Shown piece by piece: positions 1 to 36,590 of a DNA stretch of 36,590 bases. The stretch comes from Caldifarciminota bacterium. Its GTDB lineage: Bacteria > Hydrothermota > UBA3072. A program made the translations under genes and the position numbers. The stretch is taken from positions 1-36,590 of the forward strand of contig JAFGHJ010000009.1 in the NCBI GenBank assembly GCA_016930175.1, in the 5' to 3' direction. Below the pieces are notes generated by a model, which was not told the DNA's origin, made no database searches, and saw nothing but the letters and a program-made list of their open reading frames with translations. Position 1 is the stretch's first letter. Every line of letters starts with the position of its first letter.

Positions 1-3000
1 ATCCTTTAGATGAGGGTTTACCGCATGTTGAGAAAAGAGAATCGCCATATTCATATTTTTTTGATGATTTGAAACTCCTTTTAGATAAATCATTATATTA
101 TCTTGTTATGGATATAGAAGTTAAGCAAGGTATTATATATCTGTCGTCTGGAGCTTGGGTTTATAAATTCAGTTCTACAACAGGTGAGTTTATGGGGTGT
201 ATAAAACCTCCGAATAGAGAATTCCTTCACCTTAGAGGTATCGCAATTAAAGATAACGGCAATATTTTTGCTCTTGAAGCCGGAACCAAAACTTTATGGG
301 AGTTTTCGAATTACGGAGATAGTATTTCTGCGTTGTTTATTCCTATGCTGTATGGTTATGGAGATGTTGAGTATAATGACGGCGTGGTTTATATAGGTAA
401 TGAAAGAAACATTTTGACGATTGAAGGAACATCAATTGACTCTTTCTGTGGAGGCGAAGATTTTACGAAGCACCGTTACTACAAGCGAATTTCTATTTCT
501 GATAATGGGAAAATTGTAGTTGGAGGAGATTACGATGAGGGAGGAAGAGGGCTAAAAGTTTTCTCTTCGACAGGTGATTTTGAAGCGGAAATTTATCCTT
601 ATCCACGTTTTTATGACATGATTTTTTATAACAACGATATAATCCTTTGTGGGGGTTGGGATGCGATGGAGATTAATGTGTATCGAGAATTCGGAAAAGA
701 AAATGGATTGATAAGAGCTGGCCAGTCAGGATTTAAGAACCTGCCGCCGACATTTTTGTTTCAAGGTCATGATAATGTGGATGTCATGAATTCCGGTTCG
801 ATTTCGTATCAAGTTCCAGGTAACTCCTGGGAGGAGTTTATGCCTCTTGAAAGTTTTTACGGAACTGATTACATACCGCCGCCTGTTTATATAAACATGC
901 AGGGAGACTGGCAAGATTCACCTGTGTTTTATGATTGTTTATTTAACCTAAAAGTCTTAAATGTATTCGATTCGTCGATTGTCAAAAATGGATATGACTT
1001 AAATCTCTCACCATTTGATAACGTACCTTTCGCCGATACTATAAAAGATACAATACCGACGGGAGATTATTGTGTATTGGGAAAAGCAAATTCGAGCTAT
1101 CCTCAGAAAATAACTTCCGATTGGAAATTATTCACAGTAATCGGAGATGACCTGACTCTCCTTCTGAAATCAGACAAGGAAGAAGGCTTTGTAGAAGATA
1201 CATTCAGGATAAATCCTATCACAATAAACCCACTTCCTCTGGAAGAAGACAGTTTACACTTACTGATAAAGGGATACTACAACGAAAGTGAAACCACGTA
1301 TGTCGATACATCCTTCGTTTTATTGGCAGAAACTACGGATTCGTTCCCATTCATTATTACGCCCGAGGAGCCTTTGATTATAAAAGCGGAATTAATTGTG
1401 GGTTCTTCCGATACAATAAGAAGAGAATTTGTTCCCATTATAACGAGTAATAGAATGTTGGCATTAGATATATATGCTTCGGATATAGTGGACCTTTTAC
1501 CTTTCAACGTTACTTCTGAAGTTTATAATTATTCCTTCGACAGTCTTTCCGTAGAAGTTAAAAGGATATTCTTATCGGATACATTGAGCGATTCGGTAAA
1601 TCTTGAAATAGAAGGATTTCATACTTTTGTCGATACATTTATAACCGAACAACCGGGAACATTGAAGATTATCGCTTCTACAGGTGGAGTAGTCTTCACG
1701 GAAGAAAAATTCATAGATTTCGGAATGAATGGTGTTGTCCTTCTCGATTCTCTGTATGAAGTCTCTCCGGATTCTATCGAGATGAGCGGTATCGTTAGTA
1801 ATGCCGGACTTTATCCTTTAGAGTGTGATGCTCTTTTCTGTCTGGTGGAGGATGATGGAACAACCCATGAGACAGATGGTAATGATGGAGCAATATCTAT
1901 TCCGGGCGGCAGACAGTTCTCGACGTCAACAAAGCTTACAGCAACACAGCTCTCAGCTGACGGCTCTCGGCTGACAGCTAACTACTCAACTACTCAACAA
2001 CTCAACCACTCAACTGCCGTTTTGTCGGCTCAAAGGATGGCGCTTTCTTCGGTTCATAAGGTCGGCAAAGAAATGACGCTTTCCCAGTTTGTCCGGCAAT
2101 TAACAAGAGCCGGTGTGGACACTTCTTTCTCCGCTATATACCTTTCTCCCGGAAAAACAGATACTATACCCATTATGTTTAACAGGCATGATGTAGGCGA
2201 TTACGATCTCCTGGCATTTCTATTTACCGATTCTCAATCATTTATGTTCGATTCGACATCTTCGGATGTTAACGTCGTAGGCGATAACCAGTTATTTGTC
2301 GATTCTCTTTTTGTTTCGGAAAATTGCGATACAAATGGAGCCGTCCGCTTAACCGCTGTTCTGGATAACCGGTCATTCAGTCCTTTTTCCGGAAATCTGA
2401 CAATAAGTTCGCCTATTTGCTACTTAGATTCGCTCGTTTCTTTACCCTTACACTCAAAAGATACATTGGAGTTTTTACTCGAAGATCCGGTAGCGGAAGG
2501 AACATATACTTTTACATCGATAATCAGTGAAGGAGGAATTCCCGTAAGCCAAAAATCACAGGACATTGAATTCCATCCTATATATAGGTTCGATTCACTG
2601 CCTGCCAATCTCGAAGTATCGACACCGGATTCCGGAATAATAAGATTCCCTGTCAGAAATATCGGAAACGCGAAAGGAGAGAGGAATATAAGAGTTAATT
2701 TAGCGGATGTTATAAGTATAGACGAGTACGCGGTCATAGAACCGGCAGTTTCCGATACGTTTATAAATAACTTTCTCATTCCCGAAGACTTTCCAGGCGG
2801 AGAGTATTTCGCGGATGCTTATATTTTAAAAAACGCTTATCCCGAAATAGATACTTTCTTTAATGTAAAAGTTAACGGTCTTGTTATTAAAGCAGCCGAT
2901 TCTCTGGATAAATTAGTTTATAGTATCGATGATACAGCAGACCTCTCGATATTGATAGAAAATCAGTCGCTCTGGAGCGGCGATTTACTCGCTTCTTTAC

Positions 3001-5945
3001 AGTACGGAGAACTTGAACTGGATACTTCATTCCTCCTCGGAGGTATGGAAAAAGGTGTTTTAAACACAACAACTGATAGGGATACTCTATATCTGGATAC
3101 ATCCGGTGTTTATATGTTCGATCCCATAAACTCCGGGAGTTACGACAGTGTGAGGATAAATTGGAATGCTTCATTGTCCGATTCGCTTATTTTTCAGATG
3201 CGAACGGACTCTTTCATCGGAAGAGGAAACTGGATAACGCTTGAAAGAAATGGTACATATATTCTTGATGACTGGATGCAAATTAATTTTGCCAATAAAT
3301 CACCTGATACCCAGTGGATCGACGCGATTTGTCTTTATTTTAATTCTCTGGGCTGCACAAAATTGGATACTTTCCCACCGCAGAGAGAAATAGTTACCTT
3401 CGAGGTACCGGTCGACTCATCGCAAGAAAAACTCGGATGGGGTATTTACTATCCATCGGGAAGGTCCGTGGTACTGGATGAAAAATATATTTACCTTTCT
3501 GATAGTTTGTTGACTATCTTTACCGATAAAGCGAGATATGAGATTTTCGACACCGTTCACGCGACGCTGTGTAAAAATTTCCCCGACACAAATTACAATT
3601 TTGTGTACAGGGTATACTTCTCACCAACCGAAGAGATATGGGATACTTTTGTTCTTGCCAGAGACACAATGAATTTCTCATTTGTAATTCCCGAATGGAC
3701 GAGGTCGGGAACCTATTCGATAGATTACCGGATTAATGATACAGTGCTCTCGGCTGGCGGCTTACAGCTCTCCGCAACATTTTCCTCACACAAAGCCACA
3801 AAGAACACAGAGGGAAAAGGTGTGCTGTCTCAACAAAATCCCAACCCCCAAATCCTAAATCCTAATTTAACTATCCAACCTTTCAATAATCCAATTGCAA
3901 AACCCGGAGGGGTTGTACCGCTGGCGAAACAATGGGTAATGGGAAAACCCGCTTTAAGCGCGGATGGCGATTCGGCATTTATTTCGGGAGAACATTTATT
4001 CGATGTGGACGGAATAACGGTATACTTCAAAAACGCGAAGATGGACACAAACTTCTATTTTAACGGGGAAAAGGCAAAAATACGAACCGAGATTTTTTCG
4101 GATATAGACATTATGGTGGGTTTGAATATATCATCGACCGGTTCTGCTGTTAAAGACACTAATCTCGATCTTAAAAAAGACATGCCGAATAAATTCGAGT
4201 TTGAGTATCCTGTAGAAAACTGCAGGAGAGGAATGAACGAATTATACCTGCATCTTGCCAAAGACTCGATGAGTCTTGCGGGAATTGTCGTCTATTTCGA
4301 TGTATACGTGTCCGATTCTACCGCGCCTGTTATTTTCGTTCTGGAAAAACCTACCAATACCTACTCGAGTAATAGAGCTTATCAGTTAATGGCAAGAATT
4401 TACGGACCGGATGCGAACGGTACTCCTATCCATGATACACTTTATTATCGAATCGCGTCCGTTGGAGGTTCTTCCTGGCAGGCTCTTTTACCTCATTCGA
4501 TGAGAGGAGATACTCATAAATATTTGATTCCCTCTCATCCGAACGGAACTCATATCGAATATACCTTAATTGCAAGAGATGAATCTGATAATCGCGCCAC
4601 TTACCCCGAAGAAGGAAACGAAGATTTCTGGGTTCTTTCGCCTCTTAAACCTACCTGGAATGATTTAACTTACCTCGCTGACACCAATGCCATTTTAACA
4701 TGGAATCCGCCGGAAGAGATGGTTTACTATCACTGCGGACTCTGTTCGGATACAATCGATATAGAAGAAAATACGATTGCGACCCGGTTTACAACCCAGT
4801 GTCTGCCTGCCGTATTAAAAACGATAGGTCTTGAAATAGTTAAGGAAAACGGGGCTCTTTCCGATACGCTGACGGTTTCGGTATATACGGTCGCGGGTGA
4901 TTCGATACCGGGAACTAAAACAGATTCTTTTGAATTCACGGGAACTTTCGAAGGATACAATGAATTCGACCTCACGGATATTCAAATACCCGAAAACGGA
5001 ATATTCATTGGTGTAAGAGGCTCAAACGGGCTAAACTTACTTCTGGATGGTTTCGGAGAGGGGAGTCATACCGCAATAGACTCAAACGGCACGTGGAATT
5101 TGACGACCTCGGGAGAACTTGTGATAGACGGAATAGTCTCACACCTTCCCACGCCTAAGATAAGGGGCGCTTCAGAAATACTTACTTTTGATGTTTTTAG
5201 ATCTACAGAACAATCCGACTGGACAAAAATAGCTTCAGGTTTAACTTCGAGTACTTATACGGATGAATCTACTCAGGAAAATCAGGAATATTCATATAAA
5301 ATAATGGCTTCTTTCGGTAATCCCGCGGATTCATTTTTGTCTTCCAGCAGGGAGGTATTTATCGATGTTTCTCCTCCGGTAATGGATAGCATAGAGGTAA
5401 ACGATGTAGGTGAAAACGAATTAGTTATATGGGCAGCTCTTACGGATATATCCGGTATAGCATGGGATTCTCTCGGTTATAAAAGCGAAGAGACAATAAA
5501 TATGATTTCCGAGGATAGCTGTAGGAATAACAAATATTTCTTTTCTCTTGTCTTATCCAGAGACACTCTTGAATATTTCCTGAAAACCAAAGACGCGTCT
5601 CTGCTCGGCAATTACGTTCGATACCCGGCAAACGGGTTTTATAAATGGGGTTCGCAGTCCGGAATCCATGAACTGATTCCCGATTCAACATATCTTTTCA
5701 GGATGTCAAACGTTCTGGTGAGCAGTAATATAGAAATAAAATACGCTCTTTCGGAAGAAAGTGATATTCAGATTATGTTCTTCGATATTTTGGGAAGAAA
5801 GGCTAAAACCCTTGTGGATGAGACTAAGAAAGCCGGTTATTACTCGGCTTCGGTAAGATCAACCGAACTGCCTCAGGGGATATATTTCCTCCGAATGAAG
5901 GCGGGAGATTATCGAAAGACTTTAAAACTGGTGAAAGTAAGATAG
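1..5945 (+). CDS. Giant secreted propeller/Ig-like protein with C-terminal sorting domain (5' partial)
   Basis: The frame is open from the first bases with no ATG, ribosome site or signal peptide, so the true start lies upstream; a TTG at 69 is not convincing. About 1,980 residues are visible. Roughly the first 230 resemble NHL/beta-propeller strands (repeated 'dNG.i.v' turns). A very long Thr/Ser/Asp-rich stretch follows, resembling tandem CARDB/Ig-like domains, then an FN3-like segment near 1710-1780. The last ~80 residues form a FlgD-Ig/type-IX-like sorting domain (FFDILGRKAKTL, then LPQGIYFLRM and a basic end). Family knowledge suggests export and surface attachment; the ligand is unknown. 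Two low-complexity stretches, near residues 626-650 and 1226-1277 counted from the TTG at 69, are translated intergenic-type repeats (listed separately). No other gene is co-oriented close downstream. Confidence 0.85.
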   Translation, partial: PLDEGLPHVEKRESPYSYFFDDLKLLLDKSLYYLVMDIEVKQGIIYLSSGAWVYKFSSTTGEFMGCIKPPNREFLHLRGIAIKDNGNIFALEAGTKTLWEFSNYGDSISALFIPMLYGYGDVEYNDGVVYIGNERNILTIEGTSIDSFCGGEDFTKHRYYKRISISDNGKIVVGGDYDEGGRGLKVFSSTGDFEAEIYPYPRFYDMIFYNNDIILCGGWDAMEINVYREFGKENGLIRAGQSGFKNLPPTFLFQGHDNVDVMNSGSISYQVPGNSWEEFMPLESFYGTDYIPPPVYINMQGDWQDSPVFYDCLFNLKVLNVFDSSIVKNGYDLNLSPFDNVPFADTIKDTIPTGDYCVLGKANSSYPQKITSDWKLFTVIGDDLTLLLKSDKEEGFVEDTFRINPITINPLPLEEDSLHLLIKGYYNESETTYVDTSFVLLAETTDSFPFIITPEEPLIIKAELIVGSSDTIRREFVPIITSNRMLALDIYASDIVDLLPFNVTSEVYNYSFDSLSVEVKRIFLSDTLSDSVNLEIEGFHTFVDTFITEQPGTLKIIASTGGVVFTEEKFIDFGMNGVVLLDSLYEVSPDSIEMSGIVSNAGLYPLECDALFCLVEDDGTTHETDGNDGAISIPGGRQFSTSTKLTATQLSADGSRLTANYSTTQQLNHSTAVLSAQRMALSSVHKVGKEMTLSQFVRQLTRAGVDTSFSAIYLSPGKTDTIPIMFNRHDVGDYDLLAFLFTDSQSFMFDSTSSDVNVVGDNQLFVDSLFVSENCDTNGAVRLTAVLDNRSFSPFSGNLTISSPICYLDSLVSLPLHSKDTLEFLLEDPVAEGTYTFTSIISEGGIPVSQKSQDIEFHPIYRFDSLPANLEVSTPDSGIIRFPVRNIGNAKGERNIRVNLADVISIDEYAVIEPAVSDTFINNFLIPEDFPGGEYFADAYILKNAYPEIDTFFNVKVNGLVIKAADSLDKLVYSIDDTADLSILIENQSLWSGDLLASLQYGELELDTSFLLGGMEKGVLNTTTDRDTLYLDTSGVYMFDPINSGSYDSVRINWNASLSDSLIFQMRTDSFIGRGNWITLERNGTYILDDWMQINFANKSPDTQWIDAICLYFNSLGCTKLDTFPPQREIVTFEVPVDSSQEKLGWGIYYPSGRSVVLDEKYIYLSDSLLTIFTDKARYEIFDTVHATLCKNFPDTNYNFVYRVYFSPTEEIWDTFVLARDTMNFSFVIPEWTRSGTYSIDYRINDTVLSAGGLQLSATFSSHKATKNTEGKGVLSQQNPNPQILNPNLTIQPFNNPIAKPGGVVPLAKQWVMGKPALSADGDSAFISGEHLFDVDGITVYFKNAKMDTNFYFNGEKAKIRTEIFSDIDIMVGLNISSTGSAVKDTNLDLKKDMPNKFEFEYPVENCRRGMNELYLHLAKDSMSLAGIVVYFDVYVSDSTAPVIFVLEKPTNTYSSNRAYQLMARIYGPDANGTPIHDTLYYRIASVGGSSWQALLPHSMRGDTHKYLIPSHPNGTHIEYTLIARDESDNRATYPEEGNEDFWVLSPLKPTWNDLTYLADTNAILTWNPPEEMVYYHCGLCSDTIDIEENTIATRFTTQCLPAVLKTIGLEIVKENGALSDTLTVSVYTVAGDSIPGTKTDSFEFTGTFEGYNEFDLTDIQIPENGIFIGVRGSNGLNLLLDGFGEGSHTAIDSNGTWNLTTSGELVIDGIVSHLPTPKIRGASEILTFDVFRSTEQSDWTKIASGLTSSTYTDESTQENQEYSYKIMASFGNPADSFLSSSREVFIDVSPPVMDSIEVNDVGENELVIWAALTDISGIAWDSLGYKSEETINMISEDSCRNNKYFFSLVLSRDTLEYFLKTKDASLLGNYVRYPANGFYKWGSQSGIHELIPDSTYLFRMSNVLVSSNIEIKYALSEESDIQIMFFDILGRKAKTLVDETKKAGYYSASVRSTELPQGIYFLRMKAGDYRKTLKLVKVR
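1947..2015 (+). repeat. In-frame heptamer + octamer array inside the giant gene
   Basis: Five 7-nt units (CAGCTCT, CAGCTGA, CGGCTCT...) run from 1947 to 1981. They merge into an 8-nt-period array (CAACTACT type) from 1979 to 2015. The block is 69 nt, a multiple of three, and is read through as a Thr/Ser/Gln/Asn-rich stretch unlike the flanking Ig-like sequence. The same two word types recur, inverted, just after this gene's stop codon. Confidence 0.75.
3744..3896 (+). repeat. In-frame composite of repeat phrases inside the giant gene
   Basis: Three phrases follow one another: heptamers at 3744-3771 (CGGCTGG, CGGCTTA, CAGCTCT), octamers at 3788-3811 (ACACAAAG, CCACAAAG), and CCTAAAT-type heptamers around 3847-3867. 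They are translated as a Gln/Asn/Pro-rich stretch of about 50 residues without a stop. The same words occur in intergenic DNA elsewhere in the window. Confidence 0.65.
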
Positions 5946-6120
5946 ATACGGATACTCCGTATCAGTTGAATCGTTGAATAGATAAATAGTTAAATAGTGA
6001 AAACAGAACTCCAATTTTTACATGGGAGAAGAATAGCCGACAACTGAGAGCTGAAAGCTGAAAATAGAGGTATAATGTTTAAAAAAATAATAATTTCTCT
6101 TTTTGGGTCAATCTTTAGGA
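5945..6120. repeat. Hairpin and repeat phrases after the giant gene, with a possible gene-start remnant
   Basis: A perfect 8-bp hairpin with a 3-nt loop (GATACGGA/TCCGTATC) occupies 5945-5963; no T-run follows, so it is not a classical terminator. Octamers (GTTGAATC type) fill 5965-5999 and heptamers (GAGCTGA type) fill 6041-6061. At 6066-6076 a GAGG ribosome site precedes an ATG (6074) opening a signal-peptide-like MFKKIIISLFGSIF. This then runs into the 3' end of the oppositely oriented gene, so it may be a truncated gene remnant. Confidence 0.5.
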
Positions 6121-6567
6121 CTACTCAGTTTGGAAGCAGGAAGGGTCGCCCATTTCTGATGAAGAGGGAAGCAGACTGCATGAAGAGGAACCGCAACCAT
6201 TTGCTATTAACACGCATCCGATTACAATAGCGCTGGCAGCACCAATAAGACTATAAGTCTTTTGAGCTTTTTCTGTTGTTGATTTATACGCATATGTATA
6301 AACTTTTACGTATTCCGGAGATCTACCAACAAAAACTCCGGGGTCAGGAGAGTAAGGATTCCAGAGCGCAGATACACCTAGACCGATTACAGTCATTCCC
6401 GCACCAAACCAGCAGCATTTATCGAACGCATCGAAAGTCTCATTCGCGGCTCTTTTCCCCTGCGTTTCTGCCATTTCGAGATCGAGTCTTTTGTTTGCGG
6501 TTGACCGTACGGGCAGAATAAATATTGATATTGAATACATAAGAAAAAAAATTTTTAAGAACTTCAT
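6121..6567 (-). CDS. Small exported/membrane protein, CWFG family copy 1
   Basis: The family is not recognised. The 148-residue protein has an N-terminal hydrophobic signal or anchor (1-22). A second hydrophobic segment begins at a conserved CWFG motif (~52-72), followed by a loop with PDPGVFVG and EYVKVYTY, then a third hydrophobic segment (~103-123) and a Cys/Ser-rich tail. It is clearly paralogous to the protein at 10375-10809: CWFG, the SPDP.VFVG loop and the EYV..YTY motif all align. A TATAAT box 17 nt before the ATG, with a weak TTGTTT 16 bp further up, may drive it. Both copies lie beside toxin-antitoxin modules and are transcribed on the minus strand. Function is unknown; an inner-membrane location is inferred. 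Confidence 0.65.
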   Translation of the reverse strand: MKFLKIFFLMYSISIFILPVRSTANKRLDLEMAETQGKRAANETFDAFDKCCWFGAGMTVIGLGVSALWNPYSPDPGVFVGRSPEYVKVYTYAYKSTTEKAQKTYSLIGAASAIVIGCVLIANGCGSSSCSLLPSSSEMGDPSCFQTE

Positions 6568-6633
6568 TTTCTGTTTAAATTATTATAAAGAAAAAATGGC
6601 AGAAAACAAGACATGACCTCAATAGACTCAAGC

Positions 6634-7194
6634 TCAGAATCTGTACGAAAGCGATAGTCCAAAACTTTCATCTTTTAAATTTATCTCTGGAGAAAAGTAT
6701 AGCCTGCCGTGATCGCTGATAGACTTGTTATATTTCTCTACAGATTGGGGGCAGGTAGAAATATCATATGCAGCTGAACCTAAAATACATATCCCTGAAA
6801 TAGTAGCTATTGCAGCGCCGCCTTTTGCGGCGCCAAAGTCCTCGTGACATAAGTTGGCAAATCCTGTAAGAATACCGGCACCACCGACTAAGGCAAAAAC
6901 TGTTCTTAAGCCCATGGATTTCTGTGCTCTTGAGCTATTCCCGGCATAAAAATGACCCGCGCTTGGACCGATAACAAACCCCGCAAGAGATAAAATAAAA
7001 CTTCCCGCGACTATAGAACCATCGCTTTCTTGTGTTCCCATACACAATAAAAGCGGCATGCTGGGAAGCAGCGTTCCCGCCAGGGATGCGCCAACCGCAT
7101 TACCTGGATTTTTTAATTCTATCGATTCCCGCTCGTTGCCATAGATTACACAGAAAGAAAAAAGCAGTAACAGAACCAAAATTTTATATTTCAT
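6634..7194 (-). CDS. Exported hypothetical protein with outer-membrane-like C-terminus
   Basis: No function is recognised. I place the start at the ATG at 7194, which follows an AGGGGG ribosome site at 7 nt spacing; a TTG 21 nt further up is less likely. Residues 1-19 form a signal peptide. Gly/Ala-rich hydrophobic segments follow, with a GPSAGHFYAG motif near residue 75 seen in many small envelope proteins of candidate phyla. The chain ends in FGLSLSYRF, an alternating pattern with terminal Phe typical of an outer-membrane strand. The promoter TTGACA (7263-7258), 16 bp, TATAAT (7241-7236) is near consensus and is divergent from the abiE1 promoter. The 20-bp palindrome at 7209-7228 would lie at the 5' end of its mRNA. 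Confidence 0.65.
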   Translation of the reverse strand: MKYKILVLLLLFSFCVIYGNERESIELKNPGNAVGASLAGTLLPSMPLLLCMGTQESDGSIVAGSFILSLAGFVIGPSAGHFYAGNSSRAQKSMGLRTVFALVGGAGILTGFANLCHEDFGAAKGGAAIATISGICILGSAAYDISTCPQSVEKYNKSISDHGRLYFSPEINLKDESFGLSLSYRF

Positions 7195-7208
7195 AATAGC
7201 GCCCCCTA

Positions 7209-7228
7209 ATAACAAAGTACTTTGTTAT
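7209..7228. promoter_or_regulatory. Perfect 20-bp palindrome (operator or 5'-UTR hairpin)
   Basis: ATAACAAAGTACTTTGTTAT equals its own reverse complement. It begins where transcription should start and ends next to the ribosome site. It could therefore be a repressor operator or, as RNA, a hairpin at the very 5' end of the message. Confidence 0.6.
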
Positions 7229-7235
7229 ATAAAGT

Positions 7236-7263
7236 ATTATAATAATTTTTTTAAATTTGTCAA
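7236..7263 (-). promoter_or_regulatory. Promoter of the 6634-7194 gene
   Basis: TTGACA at 7263-7258, 16-bp spacer, TATAAT at 7241-7236, all on the minus strand. A CCCCC tract lies just upstream, a context seen at several promoters in this window. Confidence 0.75.
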
Positions 7264-7276
7264 GGGGGTGGTATAC

Positions 7277-7304
7277 TTGACAAATCATAAATTCGATATA
7301 TATT
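7277..7304 (+). promoter_or_regulatory. Promoter of abiE module 1
   Basis: TTGACA at 7277-7282, 16-bp spacer, TATATT at 7299-7304. The start codon lies 33 nt beyond the -10 box, after a TAGGAA ribosome-like site. The -35 boxes of this and the divergent promoter are only 13 bp apart and form an inverted repeat (TGTCAAG...CTTGACA). Confidence 0.7.
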
Positions 7305-7337
7305 TCTATTACTTATCAAAAATGGTAGGAAATAGAA

Positions 7338-7979
7338 ATGAATTACGAAAAACTTATAGATTTATTTGGTGATAGGCCTTTTTTTGAGAGCGGCGAAGTT
7401 CGCATTGCTTTTGAAGAACCTCGGGCGCAGATCGAAGCTCGTCTCTCTCGCTGGGTAAGCAACGGGAAACTCTTGAAACTTAGGCAGGGGAAATATCTTC
7501 TTCCGGGCAAATATAGACGAAATGAACCCTCTCCCGAATACATTTCGAATTATCTATACAGGCCTTCTTATATCAGTTTAAGAACTGCTTTAAGTATCTA
7601 CGGTATAATTCCTGAATCGGTTCATACGTACGAAGCGGTAACCACAAAAAAAACCGCGAAATGGGATACGCCGATAGGTAATTTTAAATACCATTCTATA
7701 AAGGGGGAAAGATTTTGGGGGTACGCTATTTATCCGAAGGAAGGTAGCGCCGCCAATCAGAAAACCTTTATGTTAGGTGAACCTGAGAAAGTTCTCCTCG
7801 ATCTCTTTTTTCTGATTAGAGGAGAATGGACAGAAAAAAGAATAAAGGAAATGCGATTTCAGAATCTATCGATTATAAAAAAAGTAAAACTTCAGAAGTA
7901 CGCGGAGGCGTTCGATAGCCCAAAGGGAAAAAGAGGTGTGAAACGTTTTACTAAAATTTATTCGAAGGAGATTGCATGA
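7338..7979 (+). CDS. AbiEi-type antitoxin, module 1
   Basis: The 213-residue protein is an AbiEi-family antitoxin/transcriptional regulator of a type IV toxin-antitoxin system. The N-terminal ~60 residues form a winged-helix DNA-binding domain (LSRWVSNGKLLKLRQGKYLL). The family core follows: RPSYISLRTALSIYG, an EAVTTKK segment, then RFWGYAIY and a leucine-rich helix (EPEKVLLDLFF). Characterised AbiEi proteins repress their own promoter and counteract the AbiEii nucleotidyltransferase without stable binding. Here the gene overlaps the toxin gene by 4 nt (ATGA). Its promoter is back-to-back with that of the exported protein at 6634-7194, so it may repress both. Confidence 0.85.
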   Translation: MNYEKLIDLFGDRPFFESGEVRIAFEEPRAQIEARLSRWVSNGKLLKLRQGKYLLPGKYRRNEPSPEYISNYLYRPSYISLRTALSIYGIIPESVHTYEAVTTKKTAKWDTPIGNFKYHSIKGERFWGYAIYPKEGSAANQKTFMLGEPEKVLLDLFFLIRGEWTEKRIKEMRFQNLSIIKKVKLQKYAEAFDSPKGKRGVKRFTKIYSKEIA

Positions 7980-8776
7980 AAGAAAGAGCTTTAGTCATTG
8001 TCTCGCAAGAAAAGAATCCCCAACTATCTTTTAACAAACTCCGGGAATATCTTCAACACGTTATCTTAAGAGAGTTGTTCGAACAAGGAGTACTAGATAA
8101 TATCGTTTTTCATGGTGGTACCGCTTTGAGAATTCTTTTTGATTTACGAAGATTTTCGGAAGATCTGGATTTTCATACGCTGAACAAAAATGAATTCGAT
8201 TTAGAAAAAGTCGTTAAAAAAATGATGGATCATTTGCCTCAACAGGGATACAGAGTAAGCGTAACAACAAACTTTAAGGGTGCTGTTCGATCGGCGTTTA
8301 TAAAATTCAATGACCTTTTATCCGAAATGGGTTTAAGTCGACAAAAAGGAGAAAAACTCAGAGTAAAGATTGAAGTGGACACAAAACCTCCCGAAGGCTA
8401 TAACACAAAATCTTCTCTAATAAATAAGTATTTTCCCTTTGGGTTTATTCATCACGACAGGGCATCTTTCCTTTCCGGCAAATTACACGCAGTCCTTCAG
8501 CATTCATATACAAAGGGCAGAGATTTTTATGATCTCTGGTTTTATCTCAGCAGATGGAAAGATCTCAGCCCAAACTTCCAATATCTTAATAATGCCCTAA
8601 AGCAAACCAAATATGAGGGTCTTTCTATTAAAAAAGAAAATTGGAAAAAAGTAACTTCATCGAAAATAAAAGGAATCGACTGGGATTATGTGGTAAGCGA
8701 CGTAGAGCCCTTCATCGAAAATCAAAATGATCTTAAGGTCTTCTCAAAAAAAACAATGTTAGAATTGTTAAAATAA
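7976..8776 (+). CDS. AbiEii/AbiGii-type nucleotidyltransferase toxin, module 1
   Basis: The 266-residue protein is a nucleotidyltransferase of the AbiEii family. The catalytic signature is intact: HGGTALR (G47-G48) and RFSEDLDFH, with the metal-binding aspartates at 63 and 65. A later conserved segment, KGRDFYDLWFYLSR near residue 178, is typical of the family. Members modify tRNA or other RNA ends with nucleotides and stop growth, often during phage infection; the substrate here is unknown. The ATGA overlap with the antitoxin gene indicates translational coupling. Confidence 0.87.
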   Translation: MKERALVIVSQEKNPQLSFNKLREYLQHVILRELFEQGVLDNIVFHGGTALRILFDLRRFSEDLDFHTLNKNEFDLEKVVKKMMDHLPQQGYRVSVTTNFKGAVRSAFIKFNDLLSEMGLSRQKGEKLRVKIEVDTKPPEGYNTKSSLINKYFPFGFIHHDRASFLSGKLHAVLQHSYTKGRDFYDLWFYLSRWKDLSPNFQYLNNALKQTKYEGLSIKKENWKKVTSSKIKGIDWDYVVSDVEPFIENQNDLKVFSKKTMLELLK

Positions 8777-8790
8777 CAACCCGTAGTTAG

Positions 8791-8988
8791 CCACGGATAA
8801 ACACGGAGACACAGAGGACACAAAGTTTTTAAAAGGTTGGTCTGTTGGTCAGTTAGTCCGTTGGTCTGTTTTTTTACACACCAACGCACCCACGAACTAA
8901 CGCACTACTTTGATTGTTTTTTTGACCAGTGACTGGTGACTGATGACTCGGTGCTCCGCACCGTACCCCTTGACTTATGAGAATAATT
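8791..8988 (+). repeat. Composite repeat element A ending in hairpin and promoter remnant
   Basis: Ordered phrases: octamers ACACGGAG/ACACAGAG (8801-8825), octamers GGTCTGTT (8839-8870, four exact-length units), octamers TAACGCAC (8882-8905), heptamers TGACTGG (8923-8950, four units). A CGGTGC-TCC-GCACCG hairpin (8949-8963) follows, then CCCCTTGACTTATGAG. The promoter half stops at about 8991, where the stop codon of the convergent AbiEi gene begins, and the -10 box is absent. The same phrase order appears inverted at 17489-17620. Confidence 0.7.
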
Positions 8989-8989
8989 T

Positions 8990-9568
8990 TTAAGTGATTC
9001 CGATGTCTTCGGTAAATTTTCGAACATTGTTCGGGAAAGATGGGAGCAATTTCTTTATTTCTTTTTTTGATAGTTTTTTTAAATCGATTTCATTTATAGG
9101 TAATGTGGCTAACCCTTTTTTAACCATATATACCTGATCGAGGAAAGCTTTTTCCGGAAAGGCGATATAAGCCCCTTTTTTCTCTTTATAGCCGAAAAAT
9201 AAACTTTTTTTAACCTGTCGGAAAAGCACTTCCTTCCCGCGAATTTTATAGGTTTTTGTTCTCCTTGTGGTCGCGAAAGTCAGGGTGTACGTCACTAAAT
9301 TAAGAATTCCGTAAGAAGCCAAAGCGGTTTCGAAAGATAAATAATTCGGAGGATAAAGAAAAGAAGCTACTTCCTCGATTTCTATATTAGCGTTAGGGTT
9401 CGCGTAGATTCCTTGAGCGATTCTTTCTAATATTCCCAATTTAACCCACCTGCTCAATTGAAGATATAAATAATTCCTTTTAAGACCAGTAATTTTTTTT
9501 AGGTCTTCTACGGTAAAAAATTTCCGATCTATTCGATTAATTTCTTTTAATAGGTTAAAGCTTTTCAT
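8990..9568 (-). CDS. AbiEi-type antitoxin, module 2
   Basis: A 192-residue AbiEi-family protein with N-terminal winged helix (LSRWVKLGILERIAQGIYAN, ~38-57) and the family core (PPNYLSFETALASYGI near 73, FATTRRTK near 103, then SLFFGYKEKKG). It lies downstream of its toxin and overlaps it by 4 nt (ATGA), the reverse of the antitoxin-first order in modules 1 and 3. If a regulator, it would act on the palindrome at the head of the two-gene unit. Its stop codon abuts the truncated promoter of composite element A, which suggests a junction. Confidence 0.82.
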   Translation of the reverse strand: MKSFNLLKEINRIDRKFFTVEDLKKITGLKRNYLYLQLSRWVKLGILERIAQGIYANPNANIEIEEVASFLYPPNYLSFETALASYGILNLVTYTLTFATTRRTKTYKIRGKEVLFRQVKKSLFFGYKEKKGAYIAFPEKAFLDQVYMVKKGLATLPINEIDLKKLSKKEIKKLLPSFPNNVRKFTEDIGIT

Positions 9569-10221
9569 AAAACCTCGATAACTTTGTAAAACTCGGCAGG
9601 TAAAAATTTTCTTAAATCTCTTTTTAATATCTTTATGTCTATTTTGGTTTTTGGTTCATATTTCTTTCCTAATAACTCGGATAGAAACCATAGATCAAAA
9701 AAATCCTTGGGTTCTTTCCTGTTTTTTACGCATAATAGCTTGTCCCCGTAAAGCTGTTCAATAGTTGCAACCTGGAGTAAGACGGAGTATATTGAGCAGG
9801 GCGATTTTATCATCTTCAATTCAAAATTATAATTTTCTTGTAACCTTTTTGAAATCTCGATTTTTATCCTGAATGGGAGAGGGAGATAATCTTGACTTAT
9901 TTTTATTTCAGCTAAATATGTGTATCTTTTTTTTGCCAGGTCTGTTATTTCCATTTCCGGAAATGGGGAGATTATTTGTTTTATTATGCTTTTAAACTTT
10001 CCTTTTAAGATATCCCTGGTCAGGGAAAAGTCGAGGTCTTCCGAGAAGCGCGGAGAGTTATAAACCAGCCTTAAAGCGGTTCCTCCTTTAAATATCAAAG
10101 ATTCTGATTCGGGGAATTTTGAAATACCCCGCAACACTAAAATTTCATAGTATTCCCTTACGATCTGCGTTATATCGATTGATAATTCTTTTGAAAACTT
10201 TTCCGCTAAAGTACGTTCCAT
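9565..10221 (-). CDS. AbiEii-type nucleotidyltransferase toxin, module 2
   Basis: A 218-residue AbiEii-family nucleotidyltransferase with KGGTALR (G46-G47), RFSEDLDFS (D62, D64) and a DFFDLWFLSELL segment near 180. The TTG at 10263, which would give a longer frame, is really the first base of a TTGACA -35 box, so translation should begin at the ATG at 10221 (or 10233). That ATG lies only 14 nt beyond the probable -10, leaving a leader of a few nucleotides. It is the first gene of its unit, upstream of the antitoxin, which is unusual. Its sequence is divergent from modules 1 and 3, so it is probably an independent acquisition. Confidence 0.83.
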   Translation of the reverse strand: MERTLAEKFSKELSIDITQIVREYYEILVLRGISKFPESESLIFKGGTALRLVYNSPRFSEDLDFSLTRDILKGKFKSIIKQIISPFPEMEITDLAKKRYTYLAEIKISQDYLPLPFRIKIEISKRLQENYNFELKMIKSPCSIYSVLLQVATIEQLYGDKLLCVKNRKEPKDFFDLWFLSELLGKKYEPKTKIDIKILKRDLRKFLPAEFYKVIEVL

Positions 10222-10226
10222 ATTTA

Positions 10227-10263
10227 TTATCATATATGATAAGTTTTTTTGAATGTTTGTCAA
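10227..10263 (-). promoter_or_regulatory. Promoter of abiE module 2 with 16-bp palindromic operator
   Basis: Minus strand TTGACA (10263-10258), 16 bp, TATCAT (10241-10236). The perfect palindrome TTATCATATATGATAA (10227-10242) covers the -10 and the expected start point. It is a natural site for repression by AbiEi. Confidence 0.65.
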
Positions 10264-10292
10264 GGGGGGGTGATCGACACTTTTAGTGTCTA

Positions 10293-10334
10293 ATTGTAAA
10301 TTGCAAGTTGGAAATTGAAAATTGGAAATTGAAA
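10293..10334 (+). repeat. Heptamer array, ATTGNAA type
   Basis: Six consecutive 7-nt units (ATTGTAA, ATTGCAA, GTTGGAA...) with no phase slip. The array lies between abiE module 2 and the CWFG family gene and is non-coding. A related, more decayed stretch is at 35944-36000. Confidence 0.75.
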
Positions 10335-10374
10335 ATATTATTTTCGTGGATTAGTGCGGGTATTTTTTGTTGTT

Positions 10375-10809
10375 TTAATTAAAGTCCTCAAAACACGAGG
10401 AAGATGGGTCCGGGCTTATGCAATCATATGTTGTTTCGAAAGCTATGGGTATGAGTATTGCACCTCCTACTAAGACAACAGAAAAGATGCATCCCGACAT
10501 ACTGTATACTATCCTGGTGTTCTTTGCCGTTCTTTTATAATGATAAGTATAAGCTTCAACATATTCTGGCGGTTTACCCACAAAAACAGCAGGGTCAGGA
10601 GACGGAGCACTCCATATGAATGCTATTCCGGCTCCAACAATAGTTAGTCCTGTTCCGAACCAGCAAGCTTTACATACTTTTTTGTTTGCGTCTTTTGTAG
10701 CATCATTCATTGCCCCAAAGTCGGGGGGCTGATCCTGGGACAGTAATTGTATAAGTAGTATTAGAGTTAATGTTATATATAAAAGTGAAAAGGTTTTTAG
10801 AAATTTCAT
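10375..10809 (-). CDS. Small exported/membrane protein, CWFG family copy 2
   Basis: A 144-residue paralog of the protein at 6121-6567. It has an N-terminal signal or anchor (1-20), CWFG at the start of a hydrophobic segment (~36-56), the loop SPDPAVFVG and EYVEAYTY, a third hydrophobic segment and a Cys/Ser-rich tail. A longer frame from 10845 is rejected because that TTG is the -35 box. A consensus promoter, TTGACA-17-TATAAT, ends 7 nt before the ATG, so the mRNA should be leaderless. Function is unknown; conservation is concentrated in the loop between the hydrophobic segments, which may be the functional part. Confidence 0.65.
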   Translation of the reverse strand: MKFLKTFSLLYITLTLILLIQLLSQDQPPDFGAMNDATKDANKKVCKACWFGTGLTIVGAGIAFIWSAPSPDPAVFVGKPPEYVEAYTYHYKRTAKNTRIVYSMSGCIFSVVLVGGAILIPIAFETTYDCISPDPSSSCFEDFN

Positions 10810-10816
10810 TTTTTTT

Positions 10817-10845
10817 ATTATAAAGGAAAAGTTAAAGCCTGTCAA
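10817..10845 (-). promoter_or_regulatory. Consensus promoter giving a leaderless mRNA
   Basis: TTGACA at 10845-10840, 17-bp spacer, TATAAT at 10822-10817, then seven A residues and the ATG at 10809. Transcription should start at or next to the A of the start codon. Confidence 0.8.
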
Positions 10846-10928
10846 GATCGTTTGAATATAGTGTTGGGGGGTTTTGTTTTTTCGGTCTCCCGTCCTCGGT
10901 CATCGGTCAATTAAGATTTCCCCAATAC

Positions 10929-11062
10929 TTGACATATGGTATATCTTAATTAAGCTAGTATACTATGAGTATAAGGACTGGTAATATGTTTAAAAAGATA
11001 AAAATTCAAAGATGATCTGGCCCCAAAAGAGTATTTATATTAAACATCCATAACTATCAAAC
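10929..11062 (+). promoter_or_regulatory. Leader cassette P upstream of the DUF433/PIN-like pair
   Basis: TTGACA (10929-10934), 16 bp, a weak TAAGCT (10951-10956), then the inverted repeat TATACT-ATG-AGTATA (10959-10973). From the central ATG (10965) a 16-codon frame runs to 11015 and contains MFKKIKIQR. It is followed by the shared segment CCCCAAAAGAGTAT. The parts recur in the same order in cassette Q, ahead of another toxin-antitoxin pair. Confidence 0.5.
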
Positions 11063-11091
11063 TTGACATTTGTGTTAAATTAAGTTATTAT
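11063..11091 (+). promoter_or_regulatory. Promoter of the DUF433 gene
   Basis: TTGACA at 11063-11068, 17-bp spacer, TATTAT at 11086-11091. A GAGG ribosome site precedes the ATG at 11113. Confidence 0.65.
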
Positions 11092-11112
11092 TGAAAAATG
11101 AGGTGAAGAGGA

Positions 11113-11346
11113 ATGAAAGTTTTTGAAAGAATTGAAGTAGACGAAAATATACTCCATGGGGAACCCCATATAAAAGGGACTCGCGTTCCCGTTAAATTGG
11201 TTTTATCATTATTGAGTGAGGGTTTAACACCTGAAGAAATAATAAAGGAACATTATCCTATTCTTAAAAAAGAAGATATACTTTCCTGTATTAAATATCT
11301 CACTCAAATTCTTGAAGAAGAAGAGATTCATTACGTAAAAAGCTGA
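11113..11346 (+). CDS. DUF433-family antitoxin
   Basis: A complete 77-residue DUF433 protein. The family signature is clear: HGEPHIKGTRVPVKLVLSLL, then LTPEEIIKEHYP, a short HTH-like fold. DUF433 genes are commonly paired with a DUF5615 PIN-like gene as a type II toxin-antitoxin module, and that pairing is seen here with a 3-nt gap. The downstream partner is frameshifted, so this may be an orphan antitoxin. The gene has its own TTGACA promoter and GAGG site. Confidence 0.82.
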   Translation: MKVFERIEVDENILHGEPHIKGTRVPVKLVLSLLSEGLTPEEIIKEHYPILKKEDILSCIKYLTQILEEEEIHYVKS

Positions 11347-11349
11347 TTA

Positions 11350-11708
11350 ATGCCTGTTTTCTTTATCGATGAGTGTGTTTCCATTCAAACAGAGAAATTT
11401 CTAAGGAACTTAAAATATAAAACTGTAACCGTAAATGATCATAAATTGTCAGGCGCGTCTGATAAAAAATATTCGACCTTGCTAAAAAGGAAGGATATAT
11501 TCTTGTAACTTATGACAGGGGTTTTGGAAACATAATTAAATATCCCCCATCATCCCATAATGGAATAATGTTGCTAAAAGTGAGAAATAAATCTTCGATG
11601 GAGAGATGTCATAAAGTCCTTAAAAACTTATTAAATAGAGAAAAAGATTTTAAATCTACTTTATTTGTAATTGACGAAAATAAGTATAGAAAGAGAAAAA
11701 AACCATAA
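11350..11708 (+). pseudogene. DUF5615 PIN-like toxin, frameshifted
   Basis: From ATG 11350 the frame reads MPVFFIDECVS, the acidic-residue start of DUF5615/PIN-like proteins, but stops early, near 11508. From about 11470 the next frame continues IFDLAKKEGYILVTYDRGFG, the family's central motif, to a stop at 11706-11708. Adding one A to the A6 run at 11464-11469 restores a single frame of 119 codons including the stop, a normal family length. The break could be a true mutation in a homopolymer, slippage-regulated expression, or a sequencing error. Repaired, it would be the likely RNase-like toxin partner of the DUF433 gene. Confidence 0.75.
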
Positions 11709-11920
11709 TAAAGATCAAACAGGATTGATATTTTGAAATTTTTTTTGCCGTCAGCCGTAGGCGGTATACGGATAGCCATTTCTGACTAATGACTCGCAAT
11801 GCGACGCATTGCGCCCTTGAATTCTTTGAGTTTTTTTTACAAACCAACTATCCCACGAACCAACTTACCAACTTGTACGTACGCAAACCTCTTGACATCT
11901 CAGGTACGTACACTAAATTT
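11709..11920 (+). repeat. Repeat-filled gap with hairpin element D
   Basis: Two TGACTAA/TGACTCG heptamers (11783-11796) run into a GCAATGC-GAC-GCATTGC hairpin (11796-11813), followed by GCCCTTGAATTC. This is the heptamer-hairpin-promoter layout of elements A, B and C with a different stem sequence. Octamers of ACCAACTT type fill 11843-11874. Two GTACGTAC palindromes at 11875-11882 and 11904-11911 flank a TTGACA. No gene was seen. Confidence 0.6.
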
Positions 11921-12051
11921 CATACTATGAGTATGAAAACATTATGTTATAATGATCAGCTGACAAACCTCTACCGTAGAGGTAAAATGTATAAAAAAAT
12001 AAAAATTCAAAAAATAAGACCTGCCCCCAATAGAGTATAGATTAATTAGTC
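11892..12051 (+). promoter_or_regulatory. Leader cassette Q upstream of the Phd/RelE-like pair
   Basis: TTGACA (11892-11897), 16 bp, TAAATT (11914-11919), 7 nt, then the ATG (11927) inside the inverted repeat CATACT-ATG-AGTATG (11921-11935). The 37-codon frame ends at 12040 and includes MYKKIKIQK, matching cassette P. Before that internal ATG a hairpin ACCTCTA-CCG-TAGAGGT holds a GAGG ribosome site. The outer base pair of the inverted repeat is C-G here and T-A in cassette P, so the symmetry is kept. Confidence 0.5.
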
Positions 12052-12079
12052 TTGACTTTGATTTAAATACTCCTATAAT
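12052..12079 (+). promoter_or_regulatory. Promoter of the Phd/RelE-like pair
   Basis: TTGACT at 12052-12057, 16-bp spacer, consensus TATAAT at 12074-12079. A GGAGG ribosome site (12097-12101) precedes the ATG at 12106. Confidence 0.75.
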
Positions 12080-12105
12080 TTAATATATGTTTTTTTGGAG
12101 GGATA

Positions 12106-12309
12106 ATGAAAACTCTAACTGAAAAATTTTTAGTTGATAAAAAAGGAAAAAAAGTAGGTGTAGTGCTTAGTTTTTCCGAATATAAGGAACTTCTTAAAGA
12201 ATTAGAGGAGCTTGAGTCCCTTTACGCTTATGATAAAGCAAAGGCTTCAGAAGATGAAGTAATACCGTTTGAACAAGCCATAGAAGAAATCGAAAAAAAC
12301 CGGGGATGA
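12106..12309 (+). CDS. Phd/YefM-like antitoxin
   Basis: A 67-residue acidic protein. The first ~30 residues (LVDKKGKKVGVVLSFSEYKELL) match the Phd/YefM-type pattern of a beta-hairpin followed by 'eY..Ll.el'. The C-terminus is a Glu-rich helix suited to wrapping the toxin. It overlaps the RelE-like gene by 4 nt (ATGA), the standard antitoxin-toxin arrangement. Autoregulation at the promoter 30 nt upstream is inferred from the family. Sequence identity to a named antitoxin family is weak, so the call rests partly on context. Confidence 0.72.
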   Translation: MKTLTEKFLVDKKGKKVGVVLSFSEYKELLKELEELESLYAYDKAKASEDEVIPFEQAIEEIEKNRG

Positions 12310-12560
12310 ATTATTCTCTCTTAATTCTCCGTAGAGCTCAAAAAGAACTTTCTGATTTACCGATAGACGTTTACGAAAAAGTTAAGCAAACTATTTTAAA
12401 GTTAAGTAAGAATCCAAGACCTTATGGATGTAAAAAGCTTAAAGGTAGGGATGGGTGGAGAATAAGAGTAGGGAATTATCGTATTATTTATGAGATTAAT
12501 GATAAAGATAAATCAATAATTATTTTTCATATAGGCCATCGAAAAGATATTTATAAATAA
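12306..12560 (+). CDS. RelE/ParE-superfamily toxin
   Basis: The 84-residue protein is a typical RelE-type toxin: an N-terminal helix pair (LRRAQKELSDLP), a Pro-rich turn (NPRPYGCKKLKG), then the core strands GWRIRVGNYRIIYEI and the C-terminal IIFHIGHRKDIYK. The conserved Arg, Tyr and C-terminal His-Arg positions fit the ribosome-dependent mRNA interferase branch rather than ParE, but this is a judgement from motifs. The length is normal and the gene appears intact. Confidence 0.85.
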   Translation: MNYSLLILRRAQKELSDLPIDVYEKVKQTILKLSKNPRPYGCKKLKGRDGWRIRVGNYRIIYEINDKDKSIIIFHIGHRKDIYK

Positions 12561-12595
12561 AAAAAGGAAACACCGACCCCTCCCACGGAGGTATA

Positions 12596-14050
12596 ATGCG
12601 TAAATTAATGTTAATCTTTTTATTGATATGTTTTCTAACCGGAATACTTACAAAGGCGGAGAATGCGAGTGAGGAAATTGAAAAAAAGGCTAAACCTGTA
12701 TCTACAGCGATTGGGGGCGGAAAAGCATTTGAGGCGGAAGTAATAGATTCTGACATTACTGGTGAATGGACTCAGGATGAGATTGAGTATTTTCAGAAGA
12801 AGGGATATGTGGGGGATAAGGAAAGATACACGCCTTATTCAATTGAATATTGTCCTTCCTATCTTAGCAAAAAAATAGATAAATCTAAATATGGTAAAAT
12901 CGGAAAAAAAGACTTAGAAGATATAACAAAGAATGAGAAAATTGATAAAGAAGAACTTCTTCGTTACTTTAGTTTATTGCACAACGAAATATACGCCAGG
13001 AAAGGGTATATTTTTGATAATTACGAATTGAAAGAGTTCTTTGGCAAGATGAATTGGTATCAACCTGAACAGAAAGAAATCACATTAACTGGAAGAGAAG
13101 AGAGAAATCTTAAAGTAATAGAGGAATTAGAAGAAATAGTAAAAAATACCAAGATAGTTAGCGAACTTTTTACCGAACAGGTAATAGTAAAAGCAAAATG
13201 GGGAGATGAACCTGGGGAGTTTGGACTTGGACCTCTTCCTGAATCTTACGAATATAAAACAAGTTTTACCATAGATGCTTATGGAAATGTATATATTGTT
13301 GATCCAAATAATCAAAGGATTAATGTGTTTAATAAAGAAGGGAAATTTAAAAAAGGCATATCCATCCCAAAAGAGTGGGGTAAGGATTTGAGGTTTTCTA
13401 TAGTGGAAGGTATAGGTGTGGATGGGAATGGGAATATCTATATTGCAAGCTCGTCTACTACAGCATTATTACATTCAGGTAGCTCAGGTGAAGTTGTTTT
13501 TAAGATAGATGAGAAGGGGAACATTTTGGATAGCCTTACCTTTATGGGATACTATGTGTATCCGGCTATTTTCTTTGAGAGTGATAATATGATGTACCTC
13601 TGGGGTTCTTGGGAGATGGAAATAACCGCAGGCGTCCCTCTTGAATTTAACAAGAAAGAAAGAGTTATCCCAATAAGCATTAACTACCTACGCGGTAATT
13701 CTTTCAACCAGTACAAGAAATCAATAAAACTTGGAAAGAGAAAAATAAACATAAATTATGATAAGGCTCCAGTTGTTTTTAATGAATCGAAGGATTCGAG
13801 AGTGGTATTCAACGCTGGTGGGGGTTTTGTTTTTCAGAATTCGAATGGAGAGATAAAGGCAACGGTCAGTCATAATTCGGACTATTTTCGTTATTATCCC
13901 CTGGGCTATGGGATCCCTTACAAAGGATATTATGTAATAATTTCAGTTTGGCCCTATATCGATGAAGATTTAAATATTTATTGTGTAGATGGAACTGATA
14001 CCCATCTTCATGTTATAAAATACACTCCTACTGAGGAAGTTTGGGAATAA
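12596..14050 (+). CDS. Exported YARHG-domain and beta-propeller protein
   Basis: The 484-residue protein has a signal peptide (1-22, cleavage after about TKA). A YARHG domain follows (~120-175): LLHNEIYARKGYIF, EFFGKMNWYQP and the closing LTGREERNLKVIEELE. The rest (~200-484) resembles an NHL/six-bladed propeller (FTIDAYGNVYIVDPNNQRI, VDGNGNIYIASS). YARHG domains are found in extracytoplasmic proteins and are suspected to bind cell-wall material; the role here is unknown. It starts 36 nt after the RelE-like gene with a GGAGG site at 7 nt, and no separate promoter is evident, so it may be cotranscribed with that pair. Confidence 0.75.
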   Translation: MRKLMLIFLLICFLTGILTKAENASEEIEKKAKPVSTAIGGGKAFEAEVIDSDITGEWTQDEIEYFQKKGYVGDKERYTPYSIEYCPSYLSKKIDKSKYGKIGKKDLEDITKNEKIDKEELLRYFSLLHNEIYARKGYIFDNYELKEFFGKMNWYQPEQKEITLTGREERNLKVIEELEEIVKNTKIVSELFTEQVIVKAKWGDEPGEFGLGPLPESYEYKTSFTIDAYGNVYIVDPNNQRINVFNKEGKFKKGISIPKEWGKDLRFSIVEGIGVDGNGNIYIASSSTTALLHSGSSGEVVFKIDEKGNILDSLTFMGYYVYPAIFFESDNMMYLWGSWEMEITAGVPLEFNKKERVIPISINYLRGNSFNQYKKSIKLGKRKININYDKAPVVFNESKDSRVVFNAGGGFVFQNSNGEIKATVSHNSDYFRYYPLGYGIPYKGYYVIISVWPYIDEDLNIYCVDGTDTHLHVIKYTPTEEVWE

Positions 14051-14120
14051 GGAAAAGTTTATTATATAGATTTCTGTTTCCTTTGAAGTTTGAACCACTA
14101 AACTCTACAAAAAATTTTTT

Positions 14121-14202
14121 TGACCAGTGACTGGCGACTAGTGACTGATGACTCGGTGCTCCGCACCGCACCCCTTGACTTTTTCAAATATTTATATATT
14201 TT
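14121..14202 (+). promoter_or_regulatory. Element B: heptamer array, hairpin and promoter of abiE module 3
   Basis: Five heptamers (TGACCAG, TGACTGG, CGACTAG...) at 14121-14155 lead into the CGGTGC-TCC-GCACCG hairpin and CCCCTTGACT. TTGACT lies at 14175-14180 and TATTTT at 14197-14202 (16-bp spacing). The leader to the ATG at 14244 is about 35 nt without a strong ribosome site. Confidence 0.6.
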
Positions 14203-14243
14203 ATTTCTAAATAGTGCTAAAAATAACATTATAAAGAAATAGA

Positions 14244-14861
14244 ATGAATTTTATAGAATTTAAGGAAAAATTTAAAGATTTCACAGTTTTTTCCCTTAAC
14301 GATATAAGGAATATCGATGGGAATTTCCGAAGAAGGAGCCTGAATGAATGGCAGGATAAGGGTTACATAAAGAAGGTTATCGATAAGTATTATATTTTCT
14401 CGGATTTGGAGCTTAACGAGAATGTGCTTTTTGAGATAGCTAATCGCATTTATAGTCCTTCTTATATTTCTTTGGAAATGGCGCTTTCGTATTATCATTT
14501 AATTCCCGAAAGCGTGTATATAGTAACTTCGGTTACAACAAGAAAGACCAATTCGTTCGATACTAAAATCGGGAGTTTTGATTACAGAACGGTAAAGCCT
14601 GAGCTTTTTTTCGGCTATTCAATCGAAAATTATGGCGATAAGCATTATAAAATAGCAAGTATAGAAAAGAGTATTCTGGATTATTTATATTTGAATCCCG
14701 GAGTCAGGGAAAAAGCAGATTTTGAATCTTTGAGAATAAATTATGATGAATTCCGGAGCAATATAGACCCGGAAAAAATAGATAGCTACCTTTCTGTATT
14801 TCGTCAAAAAACATTAAAAAGAAGAGTGGATTCTTTTATGGGGTACATGAAAAATGCTTGA
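14244..14861 (+). CDS. AbiEi-type antitoxin, module 3
   Basis: A 205-residue AbiEi-family protein: winged helix (RRRSLNEWQDKGYIKKVIDK, ~30-49), SPSYISLEMALSYYHLIPE near 73, SVTTRKTNSFDT near 98, and PELFFGYSIE. It is closer to module 1 than to module 2 in these motifs and has the same antitoxin-first order. It overlaps the toxin gene by 8 nt. The promoter belongs to repeat element B, so a copy of a mobile or amplified intergenic element appears to drive it. Confidence 0.84.
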   Translation: MNFIEFKEKFKDFTVFSLNDIRNIDGNFRRRSLNEWQDKGYIKKVIDKYYIFSDLELNENVLFEIANRIYSPSYISLEMALSYYHLIPESVYIVTSVTTRKTNSFDTKIGSFDYRTVKPELFFGYSIENYGDKHYKIASIEKSILDYLYLNPGVREKADFESLRINYDEFRSNIDPEKIDSYLSVFRQKTLKRRVDSFMGYMKNA

Positions 14862-15639
14862 TTTAGAACAGATAGAAAAATTTTATACCGAGAATGTAAA
14901 AGTGTTTAAGAGAAATATTCTCCGTGAATATCTTCAATATAAGATTCTGGAAATAATATTCGACTCTAACGAAGGAAGCAAGATTTCGTTTATGGGGGGA
15001 ACGGCTATACGTATAATTCATTCGAACGGAAGATTCTCCGAAGATCTGGATTTTGATAACCGTGGAATTGACAAGAAAAATTTTCTGAAGCTTGCCGAAA
15101 AGATAAAAAAAAGACTTGAATTAGAAGGTTATAAGGTCGAGTTAAAAAATAGTACGGACGGCGTGTTCAGGTCTTATATAAAGATAAAGGAAGTTCTTTA
15201 TAAATACGGTCTCTCTCAACATCCGGCGGAGAAATTGACAATACAGTTAGATATGGAACCCCAGGATTTCGAGTATAATCCGGACAAAAAAATCATAAAT
15301 AAGTTTGATATATTTATAAGAAGCAATATAGTTCCCCCGGATATTCTTCTTGCTCAGAAGATAACAGCAATTTTTACTCGCCCCAGAGCTATGGGAAGAG
15401 ATTTTTACGACACGGTATTCCTTCTGGGGCTAACAAAGCCAAGCATTAAGTATTTAAAAGATAAACTTGGAATCAGTGGTTATGGAGAATTAAAAAAGAA
15501 ACTTATTCAAAAAACAAAAAATCTGGATTTTAAAAAACTGGCTGAAGATATAGAGCCATTTTTAATAAACCCGGGGGATAAGAAAAGAGTTTTATTATTC
15601 AAGGAATACATTGAAGAATCTATTGGCCGTGAGCAGTGA
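14854..15639 (+). CDS. AbiEii-type nucleotidyltransferase toxin, module 3
   Basis: A 261-residue AbiEii-family nucleotidyltransferase with MGGTAIR (G48-G49), RFSEDLDFD (D64, D66), and MGRDFYDTVFLLG near 185. The catalytic residues are present, so it should be active. The last residues (GREQ) and the stop codon are encoded by a heptamer array (GAGCAGT, GAGCTGA...) that continues into the non-coding DNA, so the original C-terminus may have been replaced by repeat sequence. Confidence 0.86.
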   Translation: MLDLEQIEKFYTENVKVFKRNILREYLQYKILEIIFDSNEGSKISFMGGTAIRIIHSNGRFSEDLDFDNRGIDKKNFLKLAEKIKKRLELEGYKVELKNSTDGVFRSYIKIKEVLYKYGLSQHPAEKLTIQLDMEPQDFEYNPDKKIINKFDIFIRSNIVPPDILLAQKITAIFTRPRAMGRDFYDTVFLLGLTKPSIKYLKDKLGISGYGELKKKLIQKTKNLDFKKLAEDIEPFLINPGDKKRVLLFKEYIEESIGREQ

Positions 15640-15658
15640 GCTGAAAGCTGTGAGCTGT
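15631..15658 (+). repeat. Heptamer array spanning the stop codon of AbiEii-3
   Basis: Four units, GAGCAGT, GAGCTGA, AAGCTGT, GAGCTGT, without phase slip. The stop codon TGA at 15637-15639 lies inside. The word matches the inverted array in the giant gene at 1947. Confidence 0.75.
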
Positions 15659-15661
15659 TTT

Positions 15662-15745
15662 TGACCAATGACTCGTGACTGATGACTCGGTGCTCCGCAC
15701 CGTACCCCTTGACTTATGAGAATGATTTTTTATACTATGAGTATA
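15662..15745 (+). promoter_or_regulatory. Element C: heptamer array, hairpin and promoter with inverted repeat
   Basis: Four TGACTCG-type heptamers (15662-15689), the CGGTGC-TCC-GCACCG hairpin, CCCCTTGACT (TTGACT 15709-15714), a 16-bp spacer and TATACT (15731-15736). The -10 is also the left arm of TATACT-ATG-AGTATA (15731-15745). It probably drives the HEPN-like gene at 15834. Confidence 0.65.
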
Positions 15746-15833
15746 AGAAGGGTATGTTGTTTGAGTAGAAAAAACTTATATTCATGTCCTTAAATAATAG
15801 AAGGAGTTAAGAAAGGAATTAATAGTTGGTAAA

Positions 15834-16460
15834 ATGAAACTTGACGAACAAATCATTGAGCGTATTCGCAATTTAAGGGCTAAAGGTTCTGATTTAACTA
15901 AATTTGGTCAAGCCTCTGTAGGCCGTTTCGTTGGATGGCAAGCCCAAGTCCAGACTTTTTTAATTGAAACATTGGGAAATAATCATAACTATACACAAAG
16001 GTTTTTTGAAGTGGTTAAGTTTGCAAGTGTACGAAATGTTGAAATGGGTCTCTCTATTTTAGATTCTTTAGAAGAAGATATTAGAGATGGTTATCTATTT
16101 GATATAAAAAACCTTGTTTCTGCAGAAGTTTTCGATGATTTCTTAGAAATGGCAGAGCATTTACTTGAAAATAAATACAAAGATCCCGCAGCTTCTTTAA
16201 GTGGAGCAGTACTCGAGAACTGTCTTAAAGAGATTGCTGAAAATAGTAATATAAAATTAAAAAAAAGAGAGAACTTAAATTCATTAAATCAAAAATGTGC
16301 CGATGCAGAACTTTATAATAGAATAATACAAAAGAAGATTCAATCTTGGATTGAAATAAGGAATTATGCTGACCATGGCGAATTCTCTGAGTATTCAAAG
16401 GACGATGTTAAAGATATGTTACGTGGTATACGCCAATTTATAGGCGAACATTTAAAGTAA
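15834..16460 (+). CDS. HEPN-like protein (DUF4145/Abi-type C-terminus)
   Basis: No named family is certain for this 208-residue protein. The N-terminal ~100 residues are helical and unassigned. The C-terminal ~100 residues (HLLENKYKDPAASLSGAVLE..., then IQSWIEIRNYADHGEF) follow the pattern of DUF4145/abortive-infection C-terminal proteins. RNYADH (R176-H181) fits the HEPN R-x4-H signature with the polar residue after Arg, which forms the RNase site in active HEPN proteins. It sits between AbiE module 3 and an HNH-like gene, under the element C promoter. A defence or RNA-cleaving role is inference; a non-catalytic HEPN is possible. Confidence 0.6.
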   Translation: MKLDEQIIERIRNLRAKGSDLTKFGQASVGRFVGWQAQVQTFLIETLGNNHNYTQRFFEVVKFASVRNVEMGLSILDSLEEDIRDGYLFDIKNLVSAEVFDDFLEMAEHLLENKYKDPAASLSGAVLENCLKEIAENSNIKLKKRENLNSLNQKCADAELYNRIIQKKIQSWIEIRNYADHGEFSEYSKDDVKDMLRGIRQFIGEHLK

Positions 16461-16608
16461 TTGCTATAATACTCTTTGTAAAAAAGGATATGGCCTTGAT
16501 TTTTAAATTATTAACAAAACAATCGAAATCCAAAGAGAAATTAATGTAATTTTAATGCTAAAACACGCGAGATAATTACATTCTGTTTCCTTTAAAAATT
16601 TATCACAA

Positions 16609-17388
16609 ATGGTAGAATGTCCACTCTGTAATAATATAGTAAAAAATTTACATAAAAAAAGTCATTTAATCCCTGAATGGATGTATGAAAAATGCTATTA
16701 TAATAGTCACAAATTACTATCTGCAAACTTAAAGTCGGGATATATAAGAGAGATACAAAAAGGATTCTATGATCAAATAATTTGCCCTGGCTGCGAATCA
16801 GAGTCGCAAATTTATGACCGTTATGCAAGTTTAATCTTATATCAAAAAAAATCATCAGTTTATAAAAAAATCAAACGTAAAACAAATAAAAAAAATATGA
16901 ACGGTATAATTCTTAATTATAGTTTCTGGGAAAATATTGATTTTCTTAAATTTCAGAAATTTGTATTTGCTTGTGTTTTGAGAATGCACTTATCAGAAAG
17001 GAAAAGAAAAAAATCCCTTTTTTCTGAAAAGCATTTTAAAATAATGCGCAAAATTTATAAAAGCGATACAATAATTGATGATGAAATTTATCCTATTATA
17101 GTTAAAAAATCGCCTGATGATGATGAGTATTTGAATCGCGTTGTTCTACCATATCAAAGGAAAATACGGGGACATAATGTAATAGAATTCTATGGTGCGG
17201 GATATACTTTCTGGGTGTTTGTTTCAAATCATAAGAAACCTGATTTTGTTGAACTATTATGCTTAAAGAAGAAAGGCGATTTATATTTAAGTATTAATTA
17301 CTTTGAAGATACTGGTACTTTCAAAGCACTATTAAATTCAAATTTTAAAAAAGATTTCAAAAAATATAGAGATAAAAAAGGTCGTTAA
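16609..17388 (+). CDS. Zinc-finger HNH-like hypothetical protein
   Basis: A 259-residue protein. C4-x2-C7 and C59-x2-C62 form a probable zinc site, and KKSHLIPEW (H19) between them resembles the 'SHIIP' first histidine of degenerate HNH/treble-clef nucleases. The remainder is Lys-rich with aromatic residues and has no motif I recognise. There is no clear ribosome site before the ATG at 16609, and no promoter of its own is obvious, so it may be read from the 15834 gene 149 nt upstream. Nuclease activity cannot be claimed: the second HNH histidine is not evident. Its setting in a toxin-antitoxin island supports a defence-related guess. Confidence 0.5.
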   Translation: MVECPLCNNIVKNLHKKSHLIPEWMYEKCYYNSHKLLSANLKSGYIREIQKGFYDQIICPGCESESQIYDRYASLILYQKKSSVYKKIKRKTNKKNMNGIILNYSFWENIDFLKFQKFVFACVLRMHLSERKRKKSLFSEKHFKIMRKIYKSDTIIDDEIYPIIVKKSPDDDEYLNRVVLPYQRKIRGHNVIEFYGAGYTFWVFVSNHKKPDFVELLCLKKKGDLYLSINYFEDTGTFKALLNSNFKKDFKKYRDKKGR

Positions 17389-17488
17389 TAGATGTAAAGT
17401 TTTAACAAATAATTCGGAAATTGATAGGCTTAGTCTTATTTTTTTAATTTCCAGACCAACAAATAAAAACTCTGTGAGTAAAATTTAG

Positions 17489-17656
17489 TCATCAGTCATT
17501 AGTCGCCAGTCATTAGTCAAAAAAATAACAAAAGTTAGTGCGTAAATGCGTAGAAGCGTTAGAGCGTTAAAAAAACAGCCCAACCGACCAACCTTTTAAA
17601 GTCTCTGTGTCTCTGTGTGAATTAGTGTTTCGAGTTTAGAGTTTCGTGTTTCGAGT
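17489..17656 (-). repeat. Composite repeat element E (inverted partner of A) plus GTTTCGA array
   Basis: Read on the minus strand the order is: octamers CACAGAGA (17616-17600), a TTTAAAAGGTTGGTC link, octamers of AACGCTTC type (17570-17540), a T-rich link and TGACTAA heptamers (17516-17489). This is the order of element A at 8801-8950, without hairpin and promoter. Beyond it on the plus strand, four GTTTCGA-type heptamers fill 17627-17654. No gene was seen in the 473-bp gap 17389-17861. Confidence 0.65.
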
Positions 17657-17692
17657 AAAAATAAACAAAAATAGAGGGTTGTGGGGGGGGCT

Positions 17693-17816
17693 TAGTGTTC
17701 TTTGTGTCTTTGTGTGAGAATTTTTTTGGGTGGGGGGAGGGTTTTAAACCACATAAATATATTTTTTTCTCAGTGTTCTCCGTGTGTATGTTTTTTCTCT
17801 GTGTGCTCTGTGGTTA
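17693..17816 (+). repeat. Dispersed repeat F upstream of the glycolipid operon
   Basis: Octamers TTTGTGTC (17693-17716), a G-rich tract, TTTTAAACCACATAAATATA, then CTCTGTGTG-type octamers. The same ordered sequence, with differences, lies at 27513-27632, in both cases just upstream of a promoter without a leader. Confidence 0.65.
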
Positions 17817-17824
17817 AGTAAGCC

Positions 17825-17852
17825 TTGACATATCTCCTTTTATTTTTATATT
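17825..17852 (+). promoter_or_regulatory. Leaderless promoter of the glycolipid operon
   Basis: TTGACA at 17825-17830, 16-bp spacer, TATATT at 17847-17852. Only 9 nt separate the -10 box from the ATG at 17862, and there is no ribosome site. Confidence 0.75.
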
Positions 17853-17861
17853 TTCCGCTGT

Positions 17862-19001
17862 ATGAAAAATCTTTGGGTTGTTTACAGTTCAAGAAAAGGC
17901 GGACATAAATATCCGACCCAGAGTCTCGTAGATTACCTTAAAAAATATCATAAAGATAAATTTGATACTGTGAGTATAAATTTCCTGGATTATTCTCTGC
18001 TTGCTTCCTTTTTTGACAGTGTCGGAAGATTTTCGGATTTGAAATTTAAAAGAATGATGAAAATCGGATACAGCAATTTGAGAGCCAACAGGAAAAGGAT
18101 GCTTTCTCCTTATGGGGGAGCGATAAGATTAATATTCAAATTGGGTAGGTTAAGAAGAAATCTTTTGAAAAATTTCGGTAAACCCGATATAATTCTGTCC
18201 ATTCAGCCGGAAGTAAATACTATGGCGGGAATGTTGAAGGAGTGGTTCGATAATGTGCCGATATACAGCGCCATAATAGACCTGGTCGCGCATGGATTAT
18301 GGGTGAATGAAAATATAGACGGCTATTTTATCCCACACGCGGATATGAAAAAAGAGTTGATGAATTATGGGGTGGAGGAGAAAAATATAATAACTACAGG
18401 TTTACCGATTAGAGAAGGGTTCAGAGCCGCTTATAGTAAGGATAAAGTCCTTTTAAGAAGGGAGTTGGGTATAGATACCAGTTTACCTACTATTTTGATG
18501 CTTGGAGGGCTTCTCGGTAAGATGGTCGATTTTATAAAGGTGATCGAGTCTTTAAGCCGGGTAAAGGTACCTCATCAGTTAATCGGTATTTTCGGGAAGA
18601 ACGACGTTGACAGAGAAAAAGCCGGGAAGATGGATTATCCTTATGATTTGTATCCCATGGGGCAGGTCGAGAACGTTTACGATTGGATGTGGGCTTCGGA
18701 TATTGTCATAACCAAGCCGGGTTCGGTTACCATAGCAGAGATAACATCTTTAGGTAAGCCTATAATTGTGATAACTCCGCTGGCGGGTTCTCTGCAGGAG
18801 ACAAAATTCGCCGAGTTGCTTCAGAGGAAGGGTATAGGGAAATGGGTGCAGACGGCAGATGAGGTTGGCGAATGTGCTGAGAATTTATTATCAGACCCCA
18901 AACTGCTGAAAAAAATCTCGAAAAATGCTAAAGATTTTGGGGGAGTGAGTCTTTATTCTATCGATAATATAACAAAATTTTTAATAAGAGAGGCAATATA
19001 A
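17862..19001 (+). CDS. MGDG synthase/processive glycosyltransferase-like protein (GT28)
   Basis: A 379-residue GT-B enzyme. The N-terminal domain opens with [14 protein letters not shown], the GGH acceptor-side motif of monogalactosyldiacylglycerol synthase and UgtP/MurG relatives. [13 protein letters not shown] and [13 protein letters not shown] follow. The C-terminal donor domain has [14 protein letters not shown] and [20 protein letters not shown], the nucleotide-sugar binding signature. It should transfer a hexose from a nucleotide sugar to diacylglycerol or a related lipid at the inner membrane; donor and acceptor are not determined. The stop codon overlaps the start of the SDR gene (TAATG), so the three genes 17862-21083 probably form one operon. 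Confidence 0.8.
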
Positions 19002-20077
19002 TGGCAAAAGATACGATACTTGTTACCGGTTCAGGAGGATTAATCGGGTCCGAATCTGTAAGTTTTTTTGTTGAAAAGGGCTTCGATGTGATTGGCGTAG
19101 ACAACAACATGAGAAAATACTTTTTCGGAGATGAAGGTTCTACCGCGTGGAATGTGGAAAGACTGAAAAAAAATCATGGGAAAAAATATAGACATTACAG
19201 TACAGATATAAGAGATTTTGAAAGTATAAAGAAAATTTTTTCCGAATATAAGCCGTCATGTGTGATTCACACGGCGGCGCAGCCGTCCCATGACTGGGCT
19301 GCGAAAGAGCCTTTTACGGATTTTTCCGTCAATGCCAACGGTACTCTTAATTTACTCGAGGCGACAAGACAGATTGTGCCTGAATCGGTGTTTATCTTTA
19401 CATCTACTAATAAGGTTTACGGCGATAGACCGAATTTTCTTCCGTTAATCGAATTGGAGAAAAGATATGAATTGCCCGAAGACCATCCCTTTTATAACGG
19501 CATAGACGAAACAATGAGTATAGATGATTGCCTTCATTCTCTTTTCGGAGCTTCAAAAGTGGCGGCTGACGTTCTCGTTCAGGAGTACGGCAGATATTTC
19601 GGTATGAAGACTGTTTCCTTCAGAGGCGGGTGTTTAACCGGTCCCTCTCATTCCGGGGCGATGCTTCACGGATTTTTATCTTATCTTGTGAGATGCGCGA
19701 TCACGGGAAAAAAGTACTACATATACGGATACAAGGGAAAACAGGTCAGGGACAACATTCATTCTTATGACCTCGTTAATGCTTTTTATCATTTTCTTAA
19801 AAAACCCCGAACCGCGGAAGTTTATAATATGGGCGGAAGCAGATTTTCTCAGTGTTCGATGCTCGAAGCTATAGAGTTGACAGAAAAAATTTCGAGCAAA
19901 AAAATGAACTACGAGTATAAAGAGCAAAATAGAATAGGGGACCACATCTGGTATATAAGTTCGGTTGCGAAATTCAAATCGCATTTCCCAGAGTGGGAGT
20001 ATGAAAAAGACTTAGATACTATTTTGCGTGAAACATACAAATTCCAGATGGATCTTTATAATAAAGGGGAGTTTTGA
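19001..20077 (+). CDS. Extended SDR, NAD-dependent sugar epimerase/dehydratase
   Basis: A 358-residue extended short-chain dehydrogenase. The Rossmann motif TGSGGLIGS (10-18), the acidic residue after strand 2 (VIGVDNN), [17 protein letters not shown] and [13 protein letters not shown] are all present. The closest kind is the CDP-paratose 2-epimerase-like group. At the usual YxxxK active site the sequence is FGASK, so Phe182 replaces the catalytic Tyr while Lys186 is kept. This may be a family feature with another acid/base residue, or it may change the chemistry. Between a glycolipid glycosyltransferase and a UPF0104 membrane protein, a role in making the sugar donor or head group is likely. 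Confidence 0.75.
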
Positions 20078-20099
20078 ATGAAAATGGGGTACTGTGAGT

Positions 20100-21083
20100 A
20101 TGAAATTTAACAAAGCTCATCTTTTTAGAGGATTAAGGATTTTTCTTTTTATAACTTTTCTGGCGATAACGTTGATTCTTGTCTTTACTGTCAGCAAAGA
20201 GACGAAGGAAGAATTGCAATTGATTTCTCCCCTGTTTATTATTCTAACGGTTTTATCTGCTTGTCTAAGTCAATTTTTCAATATATGGAGGCTTCGTTAT
20301 ATTATAAAAGCTTTAGGTAAAGAAATCAGCTGGAGCGGAGCTTTCTATTATACCATAGGAGGTTTATTTTTGGGCGGTGTTACGCCTCTGCAGGTTGGGG
20401 GTGTGCCTCTTCAGTTATACATCTGCAGAAGGGAAGATATAACTATACCGGAAGCGAGTGCCGCGATATTTACAAGAGGGTTGTTGTCTTTTTTTGTTCT
20501 TCCTTTACTGGCTCCGCTTGTTTATTATTACCGGGTATATTTTACAGCGGGAATGATGCAGGGGATAGTAAAGTATCTTTCTATCTTCTACGGGGTCGGG
20601 ATTTCGTTATTCATATTTGTTATCGCGAAGACCGACTGGCTTACCAAAAAGTTTAAGGGCAAATTTTTTAAGGGTGTAGTAGAATTTAAAGAAGTATTCA
20701 GAAAAGAGTTCGTTAAGAGAAAAGGCGCGTTTTTCAACGCCTATCTTTTAACTGCACTTTCTCTTGTTTTTAATTTTCTTATAGCGTTTCTTCTTCTTCG
20801 CGGTTTGGGAGTACGAGCCGATTTCTTTAAAGCCACTGTTCTGCAGATTATTCTCACTTACGGTCTGGCTTTTATGCCTACTCCCGGGGCATCGGGTCTT
20901 GCGGAGGGGAGTGCTTATGGGTTGTTCAGAGACCTTGTCCCAAAGTCGATTCTTGGCGTATATGTGGTATTATGGAGATTTTTCACCAGTTATCTCGGTA
21001 TGATAATCGGCGGAATTGCTCTGTCACGCTTTTTAGTGGAAATAAAAACGGACGAGGGGAAAGAAAAGATAGCTGACAGCTGA
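20100..21083 (+). CDS. UPF0104/LPG-synthase-TM-like integral membrane protein
   Basis: About 327 residues with seven to eight hydrophobic segments. The conserved loops of the family are present: GGLFLGGVTPLQVGGVPLQ near residue 85 and MPTPGASGLAEGSAYGLF near 260. Members include the flippase half of lysylphosphatidylglycerol synthase and stand-alone lipid-transport or glycolipid-related proteins. I choose ATG 20100 (GGGG 10 nt upstream); a GTG at 20094 is the alternative. A 10-codon ORF starting at 20078 with a better AGGGGAG site overlaps the start and could couple translation. The last codons and stop lie in AGCTGAC/AGCTGAT repeats. Confidence 0.78.
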   Translation: MKFNKAHLFRGLRIFLFITFLAITLILVFTVSKETKEELQLISPLFIILTVLSACLSQFFNIWRLRYIIKALGKEISWSGAFYYTIGGLFLGGVTPLQVGGVPLQLYICRREDITIPEASAAIFTRGLLSFFVLPLLAPLVYYYRVYFTAGMMQGIVKYLSIFYGVGISLFIFVIAKTDWLTKKFKGKFFKGVVEFKEVFRKEFVKRKGAFFNAYLLTALSLVFNFLIAFLLLRGLGVRADFFKATVLQIILTYGLAFMPTPGASGLAEGSAYGLFRDLVPKSILGVYVVLWRFFTSYLGMIIGGIALSRFLVEIKTDEGKEKIADS

Positions 21084-21207
21084 TGGAAGAAAGGTCTCAG
21101 GTCTTAGGTCTAGTTGGTTCGTATATGCGTAGATGCGTTAATCACCCTTCCCATAAAAATATTTGATTTTTTAACTCTCTAACTCTCTAACGCTCTAACC
21201 CTTTAAC
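21072..21207 (+). repeat. Repeat phrases after the glycolipid operon
   Basis: AGCTGAC and AGCTGAT (21072-21085) contain the stop codon of the preceding gene. Then come heptamers AGGTCTC/T/A (21093-21113), octamers ATATGCGT/AGATGCGT (21123-21138) and octamers TAACTCTC (21172-21207, four and a half units). The region lies between convergent genes and holds no terminator I can identify. Confidence 0.7.
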
Positions 21208-21227
21208 GATTTTGTGGCTTCTGTAAA

Positions 21228-22592
21228 TTAAGAGCTATCTTCAGAGTCTTTTTCAGAGTGTTTATCGGAGGCTATTGCCGCCAGTACCTCAGCGGGATCG
21301 AAATCCACCTCGTTTGGAGATAAAGCTTTCAAAACTGTCATTTCCTTAGGAGCGCTTTTCGAAACCTTCCCTTTTTCTACTATTGCGACTTCATTTTCGG
21401 AAATCATAACACCTTTTATGTTTCCCTTTAATAGAACTATTGTCCCGGGGGGATATATTCCCATTATGTCGAGAAATACTTTGACCAGGGAAGGATCGTA
21501 AATATCCTTACTTTTTATGATGTATTTGAGAGCTTCGAAAGGACTTCTTACATTCTGGTAAATTCTCGGTGTTGTCATTGCGTCGTAAGAATCGACTATT
21601 CGTATAATACGAGCAAAGAGAGTCGGGCTTTTTGAGCTGATGTCGGGATACCCGGTTCCGGAGTAGTCGATATGATGCTCGAGGATACCGCGGAGTGCGA
21701 AGACAGGCACTTCTTCCACGCCTTTTAGAAAGATTATTCTTTCGGCGGAAAGGTAAGGATGCTGTTTGATTTTCTCGTACTCGATGTTCGTAAGGGTATC
21801 CGGCTTATTTAGGATATCTCCGGGAATATCTATTTTCCCTAAATCGTGGAATAGTGCTGCTATTCCGAGTTCGAGCAAATCTTTTCTCGAAAGTCCCAGC
21901 TCGATACCCATAGCGATGGATAATATACATACGTTGGCAGAATGGTTGAAGGTGTAGGAACCTATATCTTTAATTATGGTCAAAGCGATAAGATAGCTTC
22001 TTTCTTTGAAAAGAAGTTCCGTAAATTTTCTTACTATTTGCCGGGCTTCAAAAATATTTGTTTCTTCTTCGATAGTGATTTTCTTTAAATAGCTTATCGA
22101 TTCAAGAAGACTTGAAAGAGCTTCTTTTCTAATGGAACGCAAGATGCCGTCCCTCTGATTTGAGTCTTCTATCCGGGTTATTTTTATGGATTTAACCCCT
22201 TCTTTTTGTAAGCTAGCGGCAATTTCATCGAAGGAGTGTTTCGATGCGGCAAGATTCATTCCCAGACAGCATAAAAATGAAACGATCTCTTCGAGTTCAG
22301 GTAAATTAACGAATAAGATCGAGCCTATCGAAAGGGTTTTTAAATCATGAATTAAGGATCTGTACCTGCCTATTATTCCCATTTCTACACTTGCTCTTTC
22401 ATCATTAAAGAAAAGATGATTATCGGAGATTGTTAGTTCTATTTTTTTCAATTCTTTAAAGATGTCCGATAAGAATTGATGCATTTTCTTCGCATGCTGG
22501 TAGAGAGTCTGACTTTTGGTTTGGAAAACCCTTGCTATATGAATCGAAGAAGAAAAATAGAGAATAAGATTTCTTATATCAGTTTGTTTCAT
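21228..22592 (-). CDS. HD-GYP-like domain protein
   Basis: A 454-residue protein. The C-terminal half is an HD-GYP-type phosphohydrolase domain: FNHSANVCILS, AALFHDLGKIDIPGDIL near residue 250, LTNIEYEKIKQHPYLS, and LEHHIDYSGTGYP. The usual HHExxDGxGYP motif is altered to HHIDYSGTGYP, so one metal-ligand position (Glu) and the Asp are missing. Activity on c-di-GMP is therefore doubtful, although HD, HDLGK and GYP remain. The N-terminal ~130 residues appear related to the N-terminus of the neighbouring protein. The gene overlaps the upstream gene by 14 nt, so the two are cotranscribed and probably act together in signalling. Confidence 0.78.
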   Translation of the reverse strand: MKQTDIRNLILYFSSSIHIARVFQTKSQTLYQHAKKMHQFLSDIFKELKKIELTISDNHLFFNDERASVEMGIIGRYRSLIHDLKTLSIGSILFVNLPELEEIVSFLCCLGMNLAASKHSFDEIAASLQKEGVKSIKITRIEDSNQRDGILRSIRKEALSSLLESISYLKKITIEEETNIFEARQIVRKFTELLFKERSYLIALTIIKDIGSYTFNHSANVCILSIAMGIELGLSRKDLLELGIAALFHDLGKIDIPGDILNKPDTLTNIEYEKIKQHPYLSAERIIFLKGVEEVPVFALRGILEHHIDYSGTGYPDISSKSPTLFARIIRIVDSYDAMTTPRIYQNVRSPFEALKYIIKSKDIYDPSLVKVFLDIMGIYPPGTIVLLKGNIKGVMISENEVAIVEKGKVSKSAPKEMTVLKALSPNEVDFDPAEVLAAIASDKHSEKDSEDSS

Positions 22593-24135
22593 ATTTCTTT
22601 AAAATTTCCGCTACTGTTTCTTTTAAAACTCTTGAATTTCTGTATCGCGATATCAGTTCGACTGCTTTTTCGTCTTTAATATTGGACAGAGCCTGGAGAG
22701 CCATTCTCTTTATTTCGTATATTTTTTCTTTAAATAAAGGAACTTTTCGGAGTATTGTGCTGAAAATTTTTATTGTATCGTCGGTTTTAAGAGTGGAAAG
22801 TAACTGTAACAGCGCTTCAATTTCGTCTATTGTAAGATGCCAGAAACGCTTCGACATAATCCTGTCTCTAATTATTTCGAATTCCTCGGGAGTCCATATG
22901 GCTTTTAATTTTTCGAGAGCCGTAATTCTAACAGCAGGATCCGAATGATCCAGGTATGCGATTATGTCTTTTCTTTGTAATAGAGAAAAGAGAACTTCTT
23001 TTGTTTGGGGCAGATTGTTTTTTTCGAATAGTTCTTTTAAACAGGGAATAAAATATGGATCTTTTAATCTTTTTATAATTAGTAATAGAACCGAGAAAGT
23101 TTTTCCCGTAGAATTTACCAGTCGAACTTCAAGTTCCTCTTTGTGTTCGGCAAAAATGTTCTTTAATAAAGATATTATTAAATCTTTTGAAACAAAATCG
23201 CTTGAGATTTCCAATTCGTTAATCAGTTCATCTGCACCTGCGATTCCAACGTATTCAAGAAGATCGGATGCTTCTCTTTTTATTCTGTTTGAATTGGAGG
23301 AGGTTAATGCGTGAGTATATAATTGTAAAGCTGCCTTGGATGTTATGATTTCTTTCATTTCGTTTAAAATTTCGACAAATTCGCTTTTACTTTCCTTTTG
23401 ACTGTCGATTAGTTTTTTTGTCTGATAAAGATCGGAAAGATTGCCGGCTTGAAGAAATTTAGGAATAGAATCTTTGAGAATCATATAAATGCTTTTTCTC
23501 TTTCTGTGATTTGTTTCATAAGAAAGAAGATCTTTTATACTTTCGATTAAAAGGAAAGAAGTGCGTTCTCTATTTAATGATATTTTTTGTTCATACTTTA
23601 GACCTATTTCCTGTTGATCGCCTGGGACGGTATCTTTTTTCTTTACTTTTACCGGAAGTATCGTAACCTCCTGGCCGGCTATTCCTGACGGAGCTTTTAC
23701 GTCGCCGTCGTATTCCTGAATTTTTTTCGTTTTTTCTACTGCGTGGTAGATTATGTGAGGAAATTTTGATGCCCATAGGTCTTCCAATAGACCTATTTGG
23801 GAGGAATATTCTCTGCTGGCGATGATCGTTACGAGAGATTCGAGTTCTTCTTCGCTTATTCCTTCGAGAAATGTCAGAGATCTTATTCCGTTACGGTACA
23901 GGAAGAGAGGAATCGAGGTCAGGCGTTTAGGGTCGGAATGTAATACCTGTGAGTCATTCATGATTTTATCTTCATTGATTAATAAAACGACCGGACCTGA
24001 TTCCTCCTGAACTTTTGTCAAATTAACGTAGCATTTCCCTATAAATTCTTTCGTCGTTTCAGATACCTTTTGATATAATTTATGGTTCTTTATTGATTTA
24101 ATGAAGTTATTTACAAAAAACTCTAAATCTTTCAT
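22579..24135 (-). CDS. HEAT-like repeat signalling protein
   Basis: A 518-residue protein. Residues ~1-130 carry a pattern (LINEDKIMNDSQVL, then LYRNGIRSLTFLEGISEEELESLV) that also appears in the downstream HD-GYP-like protein, suggesting a shared sensory or partner-binding domain. Residues ~200-518 consist of helical repeats resembling HEAT/armadillo units (DPAVRITALEKLKAIW, DEKAVELISRYRN). No enzymatic motif was seen. The promoter TTGAAA-16-TAAAAT ends 7 nt before the ATG with no ribosome site, giving a leaderless mRNA. It is first in a two-gene unit. Confidence 0.68.
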   Translation of the reverse strand: MKDLEFFVNNFIKSIKNHKLYQKVSETTKEFIGKCYVNLTKVQEESGPVVLLINEDKIMNDSQVLHSDPKRLTSIPLFLYRNGIRSLTFLEGISEEELESLVTIIASREYSSQIGLLEDLWASKFPHIIYHAVEKTKKIQEYDGDVKAPSGIAGQEVTILPVKVKKKDTVPGDQQEIGLKYEQKISLNRERTSFLLIESIKDLLSYETNHRKRKSIYMILKDSIPKFLQAGNLSDLYQTKKLIDSQKESKSEFVEILNEMKEIITSKAALQLYTHALTSSNSNRIKREASDLLEYVGIAGADELINELEISSDFVSKDLIISLLKNIFAEHKEELEVRLVNSTGKTFSVLLLIIKRLKDPYFIPCLKELFEKNNLPQTKEVLFSLLQRKDIIAYLDHSDPAVRITALEKLKAIWTPEEFEIIRDRIMSKRFWHLTIDEIEALLQLLSTLKTDDTIKIFSTILRKVPLFKEKIYEIKRMALQALSNIKDEKAVELISRYRNSRVLKETVAEILKKYETN

Positions 24136-24142
24136 GAACTTA

Positions 24143-24170
24143 ATTTTACTCTAACTTATAAAATTTTCAA
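24143..24170 (-). promoter_or_regulatory. Leaderless promoter of the HEAT/HD-GYP unit
   Basis: TTGAAA at 24170-24165, 16-bp spacer, TAAAAT at 24148-24143, then 7 nt to the ATG at 24135. Confidence 0.7.
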
Positions 24171-24175
24171 CCCCC

Positions 24176-24328
24176 CTAAGCCAAAAAAATCAGAAATAAC
24201 AAATCACGCGAATAACACTGATATTAAAAAAATTACTATTCTATACGGTGATAAAACAGAATAAAACTAAATTATTTGTGTAATTCGTGCTATTTGTTGT
24301 TACTATCCGGCGTGGTTGAATTTCGTTG
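24176..24328. other. Intergenic stretch between PLD gene end and HEAT unit promoter
   Basis: A/T-rich with phrase-like words (TTGTGTAATTCGTGC, ATTTGTTGTTAC; compare TTTTTTGTTGTTTTAATT near 10362). No hairpin with a T-run and no gene were seen. Confidence 0.35.
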
Positions 24329-25147
24329 TTATTCGATAATTCGTATTGCTTCGGGGTCGGAAGTGGTTATTTCGAGTCCGTATTTCTTGTGGTCAATAAG
24401 TTTTCCCTTGATTTCTATTTCTCTTTTATTCAAATCTTCGAGGTTAAAATCCGTTTTCTTTAATTCTTCTACCCCTTCTTTCCAGAGTACGAATGTAAAA
24501 TCTTCTTTTTCTTCTCCGAAGTCTATAAAAAGGTGTCCGGATCTGGAAAGATTCCAGCCGGTAGGTTTCCCTGAAATAACTACCCATTTTTCCACGTGTT
24601 TTTTTAAGCCCCGTAAATTATATGGGTCCAGGCTTGCGGGTTTTTTAAAGTTTTTACTATCTTCCCACAATTTCAGAAATTCTTCTTCAAACTTATTTAT
24701 AAGTTCTTCTGCATCTTTTATTATAAGAAGATTCTCGTTGTTTAATTCCTCCGCCGAGTGGGTCCAGTTGTAAGAGCCTGTTATCAGGGTTTTGTTGTCT
24801 ATTATTGCGAATTTATTATGCATTATTCCTTCATATTTATCGCCGTATGTTCTGTGGGTATTGTCCAATCTGACGTCTATTTTTCTTTCGCTTAAGAAAT
24901 GGTGTTTTGAGTATCCTATTTCTTCTGCGCTTTTTGCGTCGAGAAGGATTTTTACTTTTACTCCTCTATCTTTTGCTGAAATGAGTGCGTTAGATAGTTC
25001 ACGATCCGTTAGTATGTACATCGCTATATTTATTTCTTTTTTTGCCCCTGCAAGTTCCTTTATTATTGCGTCGCGTGCTCCGCCATTTGGGCTGAAAAAG
25101 ACCTGAACGGATAAAGATATTATTATTAATAGCATTTTTGAAAACAT
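24329..25147 (-). CDS. Exported PLD-family nuclease-like protein with OB-fold C-terminus
   Basis: A 272-residue protein. The N-terminal signal peptide (MFSKMLLIIISLSVQVFF) is followed by a single PLD domain: FFSPNGGARDAIIKELAGAK, then the HKD motif H110-N-K112...D117 with LITGSYNWTHSAEELNNEN after it. A single HKD copy implies a dimer, as in the Nuc endonuclease group. Residues ~170-272 look like an OB-fold nucleic-acid-binding domain (SGKPTGWNLSRSGHLFIDFG...). Extracytoplasmic DNA processing is the best guess. The start at 25147 supplies the basic n-region of the signal peptide, but it lies within a long hairpin; ATG 25135 is the alternative. Confidence 0.78.
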   Translation of the reverse strand: MFSKMLLIIISLSVQVFFSPNGGARDAIIKELAGAKKEINIAMYILTDRELSNALISAKDRGVKVKILLDAKSAEEIGYSKHHFLSERKIDVRLDNTHRTYGDKYEGIMHNKFAIIDNKTLITGSYNWTHSAEELNNENLLIIKDAEELINKFEEEFLKLWEDSKNFKKPASLDPYNLRGLKKHVEKWVVISGKPTGWNLSRSGHLFIDFGEEKEDFTFVLWKEGVEELKKTDFNLEDLNKREIEIKGKLIDHKKYGLEITTSDPEAIRIIE

Positions 25148-25178
25148 CCCCCTCTTTTTATTTTGAGGGGGATGTTTT
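25141..25178. terminator. 14-bp perfect hairpin between two minus-strand genes
   Basis: AAAACATCCCCCTC (25141-25154) pairs with GAGGGGGATGTTTT (25165-25178) over a 10-nt loop. On the minus strand it ends in UUUU, as in an intrinsic terminator for the upstream small membrane protein gene. It also contains the GAGG site and start codon of the PLD gene, so it could control that gene's translation. Confidence 0.65.
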
Positions 25179-25198
25179 AATTAGTCAAATCAACCCTT

Positions 25199-25543
25199 TT
25201 ATCTGTAGAAGAGTCCGATTACTCCGACGATTATTGCTGCTATCCCGACCGGCACGGTTAATATTGTCATAAGATTGTCAATTTGCTTCTCTGTTTCTTT
25301 CTTTGTAGGGATAAGTTTCAACAGGTCGAGTATAAGAACTGTTCCTGCAATAATACCCACCAATCCCTGCAGGGTTCCGGCCGCCCCGTGAGCTCCCCAG
25401 AAACCGATACTGGTAAGTATTACAACGATGCCGATTGGTATCTTGAGTCCGGAAAGAGCTTTTACCGAGTCTTTCAGCTCTTTATTGATCTTCTTTATGA
25501 GGTCCATTATCAGTATTAATCCGCCTAAAATTAAAAATTCCAT
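25199..25543 (-). CDS. Small membrane protein of unknown family
   Basis: A 114-residue protein with a hydrophobic N-terminus (1-13), a charged stretch (LIKKINKELKDSV), then hydrophobic segments at about 35-50, 55-73 and 91-112, ending LFYR. I recognise no family. The Gly/Ala/Ile-rich segments suggest three or four inner-membrane helices. An AGGAGG ribosome site lies 7 nt before the ATG. The gene is 40 nt downstream of gcvPB but is followed by a strong hairpin, and there is no functional link I can see to either neighbour. Confidence 0.6.
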   Translation of the reverse strand: MEFLILGGLILIMDLIKKINKELKDSVKALSGLKIPIGIVVILTSIGFWGAHGAAGTLQGLVGIIAGTVLILDLLKLIPTKKETEKQIDNLMTILTVPVGIAAIIVGVIGLFYR

Positions 25544-25583
25544 ACAATACCTCCTTTACTTTTTTATAAGTTAACGAGTTTTT

Positions 25584-27014
25584 TTACCATTTGACATCTA
25601 AATCTCTGTTTGCTTTTACTTCGTCGAGTCTTCCTACGGGAGTTGTGCAAGGACTATTTTTTAATACGTCCGGATTCTCTTCTGCTTGTTTTGCTATTGT
25701 TTTCATTGCTTCTATGAAACCATCTAAGGATTCCTTTGATTCGGTTTCCGTTGGTTCTATCATCATAGCTTCCGCTACGATGAGAGGGAAGTAAATTGTC
25801 GGAGCATGATATCCCAGATCTAAAAGTGCTTTTGCTATGTCGAGTGCCCTTATTCCGTTTTTTTTGAATTTAGAAGCGGAGAGAACAAATTCATGCATGC
25901 AATTTTTCTTATAAGGTATATCATATTCTTCTTTTAGATTTGAAAGCAGATAGTTTGAGTTTATTATTGCCTGTTCCGATGCCCCTCGCAGACCATCCGC
26001 ACCCAGCATTCTTATATATGTGTAAGCTTTTACCATAACCTGGAAAGCTCCGTAGAAAGTCGAAACTTTTCCGATAGAGTTTTTGAGTTTCCAGTTGAAT
26101 TTATATTGTTTTCCGTCGAATTCGACTGTGGGTACAGGTAAAAACTCTGACAGATGCTTTCTTACTGCCACAGGTCCGCTGCCCGGACCTCCTCCTCCGT
26201 GAGGAGTCGCGAAAGTTTTATGCAAATTGAAATGTATTATATCTACGCCAAAATCCCGCACTTTAGCTATGCCCATTAGTGCGTTTAGATTCGCGCCGTC
26301 CATATAAAGAAGAGCGCCGTTTTTGTGTAGTACTTTCGAGAGATCTTTTATGTTGGACTCGAAAACCCCTAAAGTATTGGGATTGGTAATCATGAGCGCA
26401 GCAACATCTTTGTCCATTGCTTTCTCTAAGTTTTCTACGTCTAAAATTCCATCTTTATTGGATTTTATTTCTTTGGTTTTGAATCCTGCCCGGCTTGAGG
26501 ACGCGGGATTCGTGCCGTGTGCTGTATCGGGTATTAGAATTGTTTTTCGAACTTCTTTTTTCGAATTAAAATATGCTCTTGTAATTAAAAGCCCGGTTAA
26601 TTCACCATGAGAACCGGCCTGGGGTTGAAGAGTTATCGCGTCCATCCCTGCAATTTCTTTTAAAAATTCTCCGAGCTCGAACATGATTTCCAGAGCGCCC
26701 TGAATTTCGCTTTCGGGAGCCTCTGGGTGTAATCCTAAAAGTTCATTTAGACTTGCCGTATCTTCACATACTTTCGGGTTGTATTTCATTGTACAGGAGC
26801 CGAGAGGGTACATTCCCTTATCCACATGATAATTCATTTCTGATAATCTTGTAAAGTGTTTTACAACTTCTCTTTCCGGTATCGGGGAGAGTCGCATCGG
26901 ATTTTTTCTCATCTGGGAAGTATTAAAAAAATTTGTTAAAGGTTTTTCTTTTATGTCGAGAGCCGGTGTGTAATCGTTTTTCTTTGAACTTTTATATTCA
27001 CAAAGAAGTTTCAT
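25584..27014 (-). CDS. gcvPB: Glycine dehydrogenase (decarboxylating) subunit 2
   Basis: A 476-residue PLP-dependent subunit of the P-protein of the glycine cleavage system. It has MYPLGSCTMKYNPK near residue 65, PDTAHGTNPASSSRAGF near 160, and the cofactor lysine in HFNLHKTFATPHGGGGPGSG near 265-285. With GcvPA it decarboxylates glycine and passes the aminomethyl group to the H-protein lipoyl arm. The length is normal for the split form. The usual gcvPA partner and gcvH/gcvT are not adjacent: 680 bp of repeat DNA lies upstream. The promoter TTGACA-15-TATAAT stands 8 nt before the ATG with no ribosome site, so the gene is expressed alone and probably from a leaderless mRNA. Confidence 0.92.
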   Translation of the reverse strand: MKLLCEYKSSKKNDYTPALDIKEKPLTNFFNTSQMRKNPMRLSPIPEREVVKHFTRLSEMNYHVDKGMYPLGSCTMKYNPKVCEDTASLNELLGLHPEAPESEIQGALEIMFELGEFLKEIAGMDAITLQPQAGSHGELTGLLITRAYFNSKKEVRKTILIPDTAHGTNPASSSRAGFKTKEIKSNKDGILDVENLEKAMDKDVAALMITNPNTLGVFESNIKDLSKVLHKNGALLYMDGANLNALMGIAKVRDFGVDIIHFNLHKTFATPHGGGGPGSGPVAVRKHLSEFLPVPTVEFDGKQYKFNWKLKNSIGKVSTFYGAFQVMVKAYTYIRMLGADGLRGASEQAIINSNYLLSNLKEEYDIPYKKNCMHEFVLSASKFKKNGIRALDIAKALLDLGYHAPTIYFPLIVAEAMMIEPTETESKESLDGFIEAMKTIAKQAEENPDVLKNSPCTTPVGRLDEVKANRDLDVKW

Positions 27015-27022
27015 AAATATAT

Positions 27023-27049
27023 ATTATAAGAGAGAATTGTTTTTGTCAA
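27023..27049 (-). promoter_or_regulatory. Leaderless promoter of gcvPB
   Basis: TTGACA at 27049-27044, 15-bp spacer, TATAAT at 27028-27023, then 8 nt to the ATG at 27014. Confidence 0.7.
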
Positions 27050-27109
27050 CTAGTCGGATTAGTGGAATTTTAATGTAAAAGGCAACGAGGTTAATTTCTT
27101 CGACAGTTT

Positions 27110-27486
27110 GATTCGCAAGGAGTGCTGTCCGAGAAAGACGTGGTCAATTTCCCCGGCGGTTGTCGTTCGGGTATACCTTTCTAAAAAACCGCAGTCAGTT
27201 TTCCCTGCGGGTTGATTCGTAAGGAGTACTATTCGAGAAAGACGTGGTCAGTTTCCCCCAACGTGGAAATTGCCACTCGGCTCTCGGGTTCGCTCCTTTT
27301 GAAATGGCTACATTTCAAAAGACCATGCTCGCTCACCCTGCGAGACGCTTTCTTGGACAGTACCCCTTGCTCATTTTATCAATAAAAGACCGTGCCCGCT
27401 CGGTCTCCTCGCCCGGTGGAATAGCTGCTCAATACAGGGCAACTACTATTCCACCAGGCGAGACATTTTCTTGAATAAGTATCTCT
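27110..27486. repeat. Hairpin-rich repeat cluster G
   Basis: Two 45-bp direct copies at 27110-27154 and 27214-27258 differ at about five positions and start 104 bp apart. Two partial inverted copies lie near 27344-27370 and 27459-27485. Hairpins include a perfect 11-bp stem with 4-nt loop at 27296-27321 (CTTTTGAAATG/CATTTCAAAAG), CCGCAG/CTGCGG at 27189-27210, and a GGTGGAATAG/CTATTCCACC pair at about 27414-27455. No ORF of note and no T-runs were seen. GC content is visibly higher than in the flanks. Confidence 0.6.
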
Positions 27487-27512
27487 CACTTTTAGGTTTA
27501 AAATATAAAAAC

Positions 27513-27632
27513 TTAGTGTCTTTGCGTCTTTGTGTGAGAAAATTTTGGGTTGTGGGCTGAGATTTTTTAACAACATATATATTTTTCTCTGTGTTCCCTG
27601 TGTGTTTTTTTTCTGTGTGTTCTCTGTGGTTC
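27513..27632 (+). repeat. Dispersed repeat F' upstream of the PBP gene
   Basis: Second copy of repeat F (17693-17816): TTAGTGTC/TTTGCGTC/TTTGTGTG octamers, a GGGTTGTGGG tract, an ACATATATATTTTTCTC stretch and CTGTGTGTTCTCTGTGG. It lies directly before a promoter, as does the first copy. Confidence 0.65.
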
Positions 27633-27659
27633 AATAATTTTTTTGGGGAGGGGTGTGGC

Positions 27660-27690
27660 TTGACTTTGACATAAAGGGGATTAATATAAT
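27660..27690 (+). promoter_or_regulatory. Promoter of the PBP gene
   Basis: Consensus TATAAT at 27685-27690 is 3 nt before the first ATG (27694) and exactly 6 nt before the second (27697). The -35 is uncertain: TTGACT at 27660-27665 gives a long 19-bp spacer and TTGACA at 27666-27671 gives 13. The ATG at 27697 would be leaderless. Confidence 0.55.
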
Positions 27691-27693
27691 TCC

Positions 27694-29868
27694 ATGATGG
27701 ATTTGAATGAAATAATGTCTAGAGACGAAGAATATCCTCTACGAAAGAAACGTTTTGATATTTTTCGGAATTTCTTTAAATGGGTTCGTTCTTTGAAAAG
27801 ATTTCTTCCTTTGAAAAAACGAAGATTTGTTATTTTGAATATTTTGTTTTTTATGTTTGGTGCGGTTATCGGTATGAATTTCGCGATATTAAGCGGTTTG
27901 CCTGATGTTGATTCATTGGCTAACTATGAGCCGAAGCTCTCCACAGGTATTTATGATATAGATAATAAACTTATTTTGGAAGTTTATGAACATAGGAGAA
28001 TCCCGATAGTTCTTGATTCTCTTCCGGATTATATACCCGCTGCGGTTGTTTCTCTTGAAGATAAAAGATTTTATGATCATTGCGGTATAGATATCAGGAG
28101 ATTGACAAAGGTTATATGGGTAAATTTAGTCAGAAAGATCGGCGGAAGAAAATGGGGGCAGGGAGCAAGTACAATTACGCAACAGCTTTCACGAAATATA
28201 TTTCTGACTTTGAAAAAGACTCTCCTGCGAAAGGTAGAAGAAATATACCTGTCGCTTTTGATTGAAAGGAGATACACGAAAAGAGAAATACTCGAAATGT
28301 ATTTGAATGAAATTTATTGGGGATACGGTAATCATGGTTTAGGAGCAGCCTCACGTTATTATTTCGATGAAGTGCCTGAAAGTCTTTCTGTTTCTGAGGC
28401 GGCATCCCTTGTGGGTTTACTTCGTTCTCCGGGAATCTATTCTCCTTATAATAGTTATGAGAGGTTCATAGAAAGACGCAATCTGGCTTTGAATGAGATG
28501 TTTGAGGAAGGTGCAATTACTAAAGTGGAGCTTGATTCCGCACTTGCGGAATCCCTCCATGTTGTCGATCAATCAAAAAAAGAAATAATTGGACCTTATT
28601 TTATAAATGAAGTAAAAAGAGAAATGGAGAACCTTTTTGGAAGAGCTTATATATCATGGGGCGGATATAAGGTTTATACCACCATGAATCAGAATATGCA
28701 GATGCTTGCAGACAGTATTCTGGAATGGGGACTGGGGAGAGTCGAATTAAACTGGCATCTCAAAAAGAAAGAAGAAATTCCGGACTCCCTTATTCATTCC
28801 GAAAATATTCCTTATATACAGGGAGCGATGGTTGTTATGGACCCGGCGACCGGTTATGTGTTTTCTCTTATCGGCGGCAGAGATTATAGGCATAGTTTAT
28901 ATAACAGAGCTACCCAGAGTAAGAGACAAGCCGGTTCGGCTTTCAAACCTTTTCTTTATACGGCGGCTATCGATAACGGATTTTTACCCTCTGATTTTGT
29001 TTTTGACCTTCCGATGATTAAAGAATTGGGAGGAGAGGTCTATGCACCTAAAAATTACGATGAGACTTTTATGGGTAGGATACCTTTGAGGACTGCTTTG
29101 AAAATGTCCAGAAATGTCGCTTCTTTAAATCTATGTCAGGAAGTCGGTCCTTTTTCCGTTGTTGAATATGCTTATCAAATGGGTATAGAAAGTGAACTAG
29201 AGCCCGTTCTTTCCATTGCGCTCGGTTCTTCGACGGTTTCGCTTCTGGAGATGGTCAGAGCTTATTCGACAATCGCGAACCTCGGCGAGAAAGTTAGCCC
29301 TATATTTATACGTAAAGTCATAGATAGGTATGGCAATACAGTATATGAAAGCAGAATTGTTAAACAGAGGGTCTTATCGGAAGCTACCGGATATATAATG
29401 CTTGATATGCTGGAGAGTGTGTTTGAGCCCGGGGGAACTGCTTCATATGCAAGAAGTAGTGGTTTTAAAAAGCCTGCTGCCGGTAAAACCGGTACTACAG
29501 ATGATTTCAAAAACGCCTGGTTTATAGGTTTTGTCAAAGATTTAAATGTGGGTGTATGGATGGGATACGATTATCCAAGGACTATAGGGAAGGGCGCAAG
29601 CGGCGGAGCTCTGGCTCTTCCGATATGGACTGAATTTATGAAGGCGGTTTGTGATTCTGCAATGGACTATGAATTTCCGGTGCCCGAAGGCGTAGAATTC
29701 AGATATATTTGTTCCGAAAGCGGAGAGCTGGCAACTTCAAGGTGCCCAAATATCGCCAATGAGATTTTCAGAAAGGGTAATGTTCCTAAAAGGCAATGCG
29801 AGCTTCATAGTGGAGAAAGAAAGAATATAGAAAAGCCGATCGAGATGCTTGATGATTTTGATTTTTAG
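27694..29868 (+). CDS. Class A penicillin-binding protein (PBP1A-type)
   Basis: A 724-residue bifunctional peptidoglycan synthase. A basic cytoplasmic N-terminus precedes one membrane anchor (~50-70). The GT51 transglycosylase domain has VVSLEDKRFYDHCGID (~118-133) and GASTITQQLSRN (~155-166). The transpeptidase domain has the nucleophile in SAFK (S415), SRN near residue 473 and KTG at ~598. It polymerises and cross-links lipid II at the outer face of the inner membrane. A C-terminal cysteine-containing extension (YICSESGELATSRCPN) is common in PBP1A relatives. The start is either of two adjacent ATGs; the second gives a better distance from TATAAT. The OmpA-like gene follows by 9 nt. Confidence 0.92.
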   Translation: MMDLNEIMSRDEEYPLRKKRFDIFRNFFKWVRSLKRFLPLKKRRFVILNILFFMFGAVIGMNFAILSGLPDVDSLANYEPKLSTGIYDIDNKLILEVYEHRRIPIVLDSLPDYIPAAVVSLEDKRFYDHCGIDIRRLTKVIWVNLVRKIGGRKWGQGASTITQQLSRNIFLTLKKTLLRKVEEIYLSLLIERRYTKREILEMYLNEIYWGYGNHGLGAASRYYFDEVPESLSVSEAASLVGLLRSPGIYSPYNSYERFIERRNLALNEMFEEGAITKVELDSALAESLHVVDQSKKEIIGPYFINEVKREMENLFGRAYISWGGYKVYTTMNQNMQMLADSILEWGLGRVELNWHLKKKEEIPDSLIHSENIPYIQGAMVVMDPATGYVFSLIGGRDYRHSLYNRATQSKRQAGSAFKPFLYTAAIDNGFLPSDFVFDLPMIKELGGEVYAPKNYDETFMGRIPLRTALKMSRNVASLNLCQEVGPFSVVEYAYQMGIESELEPVLSIALGSSTVSLLEMVRAYSTIANLGEKVSPIFIRKVIDRYGNTVYESRIVKQRVLSEATGYIMLDMLESVFEPGGTASYARSSGFKKPAAGKTGTTDDFKNAWFIGFVKDLNVGVWMGYDYPRTIGKGASGGALALPIWTEFMKAVCDSAMDYEFPVPEGVEFRYICSESGELATSRCPNIANEIFRKGNVPKRQCELHSGERKNIEKPIEMLDDFDF

Positions 29869-29877
29869 GAGGGTTTT

Positions 29878-30510
29878 ATGAAAAGAGATATATTTTACTT
29901 TTCTTTTATTTTATTTTTATTGTTGTTATTTGGATTTTTTTATGTGAGGAAATACTCTCCACTTAATGATGCGCTGCTTGAATATAAGGAAGAAAACAAG
30001 ACTCTCGTTTCTATAGTTAATGATCTAAAGAGTAATATGGAAAGCGTTGATACACTCGCTAAAGAAGAAAAAGCAAGTTATTTGATCCAGGATATTAAAG
30101 ATATGGTCGAGGGTATCGAAGTGGAGCTTGAAAGAGAAGAAATTTCAATTACGCTTCCCTGTAAAAAAATGTTTCCGCCTGGTTCGGTTGAATTGAGCGA
30201 TGAAGGTCAGGAGACTTTACTCAGGATTGCTAATATATTGAAAGAGATGCCTGACAGGGATATTCAAATTGAAGGACATACCGATAATATGGCAATATCA
30301 GGGAGCTTAAAGGATGAGTATCCGACTAATTGGGATCTGTCTGCGAAAAGAGCTGTTAATGTTGTTAAATTTTTGATCTCTAAGGTGGACATAGAACCTT
30401 CCCGGCTGGCTGCCGTGGCATTTGGCGAGTATCGACCTCTTGCCAGTAATGATACTGAAGAAGGAAGGAATAAGAACAGAAGAATTGTGATAGATGTTTT
30501 ACCGGAATGA
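29878..30510 (+). CDS. OmpA/MotB-like peptidoglycan-binding membrane protein
   Basis: A 210-residue protein. One N-terminal membrane helix (6-22) is followed by a coiled-coil stretch (~30-85). A C-terminal OmpA-like domain (~100-210) carries IQIEGHTDN, WDLSAKRAVNVVKFL and GRNKNRRIVIDVLP, the residues that hold diaminopimelate in peptidoglycan. The architecture with a single N-terminal helix is MotB-like, but no MotA partner lies nearby. A GGAGG site overlaps the PBP stop codon region, so it is cotranslated with the PBP and probably ties that enzyme or the inner membrane to the wall. Confidence 0.82.
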   Translation: MKRDIFYFSFILFLLLLFGFFYVRKYSPLNDALLEYKEENKTLVSIVNDLKSNMESVDTLAKEEKASYLIQDIKDMVEGIEVELEREEISITLPCKKMFPPGSVELSDEGQETLLRIANILKEMPDRDIQIEGHTDNMAISGSLKDEYPTNWDLSAKRAVNVVKFLISKVDIEPSRLAAVAFGEYRPLASNDTEEGRNKNRRIVIDVLPE

Positions 30511-30785
30511 ATGATAAAACAGAACCACAGAGGACACGGAGAAATTGATCGTGTTGAAAAGAACTCACAGAGAACACGGAGAAAAAAAAGATAATAGCTA
30601 CGGATGAACACAGATGTACACTGATAAGAAAATTTTTTATTTTGTTGTTAAAAAAAGTATTTGGTGATGGGTGGTTGGAGGATCTGTGTTAATCGGTGAA
30701 AATCAGCGGCTATTTAAGGGTTTAGGGGGGTAAACAATAAACAATCTTGAATTAATCTTGTGGTTAAATAAAAGGAGGGGTTTTT
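30511..30785 (+). repeat. Repeat phrases between the PBP operon and the serA-like gene
   Basis: Octamers CCACAGAG/GACACGGA (30525-30540) and CTCACAGA/GAACACGG (30564-30580), then ACGGATGAACACAGATG and, further on, GATCTGTGTTAATCGGTG. These are further members of the CACAGAG word family. A GGAGG site lies at 30773-30778 for the next gene; the promoter is unclear (TTGAAT near 30748). Confidence 0.55.
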
Positions 30786-31688
30786 ATGAAAGTTTTAATA
30801 TGTGATGCTTTAGCTAAGGATTCTGTTGATGGTCTGAAAGGGCTTGGAGTCGAAGTTGTCGAAAATACTTCGATTGAAAAGGAAGAATTGGCTGGTATTA
30901 TAGCCGATTTTGACGGAGTTATAGTGAGAAGTAGAACGAAAATAAGGAAAGATCTCATAGATATCGCAGCAGGAAGTGTGAAATTTATAATAAGAGCTGG
31001 TGTAGGACTCGATAATATAGATGCAGAATATGCACGGGAGAAAGGAATAGAGGTCATAAATACACCTGAAGCTTCTACAAATGGAGTGGCAGAATTGGCT
31101 GTGGCTCATATGCTTGCACTTCTCAGGCATATTCCGAAGGCGACTGCGAGTATGAAAGAAGGGAAATGGCCAAAGAAAGAACTTAAAGGAAATGAGCTCG
31201 GCTCCTGCACTGTTGGTATTATCGGATTGGGAAGAATTGGTAGAAGAACAGCCCAGTTGGTTAAATGCTTCGGAGCATCTGTAATTGGTTATGATCCTTA
31301 TGTTGAGGAAGTTCAGGGTACAGATATTAAAATAGTTGATTTAGATGAATTGCTCACTTCTTCGGATATTATTTCGTTACATTTACCTCATACCGATGAA
31401 ACTCACCATTTAATCGGGAGAAAGGAACTCGGAAAGATGAAAAACACTTCGTATCTTGTGAATTGTGCGAGGGGAGGGGTAATCGATGAGAACGCGCTTT
31501 ATAATGCACTTAAAGGTGGGGAAATCAGAGGCGCCGCCCTGGATGTTTTCGAAGAAGAGCCGCCGACGGATTTGAAATTAATGGAATTGGATAATTTTAT
31601 TTGCACCCCGCATCTGGGAGCCCAGGCTGTCGAATCTTCAAATAGAGTAGGCGAAGAGGTAGTCAAAAAAGTAAAATCTAAATTATAG
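30786..31688 (+). CDS. D-2-hydroxyacid dehydrogenase, short SerA type
   Basis: A 300-residue NAD-dependent D-isomer 2-hydroxyacid dehydrogenase. It has IIRAGVGLDNID (~76-87), the Rossmann motif GIIGLGRIGRRTAQ (~142-155), the catalytic Arg in NCARGGVID (~229), the Glu in DVFEEEP (~257) and the His in CTPHLGAQA (~279). The best match in kind is 3-phosphoglycerate dehydrogenase, first step of serine synthesis. It ends directly after the catalytic domain and lacks the ASB and ACT regulatory domains, so allosteric serine inhibition is not expected. No serB/serC lies nearby. Another 2-hydroxyacid substrate remains possible. Confidence 0.82.
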   Translation: MKVLICDALAKDSVDGLKGLGVEVVENTSIEKEELAGIIADFDGVIVRSRTKIRKDLIDIAAGSVKFIIRAGVGLDNIDAEYAREKGIEVINTPEASTNGVAELAVAHMLALLRHIPKATASMKEGKWPKKELKGNELGSCTVGIIGLGRIGRRTAQLVKCFGASVIGYDPYVEEVQGTDIKIVDLDELLTSSDIISLHLPHTDETHHLIGRKELGKMKNTSYLVNCARGGVIDENALYNALKGGEIRGAALDVFEEEPPTDLKLMELDNFICTPHLGAQAVESSNRVGEEVVKKVKSKL

Positions 31689-32049
31689 TAAAAGAGAGCA
31701 GCTTATCGCATTGCGCGAAAGACTTTCTTATTTTGCGAAAGTTGTTTTCGTTAAGTCATTGATTTTTATAAGCTTAAATTTTGGAATAGTTTTTGCATTT
31801 ATTTTAACGGCTTTTTGAAAATTTATCAGAGTAGACTTTAAGGTGTTTAACCATCTTAAATTTCGGCTGTGTTGTGGCCTTAAACGTTAAGGGATGTAAG
31901 GAGGGGAAAAATACCTTGACAAAATTTTTTTTTCTCTTAAATTTCTTTTGTAATAAGGTTTTTAGAGGTTCGCGGATAATCGTTTTATCCTTGAATTTGG
32001 GTTTTGGGAATCGTCTTTTAGAAAAAATTTATATATAGGAGGACAAGTT
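31689..32049 (+). other. 361-bp gap and leader before the stressosome locus
   Basis: A repeated TTGCG(C)GAAAG motif occurs at about 31712 and 31734, and a 9-bp hairpin with one G-U pair (TTTAAGGTG/CATCTTAAA) near 31838-31861. TTGACA (31916-31921), 16 bp and TAAATT (31938-31943) form a likely promoter, leaving a ~100-nt leader. AGGAGG at 32037-32042 precedes the TTG start. No known riboswitch was recognised. Confidence 0.45.
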
Positions 32050-32919
32050 TTGATAGAAAAGAATAGGAATAAGAAAGATCTCGAAAAAGAACTTAAAATG
32101 CTCCGTGAGAAACTTGAAGAAGCCCAGTTCAAGGGTACCTTGCTTGATGCTCTCCTGGAGCACATTCCGGACCGTATTTATTTTAAAGATAAGGAAAGTC
32201 GTTTTTGGGAAGTAAGCAAATCAAAGGCCGAAGGTACAGGCCTTTCCAGAGAAGAATTTAGAGGTAAAACGGATTTCGACTTTTTCTCCGAAGAAGAAGC
32301 GAAGACGATGCGTGAAGACGAAGCAAGAATAATGAAGACGGGAAAACCTGTAGTTGACAAAGTGCAAAAAATCGAAATGCCGGATGGTAAAGAAAGATGG
32401 TTTTCCGCCACAAAAGTTCCTTTTTACGACAAAAAAGGAAATGTTATAGGTACATTAGGGATCACAAGAGATGTTACCAGGTTAAAGACCCTTGAATTGG
32501 AAAAACAGGAAAAAATAGAAGCTCAAAAAGCAGAACTCATAGAGCTTTCAACCCCTGTAATCGATGTATGGGAAGGTGTTCTTACGGTTCCTGTATTGGG
32601 TTCGTTGGATAGCGAGAGAGCATCTAGGATTTCCGAGGCTCTTTTGACTGAGATAGTGGAAAAGAGAGCAACTGCGGCTATTATAGATATTTCCGGGATA
32701 AGCGCGGTAGATAGTGCTGTTGCCGACCGGTTGATACGTACGGCGAAAGCGGTGAGATTGGTGGGTGCGGAGGCTATATTGACCGGAGTCGGAGTGGAGA
32801 TAGCCCAGACAATTGCCGATCTCGGAATCGACATGGAAGGGCTTAAGACGATGTCCACATTGAAAGATGGTTTGAAATATGTTATTAATCGTAAAAAAGA
32901 AATTCTATCATATAAGTAA
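32050..32919 (+). CDS. RsbR-like stressosome protein, PAS-STAS (copy 1)
   Basis: A 289-residue protein starting at TTG, supported by AGGAGG at 7 nt spacing. A coiled coil (1-28) precedes a PAS domain (~30-150: HIPDRIYFKDKESRFWEVSK, RGKTDFDFF, GITRDVT). A linker and an RsbR-type STAS domain follow (~165-287: ELSTPVIDVWEGVLTVPVLG, DISGISAVDSAVADR, EIAQTIADLGID). S222 sits where RsbR has its kinase-targeted Thr; T254 matches the second conserved Thr. RsbR paralogs form the stressosome scaffold with RsbS and sense signals through the N-terminal domain; here a PAS domain would be the sensor. It heads the cluster to 36590. Confidence 0.85.
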   Translation: MIEKNRNKKDLEKELKMLREKLEEAQFKGTLLDALLEHIPDRIYFKDKESRFWEVSKSKAEGTGLSREEFRGKTDFDFFSEEEAKTMREDEARIMKTGKPVVDKVQKIEMPDGKERWFSATKVPFYDKKGNVIGTLGITRDVTRLKTLELEKQEKIEAQKAELIELSTPVIDVWEGVLTVPVLGSLDSERASRISEALLTEIVEKRATAAIIDISGISAVDSAVADRLIRTAKAVRLVGAEAILTGVGVEIAQTIADLGIDMEGLKTMSTLKDGLKYVINRKKEILSYK

Positions 32920-32964
32920 TTTTTGAAACGGGAGCATTTTATTTGATGATTGGGAGGTAATATT

Positions 32965-34176
32965 TTGGCGGAAAAAAATAATATAAAAGAGATAGAGAAA
33001 TTACGCAGGGAGAACGAAGAGTATAAAAAATTGATAGAGGAAATGAGTGAGGGTTTTGCTTATCTTGAAGAAGATTTAACATTTTCATTCTCAAACCCTG
33101 CTTGTGATAGTGTTTTTGGGGTAACTGAAGGGAAATTGATGGGTAGAAAATTAACTGATTTTTTAAGTCCCGAGTCTTTAAAAGAAGCGAAAAAGAATAT
33201 TATAACAAAGGAAAAGGGAAAAAAGAGCGTGTTTGAGATAGAAGTGAATGCCGGAGACGGTGAAAGGCGTTATTTGTTAACGAGGTCAAATCCGCGTTTC
33301 GATGATAAGGGTCGGTTTGCAGGTTCATTTGTTTTTTTCTATAATATAACAAAAAGGGTAAAGTTGGAAGAGGAACTCATTTTTGAAAGAGGTTTATTAA
33401 ATTCACTTCTTAATACAATTCCCGATCATATCTACTTTAAGGACGAAAAGAGCCGTTTTATAAAAGTGAGTAAATCGCTCGCTGATTGGTTCAATGTTAA
33501 AAGCGTGGACGGTTTAATGGGAAAAACAGATTTCGATTTTTTTACCGAGGAACATGCAAGACCTGCTTTTGAAGATGAACAGAAAATAATGAAGACCGGT
33601 AATGCAATCGAAGGAAAGGTTGAAAAAGAGACTCATCCCGATGGTAGAGTCACCTGGGTTTCGACAACTAAAGTTCCCAGATACGATAAAAAAGGAAATG
33701 TAATTGGTATTACAGGTATTTCCAGAGATATAACGGAAAAGAAGCTGTGGGAGGAGGAAAGAGAGAAGAAATTAGAAGCACAGCGGGAAGAACTCATTGA
33801 ACTTTCAACGCCTGTAATCGATGTTTGGGAAGGTGTACTAACCGTTCCAATATTGGGGTCTCTGGATAGCGAGAGAGCATCTAGGATTTCTGAGAGTTTG
33901 TTAACCCAGATAGTTGAAGAGAGGGCTGATGTAGCTATTATAGATATTTCCGGAATATCTGCTGTGGATAGCGCTGTCGCCGACCGATTGATACGTACGG
34001 CGAAAGCGGTAAGGCTGGTGGGTGCGATGGCCATATTGACCGGTGTAGGAGTGGAGATAGCCCAGACAATTGCCGATCTCGGAATCGATATGGGTGGTCT
34101 TAAGACAATGGCTACGCTGAAAGATGGTTTGAGATATGTTATTTCACGAAACAATGTAAAGGAAAAAGAGGATTAA
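32965..34176 (+). CDS. RsbR-like stressosome protein, PAS-PAS-STAS (copy 2)
   Basis: A 403-residue paralog of copy 1 with two tandem PAS domains (~20-130 and ~138-260) before the RsbR-type STAS domain. I place the start at TTG 32965, which has GGGAGG 7 nt upstream; a TTG at 32950 lies before that site and is unlikely. The second PAS and the STAS domain closely match copies 1 and 3, including stretches of identical DNA. The first PAS (EMSEGFAYLEEDLTFSFSNP) is of a different sequence type, so two signals may be integrated. The Ser/Thr positions of the STAS domain match copy 1. Confidence 0.85.
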   Translation: MAEKNNIKEIEKLRRENEEYKKLIEEMSEGFAYLEEDLTFSFSNPACDSVFGVTEGKLMGRKLTDFLSPESLKEAKKNIITKEKGKKSVFEIEVNAGDGERRYLLTRSNPRFDDKGRFAGSFVFFYNITKRVKLEEELIFERGLLNSLLNTIPDHIYFKDEKSRFIKVSKSLADWFNVKSVDGLMGKTDFDFFTEEHARPAFEDEQKIMKTGNAIEGKVEKETHPDGRVTWVSTTKVPRYDKKGNVIGITGISRDITEKKLWEEEREKKLEAQREELIELSTPVIDVWEGVLTVPILGSLDSERASRISESLLTQIVEERADVAIIDISGISAVDSAVADRLIRTAKAVRLVGAMAILTGVGVEIAQTIADLGIDMGGLKTMATLKDGLRYVISRNNVKEKED

Positions 34177-34177
34177 G

Positions 34178-34546
34178 ATGGCAAGATTAACACGTATGCA
34201 TTTAGGAGATATTCTTGTTGTTCCTATTCAGGAAGAACTTCATGATACTGCTGCAGAGGAAGCCGGTGAAAAGATAATAAGAGAGGCGGATAATTCTAAA
34301 ATTAAAGGAGTTGCTATAGATATTTCAGCTCTTGATATCGTGGATAGTTTTCTAGGCAGGTTGCTGCAGAAAATTGCCTGGGGACTCAAGGCTATGGGCA
34401 AGGAAGTTATACTTGTGGGTATTCAGCCGGAAGTTGCAGTTGCGCTCGTCGAACTTGGCTTATATCTCGAAGAAATAAATACTGCGTTCGAACTTGATTC
34501 GGCTTTGGAAAAATTAAGGGAGATGATAAAAAAAGGTTCTAGATGA
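34178..34546 (+). CDS. rsbS: RsbS-like stressosome STAS protein
   Basis: A 122-residue stand-alone STAS protein. AIDISALDIVDSFLGRLLQ carries the phosphorylated Ser (S57) of RsbS, followed by VILVGIQPEVAVALVELGL. In the characterised system RsbS forms the stressosome core with RsbR and holds the RsbT kinase until it is phosphorylated. It starts 2 nt after the RsbR copy 2 stop and is followed by RsbT after 1 nt, the conserved R-S-T order. Confidence 0.88.
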   Translation: MARLTRMHLGDILVVPIQEELHDTAAEEAGEKIIREADNSKIKGVAIDISALDIVDSFLGRLLQKIAWGLKAMGKEVILVGIQPEVAVALVELGLYLEEINTAFELDSALEKLREMIKKGSR

Positions 34547-34547
34547 A

Positions 34548-34937
34548 ATGAAAGAGGAAATTCTACGCATTCCCATCAATAAAGAGATAGATGTCTTAAT
34601 TGCCAGGCGGGAAATAAAAAGTGAGGCGGAACGTATAGGTTTCCGCTGGATAGATCAGACAAGGATTGCTACAGCTGTTTCTGAACTTACAAGAAATATT
34701 ATAAAACATGCTTACCGGGGAGAGGTAGTAGTTAATAAGGATGATGGGGGTATAGAGATAATATGCCAGGATGAAGGACCTGGCATTCCTGATGTTGAGC
34801 AAGCTTTAGAAAAGGGATTCAGCACTACGAATTCGCTTGGTATTGGGCTTATCGGCGCCAAACATCTTATGGACGATTTTAAAATTGAGAGTAACGATAG
34901 AGGAACAACAATAACTGCTTACAAGAAGTTGAAATGA
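34548..34937 (+). CDS. rsbT: RsbT-like switch protein/serine kinase
   Basis: A 129-residue GHKL-type kinase. The N box ELTRNIIKHAY (E46, N50), G1 box DEGPGIPD (75-82) and G2 box NSLGIGLIGAK (95-105) are intact. RsbT phosphorylates RsbS and RsbR and, once released, activates a downstream partner (RsbU or a fused output). No RsbU, anti-sigma factor or sigma factor is in the window. It overlaps the next gene by 4 nt. Confidence 0.88.
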   Translation: MKEEILRIPINKEIDVLIARREIKSEAERIGFRWIDQTRIATAVSELTRNIIKHAYRGEVVVNKDDGGIEIICQDEGPGIPDVEQALEKGFSTTNSLGIGLIGAKHLMDDFKIESNDRGTTITAYKKLK

Positions 34938-35923
34938 GTATAAAAAGAATATTCCCCTCCATAGAGTTTGTTGTCAGTTCTGATGAAGATATTTGCAGAG
35001 TTCGTTCGGAGATGAGTAAATTCGCAGGAAAAATAAGGTTGACTGAGAAGGAATTGGAGGAACTCAGAATTGTTATAACGGAGATTTCAAAGAATATAAT
35101 AAAGCATAGTTCCTCAGGTAAGTTGAGTATTTCTTTCGGAGAAGATGAGGAAAAAGGTGTTTATATCGTAGCGGAAAACCCGACTAATAATCATAATACG
35201 ACAGAAATCTTCGACGACGGTTACAGTACAGCCAATACGCTCGGGATAGGTCTGGGTGCGGTGAAAAGATTATTGACAGACGTTAAAGTTAAAGTAGAAG
35301 ATGGAAAATTTATTTTGACCGGTAAGAAAATATTTTCAGAGAAGAAAGATAACATTATACAAACCAGTGTCTATAGCCGTCCCAAGCCGGGTTTTAAAAG
35401 TAACGGAGATGCTTATTTTATAAAAAGGTATGAAGATTATGCTGTAGTGGCGGTTGTGGACGGTATTGGTCATGGAGACAAAGCCAGCGAGGCAAGTAGC
35501 ATAGCTTTAAAGGTTATCGAAGATCAGTTTAAAGATGAGCTTGAACAAGTTGTTCTCACGATACATAGAAGGCTGCACGGCAGCAGAGGCTGTGTTATAG
35601 GTATTGTTCGTATGAGCAAAGAGGGTAAAATAGAGTATCTTGGAGTGGGAAACATCCGCACGCAGATCTATACTCCGGAAATGTATAAGCGTCTTGTCTC
35701 GTTTGACGGTTTATTGGGCAGTAATATTAGAACTCTTAGGACAGACCATCTTACTCTTAGCAGACCTTGTTTGATAGTTTTGCATTCTGACGGAGTAACA
35801 TCCTTTAATTTTGAAGATAAACGCATCGTGTATAGGCCTGTTATGGAGGTTGCAAAAGAATCTTTTGAAAAATACAAGAAGAGTTCAGATGATGCTACGC
35901 TTTTAATCGCGCGCGTCCCGTAA
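34934..35923 (+). CDS. RsbT-like domain fused to RsbX/SpoIIE-type phosphatase
   Basis: A 329-residue fusion. Residues ~1-135 are a GHKL ATPase-like domain with an N box (EISKNIIKHSS, E50, N54) and a G2 box (NTLGIGLGAVK). At the G1 box, where DxGxG is expected, the sequence is AENPTNN (80-86), so nucleotide turnover is questionable. Residues ~145-329 are a PP2C/SpoIIE phosphatase: SNGDAYF, AVVDGIGHG (D176), LHSDGVTSF and SSDDATLLIARV. RsbX-type phosphatases remove phosphate from RsbR and RsbS and reset the stressosome; this fusion may combine docking by the RsbT-like domain with the reset activity. ATGA overlap with RsbT. Confidence 0.83.
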   Translation: MSIKRIFPSIEFVVSSDEDICRVRSEMSKFAGKIRLTEKELEELRIVITEISKNIIKHSSSGKLSISFGEDEEKGVYIVAENPTNNHNTTEIFDDGYSTANTLGIGLGAVKRLLTDVKVKVEDGKFILTGKKIFSEKKDNIIQTSVYSRPKPGFKSNGDAYFIKRYEDYAVVAVVDGIGHGDKASEASSIALKVIEDQFKDELEQVVLTIHRRLHGSRGCVIGIVRMSKEGKIEYLGVGNIRTQIYTPEMYKRLVSFDGLLGSNIRTLRTDHLTLSRPCLIVLHSDGVTSFNFEDKRIVYRPVMEVAKESFEKYKKSSDDATLLIARVP

Positions 35924-35940
35924 CACTTAAAACCTTTAAA

Positions 35941-36000
35941 GGTTGAAAATTGAATAGCAAAATGGAAAATTATAAATTAAAGTTTAAAAATAAAAATTGG
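35941..36000 (+). repeat. Decayed A/T-rich heptamer stretch
   Basis: ATTGAAT/ATGGAAA/ATTGGAAA-like units related to the array at 10293-10334. They lie between the phosphatase gene and RsbR copy 3. The phase is not kept throughout. Confidence 0.4.
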
Positions 36001-36034
36001 AAAGTTACAGGTATTATTATACAGGAGGTTAATA

Positions 36035-36590
36035 ATGGCTAAGAAACAAAAAAGTATAGCGGAACTGGAAAAAAGATTAGCCGCTTTAGAAAAAGAGAAT
36101 AAGGAATTGAAACTTGATAGGGGTTTATTGAGTTCTCTTTTGGAACATATTCCGGAAAACGTCTATTTCAAAGATAGAGAGAGTAAATTCGTAAGGATAA
36201 GTAAAGCTTTTTCCGATTATATGGGATTTAAAAAACCGGATGACATAATCGGGAAAACCGATTTCGATCTTTTCGATGAGGAACATGCAAGACCTGCTTT
36301 TGAAGATGAACAGAAAATAATGAAGACAGGAAAACCTCTGCAGAAAGAAGAGAAAGAAGTTTATACCGACGGAAGTGAAAAATGGGTAGAGACAACTAAG
36401 GTTCCCAGGTACGATGAAAAGGGCAAGATTGTGGGGACTTTTGGAATTTCAAGAGATATTACCGGCAAGAAACTCTGGGAAATGGAAAGAGAAAAGAAAT
36501 TAGCGGCACAGCGGGAGGAGCTCATAGAACTGTCAACCCCTGTAATCGATGTCTGGGAAGGCGTTCTCACTGTTCCTATATTGGGTTCGC
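36035..36590 (+). CDS. RsbR-like stressosome protein, PAS-STAS (copy 3, 3' partial)
   Basis: An ATG with AGGAGG 7-8 nt upstream (36022-36027) opens a frame with no stop to the window end (185 codons). A coiled coil (1-28) precedes a PAS domain (HIPENVYFKDRESKFVRISK, GKTDFDLF, GISRDIT) and the start of the STAS domain (ELSTPVIDVWEGVLTVPILG). DNA at 36278-36327 is identical over 50 nt to copy 2 at 33547-33596. A third sensor variant in the same cluster is the simplest reading. Confidence 0.85.
   Translation, partial: MAKKQKSIAELEKRLAALEKENKELKLDRGLLSSLLEHIPENVYFKDRESKFVRISKAFSDYMGFKKPDDIIGKTDFDLFDEEHARPAFEDEQKIMKTGKPLQKEEKEVYTDGSEKWVETTKVPRYDEKGKIVGTFGISRDITGKKLWEMEREKKLAAQREELIELSTPVIDVWEGVLTVPILGS

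Follow-up and report, generated by a model that had tools for sequence, protein, structure and literature searches.

The question raised by this locus is how its genes came to be separated by short arrays of degenerate 7- and 8-nt words, many arrays having a word of their own. Bacterial short tandem repeats are usually attributed to local slippage. The reading that we favour, at a probability of about 0.5, is that the phrases are fast-turnover, dispersed arrays of degenerate words that were inserted in neutral gaps and then edited by whole-unit indels, and the analysis points away from chance and towards dispersed repeats of a kind that has hardly been described. The window, i.e., the whole stretch of DNA analysed, is contig C13 (36,590 bp, 37.6% G+C) of G000, a 2.34-Mb, 94%-complete genome. 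All 22 arrays listed in the initial annotation were recovered at their coordinates and with their period. They had been called intergenic, which is correct for most of them and wrong for 1947-1981, 1979-2015, 3744-3771 and 3788-3811, which lie in frame inside the open ORF 69-5945. The use of both strands was borne out, 17489-17516 being the TGACT word reversed. The arrays of the window are as follows.

1947..2015, + strand: NRGCTNN heptamers (5 units) passing into AACNACTN octamers (4.5 units), in frame inside ORF 69-5945
3744..3811, + strand: weak GCT-type heptamers and ACACAAAG-type octamers, which lie inside ORF 69-5945 and do not reach significance by themselves
5961..6002, + strand: GTTNAATN octamers, 4-5 units
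6041..6061, + strand: AGCTGA heptamers, 3 units (p 0.08 alone)
8788..8989, + strand: composite 'sentence' of a CACNGAG/CACAGAG phrase, a GTTNGTCN phrase (8836-8870), a T-run, a NCACNAAC phrase (8876-8907), a T-run, a TGACTNN phrase (8923-8950), the hairpin CGGTGC-TCC-GCACCG and then TTGACTT
10292..10340, + strand: ATTGNAA heptamers, 6 units
11843..11874, + strand: ACCAACTN octamers, 4 units
14121..14155, + strand: TGACTNN heptamers, 5 units, then a CGGTGCTCCGCACCG hairpin
15631..15658, + strand: AGCTGT/A heptamer phrase, which provides the TGA stop of ORF 14854-15639
15662..15689, + strand: TGACTNN heptamers, 4 units; array and hairpin tail together match the copy at 8919-8989 with 96% identity across 71 bp
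17485..17620, - strand: reversed 'sentence' of TGACTNN (17485-17516), AACGCNTC octamers (17537-17571), a GGTTGGTC remnant and a CACAGAGA phrase
17622..17656, + strand: GTTTCGA heptamers (AACNCGA reversed), 5 units
17693..17840, - strand: reversed CAC-word phrases (CTTTGTG.., CTCTGTG..CTCTGTGGTT)
21065..21227, + strand: AGCTGA heptamers holding the stop codon of ORF 20094-21083, GGTCTNA heptamers, GCGTNGAT octamers and AACNCTCN octamers (21158-21212); this gap is absent in the same-genus relative
27513..27660, - strand: reversed CAC-word phrases (TTAGTGTCTTTGCGTCTTTGTGTG ... TTCTCTGTGGTT)
30524..30625, + strand: CAC-word phrases ACCACAGAGGACACGGAG / CTCACAGAGAACACGGAG / CTACGGATGAACACAGATGTACACTGAT, periods 9 and 10

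Since the stop codons of two ORFs lie inside AGCTGA-type arrays, phrases appear to have replaced the 3' ends of these genes. A hairpin CGGTGC-TCC-GCACCG and a -35-like box TTGACTT follow three TGACTNN arrays (8951-8989, 14156-14190 and 15690-15730), and at 15690 a TATACT box stands about 17 nt beyond TTGACTT. The window also contains an AbiEii-type toxin gene (7976-8776, Pfam AbiEii), small ORFs that by eye look toxin-antitoxin-like (DUF433/PIN-like and RelE-like) within 10846-12595, a stretch called intergenic, and one large ORF with a weak Por secretion tail match. A tandem repeat of 52-nt period (TTGATTCGTAAGGAGTACTATTCGAGAAAGACGTGGTCAGTTTCCCC..) occupies 27108-27258 and has a diverged, dispersed copy on another contig (L029:18827-19299). 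No Rfam match was obtained in the window, this repeat included.

Only 9 of the 22 listed arrays were significant alone at a window-wide p<0.05; the others gain support because their word recurs, and three TGACTNN units in tandem were found nine times in the intergenic sample, never in coding DNA and never for the reversed word. This sample was taken from 717 kb of G000, in which masking of ORFs left 76 kb of intergenic DNA, and array regions (>=14/21 matches at lag L) were compared with the mean of dinucleotide shuffles. The intergenic regions numbered 159 vs 16 in shuffles at lag 7, 140 vs 17 at lag 8, 120 vs 17 at lag 9 and 35 vs 17 at lag 10, which is a 7–10-fold excess at lags 7, 8 and 9, and the harmonics were also raised (83 vs 16 at lag 14, 76 vs 13 at lag 16). 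At this looser threshold lags 5 and 6 gave 33 and 41 regions, respectively, with 20 expected for each; under a stricter one they fell near background, as did lags 11 and 12, and arrays of period 7-10 covered 9.2% of the intergenic DNA vs 0.6% in shuffles (3.5%, 3.3%, 1.9% and 0.6% at lags 7, 8, 9 and 10, shuffles 0.1-0.2%). There are thus three clear periods, 7, 8 and 9, and a weak fourth, 10, so the claim that only two periods are allowed fails. In coding DNA a clear excess appeared solely at multiples of 3, with none at 7 or 8. A strong lag-2 excess in the intergenic DNA of G000 (215 regions vs 34 shuffled) is partly due to AC/TG and A/T runs. The weakness of several listed arrays taken one by one is what could speak for chance or a compositional artefact, a reading to which we give practically no weight: the excess is about 10-fold over dinucleotide shuffles and missing from coding DNA, the same-genus relative G001 has no specific peak at 7-9, and shuffles, coding DNA and reversed-word controls together rule it out. 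The expectation that the signal exceeds chance, with a genome-wide excess at lags 7 and 8 that dinucleotide shuffles do not reproduce, is supported. The proposed analogy with STRR heptamer repeats is supported too, and the mark of such repeats, a surplus of tandem 7-nt units outside coding DNA, is present; a single preferred unit length of 7 is lacking, 8 being about equal and 9 nearly so.

That many words occur with restricted periods was also correct, each period being tied to particular words, but the vocabulary is limited, and about 12 word families account for most arrays. They include TGACTNN, AGCTGAN, ATTGNAA, GGATTTN and AACNCGA (7 nt), GTTNGTCN, AACNCTCN/AACNCACN, GTTNAATN and CACNAAGN (8 nt), CACAGAGNN and CACNAAAYA (9 nt) and CACNGATNNA (10 nt), and the about 12 words gave about 98 intergenic matches vs 4 in the eightfold larger coding DNA, with 0 for the reversed words. 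The octamers tend to the form XXX-N-YYY-N, i.e., a triplet, a free base, a triplet and a free base, and 26 of the 64 octamer arrays had their two most variable columns four positions from each other, where chance gives about 9. The arrays of G000 are short and rarely perfect, and a unit is no copy of the one next to it: free letters agreed in 34 adjacent unit pairs, about 51 being expected from random units of the same word, and in only 2 of 42 pairs within strict GCCACNAAG (GCCAC) arrays. Exact adjacent duplicates numbered 6 among 297 heptamer units, the same as after shuffling of the unit order. The (nearly) identical tandem copies typical of heptamer repeats are thus not found, and recent local slippage is not the main source of the G000 arrays, because neighbours are not mutual copies.

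Comparison of the intergenic DNA with itself yielded 756 pairs of similar regions; in the best of them identity is about 65-95% across as much as ~230 bp, and in one pair the difference between the two paralogues is exactly 21 nt, which is three heptamer units. The blocks recur in order, namely CAC phrase, GTTNGTCN phrase, T-run, NCACNAAC phrase, T-run and TGACTNN phrase, at 8788-8989, reversed at 17485-17620, and at L014:17354-17500. The CAC-headed words (8–10 nt) form the arms of imperfect palindromes: consecutive CAC heads in a gap were oriented +- 12 times and -+ 0 times in G000, and 54 vs 9 times elsewhere, so that terminal inverted repeats of the MITE kind exist for the CAC-headed elements only. 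Free-letter complementarity between palindrome arms showed no excess over permutation. The GCCAC element (~146 nt, beginning with GCCAC) folds strongly, with z -7.5. Stable folding of the window arrays was not seen (DNA folding z near 0), and a hairpin explanation was dropped for them; the one exception, 10264-10374 (z -2.3), has its predicted stems mostly outside the array.

Between G000 and G001, 96 orthologous adjacent gene pairs were comparable. All five gaps with arrays in G000 (144, 186, 351, 321 and 685 bp) hold no array in G001 and are shorter there by about 200-320 bp, and the other 91 gaps, array-free, measure close to 0 bp in either genome. With a median protein identity of 64%, G001 is a distant relative, and deletion on its side is therefore a possible alternative. 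The word pattern CCACAGAGNNCACAGAG matched 88 times in G000, 0 times in G001 and 54 times in the family member G004, and across the phylum its distribution is patchy (37 of 147 genomes, the control matching once in all of them together). A single slot was also compared across 15 species of Flavobacterium, the neighbouring stretches having short synteny and 2 usable slots. Twelve of the 15 species add at most 17 bp there. In F. pectinovorum the insert measures 166 bp and is a GCCAC palindrome that encloses another, dispersed one; a second species holds (ATGAGTT)2(AACYTGA)7 and a third (AGTCRAA)9. Three tandem AACYTGA units matched 118 times in the genome whose slot holds (AACYTGA)7, and AGTCRAA x3 matched 32 times in the genome with (AGTCRAA)9 vs 0-6 times in other Flavobacterium genomes; the new array therefore carries a word already expanded in its genome. 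Empty sites in relatives, as known for MITEs, exist at the Flavobacterium slot and, for arrays in general, at the five G000/G001 slots. No clear target-site duplication was seen at the Flavobacterium junction, and no transposase could be linked to the elements. The nested palindrome, TTTCACGCAGATT..AATCTGCGTGAAA, occurs at L091:6640-6715 and at dozens of Flavobacterium loci.

Some words are common to distant phyla. The pattern GCCACNAAGNCACNAAGNCACNAAG (GCCACNAAG x3, 20 fixed letters) was found in at least 118 stretches from over a dozen phyla, where by our own estimate chance would give about 0.5 in the 257 Gb collection, and it often serves as an arm of an imperfect palindrome. The record titles among the matches listed name Bacteroidetes, Planctomycetes, Deltaproteobacteria/Desulfobacterales, Acidobacteria/Aminicenantes, Nitrospirae, Calditrichaceae, Ignavibacteria, Elusimicrobia, Omnitrophota, Neomarinimicrobiota, Cloacimonadota, WOR-3, Verrucomicrobia and Kiritimatiellia. 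The remaining intergenic DNA of the other-phylum loci, which were preselected for carrying one phrase, shows a similar excess at 7, 8 and 9. In 20 genomes of such phrase-bearing loci CCACAGAGNNCACAGAG gave about 47 matches and 0 for the control, mostly in a Nitrospiria, an Omnitrophota and a planctomycete, and tandem AACYTGA was present in each of the 15 Flavobacterium genomes examined and reached 553 occurrences in Desulfonema magnum, the control matching nowhere. In L120 (Flavobacterium stagni) a block of ~100 bp, made of 8-mers and 7-mers, is repeated many times along the locus, the copies differing largely at free letters. In Bacteroidota, TGACT arrays are for the most part perfect heptamers of diverse kinds, and matches to the reversed control come just as freely there; they reflect generic heptamer arrays, TGACT is not supported as a pan-bacterial word, and cross-phylum sharing holds for some words only.

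Set free columns, a recurring vocabulary, ordered sentences and the slot results lead us to prefer block copying over pure local slippage. A block would be 20-80 bp of one degenerate 7-, 8-, 9- or 10-nt word with fixed and set free letters, and CAC-headed words would often form both arms of an imperfect palindrome of 60-250 bp. Such blocks may be copied from the vocabulary that the genome already has, or come from outside; once placed in neutral space between genes, they would be stacked as composite sentences or nested within one another, and later altered by gain or loss of whole units. Copying and insertion, MITE/REP-like in behaviour or repair-driven, would be the main source, with the free letters presumably unconstrained and the fixed letters kept by template identity or selection. 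The periodicity, the vocabulary, gaps composed of paralogous blocks and a whole-unit indel between paralogues are direct observations, and so are the slots that lack arrays in relatives, the differing arrays within a single orthologous slot and the cross-phylum occurrence of some words; the insertion step draws on five slots compared with the fairly distant G001 and on one multi-species slot. The initial annotation had suspected a specific generating process and proposed comparing the loci in sister genomes; that comparison points to block insertion of pre-existing words and not to the making of new words in place. Several results count against block copying: no target-site duplication, linked transposase or defined element ends emerged, the G000 heptamer words TGACTNN and AGCTGA were not found in the other-phylum loci, the window phrases do not form stable hairpins, and Bacteroidota abound in perfect heptamer arrays of many words, the reversed control among them, which fits a generic heptamer expansion.

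Local replication slippage favouring units of ~7-8 nt, which would grow arrays from chance seeds later degraded by point mutation (a proposal that PMC4679880 and PMC4692102 attribute to Mrazek 2007), is possible, though on the whole doubtful as the general origin. Many bacteria have an over-representation of heptamers, Bacteroidota carry near-perfect heptamer arrays built on many words, unit numbers differ between apparently orthologous arrays and paralogues differ by whole units, and pure slippage does account for such unit-number changes and for the perfect heptamer arrays elsewhere. It agrees poorly with G000 neighbours that are not mutual copies, with variation in set columns, with words that recur genome-wide in fixed order and in part across phyla, and with new slots that hold a word already abundant in that genome. 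A broader proposal, which we consider improbable, is that many phyla share mobile degenerate arrays of strict grammar (XXXN-YYYN octamers, CACN-headed 8-10-mers), moved or written by an undescribed, dedicated machinery that would keep the fixed and renew the free letters, and that the intergenic DNA of some lineages is largely so built.

The fixed and free columns, the intergenic location and the position of many Flavobacterium arrays just upstream of start codons could also indicate putative binding sites for a regulator or RNA-binding protein reading the fixed letters, as MacGregor suggested for TAACTGA repeats near start codons (PMC4679880). We regard such sites as quite unlikely, given that a single genome uses many unrelated words and four periods, that arrays also lie between convergent genes (21084-21227), that they are absent at 5/5 comparable slots in the same-genus relative, and that composite blocks have no fixed position relative to promoters. 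The palindromic CAC-word elements might instead be REP-like repeats moved by RAYT (TnpA-REP) transposases, whose genes, as is known, may be accompanied by REPs or else by inverted repeats of an unrelated kind; imperfect palindromes (the 12:0 and 54:9 orientation counts) and patchy cross-phylum spread would agree with this. The sole Y1_Tnp match of the genome (PF01797; G000:C29, L191:1003-2050) is a RAYT-like gene flanked by an unrelated inverted repeat of its own, AATTACACATTCTGGTCGCGGAAGAAGGTGTGTAGTTTGGGGGTGG, with two copies on one side, and by none of the array words, and the elements show no GTAG/CGTC tag by eye and exceed the 20-40-bp REP class. They therefore neither are tagged REP palindromes nor flank a Y1 transposase gene, the RAYT link was rejected for G000, and its general probability is, if anything, a shade lower than that of binding sites. 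Finally, set words, periods and free letters look templated and arrays often stand in inverted pairs, as if a telomerase-like or other RNA-templated reverse transcriptase wrote the words at DNA ends; this is very improbable and was rejected, since the 94%-complete genome has no RVT_1 (PF00078) match, no template RNA came to light and the window has no Rfam match.

Non-copy neighbours, set variable columns, cross-phylum words and gains of different words at one slot in sister genomes make the question of origin testable in closely related strains. A large and mostly unannotated intergenic share in some environmental bacteria would then also be recognised as one class of dispersed repeat. Heptamer over-representation, degenerate GGGANTN arrays and TAACTGA repeats, the last common to Beggiatoaceae, Cyanobacteria and Bacteroidetes, have been described, and both slippage and horizontal transfer have been proposed for heptamer repeats (PMC4692102, Rehm 2015; PMC4679880, MacGregor 2015). 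REPs and the inverted repeats linked to RAYT genes are likewise on record (Di Nocera 2013, PMC3733652; Quentin 2018, PMC6006769). No description of the multi-period vocabulary or of the CAC-word palindromes was found in the openly licensed literature, and for the words themselves it gave only a Bacteroides fragilis primer containing CTCTGTGTTCTCTGTG. The arrays resemble STRR/LSSR heptamers in their 7-nt period, intergenic location, many loci and unit-wise length change, GGGANTN arrays in their heterogeneous units with fixed and free letters, and TAACTGA heptamers in their patchy distribution across taxa. Unlike known heptamers, about 12 words with periods 7, 8, 9 and 10 occur here in one genome, the octamers tend to XXXN-YYYN, the arrays are short, rarely perfect and stacked into ordered sentences, and 8-10-nt words make palindrome arms, one of them common to over a dozen phyla. 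As in REP/BIME and RAYT-linked repeats, there are short, dispersed, palindromic intergenic elements, patchy across phyla and in inverted pairs, but the arms are degenerate tandem words of 20-35 bp, untagged and not adjoining a RAYT gene. With MITEs they have in common that they are non-coding and short, with inverted ends, empty sites in relatives and nesting, whereas neither a parent transposon nor a clear target-site duplication was seen for them and their arms differ from one another at set positions.

Follow-up and report, generated by a model that had tools for sequence, protein, structure and literature searches.

In-frame repeat blocks in a giant Ig-like protein of a WOR-3 bacterium as probable copies of short dispersed repeat modules

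Introduction

Reports of small repeats inserted in frame at an unusually high level come chiefly from Rickettsia. The Rickettsia palindromic elements (RPEs) are dispersed repeats that lie between genes and also, in frame, within unrelated protein-coding genes, to which they add peptide segments (PMC10969869). Heptamers of the TAACTGA type form short arrays in Beggiatoaceae, Cyanobacteria and Bacteroidetes; the arrays are patchily distributed and mostly intergenic, and some lie in ORFs, including MurG, in the stop-free orientation (PMC4679880). The GGGNATC heptamers of Xanthomonas and Nostoc, and likewise the cyanobacterial STRR, are intergenic arrays that tend to have about four units, a tendency for which G-quadruplexes have been invoked (PMC4692102). 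REP/GTAG palindromes with their RAYT transposases are small dispersed hairpin elements that are occasionally intragenic (PMC3733652), and the amino-acid tandem repeats of Borgs, whose units are divisible by three and virtually unique to one place, give disordered protein segments that are often extracellular (PMC9879509). RPEs are the closest functional parallel of the locus described here and TAACTGA repeats are the closest in form.

Results

Composite repeats lie in frame in a giant secreted protein

The window, the whole stretch of 36,590 nt that was analyzed, is contig C13 of G000, the 2.34-Mb draft genome of an uncultured WOR-3 bacterium. The 5′ part of the carrier gene was located at one end of C8, a contig that overlaps the beginning of the window, and joining C8 and the window gave the full gene. 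The features of the gene and of the region beyond its stop codon are as follows.

3–5945, + strand: carrier gene; the open frame encodes 1,980 residues at the C-terminus of an Ig-like secreted protein of ~3,526 residues.
1933–1979, + strand: site 1, probably older half; CRGCTNN heptamers, imperfect from ~1933 and clear from 1947, with a related form in the G001 ortholog.
1980–2015, + strand: site 1, putatively younger half; octamer array CTACTCAA-CTACTCAA-CAACTCAA-CCACTCAA-CT, with a 34-nt core at 1982–2015.
3745–3775, + strand: site 2, module 1; CRGCTNN heptamers, like the heptamers at the same position in G001.
3786–3820, + strand: site 2, module 2; nonamer array TCACACAAAGCCACAAAGAACACAGAGGG (CACAAAG type), as in intergenic TCTCACACAAAGACACAAAG modules, not in G001.
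3834–3866, + strand: site 2, module 3; heptamer array AAATCCC/AAATCCT, not in G001.
3866–3897, + strand: site 2, module 4; octamer-like AACTATCC AACCTTTC AATAATCC AAT, not in G001.
5945–5963, + strand: hairpin GATACGGATACTCCGTATC at the carrier gene end, adjoining the inverted octamer array (array plus hairpin architecture).
5965–6002, − strand: intergenic octamer array of the CNAYTYAA family, past the carrier stop codon.
6039–6059, − strand: intergenic CRGCTNN heptamer array, past the carrier stop codon.

A Por_Secre_tail match was detected at residues 1907–1976 of the carrier protein (E = 2.7e-5, under the Pfam cut-off). As an earlier sequence-only reading had described, positions 1947–2015 form a 69-nt block in frame 0 of 3–5945 without a stop codon, which is translated to QLSADGSRLTANYSTTQQLNHST and is composed of five CRGCTNN heptamers and the 34-nt CNAYTYAA octamer array, the core of which reads CTACTCAACTACTCAACAACTCAACCACTCAACT. 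The Thr/Ser/Gln-rich character that set the stretch apart from its flanks was borne out, with T/S/Q/N making up 57% of the block peptide versus 24% of the whole carrier protein, and so was the inverted recurrence of the same two word types just past the stop codon (5965–6002 and 6039–6059). TRF called arrays at 1946–1979 with period 14 (two heptamers) and at 1980–2015 with period 8, and the octamer part scored 22 at lag 8, against a maximum of 12 over 300 dinucleotide shuffles of the gene. The extent given earlier was correct as to the presence of the composite at 1947–2015, but the heptamers begin in imperfect form at ~1933, and a second in-frame composite at ~3745–3897, longer than site 1 and made of four repeat modules, had been overlooked.

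With a length of exactly 34 nt, the octamer core by itself is not divisible by three. The octamer array is stop-free in 3/3 frames in the coding orientation and in 0/3 frames in reverse; its orientation fits selection against stop codons. Folding of the block showed pairing in the heptamer part and none in the octamer part, and no known RNA was matched in an Rfam search of the window. An AlphaFold2 model built from four sequences is of low confidence overall, with a mean pLDDT of 56; values in the inserted loop are 21–28, secondary structure is mostly lacking there, and the loop is predicted to be disordered.

The same kinds of words fill much of the intergenic space

Intergenic arrays in a 760-kb sample numbered 30 for period 7, 33 for period 8 and 21 for period 9, against one or two in shuffles. 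The lengths were tight, with medians per array (1.07 Mb) of ~4.6 units of 7 nt, ~4.4 units of 8 nt and ~2.9 units of 9 nt. The word families include CRGCTNN, AAATCCN, AGTCAYN, CNAYTYAA, AACNGACY, AACNCACY and CACAAAGNN. Dispersed repeats accounted for 32% of the sampled intergenic DNA in G000 (29% in a size-matched subsample) versus 7% in G001, and the array density per kb was 1.48 between convergent, 0.74 between divergent and 0.57 between codirectional genes. A rule of exactly one free base per unit was tried and rejected statistically, transversions being only mildly phase-concentrated (136 vs 122 expected), and it is kept here as an impression.

The octamer half of the site 1 block has copies at other G000 sites that cover the same 34 nt with up to 94% identity and E values down to 1.8e-8. 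The copies that were checked are intergenic, share internal variants and are often flanked by a T-rich stretch and nonamers before and a small hairpin after. Because these in-register 34-nt copies sit at other, intergenic sites, the octamer array appears to be a dispersed element rather than a product of local synthesis. When unit order was shuffled, the observed register matching exceeded the shuffled one in three octamer families (z = 7.8, 6.0 and 3.3) and in a fourth, small one (z = 3.2), and a fifth showed no effect; alignment at the left edge could favor fixed ends without descent in this test. By eye, no terminal inverted repeats were seen in the 34-nt octamer copies, as would be looked for in MITEs.

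Of 25 octamer arrays, more than half had a stem of at least 5 pairs with a 3-nt loop near the array end, compared with 1.3% of random intergenic positions. The stem sequences differ, including GATTC/GAATC, GATCC/GGATC, CGCCT/AGGCG, AAAAC/GTTTT and CTCGA/TCGAG in the ungapped hairpins from which the variation was taken. Two further structured arrays of the window are a paired, inverted one and one followed by a hairpin.

8836–8915, + strand: paired octamer arrays (GTTRGTCN)4 - T7 - (AACNCACY)n, with an imperfect hairpin fold (z = −3.6).
8921–8972, + strand: heptamer array TGACCAGTGACTGGTGACTGATGACT, then hairpin CGGTGC-TCC-GCACCG; near-identical copies at ~14124–14175 and ~15661–15712.

A fourth copy of the heptamer array plus hairpin at ~11785–11820 has another stem, CGCAATGCG-A-CGCATTGCG, in which pairing is retained. 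Two further stretches of the window were recorded separately. Positions 27103–27406 belong to a larger dispersed repeat family of at least six segments with periodic AGAAAGACGTGGTCAATTTCC units, outside the 7–9-nt system. Positions 7211–7267 form a promoter-like stretch with the palindrome AACAAAGTACTTTGTT and four similar copies in the sampled genome, and the candidate two-gene cassette downstream looks like a toxin–antitoxin or nucleotidyltransferase pair.

Distribution among genomes and the question of slippage

The relatives compared were candidate division WOR-3 genomes. Among 390 genomes searched, AACNGACY octamers were matched in G000 (31), G004 (11), G005 (2) and G002 (1), all from the same family as the window, and the 386 others had no match; the idea that the words are universally shared was rejected on this confinement to four genomes of one family. 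CRGCTNN arrays were found in 37 of the 390 genomes, other phyla included, with the reversed control pattern also matching in some, which calls for caution. G001 has a small number of these arrays, a sizeable share of them inside the carrier gene. In distant genomes (L126, L129, L130, L138 and L140) the arrays frequently run to far more units than the ~4 of G000, which suggests classic slippage behind these many-unit arrays. A search of plasmids with a 201-nt repeat-rich stretch gave no match, and no exact octamer pattern was found in viral contigs.

Replication slippage might likewise have enlarged the words of the block on the spot, with nothing copied from elsewhere. The tandem structure and the many-unit CRGCTNN arrays in unrelated phyla are what this would produce, and heptamer bias has been tied to polymerase slippage in published proposals (Mrazek 2007, as cited in PMC4679880). 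We consider such an origin very unlikely for this block, since the 34-nt matches elsewhere share internal variants, the register tests reject a free order of units in three families, and four unrelated types of module, each also found intergenically, are stacked at site 2. Of the earlier wording "mobile or locally synthesised", the second half is disfavored by the in-register 34-nt copies.

The DNA-level matches also bear on whether the block is low-complexity coding sequence that arose by chance in a variable loop and just looks like intergenic words. The loop is indeed variable in every ortholog, but the 34-nt matches with E down to 1.8e-8, the 43 repeat matches in the carrier gene described below and the excess of the lag-8 score over all shuffles refute this idea, which we find scarcely credible.

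Orthologs differ at the two loops

The ortholog in G001, of the same genus, is ~52% identical across 3,390 aligned residues. In the whole-gene alignment, five insertions of at least 6 residues were found in the window part of G000 relative to G001, and all were within the two loops. Repeat modules make up three of these five; the other two, both at site 1 (~1851–1868 and 1881–1913), are not recognizable as repeats, so the site 1 loop seems to vary by other routes too.

CRGCT heptamers are present in the G001 ortholog at both loops, and the octamer, nonamer and AAATCC modules are absent there. At the peptide level, LQLSAT..SA stands against KLTATQLSA and LTATQLSA against LSATGFSA at site 1. The sequence-only reading had looked for a clean 23-residue gap in orthologs, which is not what was found, since G001 already has CRGCT heptamers at site 1; at the same time, the orthologs carry no conserved non-repeat sequence of equal length at the site. 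Given the heptamers in G001, the heptamer half of site 1 probably predates the split of the G000 and G001 species, and the octamer half is an addition in the window's lineage.

Among other orthologs, G004 C150 is without heptamers or other modules at loops 1 and 2, and G006 is without modules at loop 1. A paralog, G004 C497 (L005), has a ~60-residue insert of GTAGGGGC/GGGTTTGATTCATCAAACCC-type palindromic repeats in the loop matching window 1860–2030. GTAGGGG-like repeats were also noted at the same loop 1 in this paralog. The proposal that words found between genes are tolerated as protein agrees with their being carried in frame in a variable loop.

Internal carriage is rare among sampled genes of the window's genome

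All dispersed repeat segments were compared with 761 sampled CDS, covering about half of the genome and defined by a simple ORF caller instead of annotated genes. The carrier gene had 43 repeat matches at internal positions and was the sole gene clearly matched internally among the 761. In the remaining strongly matched ORFs, the matches lay near the ends, where the ORF caller may have over-extended starts, and single weak matches in CDS were equally frequent with the reversed control.

Independent in-frame inserts in core enzymes of a relative

G023, a genome of another WOR-3 family, encodes an intact MurG (L137, 262–1479, minus strand) with three internal in-frame repeat inserts. The first, SEDWKIGRAM, is an octamer array (GAAGATTG ×3–4) and corresponds to a clean 10-residue gap in six orthologs. 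The other two, of ~18 and ~15 residues (NREMDIRSSEINISRSAF and QDSDLQSSIFKYSN), are opposite gaps too, and gaps were also seen at the inserts in solved MurG structures. The C-terminus of the same protein is made of an octamer array. The FtsW-like ORF beside this murG gene terminates in a CRGCT array.

Copies related to MurG insert 3 were found at other G023 sites, two of them in the core genes for FabD and NadB. In FabD (L162, 945–1988), an insert of 37 residues separates two positions that are adjacent in PDB 3ezo, and NadB (L160, 1178–2848) has a smaller insert relative to 1chu; both inserts hold ATCTTCAA-type words, and that of FabD has only a 17-nt stretch in common with another repeat copy and is for the most part unassigned. 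The two cases resemble that of MurG but appear weaker, because just short repeat matches were found for them.

These enzymes bear on whether the inserts are selected functional linkers, that is, whether segments rich in T/S/Q/N are favored because they make a surface-protein loop longer or add glycosylation to it, the repeats being adaptive raw material. The gathering of modules in two loops of one secreted protein, with the other sampled genes spared, and the recognizable retention of heptamer-derived peptide in two species speak for selection, which has also been argued for the Borg tandem repeats of extracellular proteins (PMC9879509). We nonetheless hold it unlikely, as the same kind of insert in MurG, an enzyme of the cytoplasmic face, fits tolerance better, and the orthologs of the carrier are few and diverged.

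Candidate copying enzymes

No RVT_1 reverse transcriptase was matched in the incomplete drafts G000–G005, where control genomes did match, and telomerase-like synthesis by a reverse transcriptase was rejected on its absence from these six genomes. Y1_Tnp genes occur in each of the six. The sole one of G000 (L125, C29, 1051–1908) is flanked by AATTACACA..GGTCGCGGAAGA repeats and AATTACACATTCTGGTCGCGGAAGAAGGTGTGTAGTTTGG, not by array modules, and mobilization of the RAYT/REP kind was rejected since this single gene is flanked by other repeats.

Discussion

The block at 1947–2015 consists, with a probability of roughly 0.82, of copies of short dispersed repeat modules that occasionally land in coding sequence and are kept as protein. 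The modules would be arrays of 3–5 degenerate units of 7, 8 or 9 nt each, ~26–36 nt in all, that fill much of the intergenic space. Landings in coding sequence would mostly be purged by selection; a copy that preserves the reading frame, is oriented so that no stop codon is read and sits in a flexible loop would survive and be translated as part of the protein. At site 1, a module of CRGCT heptamers may have arrived before the split of the window's and the sister species and been kept as peptide, with the octamer landing alongside later. At site 2, an older CRGCT module may have had three others stacked onto it, namely the nonamer array, heptamers of a second type and the octamer-like array. 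We infer this order of events and a neutral or near-neutral tolerance, and also that the modules spread by a copying process, the remaining ones sitting in disordered loops after purging.

The likeness to RPEs suggested by the sequence-only reading holds for in-frame insertion of dispersed repeats, which is seen in G023 MurG as well, but no long conserved palindrome is present. Insertion at gap positions is clear for G023 MurG, and the heptamer half in the window gene is common to G001. RPEs are palindromes of ~150 bp (100–150 bp) with a conserved encoded peptide, whereas the tandem arrays here, of ~26–36 nt, belong to many unrelated families with differing frames and peptides. The TAACTGA system has a single word, inserted mostly at the ends of proteins; the repeats described here comprise many words with periods of 7, 8 and 9 nt and form composites, and their insertions are internal relative to orthologs. 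Several degenerate 7-nt units in mainly intergenic positions, by which heptamer/STRR-type repeats are defined, are found here too, and the 8- and 9-nt families go beyond that definition. In contrast to REP elements, the octamer modules of the window are tandem arrays with no consistent GTAG end, and the repeats beside the Y1 gene of G000 are different ones from the array modules; the definition of REP elements asks for a GTAG- or CGTC-tagged stem-loop at a Y1 transposase gene. The Borg repeats are alike in that tandem DNA repeats yield disordered protein segments, but the units here are of 7, 8 and 9 nt and their families are dispersed over the genome.

Unlike GGGNATC, the WOR-3 words are not G-rich, yet their arrays have ~4 units too. 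This argues against G-quadruplexes as the general cause of four-unit heptamer arrays, and another cause is needed for the unit preference here because words without G-runs show it. Our best guess is that words are born by short slippage and would then spread by template switching from array to array or by a hairpin-dependent process; copying that depends on length and periodicity is preferred because many unrelated words have one common build. It is conceivable, though we put it forward only tentatively, that parts of the WOR-3 phylum have an open-ended system that makes and spreads sequence-unrelated modules with one build (a 7–9-nt period, ~3–5 units and 26–36 nt, often with one free base per unit, some with a covarying hairpin stem) and keeps adding new peptide loops to proteins, both conserved enzymes and those of the surface. 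If so, one copying process would recognize length and periodicity, not sequence.

The same phenomenon as in Rickettsia is now seen in an unrelated candidate phylum, with elements that are much shorter and far more varied, and with the essential enzyme MurG included. With modules in loops of this giant surface protein, and also within an enzyme that is essential in a relative, it appears that non-coding repeat DNA can turn into new protein segments. The route from non-coding repeat DNA to bacterial protein loops, and what copies the widespread 7–9-nt arrays, thereby become testable questions.
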